From a virus, in IMG/VR virus record IMGVR_UViG_3300046522_000350, positions 1 to 43,408 of that record: a stretch of 43,408 bases of DNA; one strand, written 5' to 3'. The notes beneath the pieces are model-generated. The model saw only the letters and a program-made list of their open reading frames with translations, did not search any database and was not told where the DNA came from. The translations under genes and the position numbers were made by a program. Of the stretch, positions 1 through 43,408 are shown in pieces. Numbering within the stretch: the stretch's first letter is position 1; every line of letters begins with the position of its first letter.

Positions 1-56
1 GGAAGAGCTACCGGGTGAAATCCGGTGCGTCGGGGGTTCGAATCCCTCCGTTCCCA
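1..56 (+). tRNA. tRNA-Phe(GAA), 3' part only
   Basis: This is the 3' portion of the tRNA-Phe that is complete at 43265-43337, cut by the window start. The anticodon arm (ACCGG-GTGAAAT-CCGGT, anticodon GAA), the T arm with TTCGAAT and the acceptor strand CGTTCCC are all present; the 5' acceptor strand and most of the D arm lie before the window in the circular genome. Confidence 0.9.
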
Positions 57-127
57 CAGTGGGGTAGCTCCCCTGTTCCTGAAACTCCCCCTGATCAGGG
101 GATGGAGGGAACGCGCGCTTCGTCTAG
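1..127. repeat. Terminal direct repeat, left copy
   Basis: These 127 bases are identical to 43282-43408. The repeat cuts through tRNA-Phe and the first bases of tRNA-Glu, and contains two small hairpins (GGGG-TAGCT-CCCC at 61-73 and the perfect palindrome CCCCTGATCAGGGG at 88-101). An exact overlap of 127 bases is typical of a circular graph path cut open by an assembler, so I read it as evidence of a circular or circularly permuted assembly of about 43,281 bp, not as a biological terminal repeat. Confidence 0.9.
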
Positions 128-188
128 TGGTCTAGGACTCCTCCCTTTCCGGGAGGCGACGCGGGTTCGAATCCCGCAGTGCGCCCCA
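113..188 (+). tRNA. tRNA-Glu(UUC)
   Basis: Acceptor strands GCGCGCT (113-119) and AGTGCGC (178-184) pair with one G-U. The anticodon stem CCTCC/GGAGG encloses the loop CTTTCCG, giving anticodon TTC, and the T loop TTCGAAT closes on a CGGG/CCCG stem. Bases 186-188 read CCA, so the 3' end appears encoded. It reads GAA codons. It lies just downstream of tRNA-Phe across the circle junction and ahead of the late genes, so both may be on the late transcript. Confidence 0.9.
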
Positions 189-222
189 ATGCGTTTACAC
201 GTCTTTCCGAACGGGGTTCGTC

Positions 223-489
223 ATGACTCAGGTCACTACTTCTGATCGCGCTTATCGGTACACGTTCGCCGAGGACGTTCCGAACGAGACCTTCACTCTT
301 TCCGAGAGCGTCGAGCGAACGCCCGAGCTTGATCAGCTCGCTACGGATTACCTGAACGCGAAGCTGGCTCTTTATGCCGCTGTCAATCCTGGCCGGGTCT
401 TCCCGGATCGAACCCTTTACTTCTCGGGCACCACCACGGTTTCCGAGGTCACCTCGGAGAGTGCTCGACTCTTCCCCACTGAGATTTAG
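223..489 (+). CDS. Hypothetical protein, 88 aa
   Basis: I do not recognise this protein. It is acidic and soluble-looking, with no membrane segment and no cysteine. It follows tRNA-Glu by 34 bases and one GTTTACACG site (193-201), and lies 14 bases ahead of the first HNH-type gene, so it probably belongs to the late packaging operon. A purine- and G-rich stretch (ACGGGG) about 10 bases before the ATG is a weak ribosome site. It is called a gene because it fills the space between the tRNA and the HNH genes in the same direction; function is unknown. Confidence 0.6.
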   Translation: MTQVTTSDRAYRYTFAEDVPNETFTLSESVERTPELDQLATDYLNAKLALYAAVNPGRVFPDRTLYFSGTTTVSEVTSESARLFPTEI

Positions 490-503
490 CAGGAGTCACA
501 CCC

Positions 504-791
504 ATGCCCACCATTTCCGGCGACGAAGATTGCGCGGTTCACAAGAACCACATGCCGAAGCCTTACGGCACGGACCTTCACCACGTATGGCCGAAGGGCA
601 TGGGCGGGCCGGACGTGGCAGAGAACAAGGTTCCTGTTTGCGCGACCGGTCACCAGAACATTCACCGGCTTCTCTCGAAGCTGGTCGAGGGCCAGGGCGT
701 CATTCCCTGGGAGGTCGAGCGGACGTTTCACCCTGGGGAACGGAAGTACGCCAGGCTTGGCTTTGAGCGGTTCTCTAGGGGGTCTCTGTGA
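504..791 (+). CDS. HNH-type endonuclease-like protein
   Basis: 95 aa. The central segment carries the spacing of an HNH nuclease: LHH (around residues 25-27), then GG-x-D-x-x-x-N-K-V-x-V-C, then GH-x-x-IH. The paired histidines and the asparagine match the beta-beta-alpha-metal fold, although no CxxC zinc pairs are visible, so this is a divergent member. It overlaps the next HNH gene by four bases (GTGA) and the pair precedes TerL. HNH proteins beside terminases take part in cutting DNA for packaging in some cos phages, which is a plausible role here; free-standing homing nuclease is the alternative. Confidence 0.65.
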   Translation: MPTISGDEDCAVHKNHMPKPYGTDLHHVWPKGMGGPDVAENKVPVCATGHQNIHRLLSKLVEGQGVIPWEVERTFHPGERKYARLGFERFSRGSL

Positions 792-1105
792 CCCCGAAGA
801 AGCGCCGTGGGCGACGGTCGGCGAACTGGCTTTCACGGCGCGAGTACGCCATTAAGAGACGCTGCGAAGAGTGGGGCGTCCCGTACTCGAAGGTGAGTCG
901 AGCGAAGGTCTTCAACCGTGACGGTTGGGTGTGTCAGCTCTGCGGCGAACCTATCGACCGGGTCATTCGGTTTCCGAAGCCGCTCAGCAAGTCTCTTGAC
1001 CACATAGTTCCCCTGTCGCACGGCCCCGGCACTCCGGGGCATGTCGAGAGCAATTGCCAGGCCGCACACTTGGGCTGCAATTCCTCGAAGGGTAATCGCG
1101 TGTGA
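788..1105 (+). CDS. HNH endonuclease
   Basis: 105 aa, GTG start overlapping the previous stop as GTGA. The basic N terminus (KKRRGRR) is followed by a classical HNH domain: CxxC (CQLC, about residue 53), the metal-binding DHIVPLS (about 77-83), an asparagine in the ESNCQAAH segment, and a second cysteine with CNSSKGN near the end. It is a zinc-stabilised, metal-dependent DNA endonuclease fold. Position directly before TerL suggests a role in genome cleavage during packaging, as shown for HNH proteins next to terminases in HK97-like phages. The second HNH-like gene immediately upstream makes this an HNH pair. Confidence 0.85.
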   Translation: MTPKKRRGRRSANWLSRREYAIKRRCEEWGVPYSKVSRAKVFNRDGWVCQLCGEPIDRVIRFPKPLSKSLDHIVPLSHGPGTPGHVESNCQAAHLGCNSSKGNRV

Positions 1106-1166
1106 GTGATCCCAATCGGTAACCGGTCTATCTGCGATGTAAGAACCGGGAAACGAGGGGGCGAGC

Positions 1167-2912
1167 GTGAGCGAAATAGTCCGCTCCCCCTTCGGTCCGA
1201 TTGACCCGCGAGAAGGCTTCTTCTACTACGACGAGAAGAAGGCCACTCACGCAATCAACTTCATAGAAAAGCTGGTCGTCCACACTAAGGGCCGCCACGC
1301 TGGCGCTCCATTCATCCTTGACGAGTGGCAGAAGAACGAGATCGTTCGGCCACTCTTCGGAACGATGATGTTTGACGACCAGTACGAAGAGTACGTTCGT
1401 CAGTACCGTATTGCGTGGCTTGAGATGGCGCGCAAGAACGGGAAGAGTGAGCTTCTGTCAGCGTTCGCGCTTCTGGGCCTGGTGGGCGACTTCGAGGAAT
1501 CCGCCGAAGTCTATTCGGTGGCCGTCGACCGCGACCAGGCCGGTTTGGTCTACAACACCGCTAAGCGGATGGTCGAGCTAAACCCGATCCTGAACAACCG
1601 CCTAGAGATCATCGACTCTAAGAAGCGGATCATTGACCGGAAGACGAACAGCTTCTATCAGGTCTTGCCCGGTGACGCTGCGGGTGCCCTCGGCACTAAC
1701 CCGTCAATGGTTCTCTTCGATGAGGTCCTGACACAGAAGGACCGGCATCTCTGGGATTCCATGCGACAGGGCTTCGGTACCCGTCGACAGCCAATCATGA
1801 TTGCGGCCACGACAGCCGCATATCGAACCGCGGCCTTCGCTCTCGAAGAGCACGAACACTCGCTTCGTGTTCGCGAGGATCAGAACCTAGATCCCGCGCG
1901 ATTCGTGTTCGCGCGTAACGTGCCCGATGACTGGGACTGGAAAGACGAAGGCAAACCGCCCTCGGTCGAGCATCCGAAGGGAACGGGCTGGTATCTCGCG
2001 AATCCCGCCCTCGGTTCCTTCCTGAACATCAACAACCTTCGGGCCGAAGCGATGGAAGCGGCCGAGAAGCCTACGGCTCAGAACAGCTTCCGAGTGTTCC
2101 GGCTGAATCAGTGGGTGTCTCAGGCGAACCGGTGGCTCGACATGCACCTATGGGACGAGAACGGTACGCCGAAGGTCGACCGCGACCGGCTGAAGGGCCG
2201 TCCGTGCTTTGCCGGTATCGACCTGGCCGCTACGGGCGACTTCAACGCGTGGCTTCTCCTGTTCCCCGGTACGCCTACCGACCCGGACGCCGAAGGCTGG
2301 ACCGTGCTTCCCCATTTCTGGGTGCCACGGCCGGCAATTGAGAAGCGGTCGAACATGAAGAGCCACTTCGAGGTATGGGAGCGTGAAGGCTTCCTTACCG
2401 TGACCGAGGGGCCTACGACCGACTTCAAGGCAATCTTCCGACACATCGCGAAGGACGCCGAAGACTTCCGTATCCGCTTCTTCGGATACGACCCGTGGAA
2501 CGCGACTCAGCTTGTGAACGAGCTTGAGGAACACGGCCTTACGGCCGTGAAGGTGCCGCAGAGTGCCGCTCGACTCAATGACCCCTGTAAGGCCATTGAG
2601 AGCGCGCTAGCGGCCCGTGGACTGCACCACGGGGGGCACCCGGTGCTTCGTTGGATGGCTGACAATGTCGAGCTAGACGTGACCGGAGACGGTTTGGTGA
2701 AGCCGAGTAAGGCGAAGTCTGGCGAGAAGATCGACGGCATAGCCGCTCTCGCTAACGCCTTCTTCCTCACGGCTCTTCCCTCGGATGAAGAAGCGCATGT
2801 GACCTTCTTCAACTTCAACGAAGAGTATTCGGACGCCGAACTAGAGGCTCTTCTTACTCCTGCCACCAGGCAGGAGGAACGGGAAGCGTACTTCTTCCCC
2901 GACGACGATTAG
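1167..2912 (+). CDS. terL: Terminase large subunit
   Basis: 581 aa, GTG start. This is the packaging motor: an N-terminal ATPase and a C-terminal RNase H-like nuclease. Visible motifs are a Walker A-type ARKNGKSE (88-95), Walker B MVLFDE (181-186), and the nuclease aspartates in AGIDLAATGDF (D352 and D358). Length and motif order fit the phage terminase (Terminase_1) family. TerS is not adjacent on the linear map: it lies at 42711-43172, about 1.3 kb upstream across the circle junction, with the two tRNAs, a small gene and the HNH pair between them. Confidence 0.95.
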   Translation: MSEIVRSPFGPIDPREGFFYYDEKKATHAINFIEKLVVHTKGRHAGAPFILDEWQKNEIVRPLFGTMMFDDQYEEYVRQYRIAWLEMARKNGKSELLSAFALLGLVGDFEESAEVYSVAVDRDQAGLVYNTAKRMVELNPILNNRLEIIDSKKRIIDRKTNSFYQVLPGDAAGALGTNPSMVLFDEVLTQKDRHLWDSMRQGFGTRRQPIMIAATTAAYRTAAFALEEHEHSLRVREDQNLDPARFVFARNVPDDWDWKDEGKPPSVEHPKGTGWYLANPALGSFLNINNLRAEAMEAAEKPTAQNSFRVFRLNQWVSQANRWLDMHLWDENGTPKVDRDRLKGRPCFAGIDLAATGDFNAWLLLFPGTPTDPDAEGWTVLPHFWVPRPAIEKRSNMKSHFEVWEREGFLTVTEGPTTDFKAIFRHIAKDAEDFRIRFFGYDPWNATQLVNELEEHGLTAVKVPQSAARLNDPCKAIESALAARGLHHGGHPVLRWMADNVELDVTGDGLVKPSKAKSGEKIDGIAALANAFFLTALPSDEEAHVTFFNFNEEYSDAELEALLTPATRQEEREAYFFPDDD

Positions 2913-2919
2913 GAGATTC

Positions 2920-3108
2920 ATGGACCGGCCCAACCTGGGCCGCTCCCTCCGTTCCGTCGCGTCTTCCTTTGTCCCGAACGTCTTTCAGGTCGGCTCTCTC
3001 ACCTTTGGTGCGATGGCCGCCTATGACGTTGCGCGCCCTCTTGGGCACTTCGCGGTGGCCGTGTGCCTCGGGCTTATCGGGTACGCCACGGACGGGGGTA
3101 AGCGGTGA
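2920..3108 (+). CDS. Small membrane protein between TerL and portal
   Basis: 62 aa with a perfect AGGAG ribosome site five bases before the ATG. It has one or two hydrophobic segments (about residues 22-35 and 42-56: SLTFGAMAAY, FAVAVCLGLIGY). The stop overlaps the portal GTG as GTGA, so translation is probably coupled. I do not know a function. Small membrane proteins at this position occur in other actinophages as I recall, which is weak support for a conserved role. Confidence 0.75.
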   Translation: MDRPNLGRSLRSVASSFVPNVFQVGSLTFGAMAAYDVARPLGHFAVAVCLGLIGYATDGGKR

Positions 3109-4439
3109 GCCTGTTTACACGCATCGGAGAGATACGCGCATCCCTCGGCGGTCTCGCTTCCGATTGGGAACGGGACGTTGAAACGCTCGGCATTCGCACG
3201 GCTTCAGGCCGCAAGGTGAATCGCCGGAACAGTCTTCAGATGGTCGCGGTATACGCCTGTCAGTCCCTCATTGGCGATGCTGTCGCATCGCTTCCGGTGG
3301 ACCACTACACGACGATTACCGGGCGGAAGGAAGCCATTGCTCGGTCACCTCGTTGGGTGACTCAGCCGAACCCGTATCAGACCTCTTACGACTTCTGGTT
3401 TCGGGTTGTCATCAGCCTTCTGTCTGACGGTAACGCGTTCATCTACACCATGCGGAATGACCGGGGCGAGGTTCAGGCCCTTTACTGCCTGCACCCCTCT
3501 TACGTCTCGATTCTCGACGGCCCCCTAGGGGAAAACCGGTACGAGGTTACCGACGACCAGGGCAACATTCAGGGGCAGTACAACCGCTCTGAGATTCTGC
3601 ACATTGCGGCCTTCACGGTCCCCGGTAACAGCCGTGGCCTTTCCCCTCTGGACATGGCCCGAGAAGCTATCGGTCTCGGTCTCACGGCCGAGGAATTCGG
3701 GTCACGGTTCTTTGAGCAGGGAACCACGATGGCGGGTGTCATCGAGCATCCGGGGGCACCCCGACCGGATGAGGCGAAGCTACTTCGCGACATGTTCCGG
3801 AAGACTCACGCGGGTGTCAAGAATTCCCATTCGGTCGGTGTGCTGACCGGTGGGGCTCAATTCAAGCCGATCACGCTTTCCCCGGAACAGGCTCAGTTCT
3901 TGGAGACTCGGCGCTTCCAGAAGGCCGAGATTGCGCTTCTCTACCGCGTGCCCGCGTATCTGGTCGACTCCTCGGTTTCTTCTACCTGGGGAACCGGTAT
4001 CGAGGAACAGAACAAGTTCTTCGTAGACCAAACGCTAATGCCGTGGATTGTTCGTATCGAACAGGCCGTGTCGACCTTCCTTCTTCCCGGTCAGCAGTAC
4101 ATCAGGTTTAACGTCGATGCTCGACTTCGAGCTAAGACGAAGGACCGTTACGAGTCGTATCAGACGGCGCTCTCTAACGGCTTCCTGAACGCTGACGAGA
4201 TTCGGGCTATGGAAGACCTCGGCCCGCTCCCGAAGAAGCTCGGACAGCGGTATTACAGGCCGCTGAACCTGGGTGTAGTCGGCGAAGAGGATAAGGCCGC
4301 GAAGGAAGAGAATCCTTCGGCCGGCACAGCTCCCCCGACGCCTCCCGTGCCCCCCGCTGATCCGAATGCGGACCCGAATGCACAGCAGGACCCGAACGTT
4401 ACGGATCAGAAGGACAACGGCAATGCAAATGGAGCGTAG
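3105..4439 (+). CDS. Portal protein (HK97 family)
   Basis: 444 aa, GTG start coupled to the previous gene. The portal forms the dodecameric ring at the capsid vertex through which TerL pumps DNA. The region around YACQSLIGDAVASLPVDHY (about 49-67) and later segments such as EILHIAAF and EEFGSRFFEQG are typical of HK97-type portals, as are the length and the position between TerL and the prohead protease. The last 50 residues are low-complexity (P, D, N, Q rich) and may be disordered. A GTTTACACG site lies in codons 3-6. Confidence 0.93.
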   Translation: MSLFTRIGEIRASLGGLASDWERDVETLGIRTASGRKVNRRNSLQMVAVYACQSLIGDAVASLPVDHYTTITGRKEAIARSPRWVTQPNPYQTSYDFWFRVVISLLSDGNAFIYTMRNDRGEVQALYCLHPSYVSILDGPLGENRYEVTDDQGNIQGQYNRSEILHIAAFTVPGNSRGLSPLDMAREAIGLGLTAEEFGSRFFEQGTTMAGVIEHPGAPRPDEAKLLRDMFRKTHAGVKNSHSVGVLTGGAQFKPITLSPEQAQFLETRRFQKAEIALLYRVPAYLVDSSVSSTWGTGIEEQNKFFVDQTLMPWIVRIEQAVSTFLLPGQQYIRFNVDARLRAKTKDRYESYQTALSNGFLNADEIRAMEDLGPLPKKLGQRYYRPLNLGVVGEEDKAAKEENPSAGTAPPTPPVPPADPNADPNAQQDPNVTDQKDNGNANGA

Positions 4440-5103
4440 GGCGGTCCCTACTGAGTTCGAGGTTCGTTCCGAGGGCGGGAAGTTCAACTTCTACGGCTAC
4501 GCGCTGAAGTGGGACGCGCGCTCTCAGAACCTCGGCGGTTTCCGGGAACGTGTCGCACAGGGTGCGACCTCGGAGGCTATCGAGCTAGACGACATTCGGG
4601 CTCTTTACAACCATGACCCGAATATGGTTCTCGGCCGGAACCGAAGCAACACGCTTCGGCTTGCCGAGGATTCGACCGGTCTTCATTACGAAGTCGACAT
4701 GCCTGACACCACTTACGCGCGAGACCTGGCCGTGTCCATGGAACGTGGGGACGTGACTCAGTCGAGCTTCGGCTTCAAGGTGCGGTCCGATGGCGATACG
4801 TGGGCCGAGGACGACGACGGTTTTCCGCTTCGGACTCTGACCCGGATCAGCCTCTTTGATGTTTCGCCGGTTACCTACCCGGCTTATGCCGACTCCACTT
4901 CTGGTGTTGGTTCTCGCGCTCTGGCTTCTCTGGCCGAACAGCGCGGTATTTCGGTAGCGCGGCTGGATTCGCCCGAGGCGATCCGGGCCGCTATCCGAGG
5001 GGAAGACGCTCCGGCGCTAGATGAAGCGCGGACTCATTCTCTCGATCTGCGCGTGAGAGATCACGAATTCGTGACTCTGTCTCTTCGCGCGAAGCGGCTC
5101 TAG
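4423..5103 (+). CDS. Prohead maturation protease (HK97 family)
   Basis: 226 aa, starting at ATG 4423, which overlaps the portal end by 17 bases. It is a serine protease that processes the scaffold or capsid N terminus during head maturation. The FNFYGYALKWD start, the histidine in LYNHDPNMVLGR and the serine in TQSSFGFKV match the catalytic His and Ser regions of this family, followed by RTLTRISLFDVSPVTYPAY. It sits between portal and capsid as expected. No separate scaffold gene is visible; the first 100 or so residues of the capsid protein, rich in E, R and A, probably serve as the scaffolding delta domain. Confidence 0.93.
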   Translation: MQMERRAVPTEFEVRSEGGKFNFYGYALKWDARSQNLGGFRERVAQGATSEAIELDDIRALYNHDPNMVLGRNRSNTLRLAEDSTGLHYEVDMPDTTYARDLAVSMERGDVTQSSFGFKVRSDGDTWAEDDDGFPLRTLTRISLFDVSPVTYPAYADSTSGVGSRALASLAEQRGISVARLDSPEAIRAAIRGEDAPALDEARTHSLDLRVRDHEFVTLSLRAKRL

Positions 5104-5122
5104 GTCGCCTTTTTTTGGCCCC

Positions 5123-5139
5123 GAAACTAGTATTGGGAA
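5123..5139 (+). promoter_or_regulatory. CTAGTATT box before the capsid gene
   Basis: GAAACTAGTATTGGGAA lies just before the capsid start and provides its GGGA ribosome site. It is a member of the dispersed box family found throughout the genome and reads in the direction of transcription. I infer a repressor-binding stoperator-like site or other regulator site. A run of seven T precedes it at 5110-5116. Confidence 0.65.
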
Positions 5140-5144
5140 TGACT

Positions 5145-6329
5145 ATGGATTTCGCTGCGATGGCGAATGCTGCGCTCGAAGAGCGCATGAAGCTGGTTAC
5201 CGAGCTTCGTTCTGTCGAGGGTGACTCGAACCTGTCCGACGCTGAGAAGCGTGAGCGGGTCGAGCGAATCGACGCCGACCTGATCCGGCTTGAGGCCGAG
5301 GCGCGCGACGCTATCGAGCGTGGCGAGCGTGAGGCCGAGGTTCGCACCCTGGCCGCGCGTGCTGGTGGCCTGGTCGTGCCTGGCACCCCGGAGGCTCGCG
5401 GCGGTGAGCGTGACGAGGCTTCCGAGCTTCGCGCCCTGGCGCGCGGTGAGGTTGCGGGTGTCGACTTCGACCTTCGAACCGCGACTTCGGGCACGGCCGC
5501 GAATGCGGGTAACACCTACGCGAACACCTTTGTGGCTCAGGTCATCGAGGCTATGCGCGTCCGGTCTGACTTCTTCTCGAAGGCCCGAGTTCTTACTACG
5601 GGTTCCGGCGAAACGATGGAGTGGCCCGTCAAGAACGGCCGCCCGACCGCTGCGCAGGTTTCCGAGAACACGGCGTATGGCAAGAGTGACGAGAGCTGGT
5701 CGAAGACCAGCGTTGGCGCTTATAAGTACGGCGTGATTGTCGAGGCTACTAACGAGATCATTGATGACTCTCAGCTCGACATTCTCGGGATTCTCGCTCA
5801 GGACGCGGGCGAGGCTGTCGCCGATAAGGTAATGGCCGATCTTCTGGTCGGTAACGGCACCGGTAAGCCGTGGGGCTGGATCACTCGGTCTACGGGTGCG
5901 GTTAACGCCGCGAACCTGGCCGGTGTCAGCACTGACAACCTGATCGACCTTCAGCACTCGATTCTTCGGCCGTACCGAAAGAACGCGGTCTTCATGACCT
6001 CGGACTCTGCGGTTCAGAACCTGCGCAAGCTGAAGGACTCGACGGGTAACTACATCTGGCAGCCTTCGCTTCAGGCCGGGGCCCCGGACACCATTCTCGG
6101 CACGCCGATTCTGACGGACCCGAACATTGTCACTTCCGGTGCCGGTGCGAAGGTTCTCGTCTACGGCGACCCGAGTAAGTACCTGATTCGACAGGTGAAG
6201 AACCTTCGGGTTGTTCGCTCTGACGAGTACGGCTATGACCGTGACGTGGTCGCCTTCAAGGTGACGTGGCGCGGTTCGGGCGACCTGTTCGACCTGGCTT
6301 CCGTCAAGGCTCTGACCGTTACCGCGTAA
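5145..6329 (+). CDS. Major capsid protein (HK97 fold)
   Basis: 394 aa from ATG 5145, which has GGGA six bases upstream; an ATG at 5139 is possible but lies inside that site. Residues 1-115 are charged and helical (delta/scaffold domain, likely removed by the protease). The capsid domain starts near TSGTAANAGNTYAN, with N-arm, E-loop (EWPVKNGRPTAAQVSEN) and the A-domain. Segments such as GKPWGWI and VFMTSDSAVQNLRKLKD are characteristic of HK97-type capsid proteins. Placement directly after the protease confirms it. The CTAGTATT box overlaps the translation start region. Confidence 0.95.
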   Translation: MDFAAMANAALEERMKLVTELRSVEGDSNLSDAEKRERVERIDADLIRLEAEARDAIERGEREAEVRTLAARAGGLVVPGTPEARGGERDEASELRALARGEVAGVDFDLRTATSGTAANAGNTYANTFVAQVIEAMRVRSDFFSKARVLTTGSGETMEWPVKNGRPTAAQVSENTAYGKSDESWSKTSVGAYKYGVIVEATNEIIDDSQLDILGILAQDAGEAVADKVMADLLVGNGTGKPWGWITRSTGAVNAANLAGVSTDNLIDLQHSILRPYRKNAVFMTSDSAVQNLRKLKDSTGNYIWQPSLQAGAPDTILGTPILTDPNIVTSGAGAKVLVYGDPSKYLIRQVKNLRVVRSDEYGYDRDVVAFKVTWRGSGDLFDLASVKALTVTA

Positions 6330-6342
6330 TGGTCTATCGGCT

Positions 6343-6360
6343 CGGCCCCTTCGGGGGCCG
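6343..6360 (+). terminator. Hairpin after the capsid gene
   Basis: CGGCCCC-TTC(G)-GGGGCCG forms a strong hairpin 14 bases after the capsid stop. There is no U run, so it may only attenuate transcription or protect the capsid mRNA 3' end, giving more capsid than connector proteins. Confidence 0.5.
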
Positions 6361-6387
6361 GGCCGGTCCTGTCTTGAAGGGGCATTC

Positions 6388-6606
6388 ATGAAGGTTCGAA
6401 TTCTTGAGAGTGGGACCGGTCTTCTCGATGGAGTGCCGTTCCCGAGTGTTGGCGATGTGGTCGAGCTTCCTTCGGGACTGGCCGTGTCGCTTCTGAACGA
6501 CAAGCGCGCTGAGATCGTGGCCGGCAAAGCCGCTGAATCGCGCGAGACGGCCGTTTCTGCGGCCCCTGAGAAGCGCGGCCCCGGTAGGCCGCGGAAGTCC
6601 GCGTAA
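6388..6606 (+). CDS. Small head protein with AT-hook-like tail
   Basis: 72 aa with a GAAGGGG ribosome site. The N-terminal part (about 1-45) looks like a small beta domain; the C terminus ends KRGPGRPRKSA, and RGPGRPRK is an AT-hook-like minor-groove DNA-binding motif. Proteins with this layout directly after the capsid gene are frequent in actinophages, so a head-assembly or DNA-contacting role is plausible. I infer no specific function. Confidence 0.7.
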   Translation: MKVRILESGTGLLDGVPFPSVGDVVELPSGLAVSLLNDKRAEIVAGKAAESRETAVSAAPEKRGPGRPRKSA

Positions 6607-6615
6607 GGGGGCGTT

Positions 6616-7449
6616 GTGCGGTTTCTGAGCGGTAGGGCCGTGACTCTGCGGCACACCTTCCTAGACGACGAGACGCCTATGGTCGTCCCTGCCGTGACCG
6701 TGACCGTACGGGACGCATCCGGCGCGACCGTTTACACGGGCGACGCGACCAGCTCGGGTGACGAGTGGTCGGCCACCTTCCCCGCCGTACCCGAGGGCGT
6801 TTACACGGCCTCTTGGGTGGCCGGCACTTCGGCCACGGACCGCGAGACCTTCGAGGTAGTCGGGGGCTTCCTGTTCACCCTGCCTGAAGCGCGCGGTTCC
6901 GACATGGATCTAGCGGACGCTACGCGGTTCCCTACGGCCGAACTGAAGCACTACCGCGAGGTAGTTGAAGACGAGTTCGAGACGATCACGGCCCGCTCGT
7001 TCGTGCCGCGTACGGCACGCGTCGAGGTCGAGGCGGACGACAGCTCGACTCTGTTCCTGGGGTACTTCGATGTGTCCGCCCTGAAGGCCGTTGAAGGCCC
7101 CTCTGGGGCTGTCGACCTGGCCGGGTGGACCGTGGACCCCTCGGGCTTCCTGCGGGCTCCCTACGTCCTGGTGGACGGCGACCGATACACGGTCACCTTC
7201 ACGTACGGCTTCGGCCAGGTGCCCGAGGACGTGAAGCGCGCGGGCTTGCTGCGGCTTCGCTCCCTGCTTACTGCGGAACGGTCCGGCATCCCGGACCGCG
7301 CTACGGCCTTCGTTGCTGCCGAGGGCGGGAACTTCACTCTGGCCACGGCCGGACGGAACGGTTACGAGACAGGGATTCCCGAAGTCGACGCGACCCTTAC
7401 CCGGTACAAGTACCGGATTCTTCATGACGTGTTGGGGGTCTCGCGGTGA
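6616..7449 (+). CDS. Head-tail connector with Ig-like N-terminal domain
   Basis: 277 aa, GTG start with an AAGGGGG site. Residues 1-90 form a beta-rich Ig-like domain (VTVTVRDASGATVYTG, EGVYTASW). From about residue 95 (DLADATRFPTAELKHYREVVEDEFE) it resembles phage head-tail adaptor (gp6-like) proteins that bind below the portal. Two GTTTACACG sites (6730 and 6799) lie inside the Ig-like part and encode Val-Tyr-Thr in both. The fusion of a surface-type domain to a connector is unusual but seen in Streptomyces phages as I recall. Confidence 0.7.
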   Translation: MRFLSGRAVTLRHTFLDDETPMVVPAVTVTVRDASGATVYTGDATSSGDEWSATFPAVPEGVYTASWVAGTSATDRETFEVVGGFLFTLPEARGSDMDLADATRFPTAELKHYREVVEDEFETITARSFVPRTARVEVEADDSSTLFLGYFDVSALKAVEGPSGAVDLAGWTVDPSGFLRAPYVLVDGDRYTVTFTYGFGQVPEDVKRAGLLRLRSLLTAERSGIPDRATAFVAAEGGNFTLATAGRNGYETGIPEVDATLTRYKYRILHDVLGVSR

Positions 7450-7868
7450 GTACGAACGCATTCGCCGCTAAGGCCGCCCTACGGGACATGATCAAGGCCC
7501 TTCCCTCGCTTGCTGGTTATCAAGTCACTTGGGGCTATCCGACCAGGAACCCCGAACGCCGATGGGTGTTCGTGGGTGAAGTTCTCTGGCCGGATTCGCA
7601 ATGGGTGACCAATCGAAGCCGTGAAGAGGTCTTCGAGGTGAGCGTCATTGTGAACTGTCAGCTCTCCGGAGCGACCTCGGAAGAGGTCGAGGGGGAGCTT
7701 CAGCGCATGGCCGCAGGCATTGAGGACGGCCTGAAGGCCGCTCCCAATCTCGGTATTCCCTCCGTCGTCGTGACGGATTTCGTTCCTAAGAAGCTCTCTA
7801 GCTTCCCCTCGGATCAAGTCTATGAAGGACAGTTCGAGGCCATTGTTCGTGTGAAGGCGAGGCTATGA
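7446..7868 (+). CDS. Probable neck or tail-completion protein
   Basis: 140 aa, GTG start overlapping the previous stop as GTGA. It has an alpha-beta layout with an N-terminal helix (AAKAALRDMIKALPSL), a strand-rich middle (FEVSVIVNCQLS) and a C-terminal strand ending EAIVRVKARL. Size, position between the connector and the major tail protein, and the pattern of a ferredoxin-like sandwich fit a tail terminator or neck protein. The assignment rests mainly on gene order. Confidence 0.6.
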   Translation: MSTNAFAAKAALRDMIKALPSLAGYQVTWGYPTRNPERRWVFVGEVLWPDSQWVTNRSREEVFEVSVIVNCQLSGATSEEVEGELQRMAAGIEDGLKAAPNLGIPSVVVTDFVPKKLSSFPSDQVYEGQFEAIVRVKARL

Positions 7869-8029
7869 AGACCGTTGCTTATAACGGGCCTTATTCGGCG
7901 GTAGAGGTTCCCTCGCTGGGTCTTACCGCCGAGAAGGGCGACCCTATCGAGGTCGCCGACGATATCGCCCAGGCGCTTCTTCGCCAGGGGTGGCAGGAGA
8001 TCAAGGCGAAGAAGGAGACGGCTAAGTAA
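7865..8029 (+). CDS. Small protein, 54 aa, in the neck operon
   Basis: An uninterrupted frame from ATG 7865 (overlapping the previous stop as ATGA) to TAA 8027-8029 (overlapping the next start as TAATG). The protein begins MKTVAYNGPYSAVEVPSL and ends in a charged helix, ALLRQGWQEIKAKKETAK. Its first half resembles the small beta proteins that follow capsid genes in actinophages. Double stop/start overlap strongly supports it as a translated gene in the head-tail operon; function unknown. Confidence 0.8.
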   Translation: MKTVAYNGPYSAVEVPSLGLTAEKGDPIEVADDIAQALLRQGWQEIKAKKETAK

Positions 8030-8997
8030 TGGCCACGATCTTTGATCAGTACATCGGTGTTATTGACGAGTCGGTTTACGGCACGGCGGTTGCACCTACG
8101 AAGTTCTTCGAGTTCACCGACGAAGGCATTGAAGGCAAGTACGAGCGGATTGATTCCGAGGGAATCAGGGCCACTACTCGCGTTCTTCGAAGCGACCGCT
8201 TCGCGGTTAACCCGAAGGGTGCCGAGGGTGACGTGAAGATGGAGGTTCTTTCCTCCGGGTTCGACTTCTGGCTGAAGCACATGTTCGGCGGCCTCACTTC
8301 GAGTGCCCCTACGGGCGGGTTCATCACTCATACCGCGACCCTCGGCGACCTGAACGGTAAGAGCTTCACGGCTCAGGTGGGCCGGGTGGACAACACCGGA
8401 ACCCTGACCCCGTTCACCTATCAGGGCGGGAAGGTCAAGGAATGGGAGCTTACGAACGCCGTTGACGAGCTTCTGAAGCTCTCTGTGACGTGCGACTTCG
8501 CTAAGGAAACCATCGGGGCCGGTGCGGGGGCCTATGCGGCGGCCACGCCCACTTATGTGGCGAACACGAAGCTCTTTAGCTTCGCTGGTGGCACGGTCAC
8601 CGTGGGCGGTTCTGCCTTCCAGATCAATGACTTCTCCCTGAAGGCCAGTAACGGCCTGAAGGATGACCGGTACTTCATTCGGAACACCGGTATGAAGTCG
8701 GAGCCTCTTGAGGCTGAGCTTCGCAAGTATGAGTGGTCGATCAAGGGCGAGTTCGGCGGAGTCACGCAAATTAACCGCGTGGCCGCTGCTATCGCGAGTG
8801 GTGCTGTCGCTGACATCACGGTTCTTTGGGATGGGCCGGACAACAGTCAGTTTAAGGTTCAGATGCCCTTCGCCCGGTTCGATGAAGGCCCGGTTTCCGT
8901 GGGCGGCTTCGACGTCGTCTCTCAGGATCTCTCGGGTATCGCGCTGACGGACGGTACCGCGTCCCCTGTCACGGTCACGTACAAGGCTCTTCAGTAA
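8029..8997 (+). CDS. Major tail protein
   Basis: 322 aa. It forms the stacked rings of the tail tube. The sequence is beta-rich with many short G/T/V stretches, starts MATIFDQYIGVIDESVYGT and carries a KVKEWELTNAVDELLKLSV segment typical of actinophage tube proteins. Gene order (neck proteins, tube, HK97 gp10-like protein, tail chaperones, tape measure) agrees. It is translationally coupled to the small gene before it. The C-terminal 70 residues may be an extra surface domain. Confidence 0.88.
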   Translation: MATIFDQYIGVIDESVYGTAVAPTKFFEFTDEGIEGKYERIDSEGIRATTRVLRSDRFAVNPKGAEGDVKMEVLSSGFDFWLKHMFGGLTSSAPTGGFITHTATLGDLNGKSFTAQVGRVDNTGTLTPFTYQGGKVKEWELTNAVDELLKLSVTCDFAKETIGAGAGAYAAATPTYVANTKLFSFAGGTVTVGGSAFQINDFSLKASNGLKDDRYFIRNTGMKSEPLEAELRKYEWSIKGEFGGVTQINRVAAAIASGAVADITVLWDGPDNSQFKVQMPFARFDEGPVSVGGFDVVSQDLSGIALTDGTASPVTVTYKALQ

Positions 8998-9002
8998 GCC
9001 TT

Positions 9003-9017
9003 GAAACTAGTATTGGG
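9003..9017 (+). promoter_or_regulatory. CTAGTATT box after the tail tube gene
   Basis: GAAACTAGTATTGGG lies between the tube-protein stop and the next start, followed by the ribosome site GGGGGGACTGGG. It matches the box before the capsid gene exactly over 15 bases and points with transcription. No -10 sequence follows at the right distance, so I read it as a regulator-binding site and not a promoter. Confidence 0.6.
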
Positions 9018-9028
9018 GGGACTGGGTT

Positions 9029-9493
9029 ATGCCCGTTGAAGGCATTTACGCGAATGTCGAGGGCCTAGCCCAGTTCACCCGCGCTCTTGCGCGTGCCGGT
9101 GCTGACGGTACGCGTGCAGAGGTGAAACAGGCGAACTTTGATGTTGCCGACAAGCTGACCCAAGCGGCTAAGGAAAAGGCCGGTGGGTTGTCTCGGCAGC
9201 AAAGGGCGGCGGCTGAATCTCTTCGGGCGACGAAGACACAGAACTATGCCGCCGTTCGCCTCGGTTCGGCCCGTAAGCCGTACGCCCTCGGTGCCGAGTT
9301 CGGCGCTAAGAAGCTCACGCGTAATGGCCGTGTGGCCCGTGGCTTCCAGCCGTGGCGAGGAAACCAGTTCAACGGCTGGGAAGGCGGGCCTGGTTACTTC
9401 CTTCACCCGTCGATTCGGGAGAAGGGCCCTGCCCTTATTCGTGAGTATGAAAACGCTATTGACCGCCTAATGTCGGAGGCATTTCCAGAATGA
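9029..9493 (+). CDS. HK97 gp10-like minor tail or tail-completion protein
   Basis: 154 aa. The N-terminal half is helical (LAQFTRALARAG, ANFDVADKLTQAAKEKAG), followed by basic and glycine-rich sequence (GAEFGAKKLTRNGRVARGFQPWRGN) and a C-terminal GPGYFLHPSIREKGPALIREYENAI, the layout of HK97 gp10-type proteins that help join tail and head. The ribosome site overlaps the G run of the CTAGTATT box. Its stop overlaps the chaperone start as ATGA. In most phages this gene comes before the tube gene; here it follows. Confidence 0.7.
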   Translation: MPVEGIYANVEGLAQFTRALARAGADGTRAEVKQANFDVADKLTQAAKEKAGGLSRQQRAAAESLRATKTQNYAAVRLGSARKPYALGAEFGAKKLTRNGRVARGFQPWRGNQFNGWEGGPGYFLHPSIREKGPALIREYENAIDRLMSEAFPE

Positions 9494-9825
9494 GCAACGA
9501 GACTATTTCGCTTCGCGTTGACCCGGACGTTCTCACCATCGGTGACCTTGAAGACTTCGAAGAGGTCGTTGGGGCTGCGATCTATGACGTTCTTTCCCCT
9601 CGGCCGGTTATCGGCCCGGACGGGAAGAAGGTTCTTGACGAGAAGGGCCGCCCCGAGCTTGAGACGAAGATTCCGACTAAGGCCCTGAAGGCTCTTATCT
9701 GGATCACTCAGCGTGCCGAGAATCCTTCCTTCTCTCTTGAGGACGCGCGAAACGTAAAGGTCGCGGCTCTTGAGCTGGTCGGCGCCGAGGACGGCCAGGG
9801 AAACGACGAAGAGCAGAACGCCTGA
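9490..9825 (+). CDS. Tail assembly chaperone, short form (gpG-like)
   Basis: 111 aa, acidic, with an MSNETISLRVDPDVLTIGDLEDFEEVVG start. Position directly before the tape measure gene and an out-of-frame downstream extension identify it as the short tail chaperone, which coats the tape measure protein during tail assembly. It contains the slippery heptamer G-GGA-AAC at 9798-9804, in the correct X-XXY-YYZ phase, about 20 bases before its stop. Confidence 0.88.
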   Translation: MSNETISLRVDPDVLTIGDLEDFEEVVGAAIYDVLSPRPVIGPDGKKVLDEKGRPELETKIPTKALKALIWITQRAENPSFSLEDARNVKVAALELVGAEDGQGNDEEQNA

Positions 9826-9953
9826 AGGAACGGGCGGCGTTCTGCCGTTTCTACCGCATGACTCCCGGCGAAGTGCGGCGGCTTACGGCCGCCGAGTACC
9901 GCGCGTTCTGCGAGTACATGAACGAATACAACTCTAGTCGGGAGTCTTTGTAA
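9490..9953 (+). CDS. Tail assembly chaperone, frameshifted long form (gpGT-like)
   Basis: Predicted product of a -1 ribosomal frameshift, join(9490..9804, 9804..9953), 154 aa. After slippage on GGGAAAC the ribosome reads CGA CGA AGA ... and continues to TAA 9951-9953, adding an extension that contains MTPGEVRRLTAAEYRAF and ends in a tyrosine-rich helix. The frame is open without interruption and its stop overlaps the tape measure ATG (TAATG). G-GT frameshifting at this place is a well-known feature of long-tailed phages; the exact slip site is inferred from the canonical heptamer. Confidence 0.85.
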
Positions 9954-12900
9954 TGGCGGATTCGAGGACACTTCGCGTTGTCATTGTCGGTAACGCTGAC
10001 TCCGCCGAAAATGCGATTCAGGGACTCGCGGACACTTCCCAGGATGCCGGAACCCAAGTCGAGGGTATGGGCGGGAAGTTCGGGAAGCTAAAGGGTGCGC
10101 TTGCTGGCCTCGGGGGAATGGTCGCCGCGGCCCTCCCCCTGGCCGGTCTCATGGCCTTTCAGAAGGGCCTAGACGAGATTGGTAACCGGGCGAAGCTCGC
10201 GGCTTCTATGGGCCTTTCTGGCAAGGATGCGGCCACGGCCGGCAAACTTGCCGGTGACCTTTACGTGTCCGGCTTTGGTGAGTCGACGGCGGAGACTGGC
10301 GAGATCGTCAAGCGGGTTCACGATGACCTGAACATCTCGATTAACTCGGTCGACTTCAAGCCGATTGCCGATAAGGTCGCGACCGTTTCTAAGGTCATGG
10401 ACCAGGACGTTGGGGGCACTACTCGGGCCGTCGCAAACCTTATGCGTAACGGCCTGGCGAAGAACGCGACTGAAGCCCTCGATATCGTCGCTTCTGGTTT
10501 CACTCACGGTGTCGACAAGTCGGAAGACTTCCTTGACACCTTGAATGAGTATGGAACTCAGTTCAGGAAGATGGGCCTTGACGGCGCTACGGCGACCGGC
10601 ATTCTTTCGCAGGGTCTCAAGGGCGGTGCCCGAGACGCGGATCTCGTCGCGGATGCGATCAAGGAATTTTCGATTCGCGCGATTGACGGTAGCGCGACGA
10701 CGGCTCAGGGCTTCAAGGCTATTGGCCTTGACGCTAACGACATGGCGAAGCGAATAGGCAAGGGCGGTAAGTCTGCCTCTGACGCGCTTCAGGAAACCAT
10801 GGACAAGCTACGGGGGATGAAGGACCCCGTTAAGCAGGCCGCAGCCGCTACGGGGCTTTTCGGAACACAGTCTGAAGACCTCGGTAAGGCCCTTTACTCG
10901 ATTGACCCGAAGAGCGCCGTAAGTGCGCTCGGGAAGGTCAAGGGGTCGGCTCAGCAGATGGCCGACACCATGCACAAGAACGCTGCGGCGAAGGTCGAGA
11001 CGTTTAAACGGAAGCTGGAATACGGCTTCACCAGTGCTGCGGCGAACGCCATTACGGCGTTTCAGGGATTGGGTACAAAGCTCGGGCCGACCTTCGACAA
11101 GATCGGGCAGGCTTCGGCCCCGTTCATGAAGGGTCTCGGCGAGATCGGCGGGAAGATCAAGACGAGCTTCGAGACCGGGGCGGCGCGGACCGCGCTCGAC
11201 CAGCTCGGGCAGAAGCTCTCTGGGATTTGGCAGGTCGTTGGGCCGGCACTTTCTCAGTTCGTGACCTTCTTCAAGACTCAGCTAATGCCAGTCTTCCAAG
11301 AGCTTTGGACGAAGGCTCAGCCTGTTCTTGTTCAGCTCTGGCAGACCTTCATGACCTATCTCGACTTCATTAAGCTGGAGATTCAGGGCTTCATCGAGGT
11401 CGTCAAGTGGCTTTGGCAAACGTTCGGTCAGACGATTCTTGCCTACGTCAAGGTTGCTTGGGATGCCGTGTGGCAGGTGATATCCGGTGTCCTGTCGATC
11501 ATTCAGGGCATCTATAACGTCTTCATTGGCATCTTCACCGGCAACTGGTCGCGGGCCTGGCAGGGTATCAAGCAAATCTTCTCGGGCATCTGGAACGTCA
11601 TAGTTGGCGTTTTCCGGGCCGTCATGAACACGATAAAGACGGTTCTGAAGCTCGCTGTCGACGCCGTGAAGGGAATATGGTCCCTAGCCTGGAAGGCTGT
11701 CAGCTCGGTCTTCAAGAGCATTTGGAGCGGCATAACGGGCTTCTTCTCGGGTGCCCTCGGGAGGATGAAGGGCTATGCGTCCTCGGGCGTGAGCGCCGTG
11801 AAGAACTTCTTCGTAAACGGCTTCCAGTCGCTCTATACGAGCGTGAAGGGCAAGCTGTCTTCGGTCGTCTCGGCCGTGAAGGAGATTCCCGGTAAGGCGA
11901 AGGCCGCTCTGTCTTCCCTCCCTGGCCAGATGCTCAGTATCGGTAAGAACATCATTCAGGGAATCGTCAACGGTATCCGTGGCTCTCTGGGTGCCGTGAT
12001 GAGTGCAGCTCGCGCCATTGTCGACAAGATCCCCGGCCCGATCCGTAAGGCCCTCGGCATCCATTCCCCTTCAAGGGTTATGGCCGAGATCGGTAAGTTC
12101 ATCACTCAGGGTCTCGTTAAGGGAATGCTCGGCGGCTCGAAGTCGGTACAGAAGACTTCGGAAAAGCTCCAGTCTCTTATCACGAAGGCTTTCAAGGCCG
12201 GAAAGATCAGCAAGGGGAAGGCGAACAGCCTTCACAAGTATGTCAGCGCTCAGAACAAGAAGCTGAAGAACCTTGCGAAGGATCGGGAGACGATTCAGAA
12301 GCGGCTCAGTGCTGCGAATACGAAGCTGGCCGACCTGAAGAAGGCTAAGGCCGACATGGGTTCTTCGATTGCCAATAAGGCGAAGGACTATGGCTCTTTC
12401 ATGGGGGCTCTCGACACTTCGCAGTACGGGGACAACTCGGCTAACGCGATCATCGCGCGACTGAAGGCGAAGCTGAAGGGAATCAAGGATTTCCGAAAGA
12501 ACCTCGCCACTCTCGCGAAGCGCGGGCTCGGTAAGGGCATCATCAATCAGATTGCCCAAGCTGGACCCGAAGAGGGCGGCCAGATGGCCGAGGCTCTTCT
12601 TAACGCTGGTGGCGGTCAGATCAAGGAACTGAACTCCACCTATAACGCGGTGAACAGCGAGAGCGACAAGCTCGGAAAGTTCGTGTCGAGCAACTATTAC
12701 GACGCGGGCATTCGCGCTACCGAGGGCCTGATTCACGGCCTGAAGTCCAAAGAGAAGCACCTGACTAAGGCTATCGAGAACATGTCGAAGGCCATGGTCA
12801 AGGCCCTGAAGAAGGCTCTGGGGATCAAGTCCCCTAGTCGTGTCTTCATGGGTCTGGGTGGCTTCACTGCTCAGGGCTTCGAGCATGGCATTCGGAGGGG

Positions 12901-13150
12901 CCAGGGCGACGTTCAGAAGGCTATTGACGAGATGGCCGGCACCCGCCCGACCGGGCGGCTTGCTAACAGGTCTATAGCCCGTGAGATGGCCCTTCAGGGG
13001 GCCCGTAGCGGCCAGGCCGCCCCGGTGGTTCACGTAACCGTTCAGGGCAACGTCACGGCCGAACGGGCTCTAGCTAAGAGCATCGCTAGCACCATTCGGG
13101 ACGAGATTGTCAGGAACGGCAAGAGGAACGGCGGACGTACGGGCCTCTAA
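9953..13150 (+). CDS. Tape measure protein
   Basis: 1065 aa, the longest tail gene after the tip protein; its length sets the tail length. The N terminus is helical and A/G rich, with a phage tail tape-measure core (LGTQSEDL-type and SGFTHGVDKSEDF segments, residues 100-300). Hydrophobic and Trp-rich segments near 480-620 (KWLWQTFGQTI, NWSRAWQGIKQIFSGIWNVIVG) look membrane-active. Two copies of a repeat, LGI-x-SPSRV followed by G-x-F-x-x-QG-x-x-x-G, occur near residues 700 and 955. GGGAG serves as ribosome site. One perfect GTTTAAACG lies inside the gene at 11002. Confidence 0.95.
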   Translation: MADSRTLRVVIVGNADSAENAIQGLADTSQDAGTQVEGMGGKFGKLKGALAGLGGMVAAALPLAGLMAFQKGLDEIGNRAKLAASMGLSGKDAATAGKLAGDLYVSGFGESTAETGEIVKRVHDDLNISINSVDFKPIADKVATVSKVMDQDVGGTTRAVANLMRNGLAKNATEALDIVASGFTHGVDKSEDFLDTLNEYGTQFRKMGLDGATATGILSQGLKGGARDADLVADAIKEFSIRAIDGSATTAQGFKAIGLDANDMAKRIGKGGKSASDALQETMDKLRGMKDPVKQAAAATGLFGTQSEDLGKALYSIDPKSAVSALGKVKGSAQQMADTMHKNAAAKVETFKRKLEYGFTSAAANAITAFQGLGTKLGPTFDKIGQASAPFMKGLGEIGGKIKTSFETGAARTALDQLGQKLSGIWQVVGPALSQFVTFFKTQLMPVFQELWTKAQPVLVQLWQTFMTYLDFIKLEIQGFIEVVKWLWQTFGQTILAYVKVAWDAVWQVISGVLSIIQGIYNVFIGIFTGNWSRAWQGIKQIFSGIWNVIVGVFRAVMNTIKTVLKLAVDAVKGIWSLAWKAVSSVFKSIWSGITGFFSGALGRMKGYASSGVSAVKNFFVNGFQSLYTSVKGKLSSVVSAVKEIPGKAKAALSSLPGQMLSIGKNIIQGIVNGIRGSLGAVMSAARAIVDKIPGPIRKALGIHSPSRVMAEIGKFITQGLVKGMLGGSKSVQKTSEKLQSLITKAFKAGKISKGKANSLHKYVSAQNKKLKNLAKDRETIQKRLSAANTKLADLKKAKADMGSSIANKAKDYGSFMGALDTSQYGDNSANAIIARLKAKLKGIKDFRKNLATLAKRGLGKGIINQIAQAGPEEGGQMAEALLNAGGGQIKELNSTYNAVNSESDKLGKFVSSNYYDAGIRATEGLIHGLKSKEKHLTKAIENMSKAMVKALKKALGIKSPSRVFMGLGGFTAQGFEHGIRRGQGDVQKAIDEMAGTRPTGRLANRSIAREMALQGARSGQAAPVVHVTVQGNVTAERALAKSIASTIRDEIVRNGKRNGGRTGL

Positions 13151-13154
13151 GAAA

Positions 13155-13184
13155 GGGGCCGCCCCTTCGGGGGCGGCCCTCTTT
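13155..13184 (+). terminator. Rho-independent terminator after tape measure gene
   Basis: GGGCCGCCCC-TTCG-GGGGCGGCCC followed by TCTTT. A perfect 10-bp stem with a UUCG-type tetraloop directly after the tape measure stop. Confidence 0.85.
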
Positions 13185-13201
13185 AATGGAGGGTAGAGAA
13201 G

Positions 13202-16200
13202 TTGGCTCCGAAGGCGAACACGCTTATCGACACGTTCGGCTCGACGCTGAACCGTACTGTGTGGAATGCGTCGGCAGTCTCGACGGCGGTTGTAAGCGGT
13301 CGCGTGGTTATCCAGTGCACCACGGCTTACAACAAGCTAGGCGCGACACCGTTCGACATTACGGCTAGCTCGATCTTCGCCCAGATCACCCCGGCCCCGA
13401 CCGGTAACGGGTCTACCGAAACCATCCTTGAAGTCTGGAAGGACAATAACAACAAGGCTCAGATGTACGTTTCGGGCGGCACTTTCTTCGCCCGAATGTA
13501 TAACGCTGGAACTTCGACCTCGGTAAACCTGGGTGCCTACGATCCGTCTAATTCGTGGTGGCGCGTCCGCGAGTCGGGCGGAACGATGTTCTTTGACACG
13601 TCCGTGGATAGCCGGACGTGGACGACTCGGGCGAGTCTTACGTATTCGTGGGATGCGACTTCGGTAAACCTTCAGATCGCCTCGGGTTACTACGGCACGG
13701 AGAGCGCCGGACTGGTCGCCTACGTCGACCACGTCAATACGGTGGTCCCGTACAGCATTCCGAAAGTCTCGGTTGACATAGCCTTTGATGGTGGCCCCTT
13801 CTCTTCCTCTTACGGGTGGACCGACGTTAGCGATTACGTCGAGGGGTTCAGTATTCATCGGGGCCGGAACAACGAACTCGACCGAATCGAGGCGGGAACC
13901 CTTTCCCTCACGCTCGACAACTCGGACGGGCGTTTCACGCCCGGCAAACAGAAGCTCGGGGGAAACATTCTCTCCGGTTTCTCCGGTCAATACGTCTGGG
14001 ACCTGAACGGCCGCGCAAATAACACGGTCATGTCTACTATCAACGTCGGCCAGGTGGACGACGACCAGAAGCCGCGGGTCATGTCCCGGACCGTTTACAC
14101 GTCCGGGGCGCCGGTGTCTTGCTACTTCGCGGTTAAGTGGCTCGACGCAAGCTCGAACATTCTCCGCTTCGTGATCGGTACCCGGTTTGTTGCGGACAGC
14201 TCTCCGGCCGTTTACACGCACGTCGAGGCTCCCCCGGCTGGAGTCGCTACAGCGGTTCTCTACATCTACGCGGACACGTACCCCCAGGGGAATACGGGCC
14301 TTACCGCGTACGGTGAAAAGGCCGAGTGGTACAAGACTCAGCCGTATTACCCGAACGTGGTTCCTCGGCGACGCGTCCGGGTGCGTACCTCGAACCTCAC
14401 CCCGAAAGACGTGTCTACGGGCGGCGACGTCTCCCGTACCTCTTCACAGTTCTCGACTTCGCACAGTCCCGGAACTAGCAACTCTTGGGCGTCCGTCCCG
14501 AAGAGTGGCGCGGGCTCGATTCGCATAGACCTCGGCAACAACGGAACGGCCGATTACGCGTCCTCGGTTCGCTGCGGCTTCGTGTCGAATGGGAACCCTG
14601 TCGGCCTGGCTAGGGTCGTGGCCGGCAAAACCTACAGCGTGCGTTCTCAGGTGCGCCTAGGGGCGTCTTCCCCCCAGCTCTCCGTGAAACAGCTTGTGCG
14701 CTGGTATGACGCTTCAGGGAACGTCGTTACGACCAGCTCTGACAGTACGGCCGTAATCCTCGTTTCGGGTCAGTGGCTACCGGTGACTAACTGGAGCGTT
14801 GTTGCCCCGGCTAACGCGGTATGGGCCGGAGTCTCGATAGGCACGGTCGGCGGTGACGGCGGCGGTTCCGGGTACATCTTCATTGATGAAATCCAGTTCG
14901 AAGAAGGCTCGACGCTTTCCGACTGGCTTCCTGGTGGCTCGATGTTCCACGGGTACATAGAGAAGTGGCCTGTTACGGCGGACGGCCTTACGGCCTCGGT
15001 CGAGGTTTCGGCCGTTGACGGTTTCTCCGTCCTCGGCAACACCGATCTTCGTTCCGCCATGCAAGCGCAGATTCTCACGACTGACCCTCTGGGATATTGG
15101 ACCCTCGGCGATCCGGTCGGCTCGACCAGGCTTGAGAACCTGGTGAACGACAAGCAACCCGCGAAGCTAGTTGCGTCGAAGTACGGTGGCGGTACGCCCC
15201 TTCTCGGGGCTGCCTCCGTTGTAGCGAAGGACTCGACCACCTGTTACAGCCTGGCCAACGTGGCGAGCAATCAGGGAACGGTCGTTGATATCTGCGAAGG
15301 CGGCACTCGGAACTTCGCTCTCGACCGCCAATTCACGGTAGCTTTCTGGACTCAGCCTGTTTGGCCGTCCTCGGGGACGACGACGACCCTATTCCGTTCG
15401 TGGTCGGATACCGGGGCTGATCACATGAAGATTCAGCTCAATTCCTCGGGGAAGCTCATAGCGACTATGCGCTATGGGGAAGGAATCTCCTCGATCACGT
15501 CTGTCGGAACGGTGTCCTCTTCGAAGCCTACGTTCGTCGTTGTCTCGGCGAACACCGGCTATACGTCGATCTGGCTTAACGGCTCTTTCGACGGAAAGAG
15601 CGACATTGGCACGGTCATGAATGACGACGTACTCGATATGCGTTGGGCTTCTCTAGGCGGTGCTCAGGCCGGAACCATCTATCAGGAGTACGCGAACGGG
15701 CGTTATGGCCACCTAGCCGTATGGGACCGGGAGCTTTCCAATACGGAGGTTTCCGAGATTTGGAAGCTCGGCGACTACAACGGCGCTGACTTCGCCGAGG
15801 ACGAGAAGTCACGGCTTGCGCGTATCGCCACTATGGCGAACTACACGGGCGAGACGGCCTATGACGCCGGTATGAGCACTCTTCAGGGGCCGGACTGGTC
15901 TACGGGTGCAAGCGCGCTAGATGAGCTTCAGGGGGCCGCTCAGGGCGCGTCCGGGTACATCTTCATGGATGGAGACGGACGGCTTACCTATCACAACCGG
16001 GCACGGCGTCAAGCGGCGGCGGTCCGGTTCGAGCTGGGCGACAGCCTCGGCCTTCCCTGGGAGCCTGGCCTTCAGTTCGAGATGGACGAAGACCGCATTA
16101 TCAATGAGGTCTCGTACAAGCGGACGAACGGCATTGAAGGGGTCCTGAAGGATCAAGCGTCTATCGACGCTTACGGGAAGAAGTCGACCAGCCTAGAGCT

Positions 16201-16561
16201 TGCCGTGACGGCGGATTCCGCCGTTCAGGATGCGGCCTATACGTTGCTCAACACCTACGCCGATCCCATGGTTCGGTGCGATTCAGTGACGTTGAAGGCT
16301 TCGGCTACTCCGAGCCTCTTCCTGGTGACTTTGGGCCTCGAAGTTGGGGACCGGATCACTCTAACGGATCTACCTACAGCGGCACCGGATACGGAACTTG
16401 ACTTCTATGTCGAGGCTATCAACACGGACGTTTCCGTGAGCGGCGGCACCCTCGAATGGGTGACGGCTCTTTCCCTGTCCCCTGCCGATGGTTCCGACGT
16501 GTGGGTCCTCGAAGATTCCACGCTAGGCAGGCTCGACCGCACGGCGGTCCTGGCCTACTGA
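13202..16561 (+). CDS. Large minor tail (tip) protein with lectin-like domain
   Basis: 1119 aa. TTG start at 13202 with GGAGGG about ten bases upstream. It begins MAPKANTLIDTFGSTL. Residues 30-180 look like a jelly-roll module. A tail-type segment follows near 185-250 (VSVDIAFDGGPFSSSYGWTDVSDYVEGF ... LSLTLDNSDGRFTPG), which is common in actinophage tip proteins. Residues about 625-855 form a concanavalin/LamG-like lectin module (DPLGYWTLGD ... VAFWTQPV ... GHLAVWDRELSNTEV). The C-terminal third resembles baseplate-hub sequence. It probably combines distal tail, hub and receptor-binding functions, since few other tip genes are present. Confidence 0.85.
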   Translation: MAPKANTLIDTFGSTLNRTVWNASAVSTAVVSGRVVIQCTTAYNKLGATPFDITASSIFAQITPAPTGNGSTETILEVWKDNNNKAQMYVSGGTFFARMYNAGTSTSVNLGAYDPSNSWWRVRESGGTMFFDTSVDSRTWTTRASLTYSWDATSVNLQIASGYYGTESAGLVAYVDHVNTVVPYSIPKVSVDIAFDGGPFSSSYGWTDVSDYVEGFSIHRGRNNELDRIEAGTLSLTLDNSDGRFTPGKQKLGGNILSGFSGQYVWDLNGRANNTVMSTINVGQVDDDQKPRVMSRTVYTSGAPVSCYFAVKWLDASSNILRFVIGTRFVADSSPAVYTHVEAPPAGVATAVLYIYADTYPQGNTGLTAYGEKAEWYKTQPYYPNVVPRRRVRVRTSNLTPKDVSTGGDVSRTSSQFSTSHSPGTSNSWASVPKSGAGSIRIDLGNNGTADYASSVRCGFVSNGNPVGLARVVAGKTYSVRSQVRLGASSPQLSVKQLVRWYDASGNVVTTSSDSTAVILVSGQWLPVTNWSVVAPANAVWAGVSIGTVGGDGGGSGYIFIDEIQFEEGSTLSDWLPGGSMFHGYIEKWPVTADGLTASVEVSAVDGFSVLGNTDLRSAMQAQILTTDPLGYWTLGDPVGSTRLENLVNDKQPAKLVASKYGGGTPLLGAASVVAKDSTTCYSLANVASNQGTVVDICEGGTRNFALDRQFTVAFWTQPVWPSSGTTTTLFRSWSDTGADHMKIQLNSSGKLIATMRYGEGISSITSVGTVSSSKPTFVVVSANTGYTSIWLNGSFDGKSDIGTVMNDDVLDMRWASLGGAQAGTIYQEYANGRYGHLAVWDRELSNTEVSEIWKLGDYNGADFAEDEKSRLARIATMANYTGETAYDAGMSTLQGPDWSTGASALDELQGAAQGASGYIFMDGDGRLTYHNRARRQAAAVRFELGDSLGLPWEPGLQFEMDEDRIINEVSYKRTNGIEGVLKDQASIDAYGKKSTSLELAVTADSAVQDAAYTLLNTYADPMVRCDSVTLKASATPSLFLVTLGLEVGDRITLTDLPTAAPDTELDFYVEAINTDVSVSGGTLEWVTALSLSPADGSDVWVLEDSTLGRLDRTAVLAY

Positions 16562-16582
16562 TCAGCACGTTTACACGCCCTG

Positions 16583-16610
16583 GGGGCGGCCGGCACATGG
16601 CCGCCCCTTT
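16583..16610 (+). terminator. Rho-independent terminator after tip protein gene
   Basis: GGGGCGGCC-GGCACAT-GGCCGCCCC followed by TTT. Perfect 9-bp stem. The loop holds one of the polar GGCCGGCA sites, and a GTTTACACG site lies just before it at 16569. Confidence 0.8.
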
Positions 16611-16640
16611 GGCGTCTTCCCCCTTTGGAGTCTGGCCGCT

Positions 16641-17207
16641 ATGGCTACCGTTCCCGCTACTCAAACGTGGCTTGCGGGCGAGAAGGTCACGGCAGCGAAG
16701 CTAATTGCTGCCACGAAGACCCCGCTCGACTTCCTGATGAATCCGCCCCGGTGCGCTGTCGCTTACAAGGCAGGCGATATTTCCGGCGACACTATCGCGA
16801 CCAGCACCGCAACCCTTATTCCCTTCGGGTCTGAGGATTGGGACACGGATTCGATGCACTCGACTACCACGAACACTAGTCGACTCGTCTTTAACACCGT
16901 CGGCCTATATCAGGTCACTGCCTTTGCGCGATTCGCGTTCAACGCTACTGGCTATCGCCAGTTGAACGTTCGCCTTAACGCGGGCGGTAACTCTGGCGCT
17001 GGTAGCACTCTCACGACTTTCGCGCAACCTGCGGCCCCGACGACAGCAACGTCTATTTCTCGAACCTTCGATTTGAACGTGACTACTGCGGGCGATTACA
17101 TCGAGCTTTTCCTTACTCAGTCGAGCGGCGGAAACCTCGTTGTCGATAACGGTCAGCGCGTTACTGGTCTCCAAGTGCGGTGGGTCGGAACGAACAACAC
17201 CGCGTAA
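16641..17207 (+). CDS. Minor tail protein, possible receptor-binding jelly roll
   Basis: 188 aa with a GGAG site. The start MATVPATQTWLAGEKVTAAKL is typical of actinophage tail-fibre proteins. The rest is beta-rich (TSRLVFNTVGLYQVTAFARF, YRQLNVRLNAGG, AGDYIELFLTQSSGG), resembling C1q/TNF-like jelly rolls used for host recognition. Placement between the tip protein and the lysis genes fits a fibre or tip decoration. Host-receptor role is inference. Confidence 0.7.
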   Translation: MATVPATQTWLAGEKVTAAKLIAATKTPLDFLMNPPRCAVAYKAGDISGDTIATSTATLIPFGSEDWDTDSMHSTTTNTSRLVFNTVGLYQVTAFARFAFNATGYRQLNVRLNAGGNSGAGSTLTTFAQPAAPTTATSISRTFDLNVTTAGDYIELFLTQSSGGNLVVDNGQRVTGLQVRWVGTNNTA

Positions 17208-17233
17208 TAGCACGACTCGAAGGAACAACCCCC

Positions 17234-17563
17234 TTGAATCTCCTCGGCATTGCCGGATGGGTCTTCGGTGCTCTCGCTTCTCTCGGTGCCCTCGGTGCCG
17301 CCTATGTCCGCGTGCGGTCAGGGGTGGACAACGCAACGGCCGAGATTTGGAAGGGCGAAGCCGAAGCACAGAAGGCCCGAGCTGATCGGCTCGAAGCACA
17401 GCTTGACGAACTTAGCGGCCGTGTCGCTCGACTGGAAGCCGAGAATCGGCACCTTTCCGAGCTGGTGACCGGACAGGCCGCTATTGCCGATCTGAAGGCC
17501 ATTGTGACGGCCCAACACCAGGAACTTACTTCCCTTATTCGTACCGCCCCGGAAGGACACTGA
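17234..17563 (+). CDS. Membrane-anchored coiled-coil protein before the endolysin
   Basis: 109 aa from TTG 17234, chosen because AAGGA lies nine bases upstream and because earlier starts would overlap the fibre gene. One N-terminal membrane helix (about 1-25, LLGIAGWVFGALASLGALGAAYV) is followed by a long charged coiled coil (about 35-85, AEAQKARADRLEAQLDELSGR). It lies two bases before the endolysin gene, so a lysis function (second holin, spanin-like or holin regulator) is likely, but the family is not recognised. Confidence 0.75.
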   Translation: MNLLGIAGWVFGALASLGALGAAYVRVRSGVDNATAEIWKGEAEAQKARADRLEAQLDELSGRVARLEAENRHLSELVTGQAAIADLKAIVTAQHQELTSLIRTAPEGH

Positions 17564-17565
17564 GA

Positions 17566-18408
17566 ATGGATTTCGTACAGGCTCGATGGTTTGGCCCTGG
17601 CCGCACTGTTCCTATTCGCGTGATCGTGATTCACGACATGGAGGCCCCCGAGGGGCCGCTTACCGCCGAGAACATCGCGCATTGGTTCGCGACCATGCCG
17701 GATGCCTCGAAGGCTTCGGCGCACGTTTGCGTGGACAACAACAGCGCCGTTCGTTGTGTGGCCGATGGTGACCGGGCCTGGCACGCTCCGGGGGCGAACT
17801 CTGACGGCCTCGGCATCGAGCTTGCCGGGTACGCGCGTCAGTCTCGGGCCGAATGGCTCGACCAGTATTCGAAGGGCGTACTCGACCAGGCCGCGCGGGT
17901 TGTTGCCGGGTGGTGCCTGAAGCACAACATTCCGGCCGTGAAGCTCACCCCGTCCGAGTTGAAGGCGGGCAAGCGCGGGCTTGTCGGTCACCGTGACGTG
18001 TCGGCGGCCTACGGCCAGACTGACCACACCGACCCCGGCCCTAACTTCCCTTGGGATTACTTCCTGGGGCGTGTAAACGCCTACCTGAAGCCGAAGGCCC
18101 CTGCCCCCTCGAAGCCGACCCCGAAGCCGAAGCCGAAGCCGTCGAAGTACGTTCCTCCGGCCTTCCCGAAGGGGCTCCGCCCGGATAGTGCTTCCCCCTC
18201 GGCGAAGAGCCTTCAGCGGGCTTTGAAGGCCGCTGGATTCATGAACAAGTCTGTTCCTGAGTCGGACAACTACGGGCCGAAGACTCAGGAAAGTGTCGGT
18301 CTCTTCCATCGGAAGTTTCCGCAGTATGCGGCTCAGGGTTCTACCTGGGACGTAGCTATTGGCCCGAAGGGTTGGGCCGCTCTCTTCAAGAGGGCTTACG
18401 GAAAGTAG
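17566..18408 (+). CDS. Endolysin: N-acetylmuramoyl-L-alanine amidase with peptidoglycan-binding domain
   Basis: 280 aa. It cuts the bond between muramic acid and the stem peptide. Residues 10-165 are an Amidase_2/PGRP domain with likely zinc ligands H23 (VIVIHDM), H142 (VGHRDV) and D156 (TDPGPNFPW); H154 stands where AmpD-type enzymes have a lysine. A Pro/Lys linker (about 174-193) leads to a C-terminal domain (196-280) resembling PG_binding_1. No signal peptide is seen, so release depends on the holin. GGAAGGA is the ribosome site. A GTGTAAACG site lies inside at 18070. Confidence 0.93.
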   Translation: MDFVQARWFGPGRTVPIRVIVIHDMEAPEGPLTAENIAHWFATMPDASKASAHVCVDNNSAVRCVADGDRAWHAPGANSDGLGIELAGYARQSRAEWLDQYSKGVLDQAARVVAGWCLKHNIPAVKLTPSELKAGKRGLVGHRDVSAAYGQTDHTDPGPNFPWDYFLGRVNAYLKPKAPAPSKPTPKPKPKPSKYVPPAFPKGLRPDSASPSAKSLQRALKAAGFMNKSVPESDNYGPKTQESVGLFHRKFPQYAAQGSTWDVAIGPKGWAALFKRAYGK

Positions 18409-18412
18409 GAAC

Positions 18413-18643
18413 ATGAACTTCGTCAAGACTCATCCGGCACGCGTATACGCGGCTGTCGTGGCCGTCCTCGGCCTGGTGGCCGCTCTCGGTGTCGACGTGC
18501 CCTCGGCTCAGATCCTCGGCGCGGTTGCGGCTGTCCTCGGCCTGGTCGGCGGTGAAGTGGTGCAGCGTGTAGAGAACGGCAAGACCGTTGACGCTCTCCT
18601 GTCCCCGTCCCCGGCCCATGTGGGCCTGGCCGATGAAGGCTAA
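18413..18643 (+). CDS. Holin
   Basis: 76 aa from ATG 18413, four bases after the endolysin stop, with GTAGGA upstream. Two hydrophobic helices (about 10-28, VYAAVVAVLGLVAALGV, and 31-47, AQILGAVAAVLGLVGG) are joined by a short turn and followed by a polar tail. This is the layout of two-segment actinophage holins, which open the membrane for the endolysin. Confidence 0.8.
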   Translation: MNFVKTHPARVYAAVVAVLGLVAALGVDVPSAQILGAVAAVLGLVGGEVVQRVENGKTVDALLSPSPAHVGLADEG

Positions 18644-18715
18644 GGCCGCGTAGGGCGACGGCCGGCAACTTGCCTCCGAACGGCCTTCAGCACGCCCTAG
18701 ACGGCCTGAGACGAA

Positions 18716-18749
18716 CCCCCCGGAACCCTTGTGGCTCCGGGGGGCTTTC
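18716..18749 (+). terminator. Rho-independent terminator after lysis genes
   Basis: CCCCCCGGA ... TCCGGGGGG followed by CTTTC. Perfect 9-bp stem in the gap between the holin and the next gene. The gap also holds two GGCCGGCAACT repeats (18660 and 18784). Confidence 0.85.
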
Positions 18750-18805
18750 GTCGTCTCTAGGGGCCGCTCAGCGGTTCCGCGGTGGCCGGCAACTAGGCTC
18801 CGGTC

Positions 18806-19075
18806 ATGCGGATTCAGTGGCTCTTCGAGGGCAAGGGCGGCGACAGCCGCGAAGTCGAGGACGTGGACCAGGCCGCGCGGGTCCTGGCCGAAGCCGTGCG
18901 GGCCGCGTATGACCAGCTCGACACTGACGCCCTGGCCCTGGTCCTGGTGAACGTGCTTGCGCCGTTGCGCGCCGAGCTGGTGACTGACGGACGCTTCGAG
19001 GTCGAACGGGGGCGCGAATGGTCAACAGTCAAGGGCGGCTTGTTGGTTCGGCTCTACCCCGGCGAGCGGCCTTGA
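18806..19075 (+). CDS. Hypothetical protein, 89 aa
   Basis: Not recognised. The protein is acidic and mostly helical (QAARVLAEAVRAAYDQLDTDALALVLVNVLAPLRAELV). It comes after the lysis terminator and 15 bases before the RsbW-like gene, and its codon use is strongly G/C at third positions, more Streptomyces-like than the late genes before it. Ribosome site is weak. It may form a two-gene unit with the ATPase gene that follows. Confidence 0.65.
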   Translation: MRIQWLFEGKGGDSREVEDVDQAARVLAEAVRAAYDQLDTDALALVLVNVLAPLRAELVTDGRFEVERGREWSTVKGGLLVRLYPGERP

Positions 19076-19090
19076 CGCTACGGTGTTTGT

Positions 19091-19651
19091 GTGACTCAAC
19101 GTGTCAGCGAGGAATCGAGAACGGCCGTGATCGAAGGTCGCCTGAAGGAAGAACGTTGGGGGTCGGTCGGCTTCAGGCTTGCCGACCAGCAGGCCCCCGC
19201 CCTATGCCGCGAAGCCGCGCGAGAGATGTTGGAAGCCTTCCAACTGACGTGGATTGACGGCCTGGTCGAGAACGTCGAAGTGATGGTGTCCGAGCTGGTG
19301 ACGAACGCTTGCCGGTACGGCGGGAACGCCCTTCCTGCGGGCTCGTTCACCCTCTGGCACCCGAACCGGTGGCTTGTGCTCACCGTGCACGACAAGAACC
19401 CGTATGAGCCCTTCAGGGAGCTTGCGAAGGCTCGACGGTCGGTGTCGCCCTGGCTCGAAGAGTCGGGCCGTGGCTTAGCTCTCGTCTCGGCCCTGGCCGC
19501 CGAACATTGCGGAGAGCTTGACTACTCGACCGACTACGACCGGGCCATTCCTGGGAAGGTCGCGCGGGTGAAGATGCTTCTTCCTAATGTGATGTGGCGA
19601 CACACGTTCAAAGATCCATGGCGAGACAGAGTCATTCAGGGTTACGCCTGA
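19091..19651 (+). CDS. RsbW-like ATPase / anti-sigma factor-type regulator
   Basis: 186 aa, GTG start. It has an HATPase_c (GHKL) fold: N box SELVTNACRYG (67-77), G1 region VHDKNP (99-104) and a G2-like GRGLALV (126-132). Proteins of this type are abundant in Streptomyces, where they bind anti-anti-sigma or sigma factors and control stress response and sporulation. As the last gene before the central terminator, outside the structural module, it is likely a host-modulating gene. The partner cannot be told from the sequence. Alternative: a stand-alone ATP-binding protein with another partner. Confidence 0.85.
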   Translation: MTQRVSEESRTAVIEGRLKEERWGSVGFRLADQQAPALCREAAREMLEAFQLTWIDGLVENVEVMVSELVTNACRYGGNALPAGSFTLWHPNRWLVLTVHDKNPYEPFRELAKARRSVSPWLEESGRGLALVSALAAEHCGELDYSTDYDRAIPGKVARVKMLLPNVMWRHTFKDPWRDRVIQGYA

Positions 19652-19654
19652 AAC

Positions 19655-19690
19655 GCAGAAGGGGCCCCCGAGGGGGCCCCTTCTTTGTGT
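19655..19690. terminator. Bidirectional terminator between the two arms
   Basis: GAAGGGGCCCCC-GA-GGGGGCCCCTTC with TTTG on the + side and runs of A before it, so it can stop both the rightward late and the leftward early transcripts. It lies exactly between the two convergent gene arms. Confidence 0.9.
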
Positions 19691-20055
19691 TACGGGAGAC
19701 AGCGGCGAAGTTCCTGCCTGAAGAGCGTCATCAGTTCCGTGTACCGAAGTCCGTTCATCTTGCTTATCGCCATGGTGTCTTCGGTGGCGAAGTTCTCTAT
19801 CTTCCAGAGAGTGAAGAGCCGCTTCTCTTCGTCGGCGACCTTCTTAGCGGTTACCCGCTTTACTTCGTCCTTCACTTTCTTCTGAGTCCATCCGGTGGCC
19901 TTAGCCGCGCAAGTGGACCCGTAGTAGTGATCGGCGACGGCGTTACCGTCCGCGTCAAGCTCGATCATCTGAACCGTGCCCTTCAGCTCGGGCTTCCCGC
20001 ACAGTTCGCATTCCGTGATCTGGTCGGTAGTTCCGCCGACTCGAAAGACCTTCAT
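19690..20055 (-). CDS. Small cysteine-containing protein, leftward array gene 1
   Basis: 121 aa from ATG 20055, preceded by AAAGGGG. The N-terminal half has a possible zinc site (CELCGKPE near residue 17 and the later GSTCAAK), followed by a lysine-rich helical segment (WTQKKVKDEVKRVTAKKVADEEKRL). I do not recognise a defined family. It is the last leftward unit before the central terminator and has its own promoter and leader tag. Confidence 0.8.
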   Translation of the reverse strand: MKVFRVGGTTDQITECELCGKPELKGTVQMIELDADGNAVADHYYGSTCAAKATGWTQKKVKDEVKRVTAKKVADEEKRLFTLWKIENFATEDTMAISKMNGLRYTELMTLFRQELRRCLP

Positions 20056-20078
20056 CGGTCGTTCCCCTTTGGAGTTGT

Positions 20079-20136
20079 TCTCGCTGACAAGACAAACTCT
20101 AGGGTGTTTAAACGCTGGTGTCAAATACTAGCTTCG
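20079..20136 (-). promoter_or_regulatory. Class I array promoter and leader tag for gene 19690-20055
   Basis: On the minus strand: CTAGTATT box overlapping -35 TTGACA (20119-20124), 17-base spacer with GTTTAAAC (20106-20113), -10 TAGAGT (20096-20101), then the leader tag TGTCAGCGAGA (20079-20089) close to the expected RNA start. All elements recur at the same spacing in the neighbouring units. Confidence 0.8.
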
Positions 20137-20146
20137 CGGAAACAGA

Positions 20147-20176
20147 GAAGGCCCCCGCCGAGGCGGGGGCCGTTCT
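20147..20176 (-). terminator. Terminator of array gene 2
   Basis: GGCCCCCGCC/GGCGGGGGCC hairpin directly downstream of the stop of gene 20178-20489, with a T-rich tail on the minus strand (TTCTCTGTTT). Confidence 0.85.
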
Positions 20177-20177
20177 G

Positions 20178-20489
20178 TCAGTGCTTACAGCCGTACATGA
20201 CGCATCCGTGAGCGTTGACGCTGTAACCGCAGCGTCCGTGACGCTGCGCCCACTTGATCAGGTCGGCATCTTCGCGCATGTCGCGAAGCTCGCTCAGCAG
20301 GTAAGAGCCGGTGACCACGTCCGCGTCATCGCCCTTAGCGGCTTCGCGACGGAAGGCCGCCGCACAGGCCGCTATGTCGTCCTCGTAAGCGGCCAGGTCG
20401 AACAGGCTCCCCCGGTCGCGCTCAGCGTAGGCCAGGCACAGGAAGACGGTCTTCTCGGCGGTGGCGTTCACGTTCGTCGCAATGAACAT
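20178..20489 (-). CDS. Hypothetical protein, leftward array gene 2
   Basis: 103 aa with AAAAGGGG as ribosome site. It has five cysteines, with C-terminal CGYSVNAHGCVMYGCKH suggesting a metal site or disulfides, and a helical middle (YEDDIAACAAAFRREAAKG, SELRDMREDADLIKWAQRHG). Not recognised. It is a free-standing unit with its own promoter and terminator. Confidence 0.75.
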   Translation of the reverse strand: MFIATNVNATAEKTVFLCLAYAERDRGSLFDLAAYEDDIAACAAAFRREAAKGDDADVVTGSYLLSELRDMREDADLIKWAQRHGRCGYSVNAHGCVMYGCKH

Positions 20490-20534
20490 CGCGTTTCCCC
20501 TTTTGAGTTTTCATCCGGGCCGTTCGGCCCGCTC

Positions 20535-20592
20535 TCTCGCTGACAGGTGAAACACTACGCGTTTAAACGGGGTGTGTCAAATACTAGGTTCG
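20535..20592 (-). promoter_or_regulatory. Class I array promoter for gene 20178-20489
   Basis: Minus strand: box CGAACCTAGTATTTGACA (20575-20592) containing -35 TTGACA, 17-base spacer with GTTTAAAC (20561-20568), -10 TAGTGT (20552-20557), followed by the leader tag TGTCAGCGAGA. Confidence 0.8.
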
Positions 20593-20600
20593 GCAACGAA

Positions 20601-20628
20601 GAAGGCCCCCGCCGAAGCGGGGGCCGTG
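20601..20628 (-). terminator. Terminator of array gene 3
   Basis: GGCCCCCGC-CGAA-GCGGGGGCC hairpin just after the stop of gene 20633-20863, with TTCTTCG following on the minus strand. Confidence 0.85.
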
Positions 20629-20632
20629 AGGG

Positions 20633-20863
20633 TTAGAACGGGCAGTCGGCTTCTCGGGCCAGTTCCTCGGGGGTCTTCTTCCAGATCGGGTTACGCCAGT
20701 CAAGCGGCTTCGCGTATACGCCCTTCGAGAGCGTCGGGCAGTAATCGCACTTCACCGAGAACAGGAAGGCATCCGTGCTCGGGTGGGAGACTTCCAGCCT
20801 TCCGTAATCCATGCAGGTCCAGCAGATGAATTCGGGGGTCGGGCCGTTCGTGACGTTCTGCAT
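20633..20863 (-). CDS. Small zinc-ribbon-like protein, array gene 3
   Basis: 76 aa with an AGAAGGG ribosome site. Two CxxC knuckles (CWTC at residues 14-17 and CDYC at about 39-42) predict a four-cysteine zinc ribbon; the C terminus holds W-R-N-P-I-W-K-K and ends ADCPF. It likely binds nucleic acid or a host protein, but no family is recognised. Own promoter and terminator. Confidence 0.8.
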   Translation of the reverse strand: MQNVTNGPTPEFICWTCMDYGRLEVSHPSTDAFLFSVKCDYCPTLSKGVYAKPLDWRNPIWKKTPEELAREADCPF

Positions 20864-20888
20864 TCTCTTGCCCTTCTCTCGGCCCCTC

Positions 20889-20956
20889 GGGGCCGTCTCT
20901 CGCTGACAGAAGGAACTCTAGAGCGTTTACACGGCCCATGTCAAATACTAGCTTCG
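20889..20956 (-). promoter_or_regulatory. Class I array promoter for gene 20633-20863
   Basis: Minus strand: box GAAGCTAGTATTTGACA with -35 TTGACA (20939-20944), 18-base spacer containing the variant GTGTAAAC (20925-20932), -10 TAGAGT (20915-20920), leader tag TGTCAGCGAGA at 20889-20899. Confidence 0.8.
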
Positions 20957-20965
20957 CGGAAACAG

Positions 20966-20992
20966 AAACGGCCCCCGAAGGGGCCGCCCTGG
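20966..20992 (-). terminator. Terminator of array gene 4
   Basis: GGCCCC-(C)GAA-GGGGCC hairpin directly after the stop of gene 21000-21182; the minus strand continues GTTTCTGTTT. Confidence 0.8.
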
Positions 20993-20999
20993 TTTCCTG

Positions 21000-21182
21000 C
21001 TAGCCGTTCACAACCGCCCGGCACCGGTCACACACACAGTCCCGGTCGTGGACGCTAGTGCAGTGCTCCGAGAAGGGGGACTGTCCGGCGTCGAGGACGG
21101 TCCCACAGTTCCGGCAGAAGGTGACGCTCTCTTCCACGAAGTAGAGCCACCGGTGAACACCCTTGCGAAGCGTGACGCTCAT
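21000..21182 (-). CDS. Small zinc-ribbon-like protein, array gene 4
   Basis: 60 aa from ATG 21182 with GAAGGGAAG upstream; longer in-frame starts would run into the promoter. Cysteine pairs CRNC (about 23-26) and CDRC (about 51-54) plus a CxxxxH segment suggest one zinc ribbon. The first 20 residues are basic and aromatic (KGVHRWLYFVEESVTF). Not recognised; own promoter and terminator. Confidence 0.75.
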   Translation of the reverse strand: MSVTLRKGVHRWLYFVEESVTFCRNCGTVLDAGQSPFSEHCTSVHDRDCVCDRCRAVVNG

Positions 21183-21217
21183 TCGTCTTCCCTTCGTCCG
21201 GCCCCGGTGTGGGGGCC

Positions 21218-21278
21218 GTTTCTCGCTGACAAGGAAGACTCTAGGCCGTTTAAACGAGCGTGTCAAATACTAGGTTCG
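21218..21278 (-). promoter_or_regulatory. Class I array promoter for gene 21000-21182
   Basis: Minus strand: box GAACCTAGTATTTGACA, -35 TTGACA (21261-21266), 17-base spacer with GTTTAAAC (21248-21255), -10 TAGAGT (21238-21243), then leader tag TGTCAGCGAGA. Confidence 0.8.
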
Positions 21279-21285
21279 CGGCAAG

Positions 21286-21310
21286 CAAAAGGGCCGGTCA
21301 CCCGGCCCTC
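21286..21310 (-). terminator. Terminator of array gene 5
   Basis: GGGCCGG-GTGA-CCGGCCC hairpin followed by TTTTGC on the minus strand, directly after the stop of gene 21314-21613. Confidence 0.85.
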
Positions 21311-21313
21311 GGC

Positions 21314-21613
21314 CTACTCGCTGAGTCCCTTAGCTTGCTCCCACTCCCCCACGTTCCACGCGTCCACGCGCACCACGGCGGCATCAATGCCCGCGTCCGC
21401 GTACGCGACTCGGACCGCGTGGCCGGCAGAGTGAGCTACGTCATACAGCGTGGGGACTCGAACGGTCATCGTCCATTCGCTCACGTCCGGCCAGAGTTGC
21501 GCGGTGGCCCCGTACTCGACCAGGGCACCCGTTACGCGGTCGAGCTGGTCGGCGTTCACGGCCAGATCGAACCGGGGGTGACGCACTCGGACAACGGCCT
21601 GATATTCGCGCAT
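21314..21613 (-). CDS. Hypothetical protein, array gene 5
   Basis: 99 aa, ATG with AGAAGG upstream. It looks like a small alpha-beta protein (YQAVVRVRHPRFDLAVNADQ, EWTMTVRVPTLYDVAHSAG). Not recognised. Unusually for this array it has a leader tag (TGTCAGCGAGA at 21629-21639) and a GTTTAAAC (21615-21622, next to the start codon) but no -35/-10 of its own: the tag directly follows the terminator of the upstream gene. It probably depends on readthrough. Confidence 0.75.
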   Translation of the reverse strand: MREYQAVVRVRHPRFDLAVNADQLDRVTGALVEYGATAQLWPDVSEWTMTVRVPTLYDVAHSAGHAVRVAYADAGIDAAVVRVDAWNVGEWEQAKGLSE

Positions 21614-21643
21614 GGTTTAAACCTTCTTTCTCGCTGACACGGT

Positions 21644-21670
21644 GAGGGGGGCCGGTCGCCCGGCCCCCCG
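21644..21670 (-). terminator. Hairpin between array genes 6 and 5
   Basis: GGGGGGCCGG-GCGA-CCGGCCCCCC, a very strong stem after the stop of gene 21677-21874. There is no clear U run, so partial readthrough into gene 21314-21613 is possible. Confidence 0.7.
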
Positions 21671-21676
21671 GTGAGG

Positions 21677-21874
21677 CTACAGAATCCCGAACCGCTTCGC
21701 CACGGCCTCATTATTTCTCTGGCCACGGCCCCCGGTGTTCCGGGAGATCCATTCGGCGGGCTTCGTCAGATCGTCCGGGAAGCAAAGCCAACCGTGATTC
21801 CGGCGCTCCACCTTGTACCCTGCGGCCTTGATTGCCTCGGCCAGACCTTCCGGGGTCCTCTTAACCTTCGCCAC
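21677..21874 (-). CDS. HicA-like or dsRBD-like small protein, array gene 6
   Basis: 65 aa, GTG start with GGGAGGG upstream. The protein is basic and short, with GLAEAIKAAGYKVERRNHGWLCF near the N terminus. The pattern of a helix, then a strand with K/R and HGW resembles small alpha-beta RNA-binding folds (HicA/dsRBD-like), but the match is only a visual impression and the function stays open. It is driven by a class II promoter. Confidence 0.7.
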   Translation of the reverse strand: MAKVKRTPEGLAEAIKAAGYKVERRNHGWLCFPDDLTKPAEWISRNTGGRGQRNNEAVAKRFGIL

Positions 21875-21898
21875 CGTTTTTCCCTCCCTGTCGTGTTC

Positions 21899-21944
21899 CT
21901 CGCTGACAGGAGAGACGTTACTAGTATTTGGAATCCCGCGTCAA
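21899..21944 (-). promoter_or_regulatory. Class II array promoter for gene 21677-21874
   Basis: Minus strand: -35 TTGACG (21939-21944), 18-base spacer that ends in the inverted box CCAAATACTAG, -10 TAACGT (21915-21920), leader tag TGTCAGCGAG. Compared with class I, the CTAGTATT box is reversed and moved from the -35 into the spacer. Confidence 0.75.
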
Positions 21945-22029
21945 GCGGCTAGGTCGGTTGGTTGTTGCTGTTGTCTGTTGTCTTTCCGTTTTCTCCATGC
22001 CTCGGGTGCCTAGAGCGGGTGGAGCGGAT

Positions 22030-22502
22030 TGGACCCCCCCTTGAAGCAAGCAATAGGCCCCCCACGTATGGAGGTTACTCACTTCAAGAGGGAATCCTGT
22101 TCAGTCGCACGCTCGGTACGCCTGTCACGGTATGTCGCTTACAGGACCGGTTAAGGGAATTAGCCTCACCGCAGGGCCGGGAAGTGTGATCGAAGCTAGG
22201 GGCCGCATTCCCGCCCCCTCTGCGGGGGCACCGGTCCGGGCCTGCCTTCACCCGGTTCGTTCGTCACTCGGTATGCCGTTCCCCGAAGGGCTTCTCTACC
22301 GTCCGGTGGCTGAATCCGGAGTCAGCTTTTGTTGAGGGAGAGCCGTTCTCTTACTCCCGACTGGTCCAGACTCCCCCGGTCGTCATCCGGGGGCCGTGGG
22401 GCGGCTTCCTGGGCCCGCTCTCCCTTGGCATGTCGTTTCCCCCCGGTGCCATCCGTGGGGCCGTCCTACGCGGCCACGACTCGAAGTGATCAAGCCGTGA
22501 GC
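22030..22502 (-). ncRNA. Candidate structured non-coding RNA
   Basis: The roughly 470 bases downstream of the class II promoter at 22508-22537 hold no convincing gene on either strand but many compact stems: 22480-22494, a 9-bp perfect long-range stem pairing 22335-22343 with 22417-22425, inside it CCCCCGG/CCGGGGG (22373-22393), then 22309-22326, 22269-22301 (CGGTA/TACCG closing a UUCG-type inner hairpin), 22236-22255, 22213-22229 and 22121-22145. It does not show the landmarks of tmRNA or RNase P RNA. The 3' end is uncertain; the next promoter lies at 21944. A 33-codon ATG frame (22351-22452) is the best coding alternative and lacks a good ribosome site. Confidence 0.5.
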
Positions 22503-22507
22503 CACGG

Positions 22508-22537
22508 ACGTTACTAGTATTGATCCTAGACATGCAA
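22508..22537 (-). promoter_or_regulatory. Class II promoter without a downstream gene
   Basis: Minus strand: -35 TTGCAT (22532-22537), 18-base spacer ending CAATACTAG, -10 TAACGT (22508-22513). The -10 and the preceding bases are identical to the promoters at 21915 and nearly so at 26169. A GTTTACAC (22566-22573) and a degenerate box (22577-22593) lie upstream. No leader tag follows; instead the transcript would enter the hairpin-rich region. Confidence 0.65.
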
Positions 22538-22601
22538 CCTAGACTTGGCATGACGCACGCCACACGTTTACACAGCTTCCCAATCCTAGGTACCGGACAT
22601 G

Positions 22602-22635
22602 AGAAGGCCCCCCACCAGCAAGGATGAGGGGCCGC
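22602..22635 (-). terminator. Terminator after gene 22731-22907
   Basis: GGCCCC ... GGGGCC stem with a 16-base loop, and TTCTCATG following on the minus strand. It would separate the 58-aa gene from the RNA promoter at 22508. Confidence 0.6.
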
Positions 22636-22730
22636 GGGGCCGGCAAAGCCCGAGAAGGGGCCTAGAAGGCTCTCAGGAGGCCGCAGCATCGCGCCGGACC
22701 GGACGGCCGGCAGATCGGGGCCAGGCCGTC

Positions 22731-22907
22731 TCAGGGCCGCTCAGACAGCTTCCCGAGGCATCCGGGGCATGTCGGCTCAGCCGAACCCCCGAGGGGGAAG
22801 GATGCGGCTTCACCGCACGCCGTGCGCTTCCCTGTCTGGTCGGCTTCCCAATCGACCGCGTGAGACTCGTCGGAGCCTTCGACCTGAACGAGCGTGATTC
22901 CTGGCAT
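22731..22907 (-). CDS. Small cysteine protein, 58 aa
   Basis: Frame from ATG 22907 to TGA 22731 with an excellent AGAAGGGGG site. The sequence starts MPGITLVQVEGSDESHAVDW and carries C31 and a CPGC knuckle (C47, C50), a likely zinc-binding end. It is too short for usual gene-length cut-offs but the ribosome site, protein-like composition and position between two terminators support it. It is probably expressed by readthrough from the Lsr2 transcript, as no promoter is visible in front of it. Confidence 0.75.
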   Translation of the reverse strand: MPGITLVQVEGSDESHAVDWEADQTGKRTACGEAASFPLGGSAEPTCPGCLGKLSERP

Positions 22908-22929
22908 GGTGCCCCCTTCTGGGAACGAC

Positions 22930-22958
22930 GAAGGCCCCCACCATAGGGCGGGGGCCTG
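22930..22958 (-). terminator. Terminator after the Lsr2 gene
   Basis: GGCCCCC ... GGGGGCC stem with a 10-base loop, 15 bases after the Lsr2 stop, with TTCGTCGTTCC following on the minus strand. Confidence 0.75.
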
Positions 22959-22973
22959 GTCGAGCTGGTCGAG

Positions 22974-23447
22974 CTACGCCGCAGCGTCGTACGCCTTCAG
23001 GATCTCGTCCGGCACACGTCCACGGTTGCCGAGTTCGGGCCATCCGTTGTCACGGGCCCACGTACGAACGGCGTTCAGGTCACGGGCCGGGCCGGTCGAG
23101 CCGATCCGGCGAACCGGGGTCATGCGGCCCCGAGAGACCGGACGGGCAACGCCGATGAACGGGGCCAGGGCTTCGCGGAGTTCGGCCGTGTGGTCGTCGT
23201 TCAGGTCGATCTCATACGACTTCCCATCGAGGCCGAAGAGGACAGTCTGAGTCGCCTCCGACTGGTCGAGGTCGTCAATCAGCTTTACTTCAACCCTCTG
23301 CGCCATCTGCGTTCTTTCCTTCGGGAATTCGATTACGTTCGTGGACTTCTTACCAGCGTGGCAACTACAGCCACAAGTGATCCCGCTTAGCGTGCGGACG
23401 GGGCACGTTCCGTGATGCCCCGTCATGCACCATCCGAGTTTGCTCAC
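22974..23447 (-). CDS. Lsr2-family nucleoid protein with cysteine/histidine N-terminal extension
   Basis: 157 aa from GTG 23447, which overlaps the upstream stop as GTGA. Residues 48-157 are Lsr2: a dimerisation domain (MAQRVEVKLIDDLDQSEA, FGLDGKSYEIDLND) and a C-terminal DNA-binding domain with the RGR minor-groove motif (R142-G143-R144, WARDNGWPELGNRGRVP). Lsr2 binds AT-rich DNA and silences foreign genes in actinobacteria. Residues 1-47 add C7, H11, H12, C15, C25, C27, C29 and H30, a likely metal site. A strong internal start exists at ATG 23306 (GAAGGAAAG upstream), giving a standard 110-aa Lsr2, so two forms may be made. Confidence 0.88.
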   Translation of the reverse strand: MSKLGWCMTGHHGTCPVRTLSGITCGCSCHAGKKSTNVIEFPKERTQMAQRVEVKLIDDLDQSEATQTVLFGLDGKSYEIDLNDDHTAELREALAPFIGVARPVSRGRMTPVRRIGSTGPARDLNAVRTWARDNGWPELGNRGRVPDEILKAYDAAA

Positions 23448-24118
23448 GCCCCCACCAGAGTTCCGCCGTGCGCGTGCGCGTACGCCTTCAGTACCCGCTC
23501 AGGGATTCGCCCGGTGTCCTTCACTTCGATTCCGTTCCGTCGGGCCCAAGACCGGATCAGGTGGCCGTCATTGTCCGTCTGAGCGTGCGCGGCGGTCACG
23601 GCGGGCCGAGGGGCCGGGGCCTCGAACATCGGGGCCTGAGTGGCTTCCTGCGGCTTCGCGGGAACCTCCCACTCGTCCCACGGGTCATCCGACACGGGCT
23701 CTTCGTCGTCCTGGTCGTCGGCGACCAGCTCGACCAGCTCGACCGCGACCGGTACCCGCTTCTTCACCATGTGAGTGAACAGGTGGACGGCCAGGGGGAC
23801 GGCCAGAGAAGGCACGCCCCGAATGACCGGGGCCGGAACAGTCTCGGGGAGGCTGTTCGACCAGAGCGAGTAAGCGAAGAACATTCCGGCGAGAATCCAC
23901 GGGTAGGCCGTGGCCTTCCAGCCGTAGTCACGGAGCCTGAACGCCACCCAAACCGCCACGGTGACGAAGCCTTCCACGATCAGCGGGTATATCGCGCTCA
24001 GATCGTGGTTTCCGGCACTCCCGAGGTAGACGTTCCGGAGAGCTTCGTACGAGAGCGTGAACGCCCCCGCAGCGATACCCGCCACGACGCTAGCGGCGGC
24101 TCGATCAGTCTTTTGCAT
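23444..24118 (-). CDS. DUF2637-type membrane protein with Lsr2-like DNA-binding tail
   Basis: 224 aa from ATG 24118 (GGAAGGGG upstream). Residues 9-118 hold four membrane helices (about 10-27, 43-60, 71-88, 102-118) in the layout of DUF2637 proteins known from Streptomyces plasmids. An acidic, proline-rich linker (about 120-180) leads to residues 186-224, whose WARRNGIEVKDTGRIPERVLKAY closely matches the Lsr2 C-terminal DNA-binding domain, with TGR (202-204) in place of RGR. It is the first gene of an operon with lsr2. I infer a protein that ties DNA to the membrane. Confidence 0.8.
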   Translation of the reverse strand: MQKTDRAAASVVAGIAAGAFTLSYEALRNVYLGSAGNHDLSAIYPLIVEGFVTVAVWVAFRLRDYGWKATAYPWILAGMFFAYSLWSNSLPETVPAPVIRGVPSLAVPLAVHLFTHMVKKRVPVAVELVELVADDQDDEEPVSDDPWDEWEVPAKPQEATQAPMFEAPAPRPAVTAAHAQTDNDGHLIRSWARRNGIEVKDTGRIPERVLKAYAHAHGGTLVGA

Positions 24119-24143
24119 CGGATTCCCCTTCCGGCCCTTCGGG

Positions 24144-24204
24144 CCGTTTCGCTGACATTGGGAATCTAGCACTTAACCTGATGGCATTTCAAGTCTTAGC
24201 TTCG
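24144..24204 (-). promoter_or_regulatory. Class I promoter for the DUF2637-Lsr2 operon
   Basis: Minus strand: a diverged box GAAGCTAAGACTTGAAA with -35 TTGAAA (24187-24192), 18-base spacer containing the degenerate GGTTAAGT at the usual place, -10 TAGATT (24163-24168), then TGTCAGCGA. Both regulator sites are weaker than in the other class I promoters, so this operon may be less tightly controlled. Confidence 0.65.
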
Positions 24205-24212
24205 GGGGAAAC

Positions 24213-24243
24213 GAAGAAGGCCCCCTTCCGGGGGCCTTCCTGT
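24213..24243 (-). terminator. Terminator of array gene 24244-24357
   Basis: GAAGGCCCCC-GGAA-GGGGGCCTTC followed by TTCG on the minus strand, at the stop of the 37-aa gene. Confidence 0.85.
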
Positions 24244-24357
24244 CTACTTCTCGGTTCCGATGTGCTCCCACTCGAAGCGGTGAGCGTGGTTCGGGTTCTC
24301 GTCGCACTCGTCGTGCCAGACGCAAACGAGCTTCCAGTTCGGGTCAAAGAAGTGCAT
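24244..24357 (-). CDS. Very small protein, 37 aa, array gene
   Basis: ATG 24357 with GAGAAGGG upstream. The protein starts MHFFDPNWKLVCVWHDEC and is rich in H, W, C and acidic residues; the spacing C-x4-H-x2-C with later N-H-A-H suggests a metal site. It has a full promoter, leader and terminator of its own, which is the main argument that it is real. Function unknown. Confidence 0.7.
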   Translation of the reverse strand: MHFFDPNWKLVCVWHDECDENPNHAHRFEWEHIGTEK

Positions 24358-24388
24358 TGGGTTTCCCTTCTCGGGCCGTTCGGCCCTT

Positions 24389-24443
24389 CTCGCTGACAAG
24401 AGAAACGATACTAGTATTTGGCACGCTGCGCAAGCGTGTAAAC
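24389..24443 (-). promoter_or_regulatory. Class II promoter for gene 24244-24357
   Basis: Minus strand: GTTTACAC (24436-24443) just upstream of -35 TTGCGC (24428-24433), 17-base spacer ending CCAAATACTAG, -10 TATCGT (24405-24410), then leader tag TGTCAGCGAGA. Confidence 0.7.
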
Positions 24444-24462
24444 GGTCCGAGTCGAGAAACAA

Positions 24463-24490
24463 GAAACCCCCCGCCGAAGCGGGGGGCTCC
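24463..24490 (-). terminator. Terminator of array gene 24501-24659
   Basis: CCCCCCGC-CGAA (TTCG on the RNA strand)-GCGGGGGG stem followed by TTTCTTG on the minus strand, just after the gene stop. Confidence 0.85.
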
Positions 24491-24500
24491 CTGTCGCCGA

Positions 24501-24659
24501 TCAGGCGAACGTCACATCACAGTCAAAGATGTGGGACGGGTACTCGCGGTGAAGGCGAGTGACTTCGTCTTCCATTGCGGACGCACCCTTGACGGTCCGA
24601 AGGGTCTCCAGGGAACCCGTCGAGCGGTTCGTAACGGTGATCTGGAAGGTGCGGTTCAT
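24501..24659 (-). CDS. Small hypothetical protein, 52 aa, array gene
   Basis: ATG 24659 with GAAGGGGAAG upstream. An N-terminal strand (MNRTFQITVTNRSTGSLETL) is followed by a helix (SAMEDEVTRLHREYP) and a C-terminal strand (HIFDCDVTFA), a compact beta-alpha-beta protein. Not recognised. Own promoter, leader tag and terminator. Confidence 0.75.
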   Translation of the reverse strand: MNRTFQITVTNRSTGSLETLRTVKGASAMEDEVTRLHREYPSHIFDCDVTFA

Positions 24660-24700
24660 TGTTCTTCCCCTTCGCTTCGCACCGGGCGTTTCCCGGTGTC

Positions 24701-24755
24701 TCGCTGACAAGAGAAAGCTAGCACGTTTAAACGCAGATTCCAAATACTAGCTTCG
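24701..24755 (-). promoter_or_regulatory. Class I promoter for gene 24501-24659
   Basis: Minus strand: box GAAGCTAGTATTTGGAA with -35 TTGGAA (24738-24743), 17-base spacer with GTTTAAAC (24725-24732), -10 TAGCTT (24715-24720), leader tag TGTCAGCGAGA. Confidence 0.78.
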
Positions 24756-24763
24756 AGGCAAAG

Positions 24764-24790
24764 AGAAGGCCCCCCGAAGGGGGCCGACTC
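24764..24790 (-). terminator. Terminator of gene 24793-25305
   Basis: GGCCCCC-TTC-GGGGGGCC stem followed by TTCTCTTTG on the minus strand, directly after the gene stop. Confidence 0.85.
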
Positions 24791-24792
24791 GA

Positions 24793-25305
24793 TCAGCCTT
24801 CGTACTGCGCCACCCGACGCGCCCAGTAGCGCTTAGCCGCTTCGGTGTTCGCCGAACGGGCCAGGTCTACGAAGTTCGCGGGGGCCTTACCGGGGATCTT
24901 CGCGGGCTCTTCGACCTTCGGGGCCTCGGCCTTCTGCGCGGGCTTCCTGGGGGCCTTCACGCCCTTCTTAGCGGCGATCCCGCCCGGTACCGACTCGATC
25001 TTTTCAATCTTCGCGCCACGGGCCTTCGCGTTGCGGTAGTTCACCGCGTCCTCGGGGGTGGCGGGAATCGGCTCTTCGGCCTGGCCGTTCACCGGACCGG
25101 CGAAGACGACGACACCGGTACGGGAGTGAAGAACCTCGGTGCCGTCCTCGGCGATCAGCTTCACGATTCCACGGGCCAGGAACTCGGCCCGGACGGTAAC
25201 CAGTTCCTTCTTCGGGTTCTTCCGACCAGCGGCCTTACCGCCGAAGAGGAACGCCCCCTTCTCGTCGGCCACGTTCACAGTCTCAGAGAGCTTCATGGTC
25301 TGCAT
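24793..25305 (-). CDS. Hypothetical basic protein, array gene
   Basis: 170 aa with GGGGAAG upstream. The first 70 residues look like a small beta domain (ELVTVRAEFLARGIVKLIAEDGTEVLHSRTGVVVF). Residues 105-140 are a lysine-, alanine- and proline-rich linker (KKGVKAPRKPAQKAEAPK), reminiscent of bacterial DNA-binding tails. A C-terminal helix ends RYWARRVAQYEG. Not recognised; nucleic-acid binding is possible from charge alone. Confidence 0.75.
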   Translation of the reverse strand: MQTMKLSETVNVADEKGAFLFGGKAAGRKNPKKELVTVRAEFLARGIVKLIAEDGTEVLHSRTGVVVFAGPVNGQAEEPIPATPEDAVNYRNAKARGAKIEKIESVPGGIAAKKGVKAPRKPAQKAEAPKVEEPAKIPGKAPANFVDLARSANTEAAKRYWARRVAQYEG

Positions 25306-25331
25306 TGTTTCTTCCCCTTGTTGGGTTGCTG

Positions 25332-25390
25332 TCTCGCTGACAAGGAAGAAGCTACAGCGTTTAAACGGGACTTGTCAAATACTAGGAACG
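25332..25390 (-). promoter_or_regulatory. Class I promoter for gene 24793-25305
   Basis: Minus strand: box CCTAGTATTTGACA with -35 TTGACA (25373-25378), 18-base spacer with GTTTAAAC (25359-25366), -10 TAGCTT (25349-25354), leader tag TGTCAGCGAGA. Confidence 0.8.
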
Positions 25391-25407
25391 ATCAGGCCCG
25401 GAAACGC

Positions 25408-25434
25408 CGAACGGCCCCCCGAAGGGGGCCGCTT
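25408..25434 (-). terminator. Terminator of the SprT-like gene
   Basis: GGCCCCC-TTC-GGGGGGCC stem ten bases after the gene stop; the minus strand continues GTTCGGCG, so the U run is short. Confidence 0.75.
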
Positions 25435-25443
25435 GACCGGGTG

Positions 25444-26109
25444 TTAGGCCGCTATCTCCATCACGGTTCCGAAGGGGCAGACAGGCATTCCAACTTCGAT
25501 CCACTTCTGAGTAGTGCGGACCGTGTACCCGCCGCACTCGCACTCGGAAGAGCAAGCAACCTTGATCATGCGGGTTCCCTGCTTCTTCGGGCCAGAGTGA
25601 ACCGGGGTCTCTTCCTCGGGGGTTTCCTCGGGGCCCTCGGGCTTAGGCTCCGTCTTCGGCTGAATCGGCTTGCCCATGGGGTAAAGGGTGGCGTGAGCGT
25701 ACGGGCCGAGAGCCTTAGCAAGCTCCCGAAGGGTCTCGGTCAGTTCCGGGGTGGCCACGGTGGCAGTCATCTTGCCCGTAAGGCCGAGAGCCTTAGCGGC
25801 CTTCGCGAAGGCCCCCTTGTGGCCGCTCTTGCAGTCGTCCGCAGCGTGGACCAGTTCGTGAATCAGCACGTCGAGAACGCGCGCTTCGTCCTTCAGCTCG
25901 GGAGAGATGAACAGGTGGTTCACTCCGTCCTCACTCGCCAGGCTCGACCAGCACTGACCGAGGATCTTTGCACTCTCGCGCTTCGCGCCGTAGCCGAAGC
26001 CGACAGAGACGTGAATCTTCTCGGGGAGCGGGAAGTCAATCTTCTCGAACTGGGGCCGAAGAGCCTCGATGGCCAGGTGAAGCCACTCTTCGCGGGTGAT
26101 CTCTCGCAT
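25444..26109 (-). CDS. SprT-like zinc metalloprotease domain protein
   Basis: 221 aa from ATG 26109 (AGGAAGGGG upstream). The zincin motif HELVH (H84, E85, H88) with a downstream H97 in SGHKGAF matches the SprT-like family, related to Spartan/Wss1 proteases that remove DNA-protein crosslinks. A proline/glutamate linker (about 150-170) separates it from a C-terminal four-cysteine zinc ribbon (CSSECECGGYTVR ... CPFG). In a phage it may clear proteins from replicating DNA; that role is inference. Confidence 0.85.
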   Translation of the reverse strand: MREITREEWLHLAIEALRPQFEKIDFPLPEKIHVSVGFGYGAKRESAKILGQCWSSLASEDGVNHLFISPELKDEARVLDVLIHELVHAADDCKSGHKGAFAKAAKALGLTGKMTATVATPELTETLRELAKALGPYAHATLYPMGKPIQPKTEPKPEGPEETPEEETPVHSGPKKQGTRMIKVACSSECECGGYTVRTTQKWIEVGMPVCPFGTVMEIAA

Positions 26110-26151
26110 GATGTTCCCCTTCCTGCGGTGGCCGGCATTTCCGGCCGCCGT

Positions 26152-26231
26152 TCTCGCTGACAGGAAGAACGTTACTAGCATTGGGAACCTGTGTCAACGT
26201 TTAAACGGGCCAGGATCAAACCTAGCTTCAG
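26152..26231 (-). promoter_or_regulatory. Composite promoter for the SprT-like gene
   Basis: Minus strand: class II core with -35 TTGACA (26192-26197), 17-base spacer ending CCCAATGCTAG, -10 TAACGT (26169-26174) and leader tag. GTTTAAAC (26199-26206) abuts the -35, and a second, class I-oriented box GAAGCTAGGTTTGATC (26214-26231) lies further upstream. Confidence 0.72.
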
Positions 26232-26239
26232 GGCAACGC

Positions 26240-26270
26240 AAAACGGCCCCCGCCGAAGCGGGGGCCGCTG
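26240..26270 (-). terminator. Terminator of the thyX operon
   Basis: GGCCCCCGC-TTCG-GCGGGGGCC stem followed by TTTTGCG on the minus strand, about 60 bases after the dCMP deaminase stop. Confidence 0.85.
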
Positions 26271-26287
26271 TTCCAACCTTCCAACCG

Positions 26288-26312
26288 TGTCAGCGAGAAA
26301 GAAGGGGAAGGA
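26288..26312 (+). other. Inverted copy of the leader tag and ribosome site
   Basis: TGTCAGCGAGAAAGAAGG followed by GGAAGG on the + strand, opposite to every other leader tag. It is nearly identical to the leader of gene 21314-21613. No start codon or gene follows on the + strand before the dCMP deaminase 3' end, so it looks like a relic of an inverted unit. Confidence 0.5.
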
Positions 26313-26327
26313 ACGTCTTCGAGACTA

Positions 26328-26765
26328 TCAGTCGAACCCTGGCGGTTGCCATTCACCACCGGGCCACACAACACGCTTCAGGCCGCTTGCGCTGACCAGC
26401 GTGCGACAGCTCGGGCAGGGTGCGCGCGTCACGTACAGGGTTGCCCCCGCTCTGCGCCCTACGGGCGTCCACCTGATCGCGTTGCGCTCCGCATGGTCGG
26501 CAATGCAGTTCGAGTAATCGGAGTCTCGGGGGCACTCGTCCACGCTCAGACGGCCTCGGGGGCACGCCCCCGCAGAGAGGCAACCGGGCACCCCCGGAGG
26601 GGCGCCGTTGTAGCCCGTGGCGAGGATGACCGGTAGGCCGGCAACCTGCCCCGCCGTGCCCACAACTACCGCCCCCACAAGGGCTCTTGTGCAGTCTGCG
26701 CGGCCGGCAACGGCCTGAGCGATCCCTAGAAAGTAGTCGTCCCAAGAGGGCCGCGGATCGGTCAT
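26328..26765 (-). CDS. dCMP deaminase
   Basis: 145 aa from ATG 26765, overlapping the upstream stop as ATGA. It converts dCMP to dUMP. The catalytic HAE (H91-A-E93) and zinc-binding PCxxC (C117, C120) are present in the right order, along with the N-terminal core (SWDDYFLGIAQAVAGRA) and an insert with extra cysteines (residues 62-87), typical of phage and actinobacterial deoxycytidylate deaminases. It supplies dUMP to ThyX, three genes upstream in the same operon. Confidence 0.92.
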   Translation of the reverse strand: MTDPRPSWDDYFLGIAQAVAGRADCTRALVGAVVVGTAGQVAGLPVILATGYNGAPPGVPGCLSAGACPRGRLSVDECPRDSDYSNCIADHAERNAIRWTPVGRRAGATLYVTRAPCPSCRTLVSASGLKRVVWPGGEWQPPGFD

Positions 26766-27130
26766 GCCAGGTACCGCCGAACCTCGATCCCTGCCTTCTC
26801 GGCAAGGTTGGCGGTCATGGACGCGCCACGGCTCTTCGAGCGGATGAAGGCCAGGCACACATCAGGGCCGAGGTCGACCAGCTCGGCGTTACGCACGAAG
26901 CCCGCACGCTTCCCGTAGCGCTCCCAATCGGCCGGACGCCGGATGATGTGCATTCCGGTCGCCCTGGCGTACGCGTCCGCGAGAGCGTCGGCCCCGGTGG
27001 GGCACGCGCCGTGAATCAGAACGGCTTCGCTGAACGTCGTCTTCGTCTCGTACAAAGCCCGGAACATCTCAAGCTCGATGCTCCGGGCGTCGGTCCAGTC
27101 GCGTGAACCGGTTACAAGGATCTTCAGCAA
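26762..27130 (-). CDS. SLOG-family nucleotide-binding protein (DUF2493/YspA-like)
   Basis: 122 aa from TTG 27130, overlapping the end of the lipoprotein gene by seven bases. A Rossmann-like start LKILVTGSRDWTD, then HGACPTGADALADAYA and a C-terminal RNAELVDLGPDVCLAFI segment match the SLOG superfamily (DUF2493), which binds nucleotides or nucleotide-derived ligands. In the nucleotide operon it may handle a nucleotide metabolite or sense a signal; the ligand cannot be told. Confidence 0.8.
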   Translation of the reverse strand: MLKILVTGSRDWTDARSIELEMFRALYETKTTFSEAVLIHGACPTGADALADAYARATGMHIIRRPADWERYGKRAGFVRNAELVDLGPDVCLAFIRSKSRGASMTANLAEKAGIEVRRYLA

Positions 27131-27387
27131 CCGTCGTCGTCCACGTAGACCGGAACGGGCACGTACGACGTACCGCCGTGCGAAGGGGTGGCCGGACGGT
27201 ACGGCCGAGGGGCCGAGGGCCGAGGGGCAGACGGCTTCGAGAAGGACGGGGCACGCGGGGCCGGGGCCGGGGCCGGACGGGGCATGGTGGCCGCACACGC
27301 GCTCTCGGCGTGACAGGAGACGACACCGATAGCGGCGAGAAGCATTGCAGCCACGGCGACAGCAACGCGCTTCAGAGTCTTATTCAA
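27124..27387 (-). CDS. Small proline-rich lipoprotein or secreted protein
   Basis: 87 aa, TTG start with AGAGG upstream. It has a basic N terminus (NKTLKR), a hydrophobic core (VAVAVAAMLLAAIGV) and VVSC (C25), which fits a lipobox. The mature part is almost all P, A, S and R (about 35-68) with a short SYVPVPVYVDDDGC end. Small exported lipoproteins made from prophages often block DNA entry of related phages, a possible role here. It lies between thyX and the SLOG gene. Confidence 0.75.
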   Translation of the reverse strand: MNKTLKRVAVAVAAMLLAAIGVVSCHAESACAATMPRPAPAPAPRAPSFSKPSAPRPSAPRPYRPATPSHGGTSYVPVPVYVDDDGC

Positions 27388-27397
27388 GGGGCCTCTT

Positions 27398-28135
27398 TCA
27401 GTAGGAGTAAGGGAACTCGGGAACGTCCTGCACGGAATGGGGAGCGATGATCCGAAGGTGGGCGAGGATCAAGCCCGCGAACTCTCGAATCTCGGCATCT
27501 GCGGCTTCGTGGAATCGCTTACCGAGAACGTCACGCCAGGCCCGAAGATTGCCGGTAACCAGGAAGTCAACGGGGGTGGCATTCGGGAGGACGGCCCGCG
27601 CGGCTTCGCGCGCTTCCTTTCGACTGTGCCCCTGGTCGGCCAGATGCCGAACCAACACCCCGTAATCGTTCAGGGCGAACGCGTACGAGTCGCGCACTAG
27701 ACCAGCGGCCGAGGAATCCGGCGCGATAGCGGGGGGAAGGACGGGTTCGGGGTGGCTCTTCTCAGTGTCGACGTACCTCTGAGATTCGACCGAGAAGGAC
27801 AGGAACCGGTGCCGCTCCAGCTCCAAGAGAAGCGCGCGGGAAACATCTTCCACGTAGAAACTGACCGAGGAATGTTCGAGGACCGAGAAATGCCCCTGTC
27901 GGATGATGTTCCGCAGATAGTCACTGTTCGCGGCGGTCGCCGGATTCGGCTTCGACCAGCTCTTGTAACAGGCTCGACCGGCGAACTCGGCCAGGGTGTC
28001 AGCGTCCGTCACCGGCATAGACGGATCGTCGGCGAGAACGTTGAATTCGGGCGAAGTCTCGACGGGAAACACAGGGGAATCCCATTCGTCGTGATCATCA
28101 GAAATAGCCGTCGAGGCAACGACAGTGACCTTCAA
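27398..28135 (-). CDS. thyX: Flavin-dependent thymidylate synthase
   Basis: 245 aa from TTG 28135, chosen because GGAAGGAA lies at the right distance; a longer frame starts in the promoter region. ThyX makes dTMP from dUMP with FAD and methylene-THF. The signature RHRxxSxxxxSxRY is present as [14 protein letters not shown] (108-121). Upstream [20 protein letters not shown] and the C-terminal [21 protein letters not shown] segment agree with the family. First gene of the leftward thyX, lipoprotein, SLOG, dCMP deaminase operon. Confidence 0.95.
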
Positions 28136-28209
28136 GGGGGTTCCTTCCGGGATTGAGAGACAGAGGGGGCCGGGCCGGTTCACCGGTCCCCCTCTGCCGT
28201 TCTGTTACC

Positions 28210-28251
28210 AGTATCGACCGCCTAGGGTGGCGGTTTCAAATACTAGGTTCG
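28210..28251 (-). promoter_or_regulatory. Class I promoter for thyX operon
   Basis: Minus strand: box GAACCTAGTATTTGAAA with -35 TTGAAA (28234-28239), 18-base spacer, -10 GATACT (28210-28215). An inverted box-like ATACTGGTAAC follows. No GTTTA(A/C)AC site in the spacer and no leader tag, unlike the array promoters. Confidence 0.65.
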
Positions 28252-28256
28252 TGCCG

Positions 28257-30323
28257 CTACTTCACCGGGCACGCGCCCGAAGCACACGCTTCGTCGTAGG
28301 ACGCGTCAACGCTCTTCGCGGCGGCCTCTTCGTACTCCTCGGCCGTAATCCGCTCGTACGGGCTTTGCGGCCTGGTCAGATCGGGAAACACGGTGGTCCC
28401 CTTCAGGACAGGCAGGAAGCGCCGTAGCGTCTCCTCGGCCTGGTCCTGGTCGAGCTGTCCGGGAAGAACGTTCACGGTGAAGCTCACGGCGTTATCCGCG
28501 TAGTTCTCCTGATACATAGCCTGAAAGGCCAGCATGTCAGCGAAGCTGATTTCGTCGGCGGACTCAACAAGACTGGCCGGCAAACCGAGGGCTTCGACCT
28601 CTTCAACCAGCTTTTCCTTCGTCGGGAACTCGACCACAACGGTATTCCCGCTCTTGTCGTACACGTCCTCTTCGACGTTGTGCCCCTGAGCGAAGAACGC
28701 GTTTACACGCTCCGCCTGTACGGCGTCCACCAGAGAGAACCGAACGCGCCGGATGAAGTGTCGAGCGTAGATCGGGTGGATTCCCTCAGTGACTCCGGGC
28801 ATCTTCGCAATGGTGCCCGTGGGGGCAACCGTCGTCAGCTTGACCGGCACCGGGATTCTCAGGTCATGGCAGAACTCGACCGCAGCGGCCTTTACCTCGT
28901 TCGCCATAATGCGAAGCTCGAAGGGGAACCTGAAGAAGCTCGGGGCCTTCGAGTACCGGATACCTTGCTTCGCTAGATAGCCCTGAACGCCGAAGTGACC
29001 GACACCGATTCGGCGATTCCTCGCCAGGGTCTCACGCTGTTTCGGATCGTTCACGTCACCATAGGTGGCGCGAATCAGGAAACGGGTCATGAGGCGGTGA
29101 GCCTCTAGGATTCCTTCAAGGTCGGGTTCCTCGGTCGACTTCTTCGGCGCGAACGCGTCGAGGTTGACGTGACCGAGATTGCAGTTTTCCCAGGGTTCGA
29201 GGGCGATTTCACCGCACGGGTTAGTGGCGATTACCTCGTTAGGCTCCCCCACGTTCGACAGGCTGATATTCCAGTAACCGGGCTCGCCATTGTCGAGCAT
29301 TCCGGCGACCGTGGCCGCGTGGACGCGGGCCGCGTGAGCTTCAGGGGCATACGTCGAATGCTGGTCCCAACCCTTGAAGTTGTTCAGCGCCGTAATGAAA
29401 CGGTCGTCAATCACGACACTGATATTCGTGGTCCAGTGCTTACCGGTATCGGTCTTGCAGCGAATGAACTCGAATACCTGGGGGTCGTCCCACTCGACCA
29501 TAGCCATACGGGCCGAACGGCGGTTTCCGCCACTCACCACGCATTCGGCGATGGCGTGGTCAATCTCCATCGCGCCGAGGGGTGAAAGATGCTCACTCCC
29601 TACGGCCCCGTTCATCGTGGCCGCAATGTCGAGCATCATCCGGGCCAGGGGCCGAGGACCCGAGGCGGTACCGCCGAACGTCCGCAACGGCTCACCAGCT
29701 CCCCGTACGCGGCTCACGTCGTACACGCGGTCAGCGTGCTTCACGTCCTGGCGGTAATAGGTGTCGAGAAGGTCGACCAGGGCGACGGCCCAACCCTCGC
29801 GCGAGTCTTCGACCGCGAAGGCTCCGCCCCATTCGTGGGAGTAGTCGTCAGAGAGCACACCAGCGGCCTTCATAGCCGCGTAATCGGGATGGTCGGGGTC
29901 ACACACCACATGCACGCTCAGGGGCCGCAGAGGGGCCCCGTAGGGCTTCAGGAATCGGCTCGAATAGTTGGCCCCTACTCCGCCACCTTCCATCAGCCGC
30001 ATGAAGGTGAATTCGAAGTGATCCGACAGCTTCTCACCCCAACCGGATACGTGACAGTTGAAGAGGTACTGACGGCCCGGAACGCCGGACGCCCAAAGGT
30101 GGCGACCGGCCGGCAAAACCTTGAAGTCATACATCAGCTCGATAAGCCGTTCACGCTCACCGGGCTTCCGATGCTTCTCGGGCACCAAAGACAGGTTGCC
30201 GTCGACCACACGGGTTACCGTGTCGAGCCAGGTTTCCCGGTCGCCATTCGGCTTCACACGCTGATAGGTGCGCTCATACACAGTCTCGCCGGTCGGGCCA
30301 AAGTTCGGGGTATGGGAAATCAA
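28257..30323 (-). CDS. Ribonucleotide reductase, class II (adenosylcobalamin-dependent) type
   Basis: 688 aa, TTG start. It reduces ribonucleotides to deoxyribonucleotides. Motifs: FNCHVSGWG (C90, first redox cysteine), GGGVGANYS, the active-site [17 protein letters not shown] (radical and second redox cysteines) and a glycyl-free C terminus ending CASGACPVK (C680, C685, the tail redox pair). Single-chain length and lack of a small subunit or activase gene point to the B12-dependent monomeric triphosphate reductase family. A GTTTACACG site lies inside at 28701. With ThyX and dCMP deaminase it forms the nucleotide supply set. Confidence 0.92.
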
Positions 30324-30337
30324 AAGAGGTTCGTTCC

Positions 30338-30529
30338 TTAATCGTCTTCAGATGCTCGACCAGGGCAGGCGTGATCTCTCGTCGCCTGTACGAGATCGAA
30401 AAGGGTTACTTCACGGTCGGGACAACAGGAGCAACCGCCCTGAGCGACAGTCGAGCCACATTCGACGCACTCAAGCTCGCAACCCCCGTTGTCCCACCCG
30501 ATCACTTGAAATTGGCGGAGTCGGCTCAC
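30338..30529 (-). CDS. Small cysteine-rich protein
   Basis: 63 aa, GTG start overlapping the sigma-like gene stop as GTGA. CxxxCxxC (CELECVECG) and CSCC give at least six cysteines in the first 37 residues, consistent with a zinc ribbon. Not recognised. It is 14 bases ahead of the reductase gene, so a link to nucleotide metabolism or redox is possible but unproven. Confidence 0.75.
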
Positions 30530-31116
30530 GCCGTGGCACCGATTCGCCGAAGGCCGGGGCCGCTGTAGCTCTTCGCTTCGTTCTGTCGCTTCACGACACC
30601 GTTATTCAGGCTCCGCGTGATCTTGTCGATAGCGCGAGAAAGCCGCATCGTTTCGGCCGAGGAAAGAGCGTCGCCCTGCTCGTACCGCTTCGCGATAACC
30701 GCAGCGTCGAGGACAGAGAGCGCGCTATATGCGCGGTCGAGATCCCAAAGGGCGACCACTACGCCACCCGAAGCGACCGAGACACCGTCGTCCATCGTGG
30801 GGGCCGTCTCCCACATCTCAGGCTGAAAGAAAGCACGCTCGAAGAGCTGTCGCACTTCCGAGGACGTGTAAACGTACTCGGCCGAGTGATAGATGAACGC
30901 GTATCGCTCTCGGCCCGCATAGCTGACAGCCACGTTCCGGAAGTTCTTCCGAAGCTGTCCATCCGGGTAATCGGTGCTCTCATACGTCGTCTTCTTCTCG
31001 ATGACGTGAAGAAGGATCTCCTGTCGAATGTCCTCGGCGTCAATGCCGGGGTACTCCTCGGCGACCCTCTGAGCGACGCTCTCGGCAATTTTGGTGTATC
31101 GGGTCCAGTGCATCAT
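30526..31116 (-). CDS. Sigma-factor-like regulator
   Basis: 196 aa from ATG 31116 (AGGAGA seven bases upstream). Residues 8-60 resemble sigma-70 region 2 (ESVAQRVAEEYPGIDAEDIRQEILLHVIE ... LRKNFRNVAVSYAGRER). Residues about 115-175 resemble region 4 or a related helical DNA-binding domain (YSALSVLDAAVIAKRYEQGDALSSAETMRLSRAID). Sigma-like proteins of this kind occur in Streptomyces phages and may redirect host RNA polymerase. A GTGTAAACG site lies inside at 30865. Confidence 0.65.
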   Translation of the reverse strand: MMHWTRYTKIAESVAQRVAEEYPGIDAEDIRQEILLHVIEKKTTYESTDYPDGQLRKNFRNVAVSYAGRERYAFIYHSAEYVYTSSEVRQLFERAFFQPEMWETAPTMDDGVSVASGGVVVALWDLDRAYSALSVLDAAVIAKRYEQGDALSSAETMRLSRAIDKITRSLNNGVVKRQNEAKSYSGPGLRRIGATA

Positions 31117-31127
31117 TTGCGTGTCTC

Positions 31128-31895
31128 CTAGGCGGCCTTGACGCCGTATGTACGGCCTTCGACCACGAAGGTTCCGTTCGGCTTGATGAATACCGGGGCA
31201 GGGGTTACCCGGTTCTTGTCGACGTAGAGAATGCCGAAGCCCTGATTCCAGTTCGCATGACCGGCCTTCAGGTAATGGGCACTCTTCAGCTCCATAAGGT
31301 TTCCGACCTCGAAGCCGAAGCGTTCCTTGACCAGCTTCGAATTCACGGCCATGTGTTCGTGCTGGATTCCGAGCTTGTGAGTGTGGCCGCACACGACCGA
31401 GTAACCCCACTTACGGGCCAGGGCCAGGGCGGTACCGCCCGGCATTCGAGAGCTACCCCCTTCGTCGCCATGGGCGAGAAGCCAACCGGTGGCAATCTCG
31501 TAAGGCTCTTCGTGATAGGTCACGCCGTACTTCTCGAAGTCGAGCAAGCTCGGCACTTCGAGGGCCTTCAATCCCATAAGGCCAGGGGCACGCGTACGGA
31601 CGTACGTAAGGGGCCGGTCCATGTGGTTAGAGCGGCTTACGTGAATGGGCCCATCGTGCACGGCCCGCAGGCCGGCAAGAACCCTCTTTCCCGCGTCGCA
31701 ATGGGCCTGAAGATCCCCCTTATATTCACCCGCGGTTCCCCTAGTCCATCGGCTGATCTGGGGGAAGTCGACTTCATCACCGACGCTAGCGATCTCGTCC
31801 GGCCGATACTCGGCAATGAAGTTGAGGACGTTCCGAACGGCCCGCTTGTCGTGATACGGAATTTGCATGTCCGACAGGACGACGATTCGCTTCAA
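31128..31895 (-). CDS. Metallophosphoesterase
   Basis: 255 aa, TTG start overlapping the methyltransferase stop. The calcineurin-like metal ligands appear in order: SDMQIPYHD (D-x-H-type), SVGDEVDF (GD), RSNHMD (N-H), LAHGDE and VCGHTHKLG (GHTH). It should hydrolyse a phosphoester, as phosphatase, phosphodiesterase or nuclease. Position next to methyltransferase and replication genes suggests a nucleic acid or nucleotide substrate. Confidence 0.88.
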   Translation of the reverse strand: MKRIVVLSDMQIPYHDKRAVRNVLNFIAEYRPDEIASVGDEVDFPQISRWTRGTAGEYKGDLQAHCDAGKRVLAGLRAVHDGPIHVSRSNHMDRPLTYVRTRAPGLMGLKALEVPSLLDFEKYGVTYHEEPYEIATGWLLAHGDEGGSSRMPGGTALALARKWGYSVVCGHTHKLGIQHEHMAVNSKLVKERFGFEVGNLMELKSAHYLKAGHANWNQGFGILYVDKNRVTPAPVFIKPNGTFVVEGRTYGVKAA

Positions 31896-32530
31896 GGCTT
31901 CTCTTCCAGTACGTGAGTGAGCAACTGCGCGCCAATGTGGCGCGTGTATGCGGGCGGTATCGCTTCACGCAATTCGCGGCGACTCATCCACGGGCATTCC
32001 ATGATTTCCCGAGCTAGCTCGGCACCGATGAAGTTCCCAACGATGTGCATGAATTCGTGAGGCTGACAAACGCGCCCCATCTTGTTCTGAGGGGCGACGT
32101 GTTCCGGGTGATCCGGGGCGGTAAGCGGTATGGACCCTTCGAAGATTCGGTGTCGGTAGGTGCGAAGCCCGAACATCGCTCCGCACAACATGACCGGGTC
32201 TTTCAGGGGGGCACCCTTGACGTTCTCGATGATGTACGGCTTTCCATTCGCCACCAGGGCGGACCGGACGTCATCGACCGATAGGGGGTGTTCGTTGTCC
32301 CGTATTCGCTGCGCCCAGGAATAGCCCTGGCAGGGAGGGGACGCGTGTACGGCGTCGAATTCGTGGCCTATCTCGGCCAGCACTTCGAGGGCGTCACCCT
32401 GTATGAATTCGTAGGGGTAGTGGCGTTGGGGGTTGATATCCACCCCGACCACTTCGAACCCCGCTTGTGCGTATCCCGCACCTGCGCCACCGGCACAGCA
32501 GTAAAGGTCAAGCAGCCGAGGCTTTCCCAA
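31892..32530 (-). CDS. DNA (cytosine-5) methyltransferase
   Basis: 212 aa, TTG start at 32530 inside a CTAGTATT box. Motifs of C5-cytosine methyltransferases: LDLYCCAGGAGAGY (motif I), VGVDINP (II), HASPPCQGYS (IV, catalytic C67), IIENV (VI) and YRHRIFE (VIII). It is much shorter than typical enzymes of 300-400 aa because the target-recognition region is very small, so the sequence specificity may be relaxed or set by a partner. It may protect phage DNA from host restriction. No cognate restriction gene is present. Confidence 0.9.
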   Translation of the reverse strand: MGKPRLLDLYCCAGGAGAGYAQAGFEVVGVDINPQRHYPYEFIQGDALEVLAEIGHEFDAVHASPPCQGYSWAQRIRDNEHPLSVDDVRSALVANGKPYIIENVKGAPLKDPVMLCGAMFGLRTYRHRIFEGSIPLTAPDHPEHVAPQNKMGRVCQPHEFMHIVGNFIGAELAREIMECPWMSRRELREAIPPAYTRHIGAQLLTHVLEEKP

Positions 32531-32540
32531 TACTAGTTTC
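32524..32540 (-). promoter_or_regulatory. CTAGTATT box across stop and start codons
   Basis: GAAACTAGTATTGGGAA on the minus strand contains the TAG stop of gene 32533-32772 and the TTG start of the methyltransferase. It is identical to the box before the capsid gene and reads with transcription; no -10 follows. Confidence 0.65.
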
Positions 32541-32772
32541 CGCGCTCAGTGAAAGCGGCTTCGAGCCGCTTCAGTCGGATATCGAGCATGGCCGCATACA
32601 CGGCCAGGTCTTGAGCCTCTTCCCTGGCGTACTGAATCAGCTCAGTGAAGGGCATCTTCTCGAACTTCTGCCCGTCCTGCTCTTCGTACTGCTCGGCCCC
32701 GATCCCGAGGATTCGGGAACGGCAAGCACGGATGAAGTGGCTTACTTCGTCGGCCAGTTCGTCACTGGTCAT
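32533..32772 (-). CDS. Hypothetical helical protein, 79 aa
   Basis: ATG overlaps the primase stop as ATGA. The protein is helical and charged (DELADEVSHFIRACRSRILG ... YAREEAQDLAVYAAMLDIRLKRLEAAF). The REEAQDLAVYAAMLD segment resembles the metal-binding helices of MazG-like nucleotide pyrophosphohydrolases, but too little is present to be sure. Small proteins like this are common in actinophage replication operons. Confidence 0.7.
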   Translation of the reverse strand: MTSDELADEVSHFIRACRSRILGIGAEQYEEQDGQKFEKMPFTELIQYAREEAQDLAVYAAMLDIRLKRLEAAFTERGN

Positions 32773-33377
32773 CGCTTGATCTCCAATCGGTCGAGAAGGG
32801 CGTCAGTGCCGTTCTCTAGGACGAACGAATTCACGTCGTGTCCGGCCGGCATGGGGCTGATTCGAGCGCTCTTGATCTGCTCGGCGACCTTTTCGGCGAA
32901 CTCCATTCCCTGTCCCTTGTCGTCCTGGTCGGCGAGAATGTAAACGGCCTTATAGCCCTTGAAGCACCGGGCGAAGTAGGGCTTCCATGCGCTCACACCA
33001 GCGATACCGATTGCCGGTATTCCGGCTTCGTTCGCGGCTATCGCGTCGAACTCGCCTTCACAGATGGCGATATGGTCCGAGGGGACGAGAAGCGCATTCG
33101 CGTTGTAGATACGCGGGGGGTCACCGGGAACGCTGCGGTACTTCGGTCCGTCCCCGTCCCCGAGTCGCCGGAATCGCACGGTAACGACCCCGGCCCTAGT
33201 GAGGTACGGGACCGAGAGCATTCCTCGCGCTGTTTCATGCCCCGGCAAGGGGCTTTCGACGTAGCCCAGCCTGAAGGATGCTGCGCTGTCCTCGGACAGG
33301 CCCCGACTCTTCAAATACGCCACGGCGGCGGGGCTTCTCGTTAGGTCCCCCTCGTATCGCGCCGTAGCTTCCTCCAA
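32769..33377 (-). CDS. DNA primase, TOPRIM part (second half of split primase)
   Basis: 202 aa from TTG 33377. The TOPRIM motifs are visible: ICEGEFDA (catalytic glutamate) and LADQDDKGQG (DxD). The N-terminal SPAAVAYLKSRGLSEDSAASFRLGY is the usual linker after a primase zinc domain. The zinc domain itself lies in another reading frame (33235-33624), and this frame is open upstream only to a TAA near 33436. Its start codon lacks a good ribosome site, so either a frameshift joins the halves or the two are made separately. Confidence 0.85.
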   Translation of the reverse strand: MEEATARYEGDLTRSPAAVAYLKSRGLSEDSAASFRLGYVESPLPGHETARGMLSVPYLTRAGVVTVRFRRLGDGDGPKYRSVPGDPPRIYNANALLVPSDHIAICEGEFDAIAANEAGIPAIGIAGVSAWKPYFARCFKGYKAVYILADQDDKGQGMEFAEKVAEQIKSARISPMPAGHDVNSFVLENGTDALLDRLEIKR

Positions 33378-33624
33378 GAAGTTTTTCAGCGCAGGATCGG
33401 GTACAAGAGAAATCGCGGCATCCTTCCTGATCGGCGATTACGTCGAAGCTGTCGCCCGAGATATCGCAAGCGAAGCAACGGAATCGGTTTTCTTCAGTGC
33501 ACACGGAAGCCGAAGCGTTTCGGTCTTCATGGAATGGGCACTTCATCTTTCGGAAGCGGCTACCTTGCGGAACGTCAGTGGCTCCGTAGTGCTCTAGAAC
33601 TTCCGCTATCGGGGGCTTCTCCAT
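33235..33624 (-). CDS. DNA primase, zinc-binding part (first half of split primase)
   Basis: 129 aa from ATG 33624 (GGGAGGG upstream). Residues 28-56 hold a CHC2-type primase zinc site (CPFHEDRNASASV ... RFRCFACDISGDSFDVI). After about residue 66 (ADQEG) the sequence stops looking like primase, while the +1 frame from the same point encodes DAAISLVPDPALKNFLEEA and runs into the TOPRIM part. AGGAAGGA sits at the switch point. True frameshift site, gene decay or sequencing error are all possible. Confidence 0.8.
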   Translation of the reverse strand: MEKPPIAEVLEHYGATDVPQGSRFRKMKCPFHEDRNASASVCTEENRFRCFACDISGDSFDVIADQEGCRDFSCTRSCAEKLLGGSYGAIRGGPNEKPRRRGVFEESGPVRGQRSILQAGLRRKPLAGA

Positions 33625-33639
33625 CCGCCCTCCCTTACG

Positions 33640-33657
33640 TTCCAAATACTAGGTTCG
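33640..33657 (-). promoter_or_regulatory. CTAGTATT box before the primase
   Basis: CGAACCTAGTATTTGGAA lies only 15 bases before the primase ATG, so the -35-like TTGGAA cannot serve this gene with a normal -10. This supports a regulator-binding role independent of promoters. Confidence 0.6.
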
Positions 33658-33671
33658 ATGGGGTGGCGGAA

Positions 33672-34094
33672 TCAAAGAACGGGGAAGACCCGGATTAGCG
33701 CTCCCGGTTCCTCGCCCTGGTCGGCGTAGACCTTATGGGCATAGAGCTTCACCACTTGGGCGTCATCGCGATACGCGCCACCCATACGCAACGCGTCGAG
33801 CGTCGAGCGACAGAGCTTGTCGAGGTCGGGATACCGGTCCGGATACGCGGGGGCCTGGTCCCTCAGAAGGTGCGCGAAGCGGCCCGTACGGTAATGCCCC
33901 TTCGGACGCTTCAGACGGAACCACACGGCCACACCGACGAACGGCCAGGGGCCGAAGGTGTGCTTCTCAGTCTCGGCCGCCACGGCGCTTCGCCACGGCT
34001 TGACCTTCTTCGAGGACTCCACCATTCGGCCCCCGCCAACATGCCTCTTACTTCCCTGGGGTGCAGGGGTGCCGATCACGTCTATCTCGATCAC
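33672..34094 (-). CDS. RusA-like Holliday junction resolvase
   Basis: 140 aa, GTG start overlapping the helicase stop as GTGA. The RusA pattern is present: GTPAPQGSKRHV at the N terminus, KPWRSAVA, then PDLDKLCRSTLDAL and YRDDAQVV with the conserved metal-binding aspartates. RusA cuts branched DNA formed during recombination and replication and helps prepare DNA for packaging. It lies between the helicase and primase genes. Confidence 0.9.
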   Translation of the reverse strand: MIEIDVIGTPAPQGSKRHVGGGRMVESSKKVKPWRSAVAAETEKHTFGPWPFVGVAVWFRLKRPKGHYRTGRFAHLLRDQAPAYPDRYPDLDKLCRSTLDALRMGGAYRDDAQVVKLYAHKVYADQGEEPGALIRVFPVL

Positions 34095-34885
34095 CCGGTG
34101 AGCCTCATTCGCTCCATGTCGGCATCTAGATAAAGGATCATCGCGCCGGACGCGTCCGCCTTCCCGGTACGGTTCTTCACGACGGAAACGCCCATCTGTC
34201 GAGAGCCGTCTTCGCCGATCCGGTGAAGGGTCAGAATCATTTCCGGCACGCGGCCTATCTGCCCCTTGATCTGAGACAGGGGAACGGGCTGGTTACCGTC
34301 GTTGCTGTCGCCCTTTACGTGGTGCAGAGCGACCACGCACGCACCCGTCATACGGGCAAGCTCATGAAGGTACTCACAGACCTTTTCCAGGGCGACGTAA
34401 GAGCTACTGTCGCCCTCGGCGTCCGGGACCACATTGGACAGGTTGTCCACGATGATCAGTTCGGGCCACATGCCATACGTGACCGCGAAAGCCTTCAGCT
34501 CGCCTTCTAGGTCGTCAATCGTGAGGGATGCGGTGAAGTCCCACCGGAGATGATCGAAGCCGTCTAGCTGAGCTTCTACGGCCTTCGTGTTGCCATGCTC
34601 TAGGGCGTTCTCGATATCCCGAGTTGCCCAACCGGAGACGTTCGCAGCACACCGAACAAACATCGTTTGGGGGTCGGTGTCCGCGCTGAAATAGAAGGCC
34701 GGCACACGGGCGTGAAGAGCCAGGGCCATACTCAGGGCGGATTTACCGACACCGGGGGCCGCAGAGATGATCGTGAACTGTCCTCGGCGGAAGTGCACGG
34801 TATTCGCGGCGAAGGTCTTGAAGAGGACAGGAAGGGGCTCACCGGTTTTTCCGGCGTCGCCCTTAGCTCGAACAATCGTGTACAA
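34091..34885 (-). CDS. DnaB-like replicative helicase (RecA-fold ATPase)
   Basis: 264 aa, TTG start with AAGGA upstream. Walker A SAAPGVGKSA (K48), an ADTDP-type segment after strand 2, Walker B ELIIVDNLS (D147) and a later ALHHVKGDSN (His sensor). It lacks the N-terminal domain of full DnaB, so it is a compact core ATPase, as in several phage replication modules. It works with the split primase next to it. No DNA polymerase gene is present, so host replicase is probably used. Confidence 0.88.
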   Translation of the reverse strand: MYTIVRAKGDAGKTGEPLPVLFKTFAANTVHFRRGQFTIISAAPGVGKSALSMALALHARVPAFYFSADTDPQTMFVRCAANVSGWATRDIENALEHGNTKAVEAQLDGFDHLRWDFTASLTIDDLEGELKAFAVTYGMWPELIIVDNLSNVVPDAEGDSSSYVALEKVCEYLHELARMTGACVVALHHVKGDSNDGNQPVPLSQIKGQIGRVPEMILTLHRIGEDGSRQMGVSVVKNRTGKADASGAMILYLDADMERMRLTG

Positions 34886-34905
34886 GGGCGATCCTTCGCG
34901 CGTTC

Positions 34906-35205
34906 TTAGACGGACGCCCAGACAGGCAGGGGGGCACAGTTGCGGTAACGGCTCTTTCGGAATTCACCAGTGGTGGCGATAAGGCCGCGCTTCGCGGCTC
35001 GACGCATCACGGGGCCGAGGGCGCGCGGTTCGCGCGGCTTGATGAGTCCGGCGTCCCAAAGGTCATCGGTCGTGAATTCGTCCAGATCGGCGGACAGTTC
35101 AGCGATGAAGCCGAGGGCGTATCGCTTCCATTCGTCGTCGGCGTTCGCGTCAACCTGTGCAATGGCCGCGTCTCGCTGCGCGGTGGCTTCGCTGATCGTG
35201 CGCAT
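34906..35205 (-). CDS. Hypothetical protein, possible winged-helix
   Basis: 99 aa from ATG 35205 (AAGGGAGAT upstream). A helical N terminus (ATAQRDAAIAQVDANADDEW) is followed by DEFTTDDLWDAGL and GPVMRRAAKRGLIATTGEFRKSRYRN, which has the look of a small winged-helix domain. It immediately precedes the helicase gene, so helicase loading or origin binding is possible. Not recognised with certainty. Confidence 0.7.
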   Translation of the reverse strand: MRTISEATAQRDAAIAQVDANADDEWKRYALGFIAELSADLDEFTTDDLWDAGLIKPREPRALGPVMRRAAKRGLIATTGEFRKSRYRNCAPLPVWASV

Positions 35206-35225
35206 GGCTGTATCTCCCTTGACGG

Positions 35226-35295
35226 GTTTAAACGGGCGGGGGGGTGCGCGTTGTTCTCGGCAGTCGCGCCCCTGCCGTGCCAAATACTAGGTTCG
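35226..35295 (-). promoter_or_regulatory. CTAGTATT box and GTTTAAAC site before gene 34906-35205
   Basis: Box CGAACCTAGTATTTGGCA (35278-35295) and GTTTAAAC (35226-35233) flank a 45-base G-rich stretch. The -35-like TTGGCA has no clear -10 at 17-18 bases (CCGAGA). It may be a weak promoter or only a regulator site between two genes. Confidence 0.45.
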
Positions 35296-35298
35296 GCG

Positions 35299-35742
35299 CT
35301 ACTTAATGAACTCCAGAGAGCACGCGTCCGGCGTTCCCTGGGGGGCCGGGCACGCCCACGCGCGCCACGTACCGGGCTTGTTCCGGTACGGCTTTTCGAG
35401 GAATCGCTTCGTGCCGTGCGGGCAGGTGGGCGGGGTGCCGTGCGGGGTGGCGGCCTGGCCGGCAGAAACGCCCTGAGTGGCCGTCTGAGCGCCGTTCTGG
35501 CCGCCCTGGTCAAACTGTCCGGGGTGAGTCACCGGACGCGCCCCAAGCTGCGCCCCAAGGATCTCTTCGGCCCGAAGAGCGGTAACCGCTCCGCCGATCA
35601 GAGCGGAGACACCGGAAGACTGAATGCCTTCGAGATGGTCGGTCAGCTCGGCGAGGGAATCGGCCTTGACCACGATCCACGTAGCGTCATGGCCGCCGTG
35701 CGCCTTCAGGGTCACGGAAAACTTCTCGGTGTTCTCAGACAT
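35299..35742 (-). CDS. Hypothetical protein with C-terminal cysteine motif
   Basis: 147 aa. An N-terminal alpha-beta domain (FSVTLKAHGGHDATWIVVKADSLAELTDHL, residues 8-40), a Q/G/A-rich linker (70-105), then CPHGTKRFLEK ... WACPAPQGTPDACSL with three cysteines and a histidine, a possible zinc site. It lies between the Cas4/RecB nuclease and replication genes and overlaps the nuclease stop, so a single-strand binding or recombination role is conceivable. Not recognised. Confidence 0.75.
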   Translation of the reverse strand: MSENTEKFSVTLKAHGGHDATWIVVKADSLAELTDHLEGIQSSGVSALIGGAVTALRAEEILGAQLGARPVTHPGQFDQGGQNGAQTATQGVSAGQAATPHGTPPTCPHGTKRFLEKPYRNKPGTWRAWACPAPQGTPDACSLEFIK

Positions 35743-36568
35743 TCACACTCTCTTCGTAGGGGTACAGGCGGGCGTCAACGCCGTTGAAGTCGCAGAATCG
35801 CCGGACCGTACAGGTACGGCACGCGTCGCCAGGGTTGGGAAGGAAGAGGCCGAGTCGAACGGCCTTATCCATGTTGCGGAACCATCGCGTGACCTTCTCG
35901 CGCGAGTAGTCCTGAAGGTTCCACGGGTCGGTAGGGGCGTTGTTCTTCGCCATGAAGTAATCGCCGAAGCCAGGCTTCACGCCGAACAGGTCATCTAGGG
36001 CGTGGTCGTAAATGGCTAGCTGGAAGGCCGTGTCAGGGAGCTTCGTTCCGGTCTTCAGGTCCCTTACCCGAAGGTGTCCGTCCGGGTATTCCATGACCTG
36101 ATCAATGAAGCCGCGGATCGTGATTCCGCCGAGGTCGAGAGTGAATGGAAGCTCTACAGCGGGCATTCCGTCGACCGGTTGCCACACGCGTTCAGGGGCT
36201 TCTATGGCGTACTCGAAGTACGCTTCTACCTGATCCCGTCCGCGCTCTCTGCGCCTCTTGATATCGGTCTCAGGCTTCGTGACTCCCCCGGTGAGCCATC
36301 GGGAAGTGTCCGGCTCGATAGCCAGGGCCGAAGTCATTTCCCGGTCCCACGCTTCTTCGAACCATTCGGTCATCTGGTCGGGGCCGTAGGCCCTGAAGGA
36401 CCGTTCCCATTTCTCGATGGCCTCATGAAAGGCCGTCCCTTGGATGAACCAGGCCGCTTGATTCTGGGGGGCCTTAGCGATCTTTTCGAGTCGGTACGCT
36501 TCGCCGCATCTGACGAAGCTCGAATACTGGGAGACGGACCGGTGAACCAGGGGTTCCGTCACACTCAC
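35735..36568 (-). CDS. Cas4/RecB-like PD-(D/E)XK nuclease with Fe-S cysteines
   Basis: 277 aa, GTG start coupled as GTGA. The nuclease core shows QGTAFHEAIE (motif I), GFIDQVMEYPDGHLRVRDLKTG (D ... D-L-K) and QLAIYDHAL (Q-x3-Y). One cysteine near the N terminus (FVRCGEAY) and three at the C terminus (CRTCTVRRFC) form the pattern of a Cas4/AddB-type 4Fe-4S cluster. Phage proteins of this class act as exonucleases in recombination. No Cas genes or CRISPR repeats are nearby, so it is not part of a CRISPR system. Confidence 0.9.
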   Translation of the reverse strand: MSVTEPLVHRSVSQYSSFVRCGEAYRLEKIAKAPQNQAAWFIQGTAFHEAIEKWERSFRAYGPDQMTEWFEEAWDREMTSALAIEPDTSRWLTGGVTKPETDIKRRRERGRDQVEAYFEYAIEAPERVWQPVDGMPAVELPFTLDLGGITIRGFIDQVMEYPDGHLRVRDLKTGTKLPDTAFQLAIYDHALDDLFGVKPGFGDYFMAKNNAPTDPWNLQDYSREKVTRWFRNMDKAVRLGLFLPNPGDACRTCTVRRFCDFNGVDARLYPYEESVNV

Positions 36569-36807
36569 TCTCCGGCCGGAGTCTCGACACCCTCGGCCAC
36601 GTTGGCGATCTCGCCCAGGAAGGCCGCAAGGGTGACCCCGTCAACGAACTTCGGTACAGCGGCGTTCGAGAGCTTCACGGCGGTGCCGTTCACGACCAGC
36701 TCGACCACGTTCCGCCCCATGCCAGCATCGAAGATCGGGCGAACGGTGACCGGGTGGCCGTCGAGGTCGGCGAACTTCATAGCGGGGGCGTCCTCGAAGG
36801 GGTTCAT
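36565..36807 (-). CDS. Hypothetical protein, 80 aa, first gene of the recombination-replication operon
   Basis: Starts MNPFEDAPAMKFADLDGHPVTV; a small beta-rich N-terminal half is followed by VPKFVDGVTLAAFLGEIANVAE. Its stop overlaps the nuclease GTG. Similar small genes sit before Cas4-type nucleases in other actinophages as I recall, so it may be a partner of the nuclease. Function unknown. Confidence 0.75.
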   Translation of the reverse strand: MNPFEDAPAMKFADLDGHPVTVRPIFDAGMGRNVVELVVNGTAVKLSNAAVPKFVDGVTLAAFLGEIANVAEGVETPAGE

Positions 36808-36818
36808 GTCTGTCTCTC

Positions 36819-36836
36819 TTCCAAATACTAGGTTCG
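36819..36836 (-). promoter_or_regulatory. CTAGTATT box before gene 36565-36807
   Basis: CGAACCTAGTATTTGGAA ends 11 bases before the ATG, too close for a promoter for this gene. It lies between this operon and the terminator at 36841-36876, so where the long replication operon starts is unclear. Confidence 0.6.
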
Positions 36837-36840
36837 GGGC

Positions 36841-36876
36841 AGAAGAAAGGGACGGCTATTTTCCTAACCGTCCCTG
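36841..36876 (-). terminator. Terminator of gene 36929-37219
   Basis: AGGGACGG ... CCGTCCCT, 8-bp perfect stem, followed by TTTCTTCT on the minus strand. The gap up to the gene stop is 52 bases. Confidence 0.8.
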
Positions 36877-36928
36877 TGTTTGCGTGTGGGGTTGTTGTGC
36901 GTATGGGGGGGTTGCGACTAATCGGGTA

Positions 36929-37219
36929 TTACTCGAAGACCCAATAGGCCGTAGTGTATTCGTCACCGTGTCCGCATCCGAGAGTGTCGCTGTACCATCC
37001 TCGCAGAGGCATGGATCGGCGGGGAACCATTCCCCTTCCGATTTCCACATCTGCGGGCTCGGCGTTCGTGTTGCAGTAAGCGAACTCAATTCTGGTCCCG
37101 TTGGCGTATCTCACCCTAGCTATGGTGAGTACGTGCGGTATGTCCCAGAGAATGTCAACGCCCTGAAGGTCACGCCCGGCGTTGTTGAGGTCGAGTCCAG
37201 TGGAATTCTCTAGGAGCAT
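36929..37219 (-). CDS. Hypothetical protein, 96 aa
   Basis: ATG with AGGAC upstream. Beta-rich sequence (ILWDIPHVLTIARVRYANGTRIEFAYCNTN ... LRGWYSDTLGCGHGDEYTTAYWVFE). Two cysteines flank a G-rich turn. Not recognised. Codon use is less GC-biased than its neighbours, and the 189 bases upstream (37220-37408) are also AT-richer, with a GCAC-x-TACC/GGTA-x-GTGC inverted repeat at 37261-37282 that may be an operator or a hairpin in the leader; I see no gene there. Confidence 0.65.
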   Translation of the reverse strand: MLLENSTGLDLNNAGRDLQGVDILWDIPHVLTIARVRYANGTRIEFAYCNTNAEPADVEIGRGMVPRRSMPLRGWYSDTLGCGHGDEYTTAYWVFE

Positions 37220-37408
37220 TGCTTACGTCCTGTGCTGCCGTTGCCGCATGGTCACCGTCGAGCACGTACCTGAAGGTATGTGCTTACTGAAATCTTAACG
37301 GAACTGATCGTTCACATGAAGTGCACAGAACGTCCACGATCAGGTTTTGCCAACCCTTGACCGTTTCAGACTGAACCTTCCGGGTATACGTGAAGATCGT
37401 TTGTGGTA

Positions 37409-37744
37409 TCAGGCCGCTATGTCGGTGAGTCGACGGAGCCTGTCAGCAAGGGTCTTGCGAGGAATGCTCAGCTCACGGGCCATGGCCGAGATGGAGACAC
37501 CCTCTCGGTGCATCCGGCGAATGTGAGCGTTGTTCATCTCTTCGAGCATGATCACTCGGAACCGCTTAGCGGCCCGTCGATCCTCGGGACTCTGTCCGCC
37601 CCAGACGCCGAACTCCTCATCTTCGCCCAATTCGGCGCACTCCTCACGAACGGGGCAGAAGCCGCACGCTTGCTTCGCTTCTTCGATCTCGGACGCGATT
37701 TCCGAGAACCAGGATTCAGGGTTTCCTTCACACGGTTTCGTCAA
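37409..37744 (-). CDS. WhiB-like iron-sulfur regulator fused to a helix-turn-helix
   Basis: 111 aa, TTG start with GAGGAACC upstream. The four cluster cysteines are C5, C27, C30 and C36 (ACGFCPVREEC), followed by the GVWGG turn (46-50). WhiB proteins bind a 4Fe-4S cluster and the main sigma factor and exist only in actinobacteria and their phages. Residues 78-106 (REGVSISAMARELSIPRKTLADRLRR) form an additional helix-turn-helix not found in ordinary WhiB proteins. It sits next to the repressor, in the lysogeny module. Confidence 0.9.
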   Translation of the reverse strand: MTKPCEGNPESWFSEIASEIEEAKQACGFCPVREECAELGEDEEFGVWGGQSPEDRRAAKRFRVIMLEEMNNAHIRRMHREGVSISAMARELSIPRKTLADRLRRLTDIAA

Positions 37745-37829
37745 AGGTTCCTCGCATTGCCGGGGGTGTTGACCGCTCGGTGTTGTTCACGTCCCCGGCT
37801 TTCCTGGCCGGTTCCTCCGTGCCCGCTCC

Positions 37830-37886
37830 CTCGCTGACATCTCCATACTCGCCCGGCACCCCTGGCGGAGTCAAATACTAGGTTCG
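37830..37886 (-). promoter_or_regulatory. Class I promoter for the WhiB-like gene
   Basis: Minus strand: box CGAACCTAGTATTTGACT with -35 TTGACT (37869-37874), 18-base spacer, -10 GAGTAT (37845-37850), leader tag TGTCAGCGAG (37830-37839). No GTTTA(A/C)AC in the spacer. The leader before the gene is about 90 bases long. Confidence 0.7.
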
Positions 37887-37890
37887 GGGA

Positions 37891-37926
37891 AACAAGAAGG
37901 CCGCCCCTCACATGTAAGGGACGGCA
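37891..37926 (-). terminator. Terminator of the repressor gene
   Basis: GCCG-x-CCCT/AGGG-x-CGGC stem followed by TTCTTGTTT on the minus strand, about 35 bases after the repressor stop and directly before the WhiB promoter. Confidence 0.75.
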
Positions 37927-37961
37927 CTGCGGCACTTCGCCCGGTGAAGCCGAGTGAACGG

Positions 37962-38444
37962 CTATCGGGAACCGGAGGGGGCTTCTATCTTGGGAGCGTC
38001 CGCGCTCTCCCCTTCTTCTTCCACGCGAATCAGGCTGTCACCATCCTGGGGGCGACGCTTCGAGTAGTAGAAGCCACCCGTAGAAGAAGCAGGGTTCGGG
38101 GGCATGTCGCGCCGATAGCAGACCACCACATCGGCGGCCTTTATCTCCGCAAGCCACTTGTCGACCATCCGGGCCTTCACGGGCGGGATGGCGTCGCCCT
38201 GTTCTCGGCGACTGTGCAACCGGAGCATGGTTGCGGGCTTAGCGTGCGCGTGCTCACCCTTGATCTTCCAGGGGAGGAACCGCGAGTGATCGGGACGAGT
38301 CTTCGCGAGACCAGCGTCACGAAGCTGCCAGTACACGGCACCCTTCGTAACGCCGTACATCTCGGCAATCTCCTCGTACGTCTTACCCTTCTGACGAAGC
38401 GCTCTTAGCACGTCGCTCGAAGGTAGTTGGCGCGGGGCCGGCAT
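37962..38444 (-). CDS. Immunity repressor-like HTH protein
   Basis: 160 aa from ATG 38444 (AAAGGG eight bases upstream). Residues 22-43 are a helix-turn-helix (KTYEEIAEMYGVTKGAVYWQLR). The following FLPWKIKGEHAHAKPATMLRLHSRR, then KWLAEIKAADVVVCYR and a G-F-Y-Y end, are from memory very like the repressors of cluster A mycobacteriophages, which bind one operator and many stoperators. With the integrase next door, its own promoter and terminator, and the dispersed boxes, it is the best candidate for the lysogeny repressor. Confidence 0.8.
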   Translation of the reverse strand: MPAPRQLPSSDVLRALRQKGKTYEEIAEMYGVTKGAVYWQLRDAGLAKTRPDHSRFLPWKIKGEHAHAKPATMLRLHSRREQGDAIPPVKARMVDKWLAEIKAADVVVCYRRDMPPNPASSTGGFYYSKRRPQDGDSLIRVEEEGESADAPKIEAPSGSR

Positions 38445-38490
38445 GGGGGTTGCCCTTTCATCGAGTGGCAAGTTTCATGCGTTCGGATGG

Positions 38491-38519
38491 ACGCTAGGTG
38501 AAACCTGACAAGGTGTCAA
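38491..38519 (-). promoter_or_regulatory. Repressor promoter
   Basis: Minus strand: -35 TTGACA (38514-38519), 17-base spacer, -10 TAGCGT (38491-38496). The spacer carries no box or GTTTAAAC; a diverged box-like sequence (CTAGGTTCCCATTGACA region) and a GTTTACACG (38564-38572) lie upstream. This fits a promoter that stays active in the lysogen. Confidence 0.7.
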
Positions 38520-38572
38520 TGGGAACCTAGTCAATGGTCTACCCGCGTCCAGGTTCAATACGAGTTTACACG

Positions 38573-38742
38573 CATAGCTTCAAATGGTTGTACGCGCGAG
38601 TAAGGAAACGCAGTTTCCAAAGTTCACTAATCGTAAACGCGTTCGATTAGCAGTGTTCGAACAGCCTTGACGGCCCCCCGTGAGGGGCCTACCGTTACGT
38701 GTTAAGCCGCACGTTTCCGCAGGTCAGAGGCCGTTTCTTAGT
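38573..38742. other. Repressor-integrase gap with inverted repeats, candidate attP
   Basis: Between the repressor and the integrase promoter. It contains GGAAAC-GCA-GTTTCC (38604-38618), CTAATCG-N10-CGATTAG (38627-38650) and GGCCCC-N5-GGGGCC (38672-38688). It is AT-richer than its surroundings and carries no gene. Tyrosine integrases usually act beside their gene, so attP is most likely here, with the inverted repeats as core or arm sites; no tRNA-like 3' end is evident. Confidence 0.4.
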
Positions 38743-38745
38743 TGT

Positions 38746-38775
38746 AGTCAAGTATAGGTTCAATGCTAGTATCGG
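38746..38775 (+). promoter_or_regulatory. Possible regulated integrase promoter
   Basis: On the + strand CAATGCTAG-TATCGG mirrors the spacer end and -10 of the class II promoters, with a diverged box GTCAAGTATAGGTTC (38747-38761) at the -35 place. The -35 itself is poor, so activity may need an activator. Confidence 0.45.
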
Positions 38776-38842
38776 GCTCAGCCGAGGCCCCCCGATCTGC
38801 GGATACGCGGGAAGCTATGACTTGACAGAAGGACCGCCAACC

Positions 38843-39883
38843 ATGGCCCGTACCGCTACGCCAAAACTTAGTTTCGCGAAGGAAACCTTCATCCGGCAGA
38901 GGTGCGCCACCACCACGTCACGACAGACCCGGTACAGCTACGTCAGTCTTCTGAACCGCTTCGAGAAGGTCATGAAGGACTGCCACACGGGCTCGATTCG
39001 GGCTCATCACCTCGAAGACTGGTGGTATGGCGAAGGGGGCCTGTCGGACACGGCAGGGAGTCAGACCCTCGGCAACTACCGCAACTCGATGAAGCAATTC
39101 CTGTCGTTCTGCTACCGCCGAGAGTGGAACCCCTACGGTCCGGAAATCCTTCTCGACGGCATCCGCGAGAAGTCCACCAGGACCAACCGGAACCGGTACC
39201 GCATGACTCGGGCGGAACTTCGTCGGCTCATTGCTGCGGCCGAGGACCCGCGAGACATCGCCCTGATTTGCTTCGTAGCGTGCACGGGCGTTCGCATCTC
39301 CGAAGCCCTCGGTATGAGGTATCGGGACGTGTCTTTCTCGAAGGGAGAGCTTTACGTGTATCTCCCGAAGGTGAAACAGGAAGTCGTGTATCCCCTGGCC
39401 TCGGATCTCGAACAGGCCCTTCGGGAGTGGCTTACCGCCTATTCGGCTCAGGTCGGCAAGCTGAAGCCGACTTACTACCTGTTCCCGACTATGCACGGAC
39501 GGAAGTTCACGAAGGGCGGGGGGTGGAGTCCGGCCGGTCTCTACAATCCCGTAAACCCGATCCAACAGCCTCGGATCATCCTTGCGCCGATTGCTGAGCG
39601 GGCCGAAATCGAGCTTGAAGAGGGCGACGGGTGGCACACCGTGCGCCGGTCGTTCGCGCGCATCCTGTATGACGACTGTGTCGCCATGGGGCACGATGCG
39701 GCCCTTCGAGTCGTTCAGGCCGCCCTCAATCACGCGAGTGTGCAGACGACGGAGCGCTACCTAGGGTTGAACCTCGAACGGCAACAGTTCCATCGGATCA
39801 TGAAGGGACAGCCGTTCCTCACGGCGGACGTTGACCCCGGTAAGATTGTGGCGTTGGACGAGCGAAGGGCGGGCCGTGGCTAG
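38843..39883 (+). CDS. int: Tyrosine integrase
   Basis: 346 aa from ATG 38843, which has AGAAGGA upstream; an in-frame extension to 38699 would pass through the promoter region. It integrates and excises the prophage. N-terminal SAM-like core-binding domain (about 10-110) and catalytic domain with R151 (CTGVRISEAL), K178 or nearby lysine, H265-x-x-R268 (WHTVRRSF), H297 (ALNHASVQTT) and nucleophile Y306 (TERYLGL). The rightward orientation, against the neighbouring early genes, is typical of a lysogeny module. Confidence 0.95.
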   Translation: MARTATPKLSFAKETFIRQRCATTTSRQTRYSYVSLLNRFEKVMKDCHTGSIRAHHLEDWWYGEGGLSDTAGSQTLGNYRNSMKQFLSFCYRREWNPYGPEILLDGIREKSTRTNRNRYRMTRAELRRLIAAAEDPRDIALICFVACTGVRISEALGMRYRDVSFSKGELYVYLPKVKQEVVYPLASDLEQALREWLTAYSAQVGKLKPTYYLFPTMHGRKFTKGGGWSPAGLYNPVNPIQQPRIILAPIAERAEIELEEGDGWHTVRRSFARILYDDCVAMGHDAALRVVQAALNHASVQTTERYLGLNLERQQFHRIMKGQPFLTADVDPGKIVALDERRAGRG

Positions 39884-40109
39884 GGAAGTAATCGTCAAGT
39901 GCGACAAGTGCGGAAGCACTGACGAAGCGGAAGAGTTCGGGATCACTCGCAACGGCCAGAGTCGGACCGTGGCGGCTTGCGGTGAACATAAGGGGCCACT
40001 GGTCGAGTTCTTCGACCTCGGCGAGGAACAGCCGAAGCCGAGGGCACGGCGAAGCCGCTCGACTCACGCAATAGTCCCGATCGAGGAATGGGACGGGCCT
40101 ACCGGGTAG
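39876..40109 (+). CDS. Small zinc-ribbon protein downstream of integrase
   Basis: 77 aa from GTG 39876, overlapping the integrase stop by eight bases, with GAAGGGCGG upstream. It starts MAREVIVKCDKCGSTDEAEEF: a CxxC, then AACGEHKG, together a likely zinc site, followed by a basic RARRSRS stretch. Co-translation with the integrase suggests a role in recombination or its direction, but it does not look like known excisionases. Terminates at the shared terminator. Confidence 0.78.
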   Translation: MAREVIVKCDKCGSTDEAEEFGITRNGQSRTVAACGEHKGPLVEFFDLGEEQPKPRARRSRSTHAIVPIEEWDGPTG

Positions 40110-40120
40110 GCCGCAACGCA

Positions 40121-40157
40121 AGGAACCCCCCGGCCCTGAAGGGCGCGGGGGGTTTCG
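40121..40157. terminator. Bidirectional terminator between int and clamp operons
   Basis: AACCCCCCG ... CGGGGGGTT with TTCGTTGTT on the + side and TTCCTTGCG on the minus side, so it can stop both converging transcripts. Confidence 0.85.
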
Positions 40158-40164
40158 TTGTTGC

Positions 40165-40272
40165 TTAGTATTCGGTGCCGCAATCGGTGCAGCGATAGAC
40201 CAGCTCGACGGCTTCAGGGTCAACGACCACGAAGTGACAGCCGTACTCTTCGCACGGCGTGTAAACGGTCAC
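40165..40272 (-). CDS. Micro zinc-ribbon protein, 35 aa
   Basis: Frame from GTG 40272 (GGGGGG upstream, and GTGA overlap with the clamp stop) to TAA 40165. The sequence starts MTVYTPCEEYGCHF and ends RCTDCGTEY, giving C7, C12, C28 and C31, a minimal zinc ribbon. It lies below common length limits but the coupling and cysteine spacing support it. It contains a GTGTAAACG site in codons 2-5. Function unknown; last gene of the clamp operon. Confidence 0.7.
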   Translation of the reverse strand: MTVYTPCEEYGCHFVVVDPEAVELVYRCTDCGTEY

Positions 40273-40949
40273 CACAACCCCCCGTCGTCCTGCTCGACGT
40301 TCTCTCTGTGAACGTCCCTGTCAATCGGCATGATCACGCCCCGGAACGTGGGGCCTATCTTGATCAGGATTGGCTCTTTCGCGTTGAAGACGCACATGTC
40401 TAGGCATCGCTCTAGGTTGGCGTCCCCCGTCTTCACCTTCGGGGCCTTCACCTTCGAGAACCGGGCCAGTAGCGCAGCGTCGAACGCGACCAGCTCGGGG
40501 AGGGACGGCGGACGGCCGGCAAGTCGTGTAAACAGGTCGTCGATGAAGTCCCAGACAGGCTCAGCCGTGGCCGAGAGATCCTGTCCGGCCGTAGGGGTGT
40601 CGTTGTTGCCGGGGCGGAACACCAGGCCGTCACCGGGCTTCACTTCGAGCCTGCCGAAGCCCTTCTTATCCTTCCTGCCCGCGCTATCGAGGTCGGCCAA
40701 CACCGACCGGTCTACGTGGACCGTTAGGCCGCCCTGGGGGCCGCTGTAGTCCTCCACGGGGCAAGCATCCTGCCCGATGGCGTACCCGTCCGTACCGGTG
40801 GCCCGTAGGCCGTCCGGAGACAGCTCTAGCCGCGCGGTCTTCACCATGGACCGGGCCGGAAGGAAGGCCAGGGCGTTATACGCGACCCTGGCCAGTTCCT
40901 CACTCGAAGCGGTCGCTACGGCTTCACTCACAGTCGTTCTCGGCTCCAT
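40269..40949 (-). CDS. DNA sliding clamp (DnaN beta-clamp-like)
   Basis: 226 aa. Segments fit a shortened beta clamp: AYNALAFLPARSMVKTARLELSPDGLRATGTDGYAIGQD at the N terminus, HVDRSVLADLDSAGR in the middle, and CVFNAKEPILIKIGPTFRGVIMPID near the C terminus, where DnaN has its P-F-R-x-x-I-M-P hydrophobic-groove strand. Host DnaN has about 370 aa, so one domain is missing and a different ring stoichiometry is possible. It would recruit host polymerase, repair or late-transcription proteins to phage DNA. Confidence 0.82.
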   Translation of the reverse strand: MEPRTTVSEAVATASSEELARVAYNALAFLPARSMVKTARLELSPDGLRATGTDGYAIGQDACPVEDYSGPQGGLTVHVDRSVLADLDSAGRKDKKGFGRLEVKPGDGLVFRPGNNDTPTAGQDLSATAEPVWDFIDDLFTRLAGRPPSLPELVAFDAALLARFSKVKAPKVKTGDANLERCLDMCVFNAKEPILIKIGPTFRGVIMPIDRDVHRENVEQDDGGLW

Positions 40950-41043
40950 GAAGGTCTCTGAGAATGCGCTCCCGCGTCTCCGCGTCGAGCGTGCTTAGCT
41001 CGACCGTTTCCCACTCTCCGGATTCCGTGGCGTTCGTCGCCAT
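40924..41043 (-). CDS. Possible micro-protein overlapping clamp and membrane genes
   Basis: 39 aa, ATG 41043 to TGA 40924: MATNATESGEWETVELST followed by a charged helix ETRERILRDLHGAEND. The composition is protein-like, but it overlaps gene 40928-41176 almost completely in another frame and its ribosome site is weak. It could be the real gene, with the membrane protein ending shorter in life than on paper, or a chance frame. Confidence 0.4.
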   Translation of the reverse strand: MATNATESGEWETVELSTLDAETRERILRDLHGAENDCE

Positions 41044-41176
41044 GAAGATCGTCACTGAGCTTTTCCTTCCAAGACTGCCAAAGGTCAATGAAGGCCAGGG
41101 CCAGAAAACCGGTAAGGGCGAACAGACCAGCGAACAGAAGGCCGTATTCCGTGATTACGGCCAGTTCCTCGTTCAC
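40928..41176 (-). CDS. Small membrane protein
   Basis: 82 aa, GTG start coupled to the upstream gene. Residues 9-33 (TEYGLLFAGLFALTGFLALAFIDLW) form one membrane helix. The C-terminal half is basic and low-quality (GDERHGIRRVGNGRAKHARRGDAG) and overlaps both the 39-codon frame and the clamp start. Function unknown; small membrane proteins in early operons often modify the host envelope. Confidence 0.65.
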   Translation of the reverse strand: MNEELAVITEYGLLFAGLFALTGFLALAFIDLWQSWKEKLSDDLHGDERHGIRRVGNGRAKHARRGDAGAHSQRPSWSRERL

Positions 41177-41358
41177 TCGGGGGTTCCGTAGCTAACGGCG
41201 TACTGATAGGCCGAGAAGGCGTTTCGCATCCGGTAGGCGGCTTCGTGAAGCTCGCGCTTTCCCTTCGTGGCCGCTACGTGAAGTTGCGCCACGGCGGTTT
41301 CGTAGTGCGGAAGGCCCTCAAAGGGGCCGATCATCTGAAGAGCCTTGACCAGAGTCAC
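41173..41358 (-). CDS. Hypothetical helical protein, 61 aa
   Basis: GTG 41358 with CGGGAAGG upstream is preferred over a TTG at 41382 that lies inside the CTAGTATT box. The protein is helical (VKALQMIGPFEG, ELHEAAYRMRNAFSAYQYAV). Not recognised. Its stop overlaps the membrane gene start. Confidence 0.7.
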   Translation of the reverse strand: MTLVKALQMIGPFEGLPHYETAVAQLHVAATKGKRELHEAAYRMRNAFSAYQYAVSYGTPE

Positions 41359-41375
41359 AGAAATGCCTTCCCGAG

Positions 41376-41392
41376 TTCCCAATACTAGTTTC
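41376..41392 (-). promoter_or_regulatory. CTAGTATT box at a stop codon
   Basis: GAAACTAGTATTGGGAA on the minus strand, identical to the boxes at 5123 and 32524. It includes the TAG stop of gene 41385-41597 and precedes the next gene. No promoter -10 is nearby. Confidence 0.65.
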
Positions 41393-41597
41393 CGGCCCGA
41401 GCAATACGGGCCATAGCCGAAGCCGCACGGCTCTTCTTCACGGGCTTAGGGGCCGGGCTGGTGGTGCTGTAGCGGAGAATTCCGCCCCCGGCTTCCACGC
41501 GGCCGGCAAAGTCGTGCTTGAAGGACGGAGAGCGGTCCTCGGGACCGTTCTCGACGTACCGATTCGTAGCCGCAACAGTCTTCGGGTGAAGGAACAC
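41385..41597 (-). CDS. Hypothetical protein, 70 aa, first gene of the clamp operon
   Basis: GTG start with AAAGAGG upstream. Basic, with an A/K/P-rich C terminus (SPAPKPVKKSRAASAMARIARAGN) that could bind nucleic acid. Not recognised. GTTTAAAC (41617-41624) lies in the leader. Confidence 0.65.
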   Translation of the reverse strand: MFLHPKTVAATNRYVENGPEDRSPSFKHDFAGRVEAGGGILRYSTTSPAPKPVKKSRAASAMARIARAGN

Positions 41598-41616
41598 GGA
41601 GCCTCTTTCCTGGGCG

Positions 41617-41680
41617 GTTTAAACAGGCTTTCCGGCCCCCTCTCGGGGCCGCCCTGCTGACGTTCCAAATACTAGGTACG
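41617..41680 (-). promoter_or_regulatory. CTAGTATT box and GTTTAAAC site before the clamp operon
   Basis: Box GTACCTAGTATTTGGAA (41663-41680) with -35-like TTGGAA, a TCAGCAG sequence and GTTTAAAC (41617-41624). The -10 at the right distance (CGAGAG) is poor. It is the only candidate promoter region for this leftward operon. Confidence 0.5.
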
Positions 41681-41689
41681 CTCCCCTGG

Positions 41690-41996
41690 CGGTTGCAAGA
41701 ACCCCCAGCTCAGGGCCCACGTAGTGGTGCCTCGGTCATGCCAACAGGTCTACAGCTAGCGCCGTAGGGGGTAAGGGGGTCGGCTTGAGTGAGCGGAGCG
41801 AGCGAGAGCCGGGGGGATCGGGGGACAGAGATAGCTATAGAGCTACTGCGAACGAGAGAGAGCAGTAGTAGAAGGGCACCCTTCCGGGTGCCCTATAGAG
41901 AAGGAATCTTCTAGAGCCAGGGCTTACCCGCCCTGGCTTCTAACAGTTCTATAGCTAATGAAGGGGGCACCCCCCAGGAAGGGGGGCACCCCACCC
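41690..41996 (+). other. Hairpin-rich gap before the HNH gene
   Basis: About 300 bases without a gene. It holds CTACTGC-N12-GCAGTAG (41844-41869), GGGCACCC-TTCC-GGGTGCCC (41875-41894), GCCAGGGC-TTACCC-GCCCTGGC (41916-41937), a GAGCGAGCGAGAG stretch (41797-41809) and three CTATAG copies within 120 bases. The hairpins may include terminators and the start of the rightward late transcript, but I see no convincing -35/-10 pair. Confidence 0.5.
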
Positions 41997-42320
41997 ATGC
42001 CATACAGCATGTGCTCTCGACATAAGAAGCTCTATCCCCTAGGCACACAGTGCCTTCTCTGCACTACTGCACCACGTAGACACAAGAGCAAGAACACGCG
42101 CACGCGTGGACACTATGACTATCAATGGCAGAAAGTAAGAGCAGAAGCCATAAGGCTTCAGCCCTACTGCCTATTCTGCGGTACAGGCAATGACCTAACC
42201 GGAGATCACATCATCCCGCTAAAGGCGGGAGGCACGAACACACTAGATAACGTTCGTGTCCTATGTCGGTCATGCAATACACGAAGAGAGAATGATTACC
42301 GAAAAGGTAATCGGTACTAG
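41997..42320 (+). CDS. HNH endonuclease before TerS
   Basis: 107 aa from ATG 41997 (GGAAGGGGGG upstream). Two cysteine knuckles near the N terminus (CSRH ... CLLC), a basic linker, then a classical HNH domain: CLFCG, GDHIIPLKAGG, DNVRVLCRSCN. Codon use is clearly different from its neighbours, with AGA, CTA and CCC-poor codons and lower GC, which suggests a later acquisition. Place directly before TerS matches HNH nucleases that work with terminase; a homing nuclease is the other reading. Confidence 0.88.
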   Translation: MPYSMCSRHKKLYPLGTQCLLCTTAPRRHKSKNTRTRGHYDYQWQKVRAEAIRLQPYCLFCGTGNDLTGDHIIPLKAGGTNTLDNVRVLCRSCNTRRENDYRKGNRY

Positions 42321-42710
42321 CCCACTCCCCCCACCATTCACCCCCGAGCCTTCAGGCTCGACCAGGACTCACAGAGCAACCGACGGCACCCTGAAAGGGG
42401 GACCGTACTAAGGGCCTGTGACCAGCGATCCGAGAACACACCAGATCAAGCACTGTCAAGCGAAACTGGCTCAGATTCTCAGGATTTTTTGGGGAAGGGG
42501 GATCTGAAAGATTTTTGGGACGCTTCCCCGCACCCGCCGCCTTCCCTCGGAAGGAGTGCGCGGGGGTTCGCCTGAGTTCGTGGGATTCCGGATCAGTCCG
42601 GATAGCGGAGCGTGCAACCGCCTAGGCCGCGTATTCGTGCGGATTCCTCCGCACGGAAATCAGAACTGTTTCCCAGAGAAGGGAATTCCGAACCGAAAGA
42701 GGTTACCGCC
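42321..42710 (+). other. Non-coding region before TerS, candidate cos/pac site
   Basis: 390 bases without a convincing gene. It holds two copies of GATTTTT(T)GGG 27 bases apart (42483-42494 and 42510-42520), CCTTCC-CTC-GGAAGG inside a larger G/C hairpin (about 42528-42568), TCCGGA-TCAG-TCCGGA near 42587-42602 and CGTGCGGA-TTCC-TCCGCACG (42636-42655). Iterated short sites next to terS are where packaging sites usually lie, so this is the best candidate for terminase binding or cutting. Confidence 0.45.
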
Positions 42711-43172
42711 ATGGCTGGTCCCCCGCCGATGCCGTCAAGGCTGGTCGAGCTGAAGGGCAATCCCTCGAAGAAGAAGGTTTCCGGTATCGAACCGGAGCCT
42801 ACGAAGGGTGCACCTAGGCCGCCTGCCGATCTTCAGGGCGAAGCCCTGGCCGAGTGGGGCCGTGTGGTCCCCGAGCTAGACAAGCTCGGGCTTCTGACGA
42901 AGGTGGACCGGGCTTATCTGGTGGCTTACTGCGAGGCTTGGGCGACCTTCGATCAGGCCAGGGCCGCAATGCGGGAATACGGGCCTCTAGTGGCCGGCAG
43001 AGACGGCGGAATGGTCAAGAATCCAGCCGCTCAGGTCATGAGAGACGCGGCTGATCTCATGTTGAAGTTTGGTAGCCGCTTCGGCTTGTCTCCCTCGGAC
43101 CGTACGCGCCTCTCTGTGCCGTCCGGGAACGAGGAAGGCCCCGATGCTCAGGTCTTGTCTCTCCTGAGCTGA
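42711..43172 (+). CDS. terS: Terminase small subunit (P27-like)
   Basis: 153 aa from ATG 42711 (GAAAGAGG upstream). It recognises the packaging site and loads TerL. The start MAGPPPMPSRLVELKGNPSKK followed by PPADLQGEALAEWGRVVPELDKLGLLTKVDRAYLVAYCEAWATFDQA is the pattern of P27-family small terminases. The C-terminal KFGSRFGLSPSDRTRLSV is also typical. TerL follows after the tRNAs and HNH genes across the circle junction. Confidence 0.92.
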   Translation: MAGPPPMPSRLVELKGNPSKKKVSGIEPEPTKGAPRPPADLQGEALAEWGRVVPELDKLGLLTKVDRAYLVAYCEAWATFDQARAAMREYGPLVAGRDGGMVKNPAAQVMRDAADLMLKFGSRFGLSPSDRTRLSVPSGNEEGPDAQVLSLLS

Positions 43173-43183
43173 GAGGGGCACTC

Positions 43184-43203
43184 AGGCCCCTTCTCGGGGG
43201 CCA
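43184..43203 (+). terminator. Hairpin after terS
   Basis: GGCCCC-TTCTCGG-GGGGCC-type stem 12 bases after the terS stop, without a U run. It may reduce readthrough or be a processing site before tRNA-Phe. Confidence 0.5.
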
Positions 43204-43264
43204 GGGGTTGAGTCTCTACGTTGACCAGCGAAGGGCGGTCGCGGTCCGTGGAGATTCCCCCAAA

Positions 43265-43337
43265 GGGAACGTAGCTCAGTTGGAAGAGCTACCGGGTGAA
43301 ATCCGGTGCGTCGGGGGTTCGAATCCCTCCGTTCCCA
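43265..43337 (+). tRNA. tRNA-Phe(GAA), complete
   Basis: Acceptor GGGAACG/CGTTCCC, D arm GCTC ... AGC, anticodon stem ACCGG/CCGGT with loop GTGAAAT (anticodon GAA), T arm with TTCGAAT. 73 bases; CCA is not encoded (ACAG follows). Base 32 is G instead of the usual pyrimidine. It is the full copy of the gene that is cut at the window start. Confidence 0.92.
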
Positions 43338-43408
43338 CAGTGGGGTAGCTCCCCTGTTCCTGAAACTCCCCCTGATCAGGGGATGGAGGGAACGCGCGCT
43401 TCGTCTAG
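43282..43408. repeat. Terminal direct repeat, right copy
   Basis: Identical to bases 1-127. It starts inside tRNA-Phe and ends inside the D arm of tRNA-Glu, so features here duplicate those at the window start. Confidence 0.9.

Follow-up and report, generated by a model that had tools for sequence, protein, structure and literature searches.

Why does the hexamer GCCGGC occur in this phage DNA only within the octamer GGCCGGCA and only on one strand? The window (the whole analysed stretch of 43,408 nucleotides) is that of a temperate Streptomyces phage, with a rightward arm at about 1-19.6 kb and a leftward arm at about 19.7-41.6 kb (Table 1).

A one-strand octamer in a temperate Streptomyces phage

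An exact search of the window identifies 27 copies of GCCGGC, all of which lie in GGCCGGCA on the plus strand, and 0 copies of the reversed TGCCGGCC. These counts are exactly those of the original prediction, which had named GCCGGC in any other context as the finding that would speak against it; 27/27 are in the octamer. Dinucleotide shuffles yield an expectation of about 29 copies for GCCGGC, close to the number observed, and of 2.9 for GGCCGGCA, with a maximum of 8 in 100 shuffles. A synonymous-codon null, in which the proteins and codon usage are held constant, gives 43 +/- 5 copies of GCCGGC, 1.8 of TGCCGGCC and 11.6 +/- 1.6 of GGCCGGCA, the last figure being inflated because the intergenic sites are left unshuffled. 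Plain avoidance of GCCGGC is contradicted by the 27 sites still present.

The one-way placement had been estimated as a 1 in 10^8 event, which is too extreme: given the plus-to-minus expectation of roughly 69:31 derived from relatives, the probability of 27/27 is about 4e-5, and it is only 0.02 if the inflated null ratio of the window itself is used. Pooled MTX-type contigs (see below) show 74/74 sites on the plus strand, or 95/95 with terL contigs, and a far smaller probability, with the proviso that homologous sites are shared among contigs and hence are not independent. Nine sites are sense in plus-strand genes, 9 are antisense in minus-strand genes and 9 are intergenic or uncalled, so that coding direction is no explanation, as had been argued from the outset. 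Neighbor words counted on both strands of three X-type genomes are unbiased as well ([ACT]CCGGCA, 34/28; GGCCGGA, 28/26), and codon bias and transcription direction are ruled out on both grounds. The stoperators of phage L5 are transcription-oriented and mostly intergenic, which matches neither this distribution nor the 18 of 27 sites located in called genes. At homologous positions in relatives, GGCCGGC is retained and the 8th base differs by lineage. A literature search on GGCCGGCA returned nothing direct.

Table 1. Positions of the octamer, the second one-way motif and related genes in the window
Feature	Coordinates	Strand	Remark
GGCCGGCA	2329..2336	+	inside TerL; heptamer retained in relatives, 8th base variable
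GGCCGGCA	4319..4326	+	
GGCCGGCA	6519..6526	+	
GGCCGGCA	6819..6826	+	
GGCCGGCA	10237..10244	+	
GGCCGGCA	11241..11248	+	
GGCCGGCA	12934..12941	+	
GGCCGGCA	14620..14627	+	
GGCCGGCA	16588..16595	+	intergenic/uncalled
GGCCGGCA	18660..18667	+	intergenic/uncalled
GGCCGGCA	18784..18791	+	intergenic/uncalled
GGCCGGCA	21421..21428	+	antisense, leftward gene
GGCCGGCA	22638..22645	+	intergenic/uncalled
GGCCGGCA	22705..22712	+	intergenic/uncalled
GGCCGGCA	26130..26137	+	intergenic/uncalled
GGCCGGCA	26636..26643	+	intergenic/uncalled
GGCCGGCA	26702..26709	+	intergenic/uncalled
GGCCGGCA	28575..28582	+	antisense, RNR gene
GGCCGGCA	30108..30115	+	antisense, RNR gene
GGCCGGCA	31670..31677	+	antisense, metallophosphoesterase gene
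GGCCGGCA	32844..32851	+	antisense, primase gene
GGCCGGCA	34697..34704	+	antisense, DnaB-like helicase gene
GGCCGGCA	35457..35464	+	antisense
GGCCGGCA	38436..38443	+	intergenic/uncalled
GGCCGGCA	40514..40521	+	antisense
GGCCGGCA	41501..41508	+	antisense
GGCCGGCA	42992..42999	+	inside small terminase gene
GTCGAGG span, 20 copies	684..36766	+	first 684-690, last 36760-36766; 0 on -
MTX, 212-aa mini C5-cytosine DNA methyltransferase	31892..32530	-	PF00145 4.8e-7; phrog_363 1.3e-39
Tyrosine integrase, marks temperate phage	38843..39883	+	PF00589 1.8e-19
Interval where Y-type relatives hold MTY	40950..42611	.	MTY absent from window

GCCGGC flanks, phage methyltransferases and NaeI-type nucleases

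The MTX gene of the window is conserved in relatives, and its product retains the catalytic motifs SPPCQ and ENV intact. The relatives sort by the C5-methyltransferase that they carry, namely MTX or the different, split MTY: in MTX relatives, GGCCGGCA is the only context of GCCGGC, and in MTY relatives, GGCCGGCN is present. The presence of MTX matches the exclusivity of GGCCGGCA in 21/21 contigs. On the dnaB tree, each of the two changes five times; on the terL tree, the exclusivity is scattered. Among contigs spanning the junction, MTX is found in 6/6 exclusive vs 0/14 non-exclusive ones, and in contigs covering both loci, MTX and MTY are mutually exclusive (3/3 and 8/8). A near-complete relative (G007) has neither gene and 0 copies of GCCGGC; Z-type relatives have 8 copies vs 106 expected, and in these phages, where a C5 methylase was not found, GGCCGGC is lost too.

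Two unrelated phages with MTX homologs contain GCCGGC solely as GCCGGCA (64/64 sites together): G021 (58% identity) has 18/18 sites in TGCCGGCA vs 102 expected, and the cultured phage Success (56%) has the heptamer at 46/46 sites (p = 1e-20). Many MTX homologs elsewhere show no such context and, conversely, an unrelated family (L290 and kin) displays the GCCGGCA context without MTX; both observations count against the explanation that we propose below. An MTX that covers GCCGGCA should accept HGCCGGCA (H = A, C or T) as well, yet MTX phages have no copy of it; this too counts against the explanation and would call for recent MTY-phage ancestry or a 5' G requirement. For MTY, plain GGCC methylation seems unlikely, given that AGGCCT is still avoided in MTY phages. 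In unrelated phages, proteins related to MTY (60-72% identity) are mostly not accompanied by a GGCC-flank effect, and therefore the N-terminal half alone does not set the specificity.

The hexamer GCCGGC is the target of the type IIE enzyme NaeI. A gene for a NaeI-family (GCCGGC) nuclease is present in 31/199 Streptomyces genomes and, in one prophage-bearing host, GCCGGC is depleted (195 vs 511). A search for the NgoMIV family, run without a positive control, gave no match in two hosts. Refractory sites of NaeI have been described (PMC4081073). From the distribution of sites, we infer that NaeI-type restriction spares only those under methylase cover. Type IV restriction, i.e., harm from methylation, fails as the sole cause because it predicts no pressure on phages lacking a C5-methyltransferase, and yet such relatives are without GCCGGC. 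The literature on NaeI in connection with Streptomyces phage methylases yielded nothing direct.

One-way orientation and the second motif, GTCGAGG

The heptamer GTCGAGG is just as strictly oriented (Table 1): X-type genomes have it 36/0, while GTCGAGA (18/22) and GTCGAGC (40/45) occur on both strands. It is identical to an m6A motif of Haloferax (PMC11001535), a match to the phage motif by sequence only. No other comparable strictly one-way 7-mers were detected in about 110 unrelated contigs, with lower power in 20-kb pieces.

The orientation layer is separate from the flank-context layer. Avoidance of TGCCGGCC extends to MTY phages without MTX, in which 1/34 sites is reversed vs 27% expected (p = 3e-4); in Y phages together with two prophages, A-type sites are distributed 37/1 between the plus and minus strands vs 85/33 for G/T-type sites (Fisher p = 5e-4). 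In Success, the GCCGGCA heptamer lies in both directions (20/26). The plus-strand counts of GGCCGGC and GTCGAGG exceed the codon null but their symmetric neighbors are equally enriched, 2.2-2.7 times; the signal is therefore depletion of the reverse, and positive enrichment of a polar signal is ruled out. Two host segments (280 and 120 kb) have strand counts of 8/7 and 15/21 for GGCCGGCA, and of 127/106 and 46/74 for GTCGAGG. Lacking a clear bias, they argue against a KOPS/FtsK-type polar sequence.

Proposed explanation and comparison with known systems

We consider it somewhat probable that two layers of selection add up to the pattern, one acting on context and the other on orientation. The flank pattern looks like the genome-wide footprint of self-protection from bacterial restriction. 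NaeI-type restriction, frequent in Streptomyces hosts, would purge each unprotected GCCGGC from the phage genome, and the phage's own C5-methyltransferase would protect certain contexts by methylation, apparently GCCGGCA in the case of MTX and GGCCGGC (GCCGGCC on the opposite strand) in the case of MTY. The octamer GGCCGGCA would be the only one to meet both coverages and may be the residue after a switch to MTX. The enzyme is small for a 7-8 bp specificity, which counts against this scheme. Separate selection in the clade would act against the reversed TGCCGGCC: GGCCGGCA (or GCCGGCA), like GTCGAGG, is most likely also an asymmetric site of a restriction system that modifies one strand. This putative system, of conjectural existence and identity, would cut only between opposed sites, and a phage with all copies facing one way would escape. 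For the orientation, such escape from a two-site system in the manner of T7 and EcoP15I appears to fit best. For a type III site, the octamer would be long, which counts against this part, and we know of no type III system acting on GGCCGGCA.

The restriction escape originally predicted is supported, but as two superposed pressures. The removal of other flanks tracks the phage C5-methyltransferase, which had not been suspected, plus NaeI-type pressure; the one-way pattern, common to GTCGAGG, still resembles that of T7 under a putative orientation-sensitive enzyme.

The exempt contexts might instead be a property of the host nuclease, if NaeI-type enzymes spare different flanks and the X, Y and Z phages meet different hosts, with the methylases as passengers. 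The refractory sites of NaeI (PMC4081073), the sparing of GCCGGCA by several unrelated phages, including one family without MTX, and the many MTX homologs without the context are in line with this possibility, which we nevertheless regard as rather improbable, since close relatives show five joint switches of context and methylase gene, and GGCCGGC is also lost in Z phages found without a C5 methylase. Orientation, for its part, could follow from MTX itself, provided that it methylates one strand, so that same-strand sites keep one daughter fully protected from a single-site nuclease. It is established for type III systems that methylation of a single strand creates a problem in the daughter DNA (PMC3874151), the orientation is absolute in MTX phages, and a strand is continuous along the genome, hence the independence from transcription. 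However, Success combines an MTX homolog and single-sided heptamers with both orientations, TGCCGGCC is avoided also without MTX, and GTCGAGG is left unexplained, so that this derivation seems unlikely. We are similarly doubtful of the general proposal that phage methyltransferases of extended specificity (7-8 bp) reshape the surroundings of a host restriction site genome-wide, making the carried methylase readable from the context, and that a one-strand mark drives all sites to the same strand, with one daughter protected through replication.

A polar signal acting one way on the phage genome (Chi, KOPS, a primase or packaging motif), the other half of the original prediction, would account for the single strand throughout, the independence from transcription and the evenness of the site spacing, which exceeds that expected by chance (CV 0.59, P = 0.004) and which the two-layer explanation does not predict. 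The lineage-dependent 8th base, the Z relatives without the motif, plus-strand counts equal to those of symmetric neighbors, the two orientations in Success and the unclear host strand bias make such a signal very improbable; a Chi-like, primase or packaging role was rejected on the first three of these grounds.

If the two-layer explanation is true, the specificities of orphan phage methylases, which to our knowledge are mostly uncharacterized, become readable from sequence alone through the context of restriction sites, and natural methylase swaps between close phages amount to an evolution experiment on genome re-adaptation to restriction. The one-way layer is a possible second case of the T7/EcoP15I kind and, with GTCGAGG, points to a putative orientation-sensitive restriction in Streptomyces.

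Among known systems, the mini C5-methyltransferases of mycobacteriophages and Streptomyces phages (Wanda, Baka, Pinto, Success and ToastyFinz) are 55-61% identical to MTX over the whole length; unlike in the window, the GCCGGC context effect is absent in ToastyFinz. As in ordinary avoidance of NaeI sites, GCCGGC is purged in relatives without a detected C5 methylase, and Streptomyces commonly carries NaeI-family genes, but such avoidance removes all sites, whereas the window keeps one octamer context in one orientation. Lactococcal 936 phages encode orphan methyltransferases that protect from host restriction, as shown with enzymes (PMC4190342). Here too, the phage apparently guards restriction sites with a DNA methyltransferase of its own, the protection being deduced from a genome-wide site context that shifts with the methylase swap. 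In T7, the 36 EcoP15 sites have a single orientation (PMC3874151); as in the window, every copy of an asymmetric site faces one way genome-wide, the difference being that the window octamer has a palindromic restriction-site core and that its other flanks are also purged.

The octamer and the phage that carries it

The window, a virus record of 43.4 kb, encodes TerL, portal, protease, capsid, tape measure and endolysin (packaging, structure and lysis) in a rightward arm. The leftward arm encodes a class II RNR, a sigma-like regulator, a metallophosphoesterase, a C5-methyltransferase, a primase, RusA, a DnaB-like helicase and an exonuclease. The record additionally encodes a tyrosine integrase and a small terminase subunit of the Terminase_4 family. 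Because TerL relatives are found in two Streptomyces genomes, in one case deep within a 399-kb scaffold, the window most likely represents a temperate Streptomyces phage.

The original prediction that GCCGGC is confined to one octamer on one strand was upheld by exact search: all 27 copies occur as GGCCGGCA on the + strand (9 sense, 9 antisense and 9 in intergenic or uncalled DNA), and the reversed octamer TGCCGGCC has no copies in the window. Shuffles give an expectation of 2.9 for GGCCGGCA, and a synonymous-codon-swap null gives about 12, with 43 GCCGGC; [ACT]GCCGGC[AGT] contexts number 0 vs 15 expected. One-base neighbours show no strand bias. The predicted odds of 1 in 10^8 for the orientation were overstated because the unbiased strand ratio differs from 50:50 (a forward/reverse ratio near 69:31 is expected in relatives); the claim of non-chance orientation stands, with p of about 4e-5 for 27/27 at 69:31 and recurrence in relatives. 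The 27 sites are also spaced more evenly than random (CV 0.59, P = 0.004), and the spacing CV is low in G009 and G012 as well, two records that have some of their sites in common.

Methylase genes and permitted contexts

Comparison with 48 TerL relatives and 18 longer records delineates three types. In type X, GCCGGC occurs exclusively as GGCCGGCA (95/95 on the + strand, counted over environmental contigs some of which may be pieces of the same genomes, with homologous sites not independent); type Y has GGCCGGC followed by any base, with few other contexts; and in type Z, GCCGGC is almost gone (8 vs 106 expected). At shared positions, the heptamer GGCCGGC is often retained and the eighth base tracks the lineage type. 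Type X is scattered across the TerL tree, and therefore the context type has switched repeatedly.

The association of methylase type with permitted context is three-way. All 6 distinct contigs that bear MTX, the 212-aa C5-methyltransferase of the window, are type X, whereas the 14 of 14 contigs that lack it, span the junction and have GCCGGC retain other contexts (Fisher, 2.6e-5). On the dnaB tree, MTX presence and type X each change five times and are concordant in 21/21 rows; of the five independent pairs, only two lie on branches with strong support, which is not enough to run a formal sign test. Type Y phages carry instead MTY, a different, split C5-methyltransferase, near the small terminase gene, and the two are never found together wherever both loci are covered. 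The near-complete record G007 has neither gene and zero GCCGGC; the fragment G018, which does not include the MTX locus, shows Y-like contexts without MTY at the MTY locus. From these comparisons, the methylase gene is the predicted switch between context types.

Unrelated phages show a related pattern, seen partly in pieces of 10-20 kb. In an 81.7-kb phage (G021, L326-L330) with an MTX homologue of 58% identity, 18/18 GCCGGC sites form the palindrome TGCCGGCA, with 102 expected; CCGCGG, CGATCG, CTCGAG, GGCGCC, GTCGAC, AGCGCT and TCGCGA are each at zero vs 52-76 expected in this phage. The cultured Streptomyces phage Success (L340; MTX homologue, 56%) has GCCGGCA on exactly one strand at 46/46 GCCGGC in the 50 kb read (p = 1e-20). 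GCCGGCA is the common denominator of those MTX carriers that show a context effect; other homologues (46-63%) show none, and could face no NaeI-type pressure or have a different specificity. TGCCGGCA, with A on both strands, is absent, for example, from all 46 sites of Success; in Success, L290, L278, L287 and L300, the A of GCCGGCA contexts lies on exactly one side. In an unrelated family (L290, L286, L278, L287, L300), whose only such gene is MTY-like, most sites are CGCCGGCA, and GCCGGCT predominates in the L258/L261 family; methylase-plus-context combinations are therefore varied, and GCCGGCA is not unique to MTX. GCCGGCT contexts hold almost all GCCGGC in L258 (10/10), L261 (12/12) and L271 (6/7), apparently another context type.

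Restriction pressure on the clade appears strong because CTCGAG, GAGCTC and AGGCCT are also avoided. A gene for a nuclease of the family of NaeI, which cuts GCCGGC, is present in 31/199 Streptomyces genomes sampled; the prophage-bearing strain G020 is GCCGGC-poor (195 vs 511 expected in 280 kb), and a search for a NaeI-family gene in it found none. NaeI-type hosts would cut unprotected GCCGGC, and sites under the phage methylase would survive. GGCCGGCA meets both putative footprints, GGCCGGC for MTY and GCCGGCA for MTX, such that evolution under MTY followed by a switch to MTX would leave a genome with precisely this octamer. That HGCCGGCA (H is A, C or T) is missing would reflect a recent switch or an additional requirement of MTX for a 5' G; MTX is short for a long specificity.

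Other repeats and motifs

TTTAAA occurs in the window exclusively as GTTTAAAC (10/10, nine of them intergenic), and in relatives in the same octamer context (11/11, 9/9, 9/9). Several copies lie immediately upstream of a CAAATACTAGGTTCG repeat, and GTTTAAAC resembles an element of an operator or promoter. An intergenic repeat, AAATACTAGG(TTCG), some copies of which have CGCTGACAA repeats upstream, is possibly regulatory. In the Z relatives G005, G006, G010, G013, G014 and G017, AAATTT is nearly exclusively CAAATTTG, and GGGGGAG is strongly one-way (79/1); the latter, biased in a Streptomyces chromosome segment too (59/11 in 280 kb), is a candidate KOPS-like sequence, but the genes of the Z relatives are all on one strand.

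Coordinates of features in the window
Feature	Position	Strand	Remark
MTX	31892-32530		between primase block and metallophosphoesterase
GTTTAAAC, intergenic	20106, 20561, 21248, 21615, 24725, 25359, 26199, 35226, 41617
GTTTAAAC, within gene	11002
AAATACTAGG(TTCG)	20579, 21265, 25377, 28238, 33644, 35282, 36823, 37873, 41667	+	nine copies, leftward arm
GTCGAGG	684-36766	+	20 copies

Orientation of the sites

The orientation requires a pairwise or polar process because a protected site, taken singly, has no means of sensing which way it faces in the genome. In Y phages and two prophages, sites with A as the eighth base are oriented 37/1 vs 85/33 for G/T-type sites (Fisher p = 5e-4), and TGCCGGCC makes up only 1/34 of the reversed sites (p = 3e-4); therefore, the constraint on the A-type octamer operates without MTX. 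Success carries both orientations (20/26), so that one-way orientation is not a necessary outcome of MTX-type methylation. Another heptamer, GTCGAGG, also runs strictly one way in the window (20/0), with unbiased one-base neighbours; its clade total is 175/27, and it is one-way in most relatives, with G003 (40/21) as the main exception.

A polar signal acting host-wide is unlikely to account for the direction because host segments lack a clear strand bias, and methyl marks parked on one strand are a possible explanation. The best explanation, albeit unproven, would be escape from two-site restriction, by analogy with known systems. Haloferax has a non-palindromic m6A motif whose sequence is identical to GTCGAGG (PMC11001535). 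Where a system modifies one strand, a need for opposed sites can spare it self-damage, and phage T7, with its 36 sites in a single orientation, escapes EcoP15 (PMC3874151).

Follow-up and report, generated by a model that had tools for sequence, protein, structure and literature searches.

What does a phage transcribe from a promoter that is followed by no gene? The window, the whole 43,408-nucleotide stretch of viral DNA analysed here, contains a minus-strand promoter facing a hairpin-rich region between two genes of the same strand, which encode an Lsr2-like nucleoid protein and a protein of 65 amino acids (Table 1). The original prediction, made from the letters alone, had read this region as a new phage non-coding RNA. 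A direct terminal repeat of 127 bp (1-127 and 43282-43408) indicates that the window record represents a circular genome of ~43.3 kb. The virus is a temperate phage of Streptomyces type, with a gene set of terminase, portal, capsid, tape measure, ribonucleotide reductase, primase, DnaB-like helicase and tyrosine integrase, the last being its equipment for integration. Genes for tRNA-Glu and tRNA-Phe are also carried on the record. A relative of the phage, in genome G002, is an integrated prophage that has an integrase of its own and borders on host genes; in G001, no convincing attachment-site repeats turned up when they were searched for.

Table 1 Features of the RNA locus and of the window phage
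Feature	Position	Strand	Remarks
RNA promoter: -35 TTGCAT (22532-22537), 18-base spacer, -10 TAACGT (22508-22513)	22508..22537	-	
Conserved upstream element GTGTAAACGTGTGG	22560..22573	-	GTGTAAACG unchanged in 8 sequences
Structured non-coding RNA, ~510 nt	21990..22503	-	putative start from the -10 and putative end from the conserved closing helix
5' hairpin, loop and length variable	22475..22499	-	consensus-structure helix 1
5' arm of long-range closing helices, adjoining conserved ACGACATGCC (22427-22436)	22415..22432	-	
3' arm of closing helices (CACCCGCTC ... CACCCGAGGCATGG)	21996..22018	-	
Hairpin GGCCCC..GACG..GGGG, strong covariation	22373..22393	-	helix 8
Hairpin with compensatory changes, conserved AGAGAACGGCTC in loop	22336..22358	-	helix 9
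Core domain, model R1, 139 nt	22114..22252	-	common to Streptomyces plasmids and mycobacteriophage origins
Core helix GGCAGgCCCGGaCCGG / CCGGcCCTG	22171..22245	-	around variable hairpin 22213-22229
Core hairpin, conserved loop UAAUUCC	22149..22170	-	compensated stem variation in all three groups
Long 3' hairpin, 28 pairs, G7 tract at end	22032..22096	-	helices 19 and 20
Downstream gene, 65-aa protein	21677..21874	-	kept in all close relatives
Separate promoter of the 65-aa gene: TTGACG, 18 bases, TAACGT	21915..21944	-	kept in homologues
Upstream gene, Lsr2-like nucleoid protein	22974..23447	-	
Phage primase	32769-33377		
Phage helicase	34091-34885		
Tyrosine integrase	38699..39883	+	PF00589, E 2.7e-19

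The promoter and its surroundings

The promoter lies on the minus strand exactly as it had been predicted, in position, hexamers and spacing. TTGC, TAACGT and the 18-base spacing are unchanged across all nine aligned sequences. The motif ATACTAGTAACGT has two exact copies in the window (22508-22520 and 21915-21927) and two more with one mismatch, and sites with up to three mismatches number 12 against 3.0 expected. The end of the spacer, ATACTAG, is identical in the promoter of the 65-aa gene.

The wider region, 20500-25400, holds repeated intergenic minus-strand promoters of a TTGACA-17-TAGAGT-like form, with the palindromic GTTTAAAC between their hexamers; a conserved CTGTCAGCGAGA leader follows each. 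The arrangement resembles an array of repressor operators combined with a sequence tied to the start. The GTGTAAACGTGTGG element upstream of the RNA promoter is possibly an operator half-site akin to the GTTTAAAC arrays. At 23444-24172, adjoining the Lsr2-like gene, a DUF2637 domain is fused to an Lsr2 DNA-binding domain.

Covariation supports a structured RNA with no coding frame

Syntenic relatives were found by a search with the neighbouring Lsr2-like protein, and in seven of them the RNA region is 75-88% conserved (BLASTN); further copies came from one virus contig and from Streptomyces genomes. Our covariation alignment comprises 11 sequences, the window and ten full-length homologues from Streptomyces phages and prophages. 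Its consensus structure has 119 pairs, with 97.7% of cells paired, and 24 of the 119 pairs change on both sides. The covariation score of 0.185 compares with 0.094 +/- 0.005 in shuffles, none of 500 shuffles reaches it, and shifting the pairing partners along the alignment abolishes the signal; the structured RNA proposed for this locus is thus borne out. At paired positions, 85 G-U cells stand against 11 C-A cells, an excess that fits the minus-strand transcript as the working molecule. The minus-strand fold beats all 100 dinucleotide shuffles (z -3.3), and the plus strand folds no better than its own (z +0.4).

The region had also been described as lacking a convincing gene, and the homologues agree: of 91 indels, 85 are out of frame and just 6 have a length divisible by three, and no open frame is maintained across the homologues. 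The conserved RNA reaches further than the predicted limit of 22030, to ~21990, owing to the pairing of 22422-22432 with 21996-22006; most pairs of this closing helix never vary, which leaves covariation neutral on it. The UUCG hairpin singled out earlier is present in the window and proves to be a variable appendage, missing from several homologues. As had been stated, there is no tmRNA signature, and neither ARAGORN nor Rfam reports a tRNA or tmRNA in the region. Rfam as a whole gave no match at gathering score and none that was meaningful at relaxed thresholds, and BLASTN of the window RNA against phages and plasmids returned none.

The core is homologous to mycobacteriophage replication origins

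Most extrachromosomal prophages of cluster A mycobacteriophages lack RepA (Wetzel et al. 2020, PMC7157519). Their origins are ~600 bp long, transcribed without coding and divergent from parA; the origin region alone lets a plasmid replicate, with no phage protein needed, and parABS is not required for replication from it (PMC7157519). Deletion of the region destabilises lysogeny and leaves lytic growth unaffected, the Alma origin region being dispensable for lytic growth (PMC7157519).

Motifs shared between the Streptomyces and the mycobacteriophage RNAs are visible by eye, and nhmmer gave weak matches on the core alone. At full length nhmmer gave no match between the two groups, and covariance models were therefore built. 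Model R1, which describes the 139-nt core, was built solely on Streptomyces sequences, 21 in all, from phages and plasmids. Its top match is the origin, on the strand that is transcribed, in all 12 mycobacterial or Gordonia phage loci examined (Alma, RedRock, Gladiator, LadyBird, seven other mycobacteriophages and Gordonia phage Daredevil), with E values of 1.9e-6 to 0.011 against 0.34 for the next best match, and falls inside the mapped origin wherever one is mapped. These twelve matches are not independent, because the mycobacteriophages are related to one another, and the weakest of them, in LadyBird, ArcherNM and Daredevil, would be insufficient alone. The negative controls gave no match: the best score was 13.4 bits in Streptomyces phage Joe and 10.2 bits in RepA-dependent Miko, which has repA at the place where other mycobacteriophages have the RNA origin. 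The window RNA itself scores 153.7 bits.

The reciprocal model R3, built from mycobacteriophage sequences, finds the window RNA (E 8.2e-8; next best in the window 13.2 bits) and six of seven plasmids (E 2.7e-11 to 3.3e-4); since it inherits the structure of R1, it tests sequence more than structure. Among the mycobacteriophage sequences alone, in an alignment that had been fitted to the structure, 7 of 18 pairs of the core structure show compensatory changes, mostly in its hairpin. Model R2 of the 5' domain has no match in the mycobacteriophages; its best matches lie in the negative control, so that E values of ~0.03 from such short calibrations are meaningless, and homology is thus shown for the core only. 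Most mycobacteriophage RNAs do have the motif ACGACAYGCC close to their 5' end.

Judged from sequence and covariance models, then, the core of the window RNA is homologous to the RNA-based replication origins of cluster A mycobacteriophages. Of the new phage non-coding RNA originally proposed, a structured, phage-borne molecule absent from Rfam stands; given this homology, its novelty is limited to the Streptomyces branch and the structure and does not extend to the kind of RNA. Gordonia phage Daredevil, of 90 kb, has its copy of the core (L097, 1501-1714) close to the terminase, in a gap of 1.2 kb, with no annotated ParA in the stretch surrounding it.

Streptomyces plasmids carry relatives of the RNA

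Distant relatives came to light only when 394 Streptomyces genomes were searched and a profile HMM was then applied. Two distant copies (E ~1e-27), one of them on plasmid A2-16 p1, lie in surroundings without any protein common to the window. In other Streptomyces plasmids, of 31-80 kb, the RNA sits in unannotated intergenic gaps; the plasmid carriers are A2-16 p1, HNM0561, S. longwoodensis, S. chartreusis, S. malaysiensis and others. With strict filters, the core model finds one copy each in 8 of the 394 Streptomyces genomes, and in a 397-genome sample of the phylum it finds the centre genome only. A locus in Streptomyces regalis (L060, 3889-4165) has just the 3' half of the RNA and looks like the remnant of a lost element.

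As in the mycobacteriophages, a divergent ParA-like gene adjoins the RNA in the A2-16, HNM0561 and S. longwoodensis NBC_00731 plasmids; these calls are weak CbiA-family matches (E 0.004 and 3e-5) below the Pfam cut-off, that for HNM0561 being made through 68% identity to the A2-16 protein. The proteins scanned from the A2-16 plasmid include none recognisable as a replication initiator; a MobF relaxase is encoded on A2-16 p1. A2-16 also has a small ribbon-helix-helix gene, a candidate copy-number regulator, directly before the extra upstream sequence and the RNA.

A probable origin of replication

The shared core, together with the known activity of its homologues, makes an RNA-based origin the best reading, and by analogy with the extrachromosomal cluster A prophages we consider it probable that the window RNA is the transcript of such an origin. 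The transcript would fold while being made, its 3' part could stay paired with the template or re-invade it as an R-loop, and it might then prime DNA synthesis or open the duplex for the phage helicase and primase; the R-loop, priming and helicase-loading steps are modelled on ColE1-type priming. Similarity searches detected no ParA or ParB in the window phage or its relatives, linked parABS being the usual companion of RNA-based prophage origins. Given the integrase and the undetected ParA and ParB, the origin would probably act in the replication that follows induction or infection, not in plasmid maintenance, unless the phage can also persist in plasmid form. That the Alma region is dispensable for lytic growth calls for caution here, as by analogy it weakens a lytic role for the window RNA. 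The integrase, the undetected parABS and the integrated G002 prophage all count against the origin reading.

Hairpin-rich single-strand replication sites occur on plasmids, and with the MobF relaxase of A2-16 p1 they lend some sense to the idea that the conserved structure acts as single-stranded DNA, as a single-strand origin or primosome site, and not as RNA. We regard this as quite unlikely: a conserved promoter precedes the structure, both the G-U excess and the folding favour the transcribed strand, and the homologous mycobacteriophage region is transcribed on the same strand (PMC7157519). The RNA might instead act in trans, as a scaffold, protein-binding or anti-defence molecule, and start no replication, the mycobacteriophage origins then consisting of such an RNA plus an origin. 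A promoter that stands alone with no attached gene, carriage by unrelated elements and occurrence in a phage that integrates would all suit such an RNA; its likelihood is nevertheless low, though not negligible, as protein-free homologues suffice for replication in cis (PMC7157519) and the RNA is missing where RepA is present (Miko).

The two remaining explanations seem to us highly improbable. The RNA lies on the same strand as the 65-aa gene and, in close relatives, at a near-constant distance from it, as would a leader or attenuator; however, a conserved promoter of the gene's own follows the RNA, and plasmids and mycobacteriophages carry the RNA with other neighbours. This candidate was rejected on a relative (L080) that keeps the gene and a TAACGT promoter and in which no RNA was found at that place. 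Size, phage location and rich folding recall the ornate large RNAs GOLLD and ROOL, a kinship at which the original prediction had hinted; it is left unsupported, as the Rfam searches gave no match at gathering score and no meaningful one at relaxed thresholds.

The preferred reading of an RNA-based origin admits a broader form, for and against which we see the balance as even: one ancient, mobile, RNA-only replication module with no initiator protein would be common to Streptomyces phages that integrate, conjugative plasmids of Streptomyces and plasmid-like prophages of mycobacteriophages, and would have passed between them independently of every protein gene. In the literature searched, RNA-based origins are functionally known only from one mycobacteriophage group, with position and sequence described and no structure. 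That search, with subscription papers outside its scope, found no described structure or Streptomyces member; an earlier description as a plasmid origin is possible. New here are the covariation-supported structure, the relatives on plasmids and the occurrence in Streptomyces phages that have an integrase and no detected ParABS. The class of RNA-based origins would thereby extend to another genus and to plasmids, with a covariation-supported core structure, and its mechanism becomes testable in laboratory strains of Streptomyces. Such an origin could explain the replication of some Streptomyces plasmids without a recognised Rep gene and would provide new vector origins.

Comparison with known systems

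Like the window RNA, GOLLD and ROOL are large, structured and phage-borne, but by Rfam models they have no similarity to it. ColE1 RNA II is a primer, and the resemblance to the RNA proposed here is one of a large folded transcript that would prime or open an origin, with no sequence relation claimed. ColE1 has an antisense RNA I; a promoter scan of the RNA region found no plus-strand promoter, and no counterpart of RNA I was found. The RNAs of the Streptomyces plasmids are clearly homologous to the window RNA in core and 5' domain over ~500 nt, whereas they differ in having ~400-500 nt of extra conserved upstream sequence (L082, L086-L093) and other neighbours.

The closest comparison is with the cluster A origins. 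The window phage differs from the cluster A mycobacteriophages in host genus, in its tyrosine integrase and in having no detected ParABS, and the 5' domain of its RNA, unlike the core, is not recognisably related to their origins. The origins of Alma, RedRock, Gladiator and LadyBird are, like the window RNA, non-coding, ~500-600 nt long and free of an attached initiator gene, and they have the homologous core with its long-range helix and UAAUUCC-type hairpin. Several cluster A mycobacteriophages (L098, L099, L103) also share with the window phage an Lsr2-like gene near the RNA.
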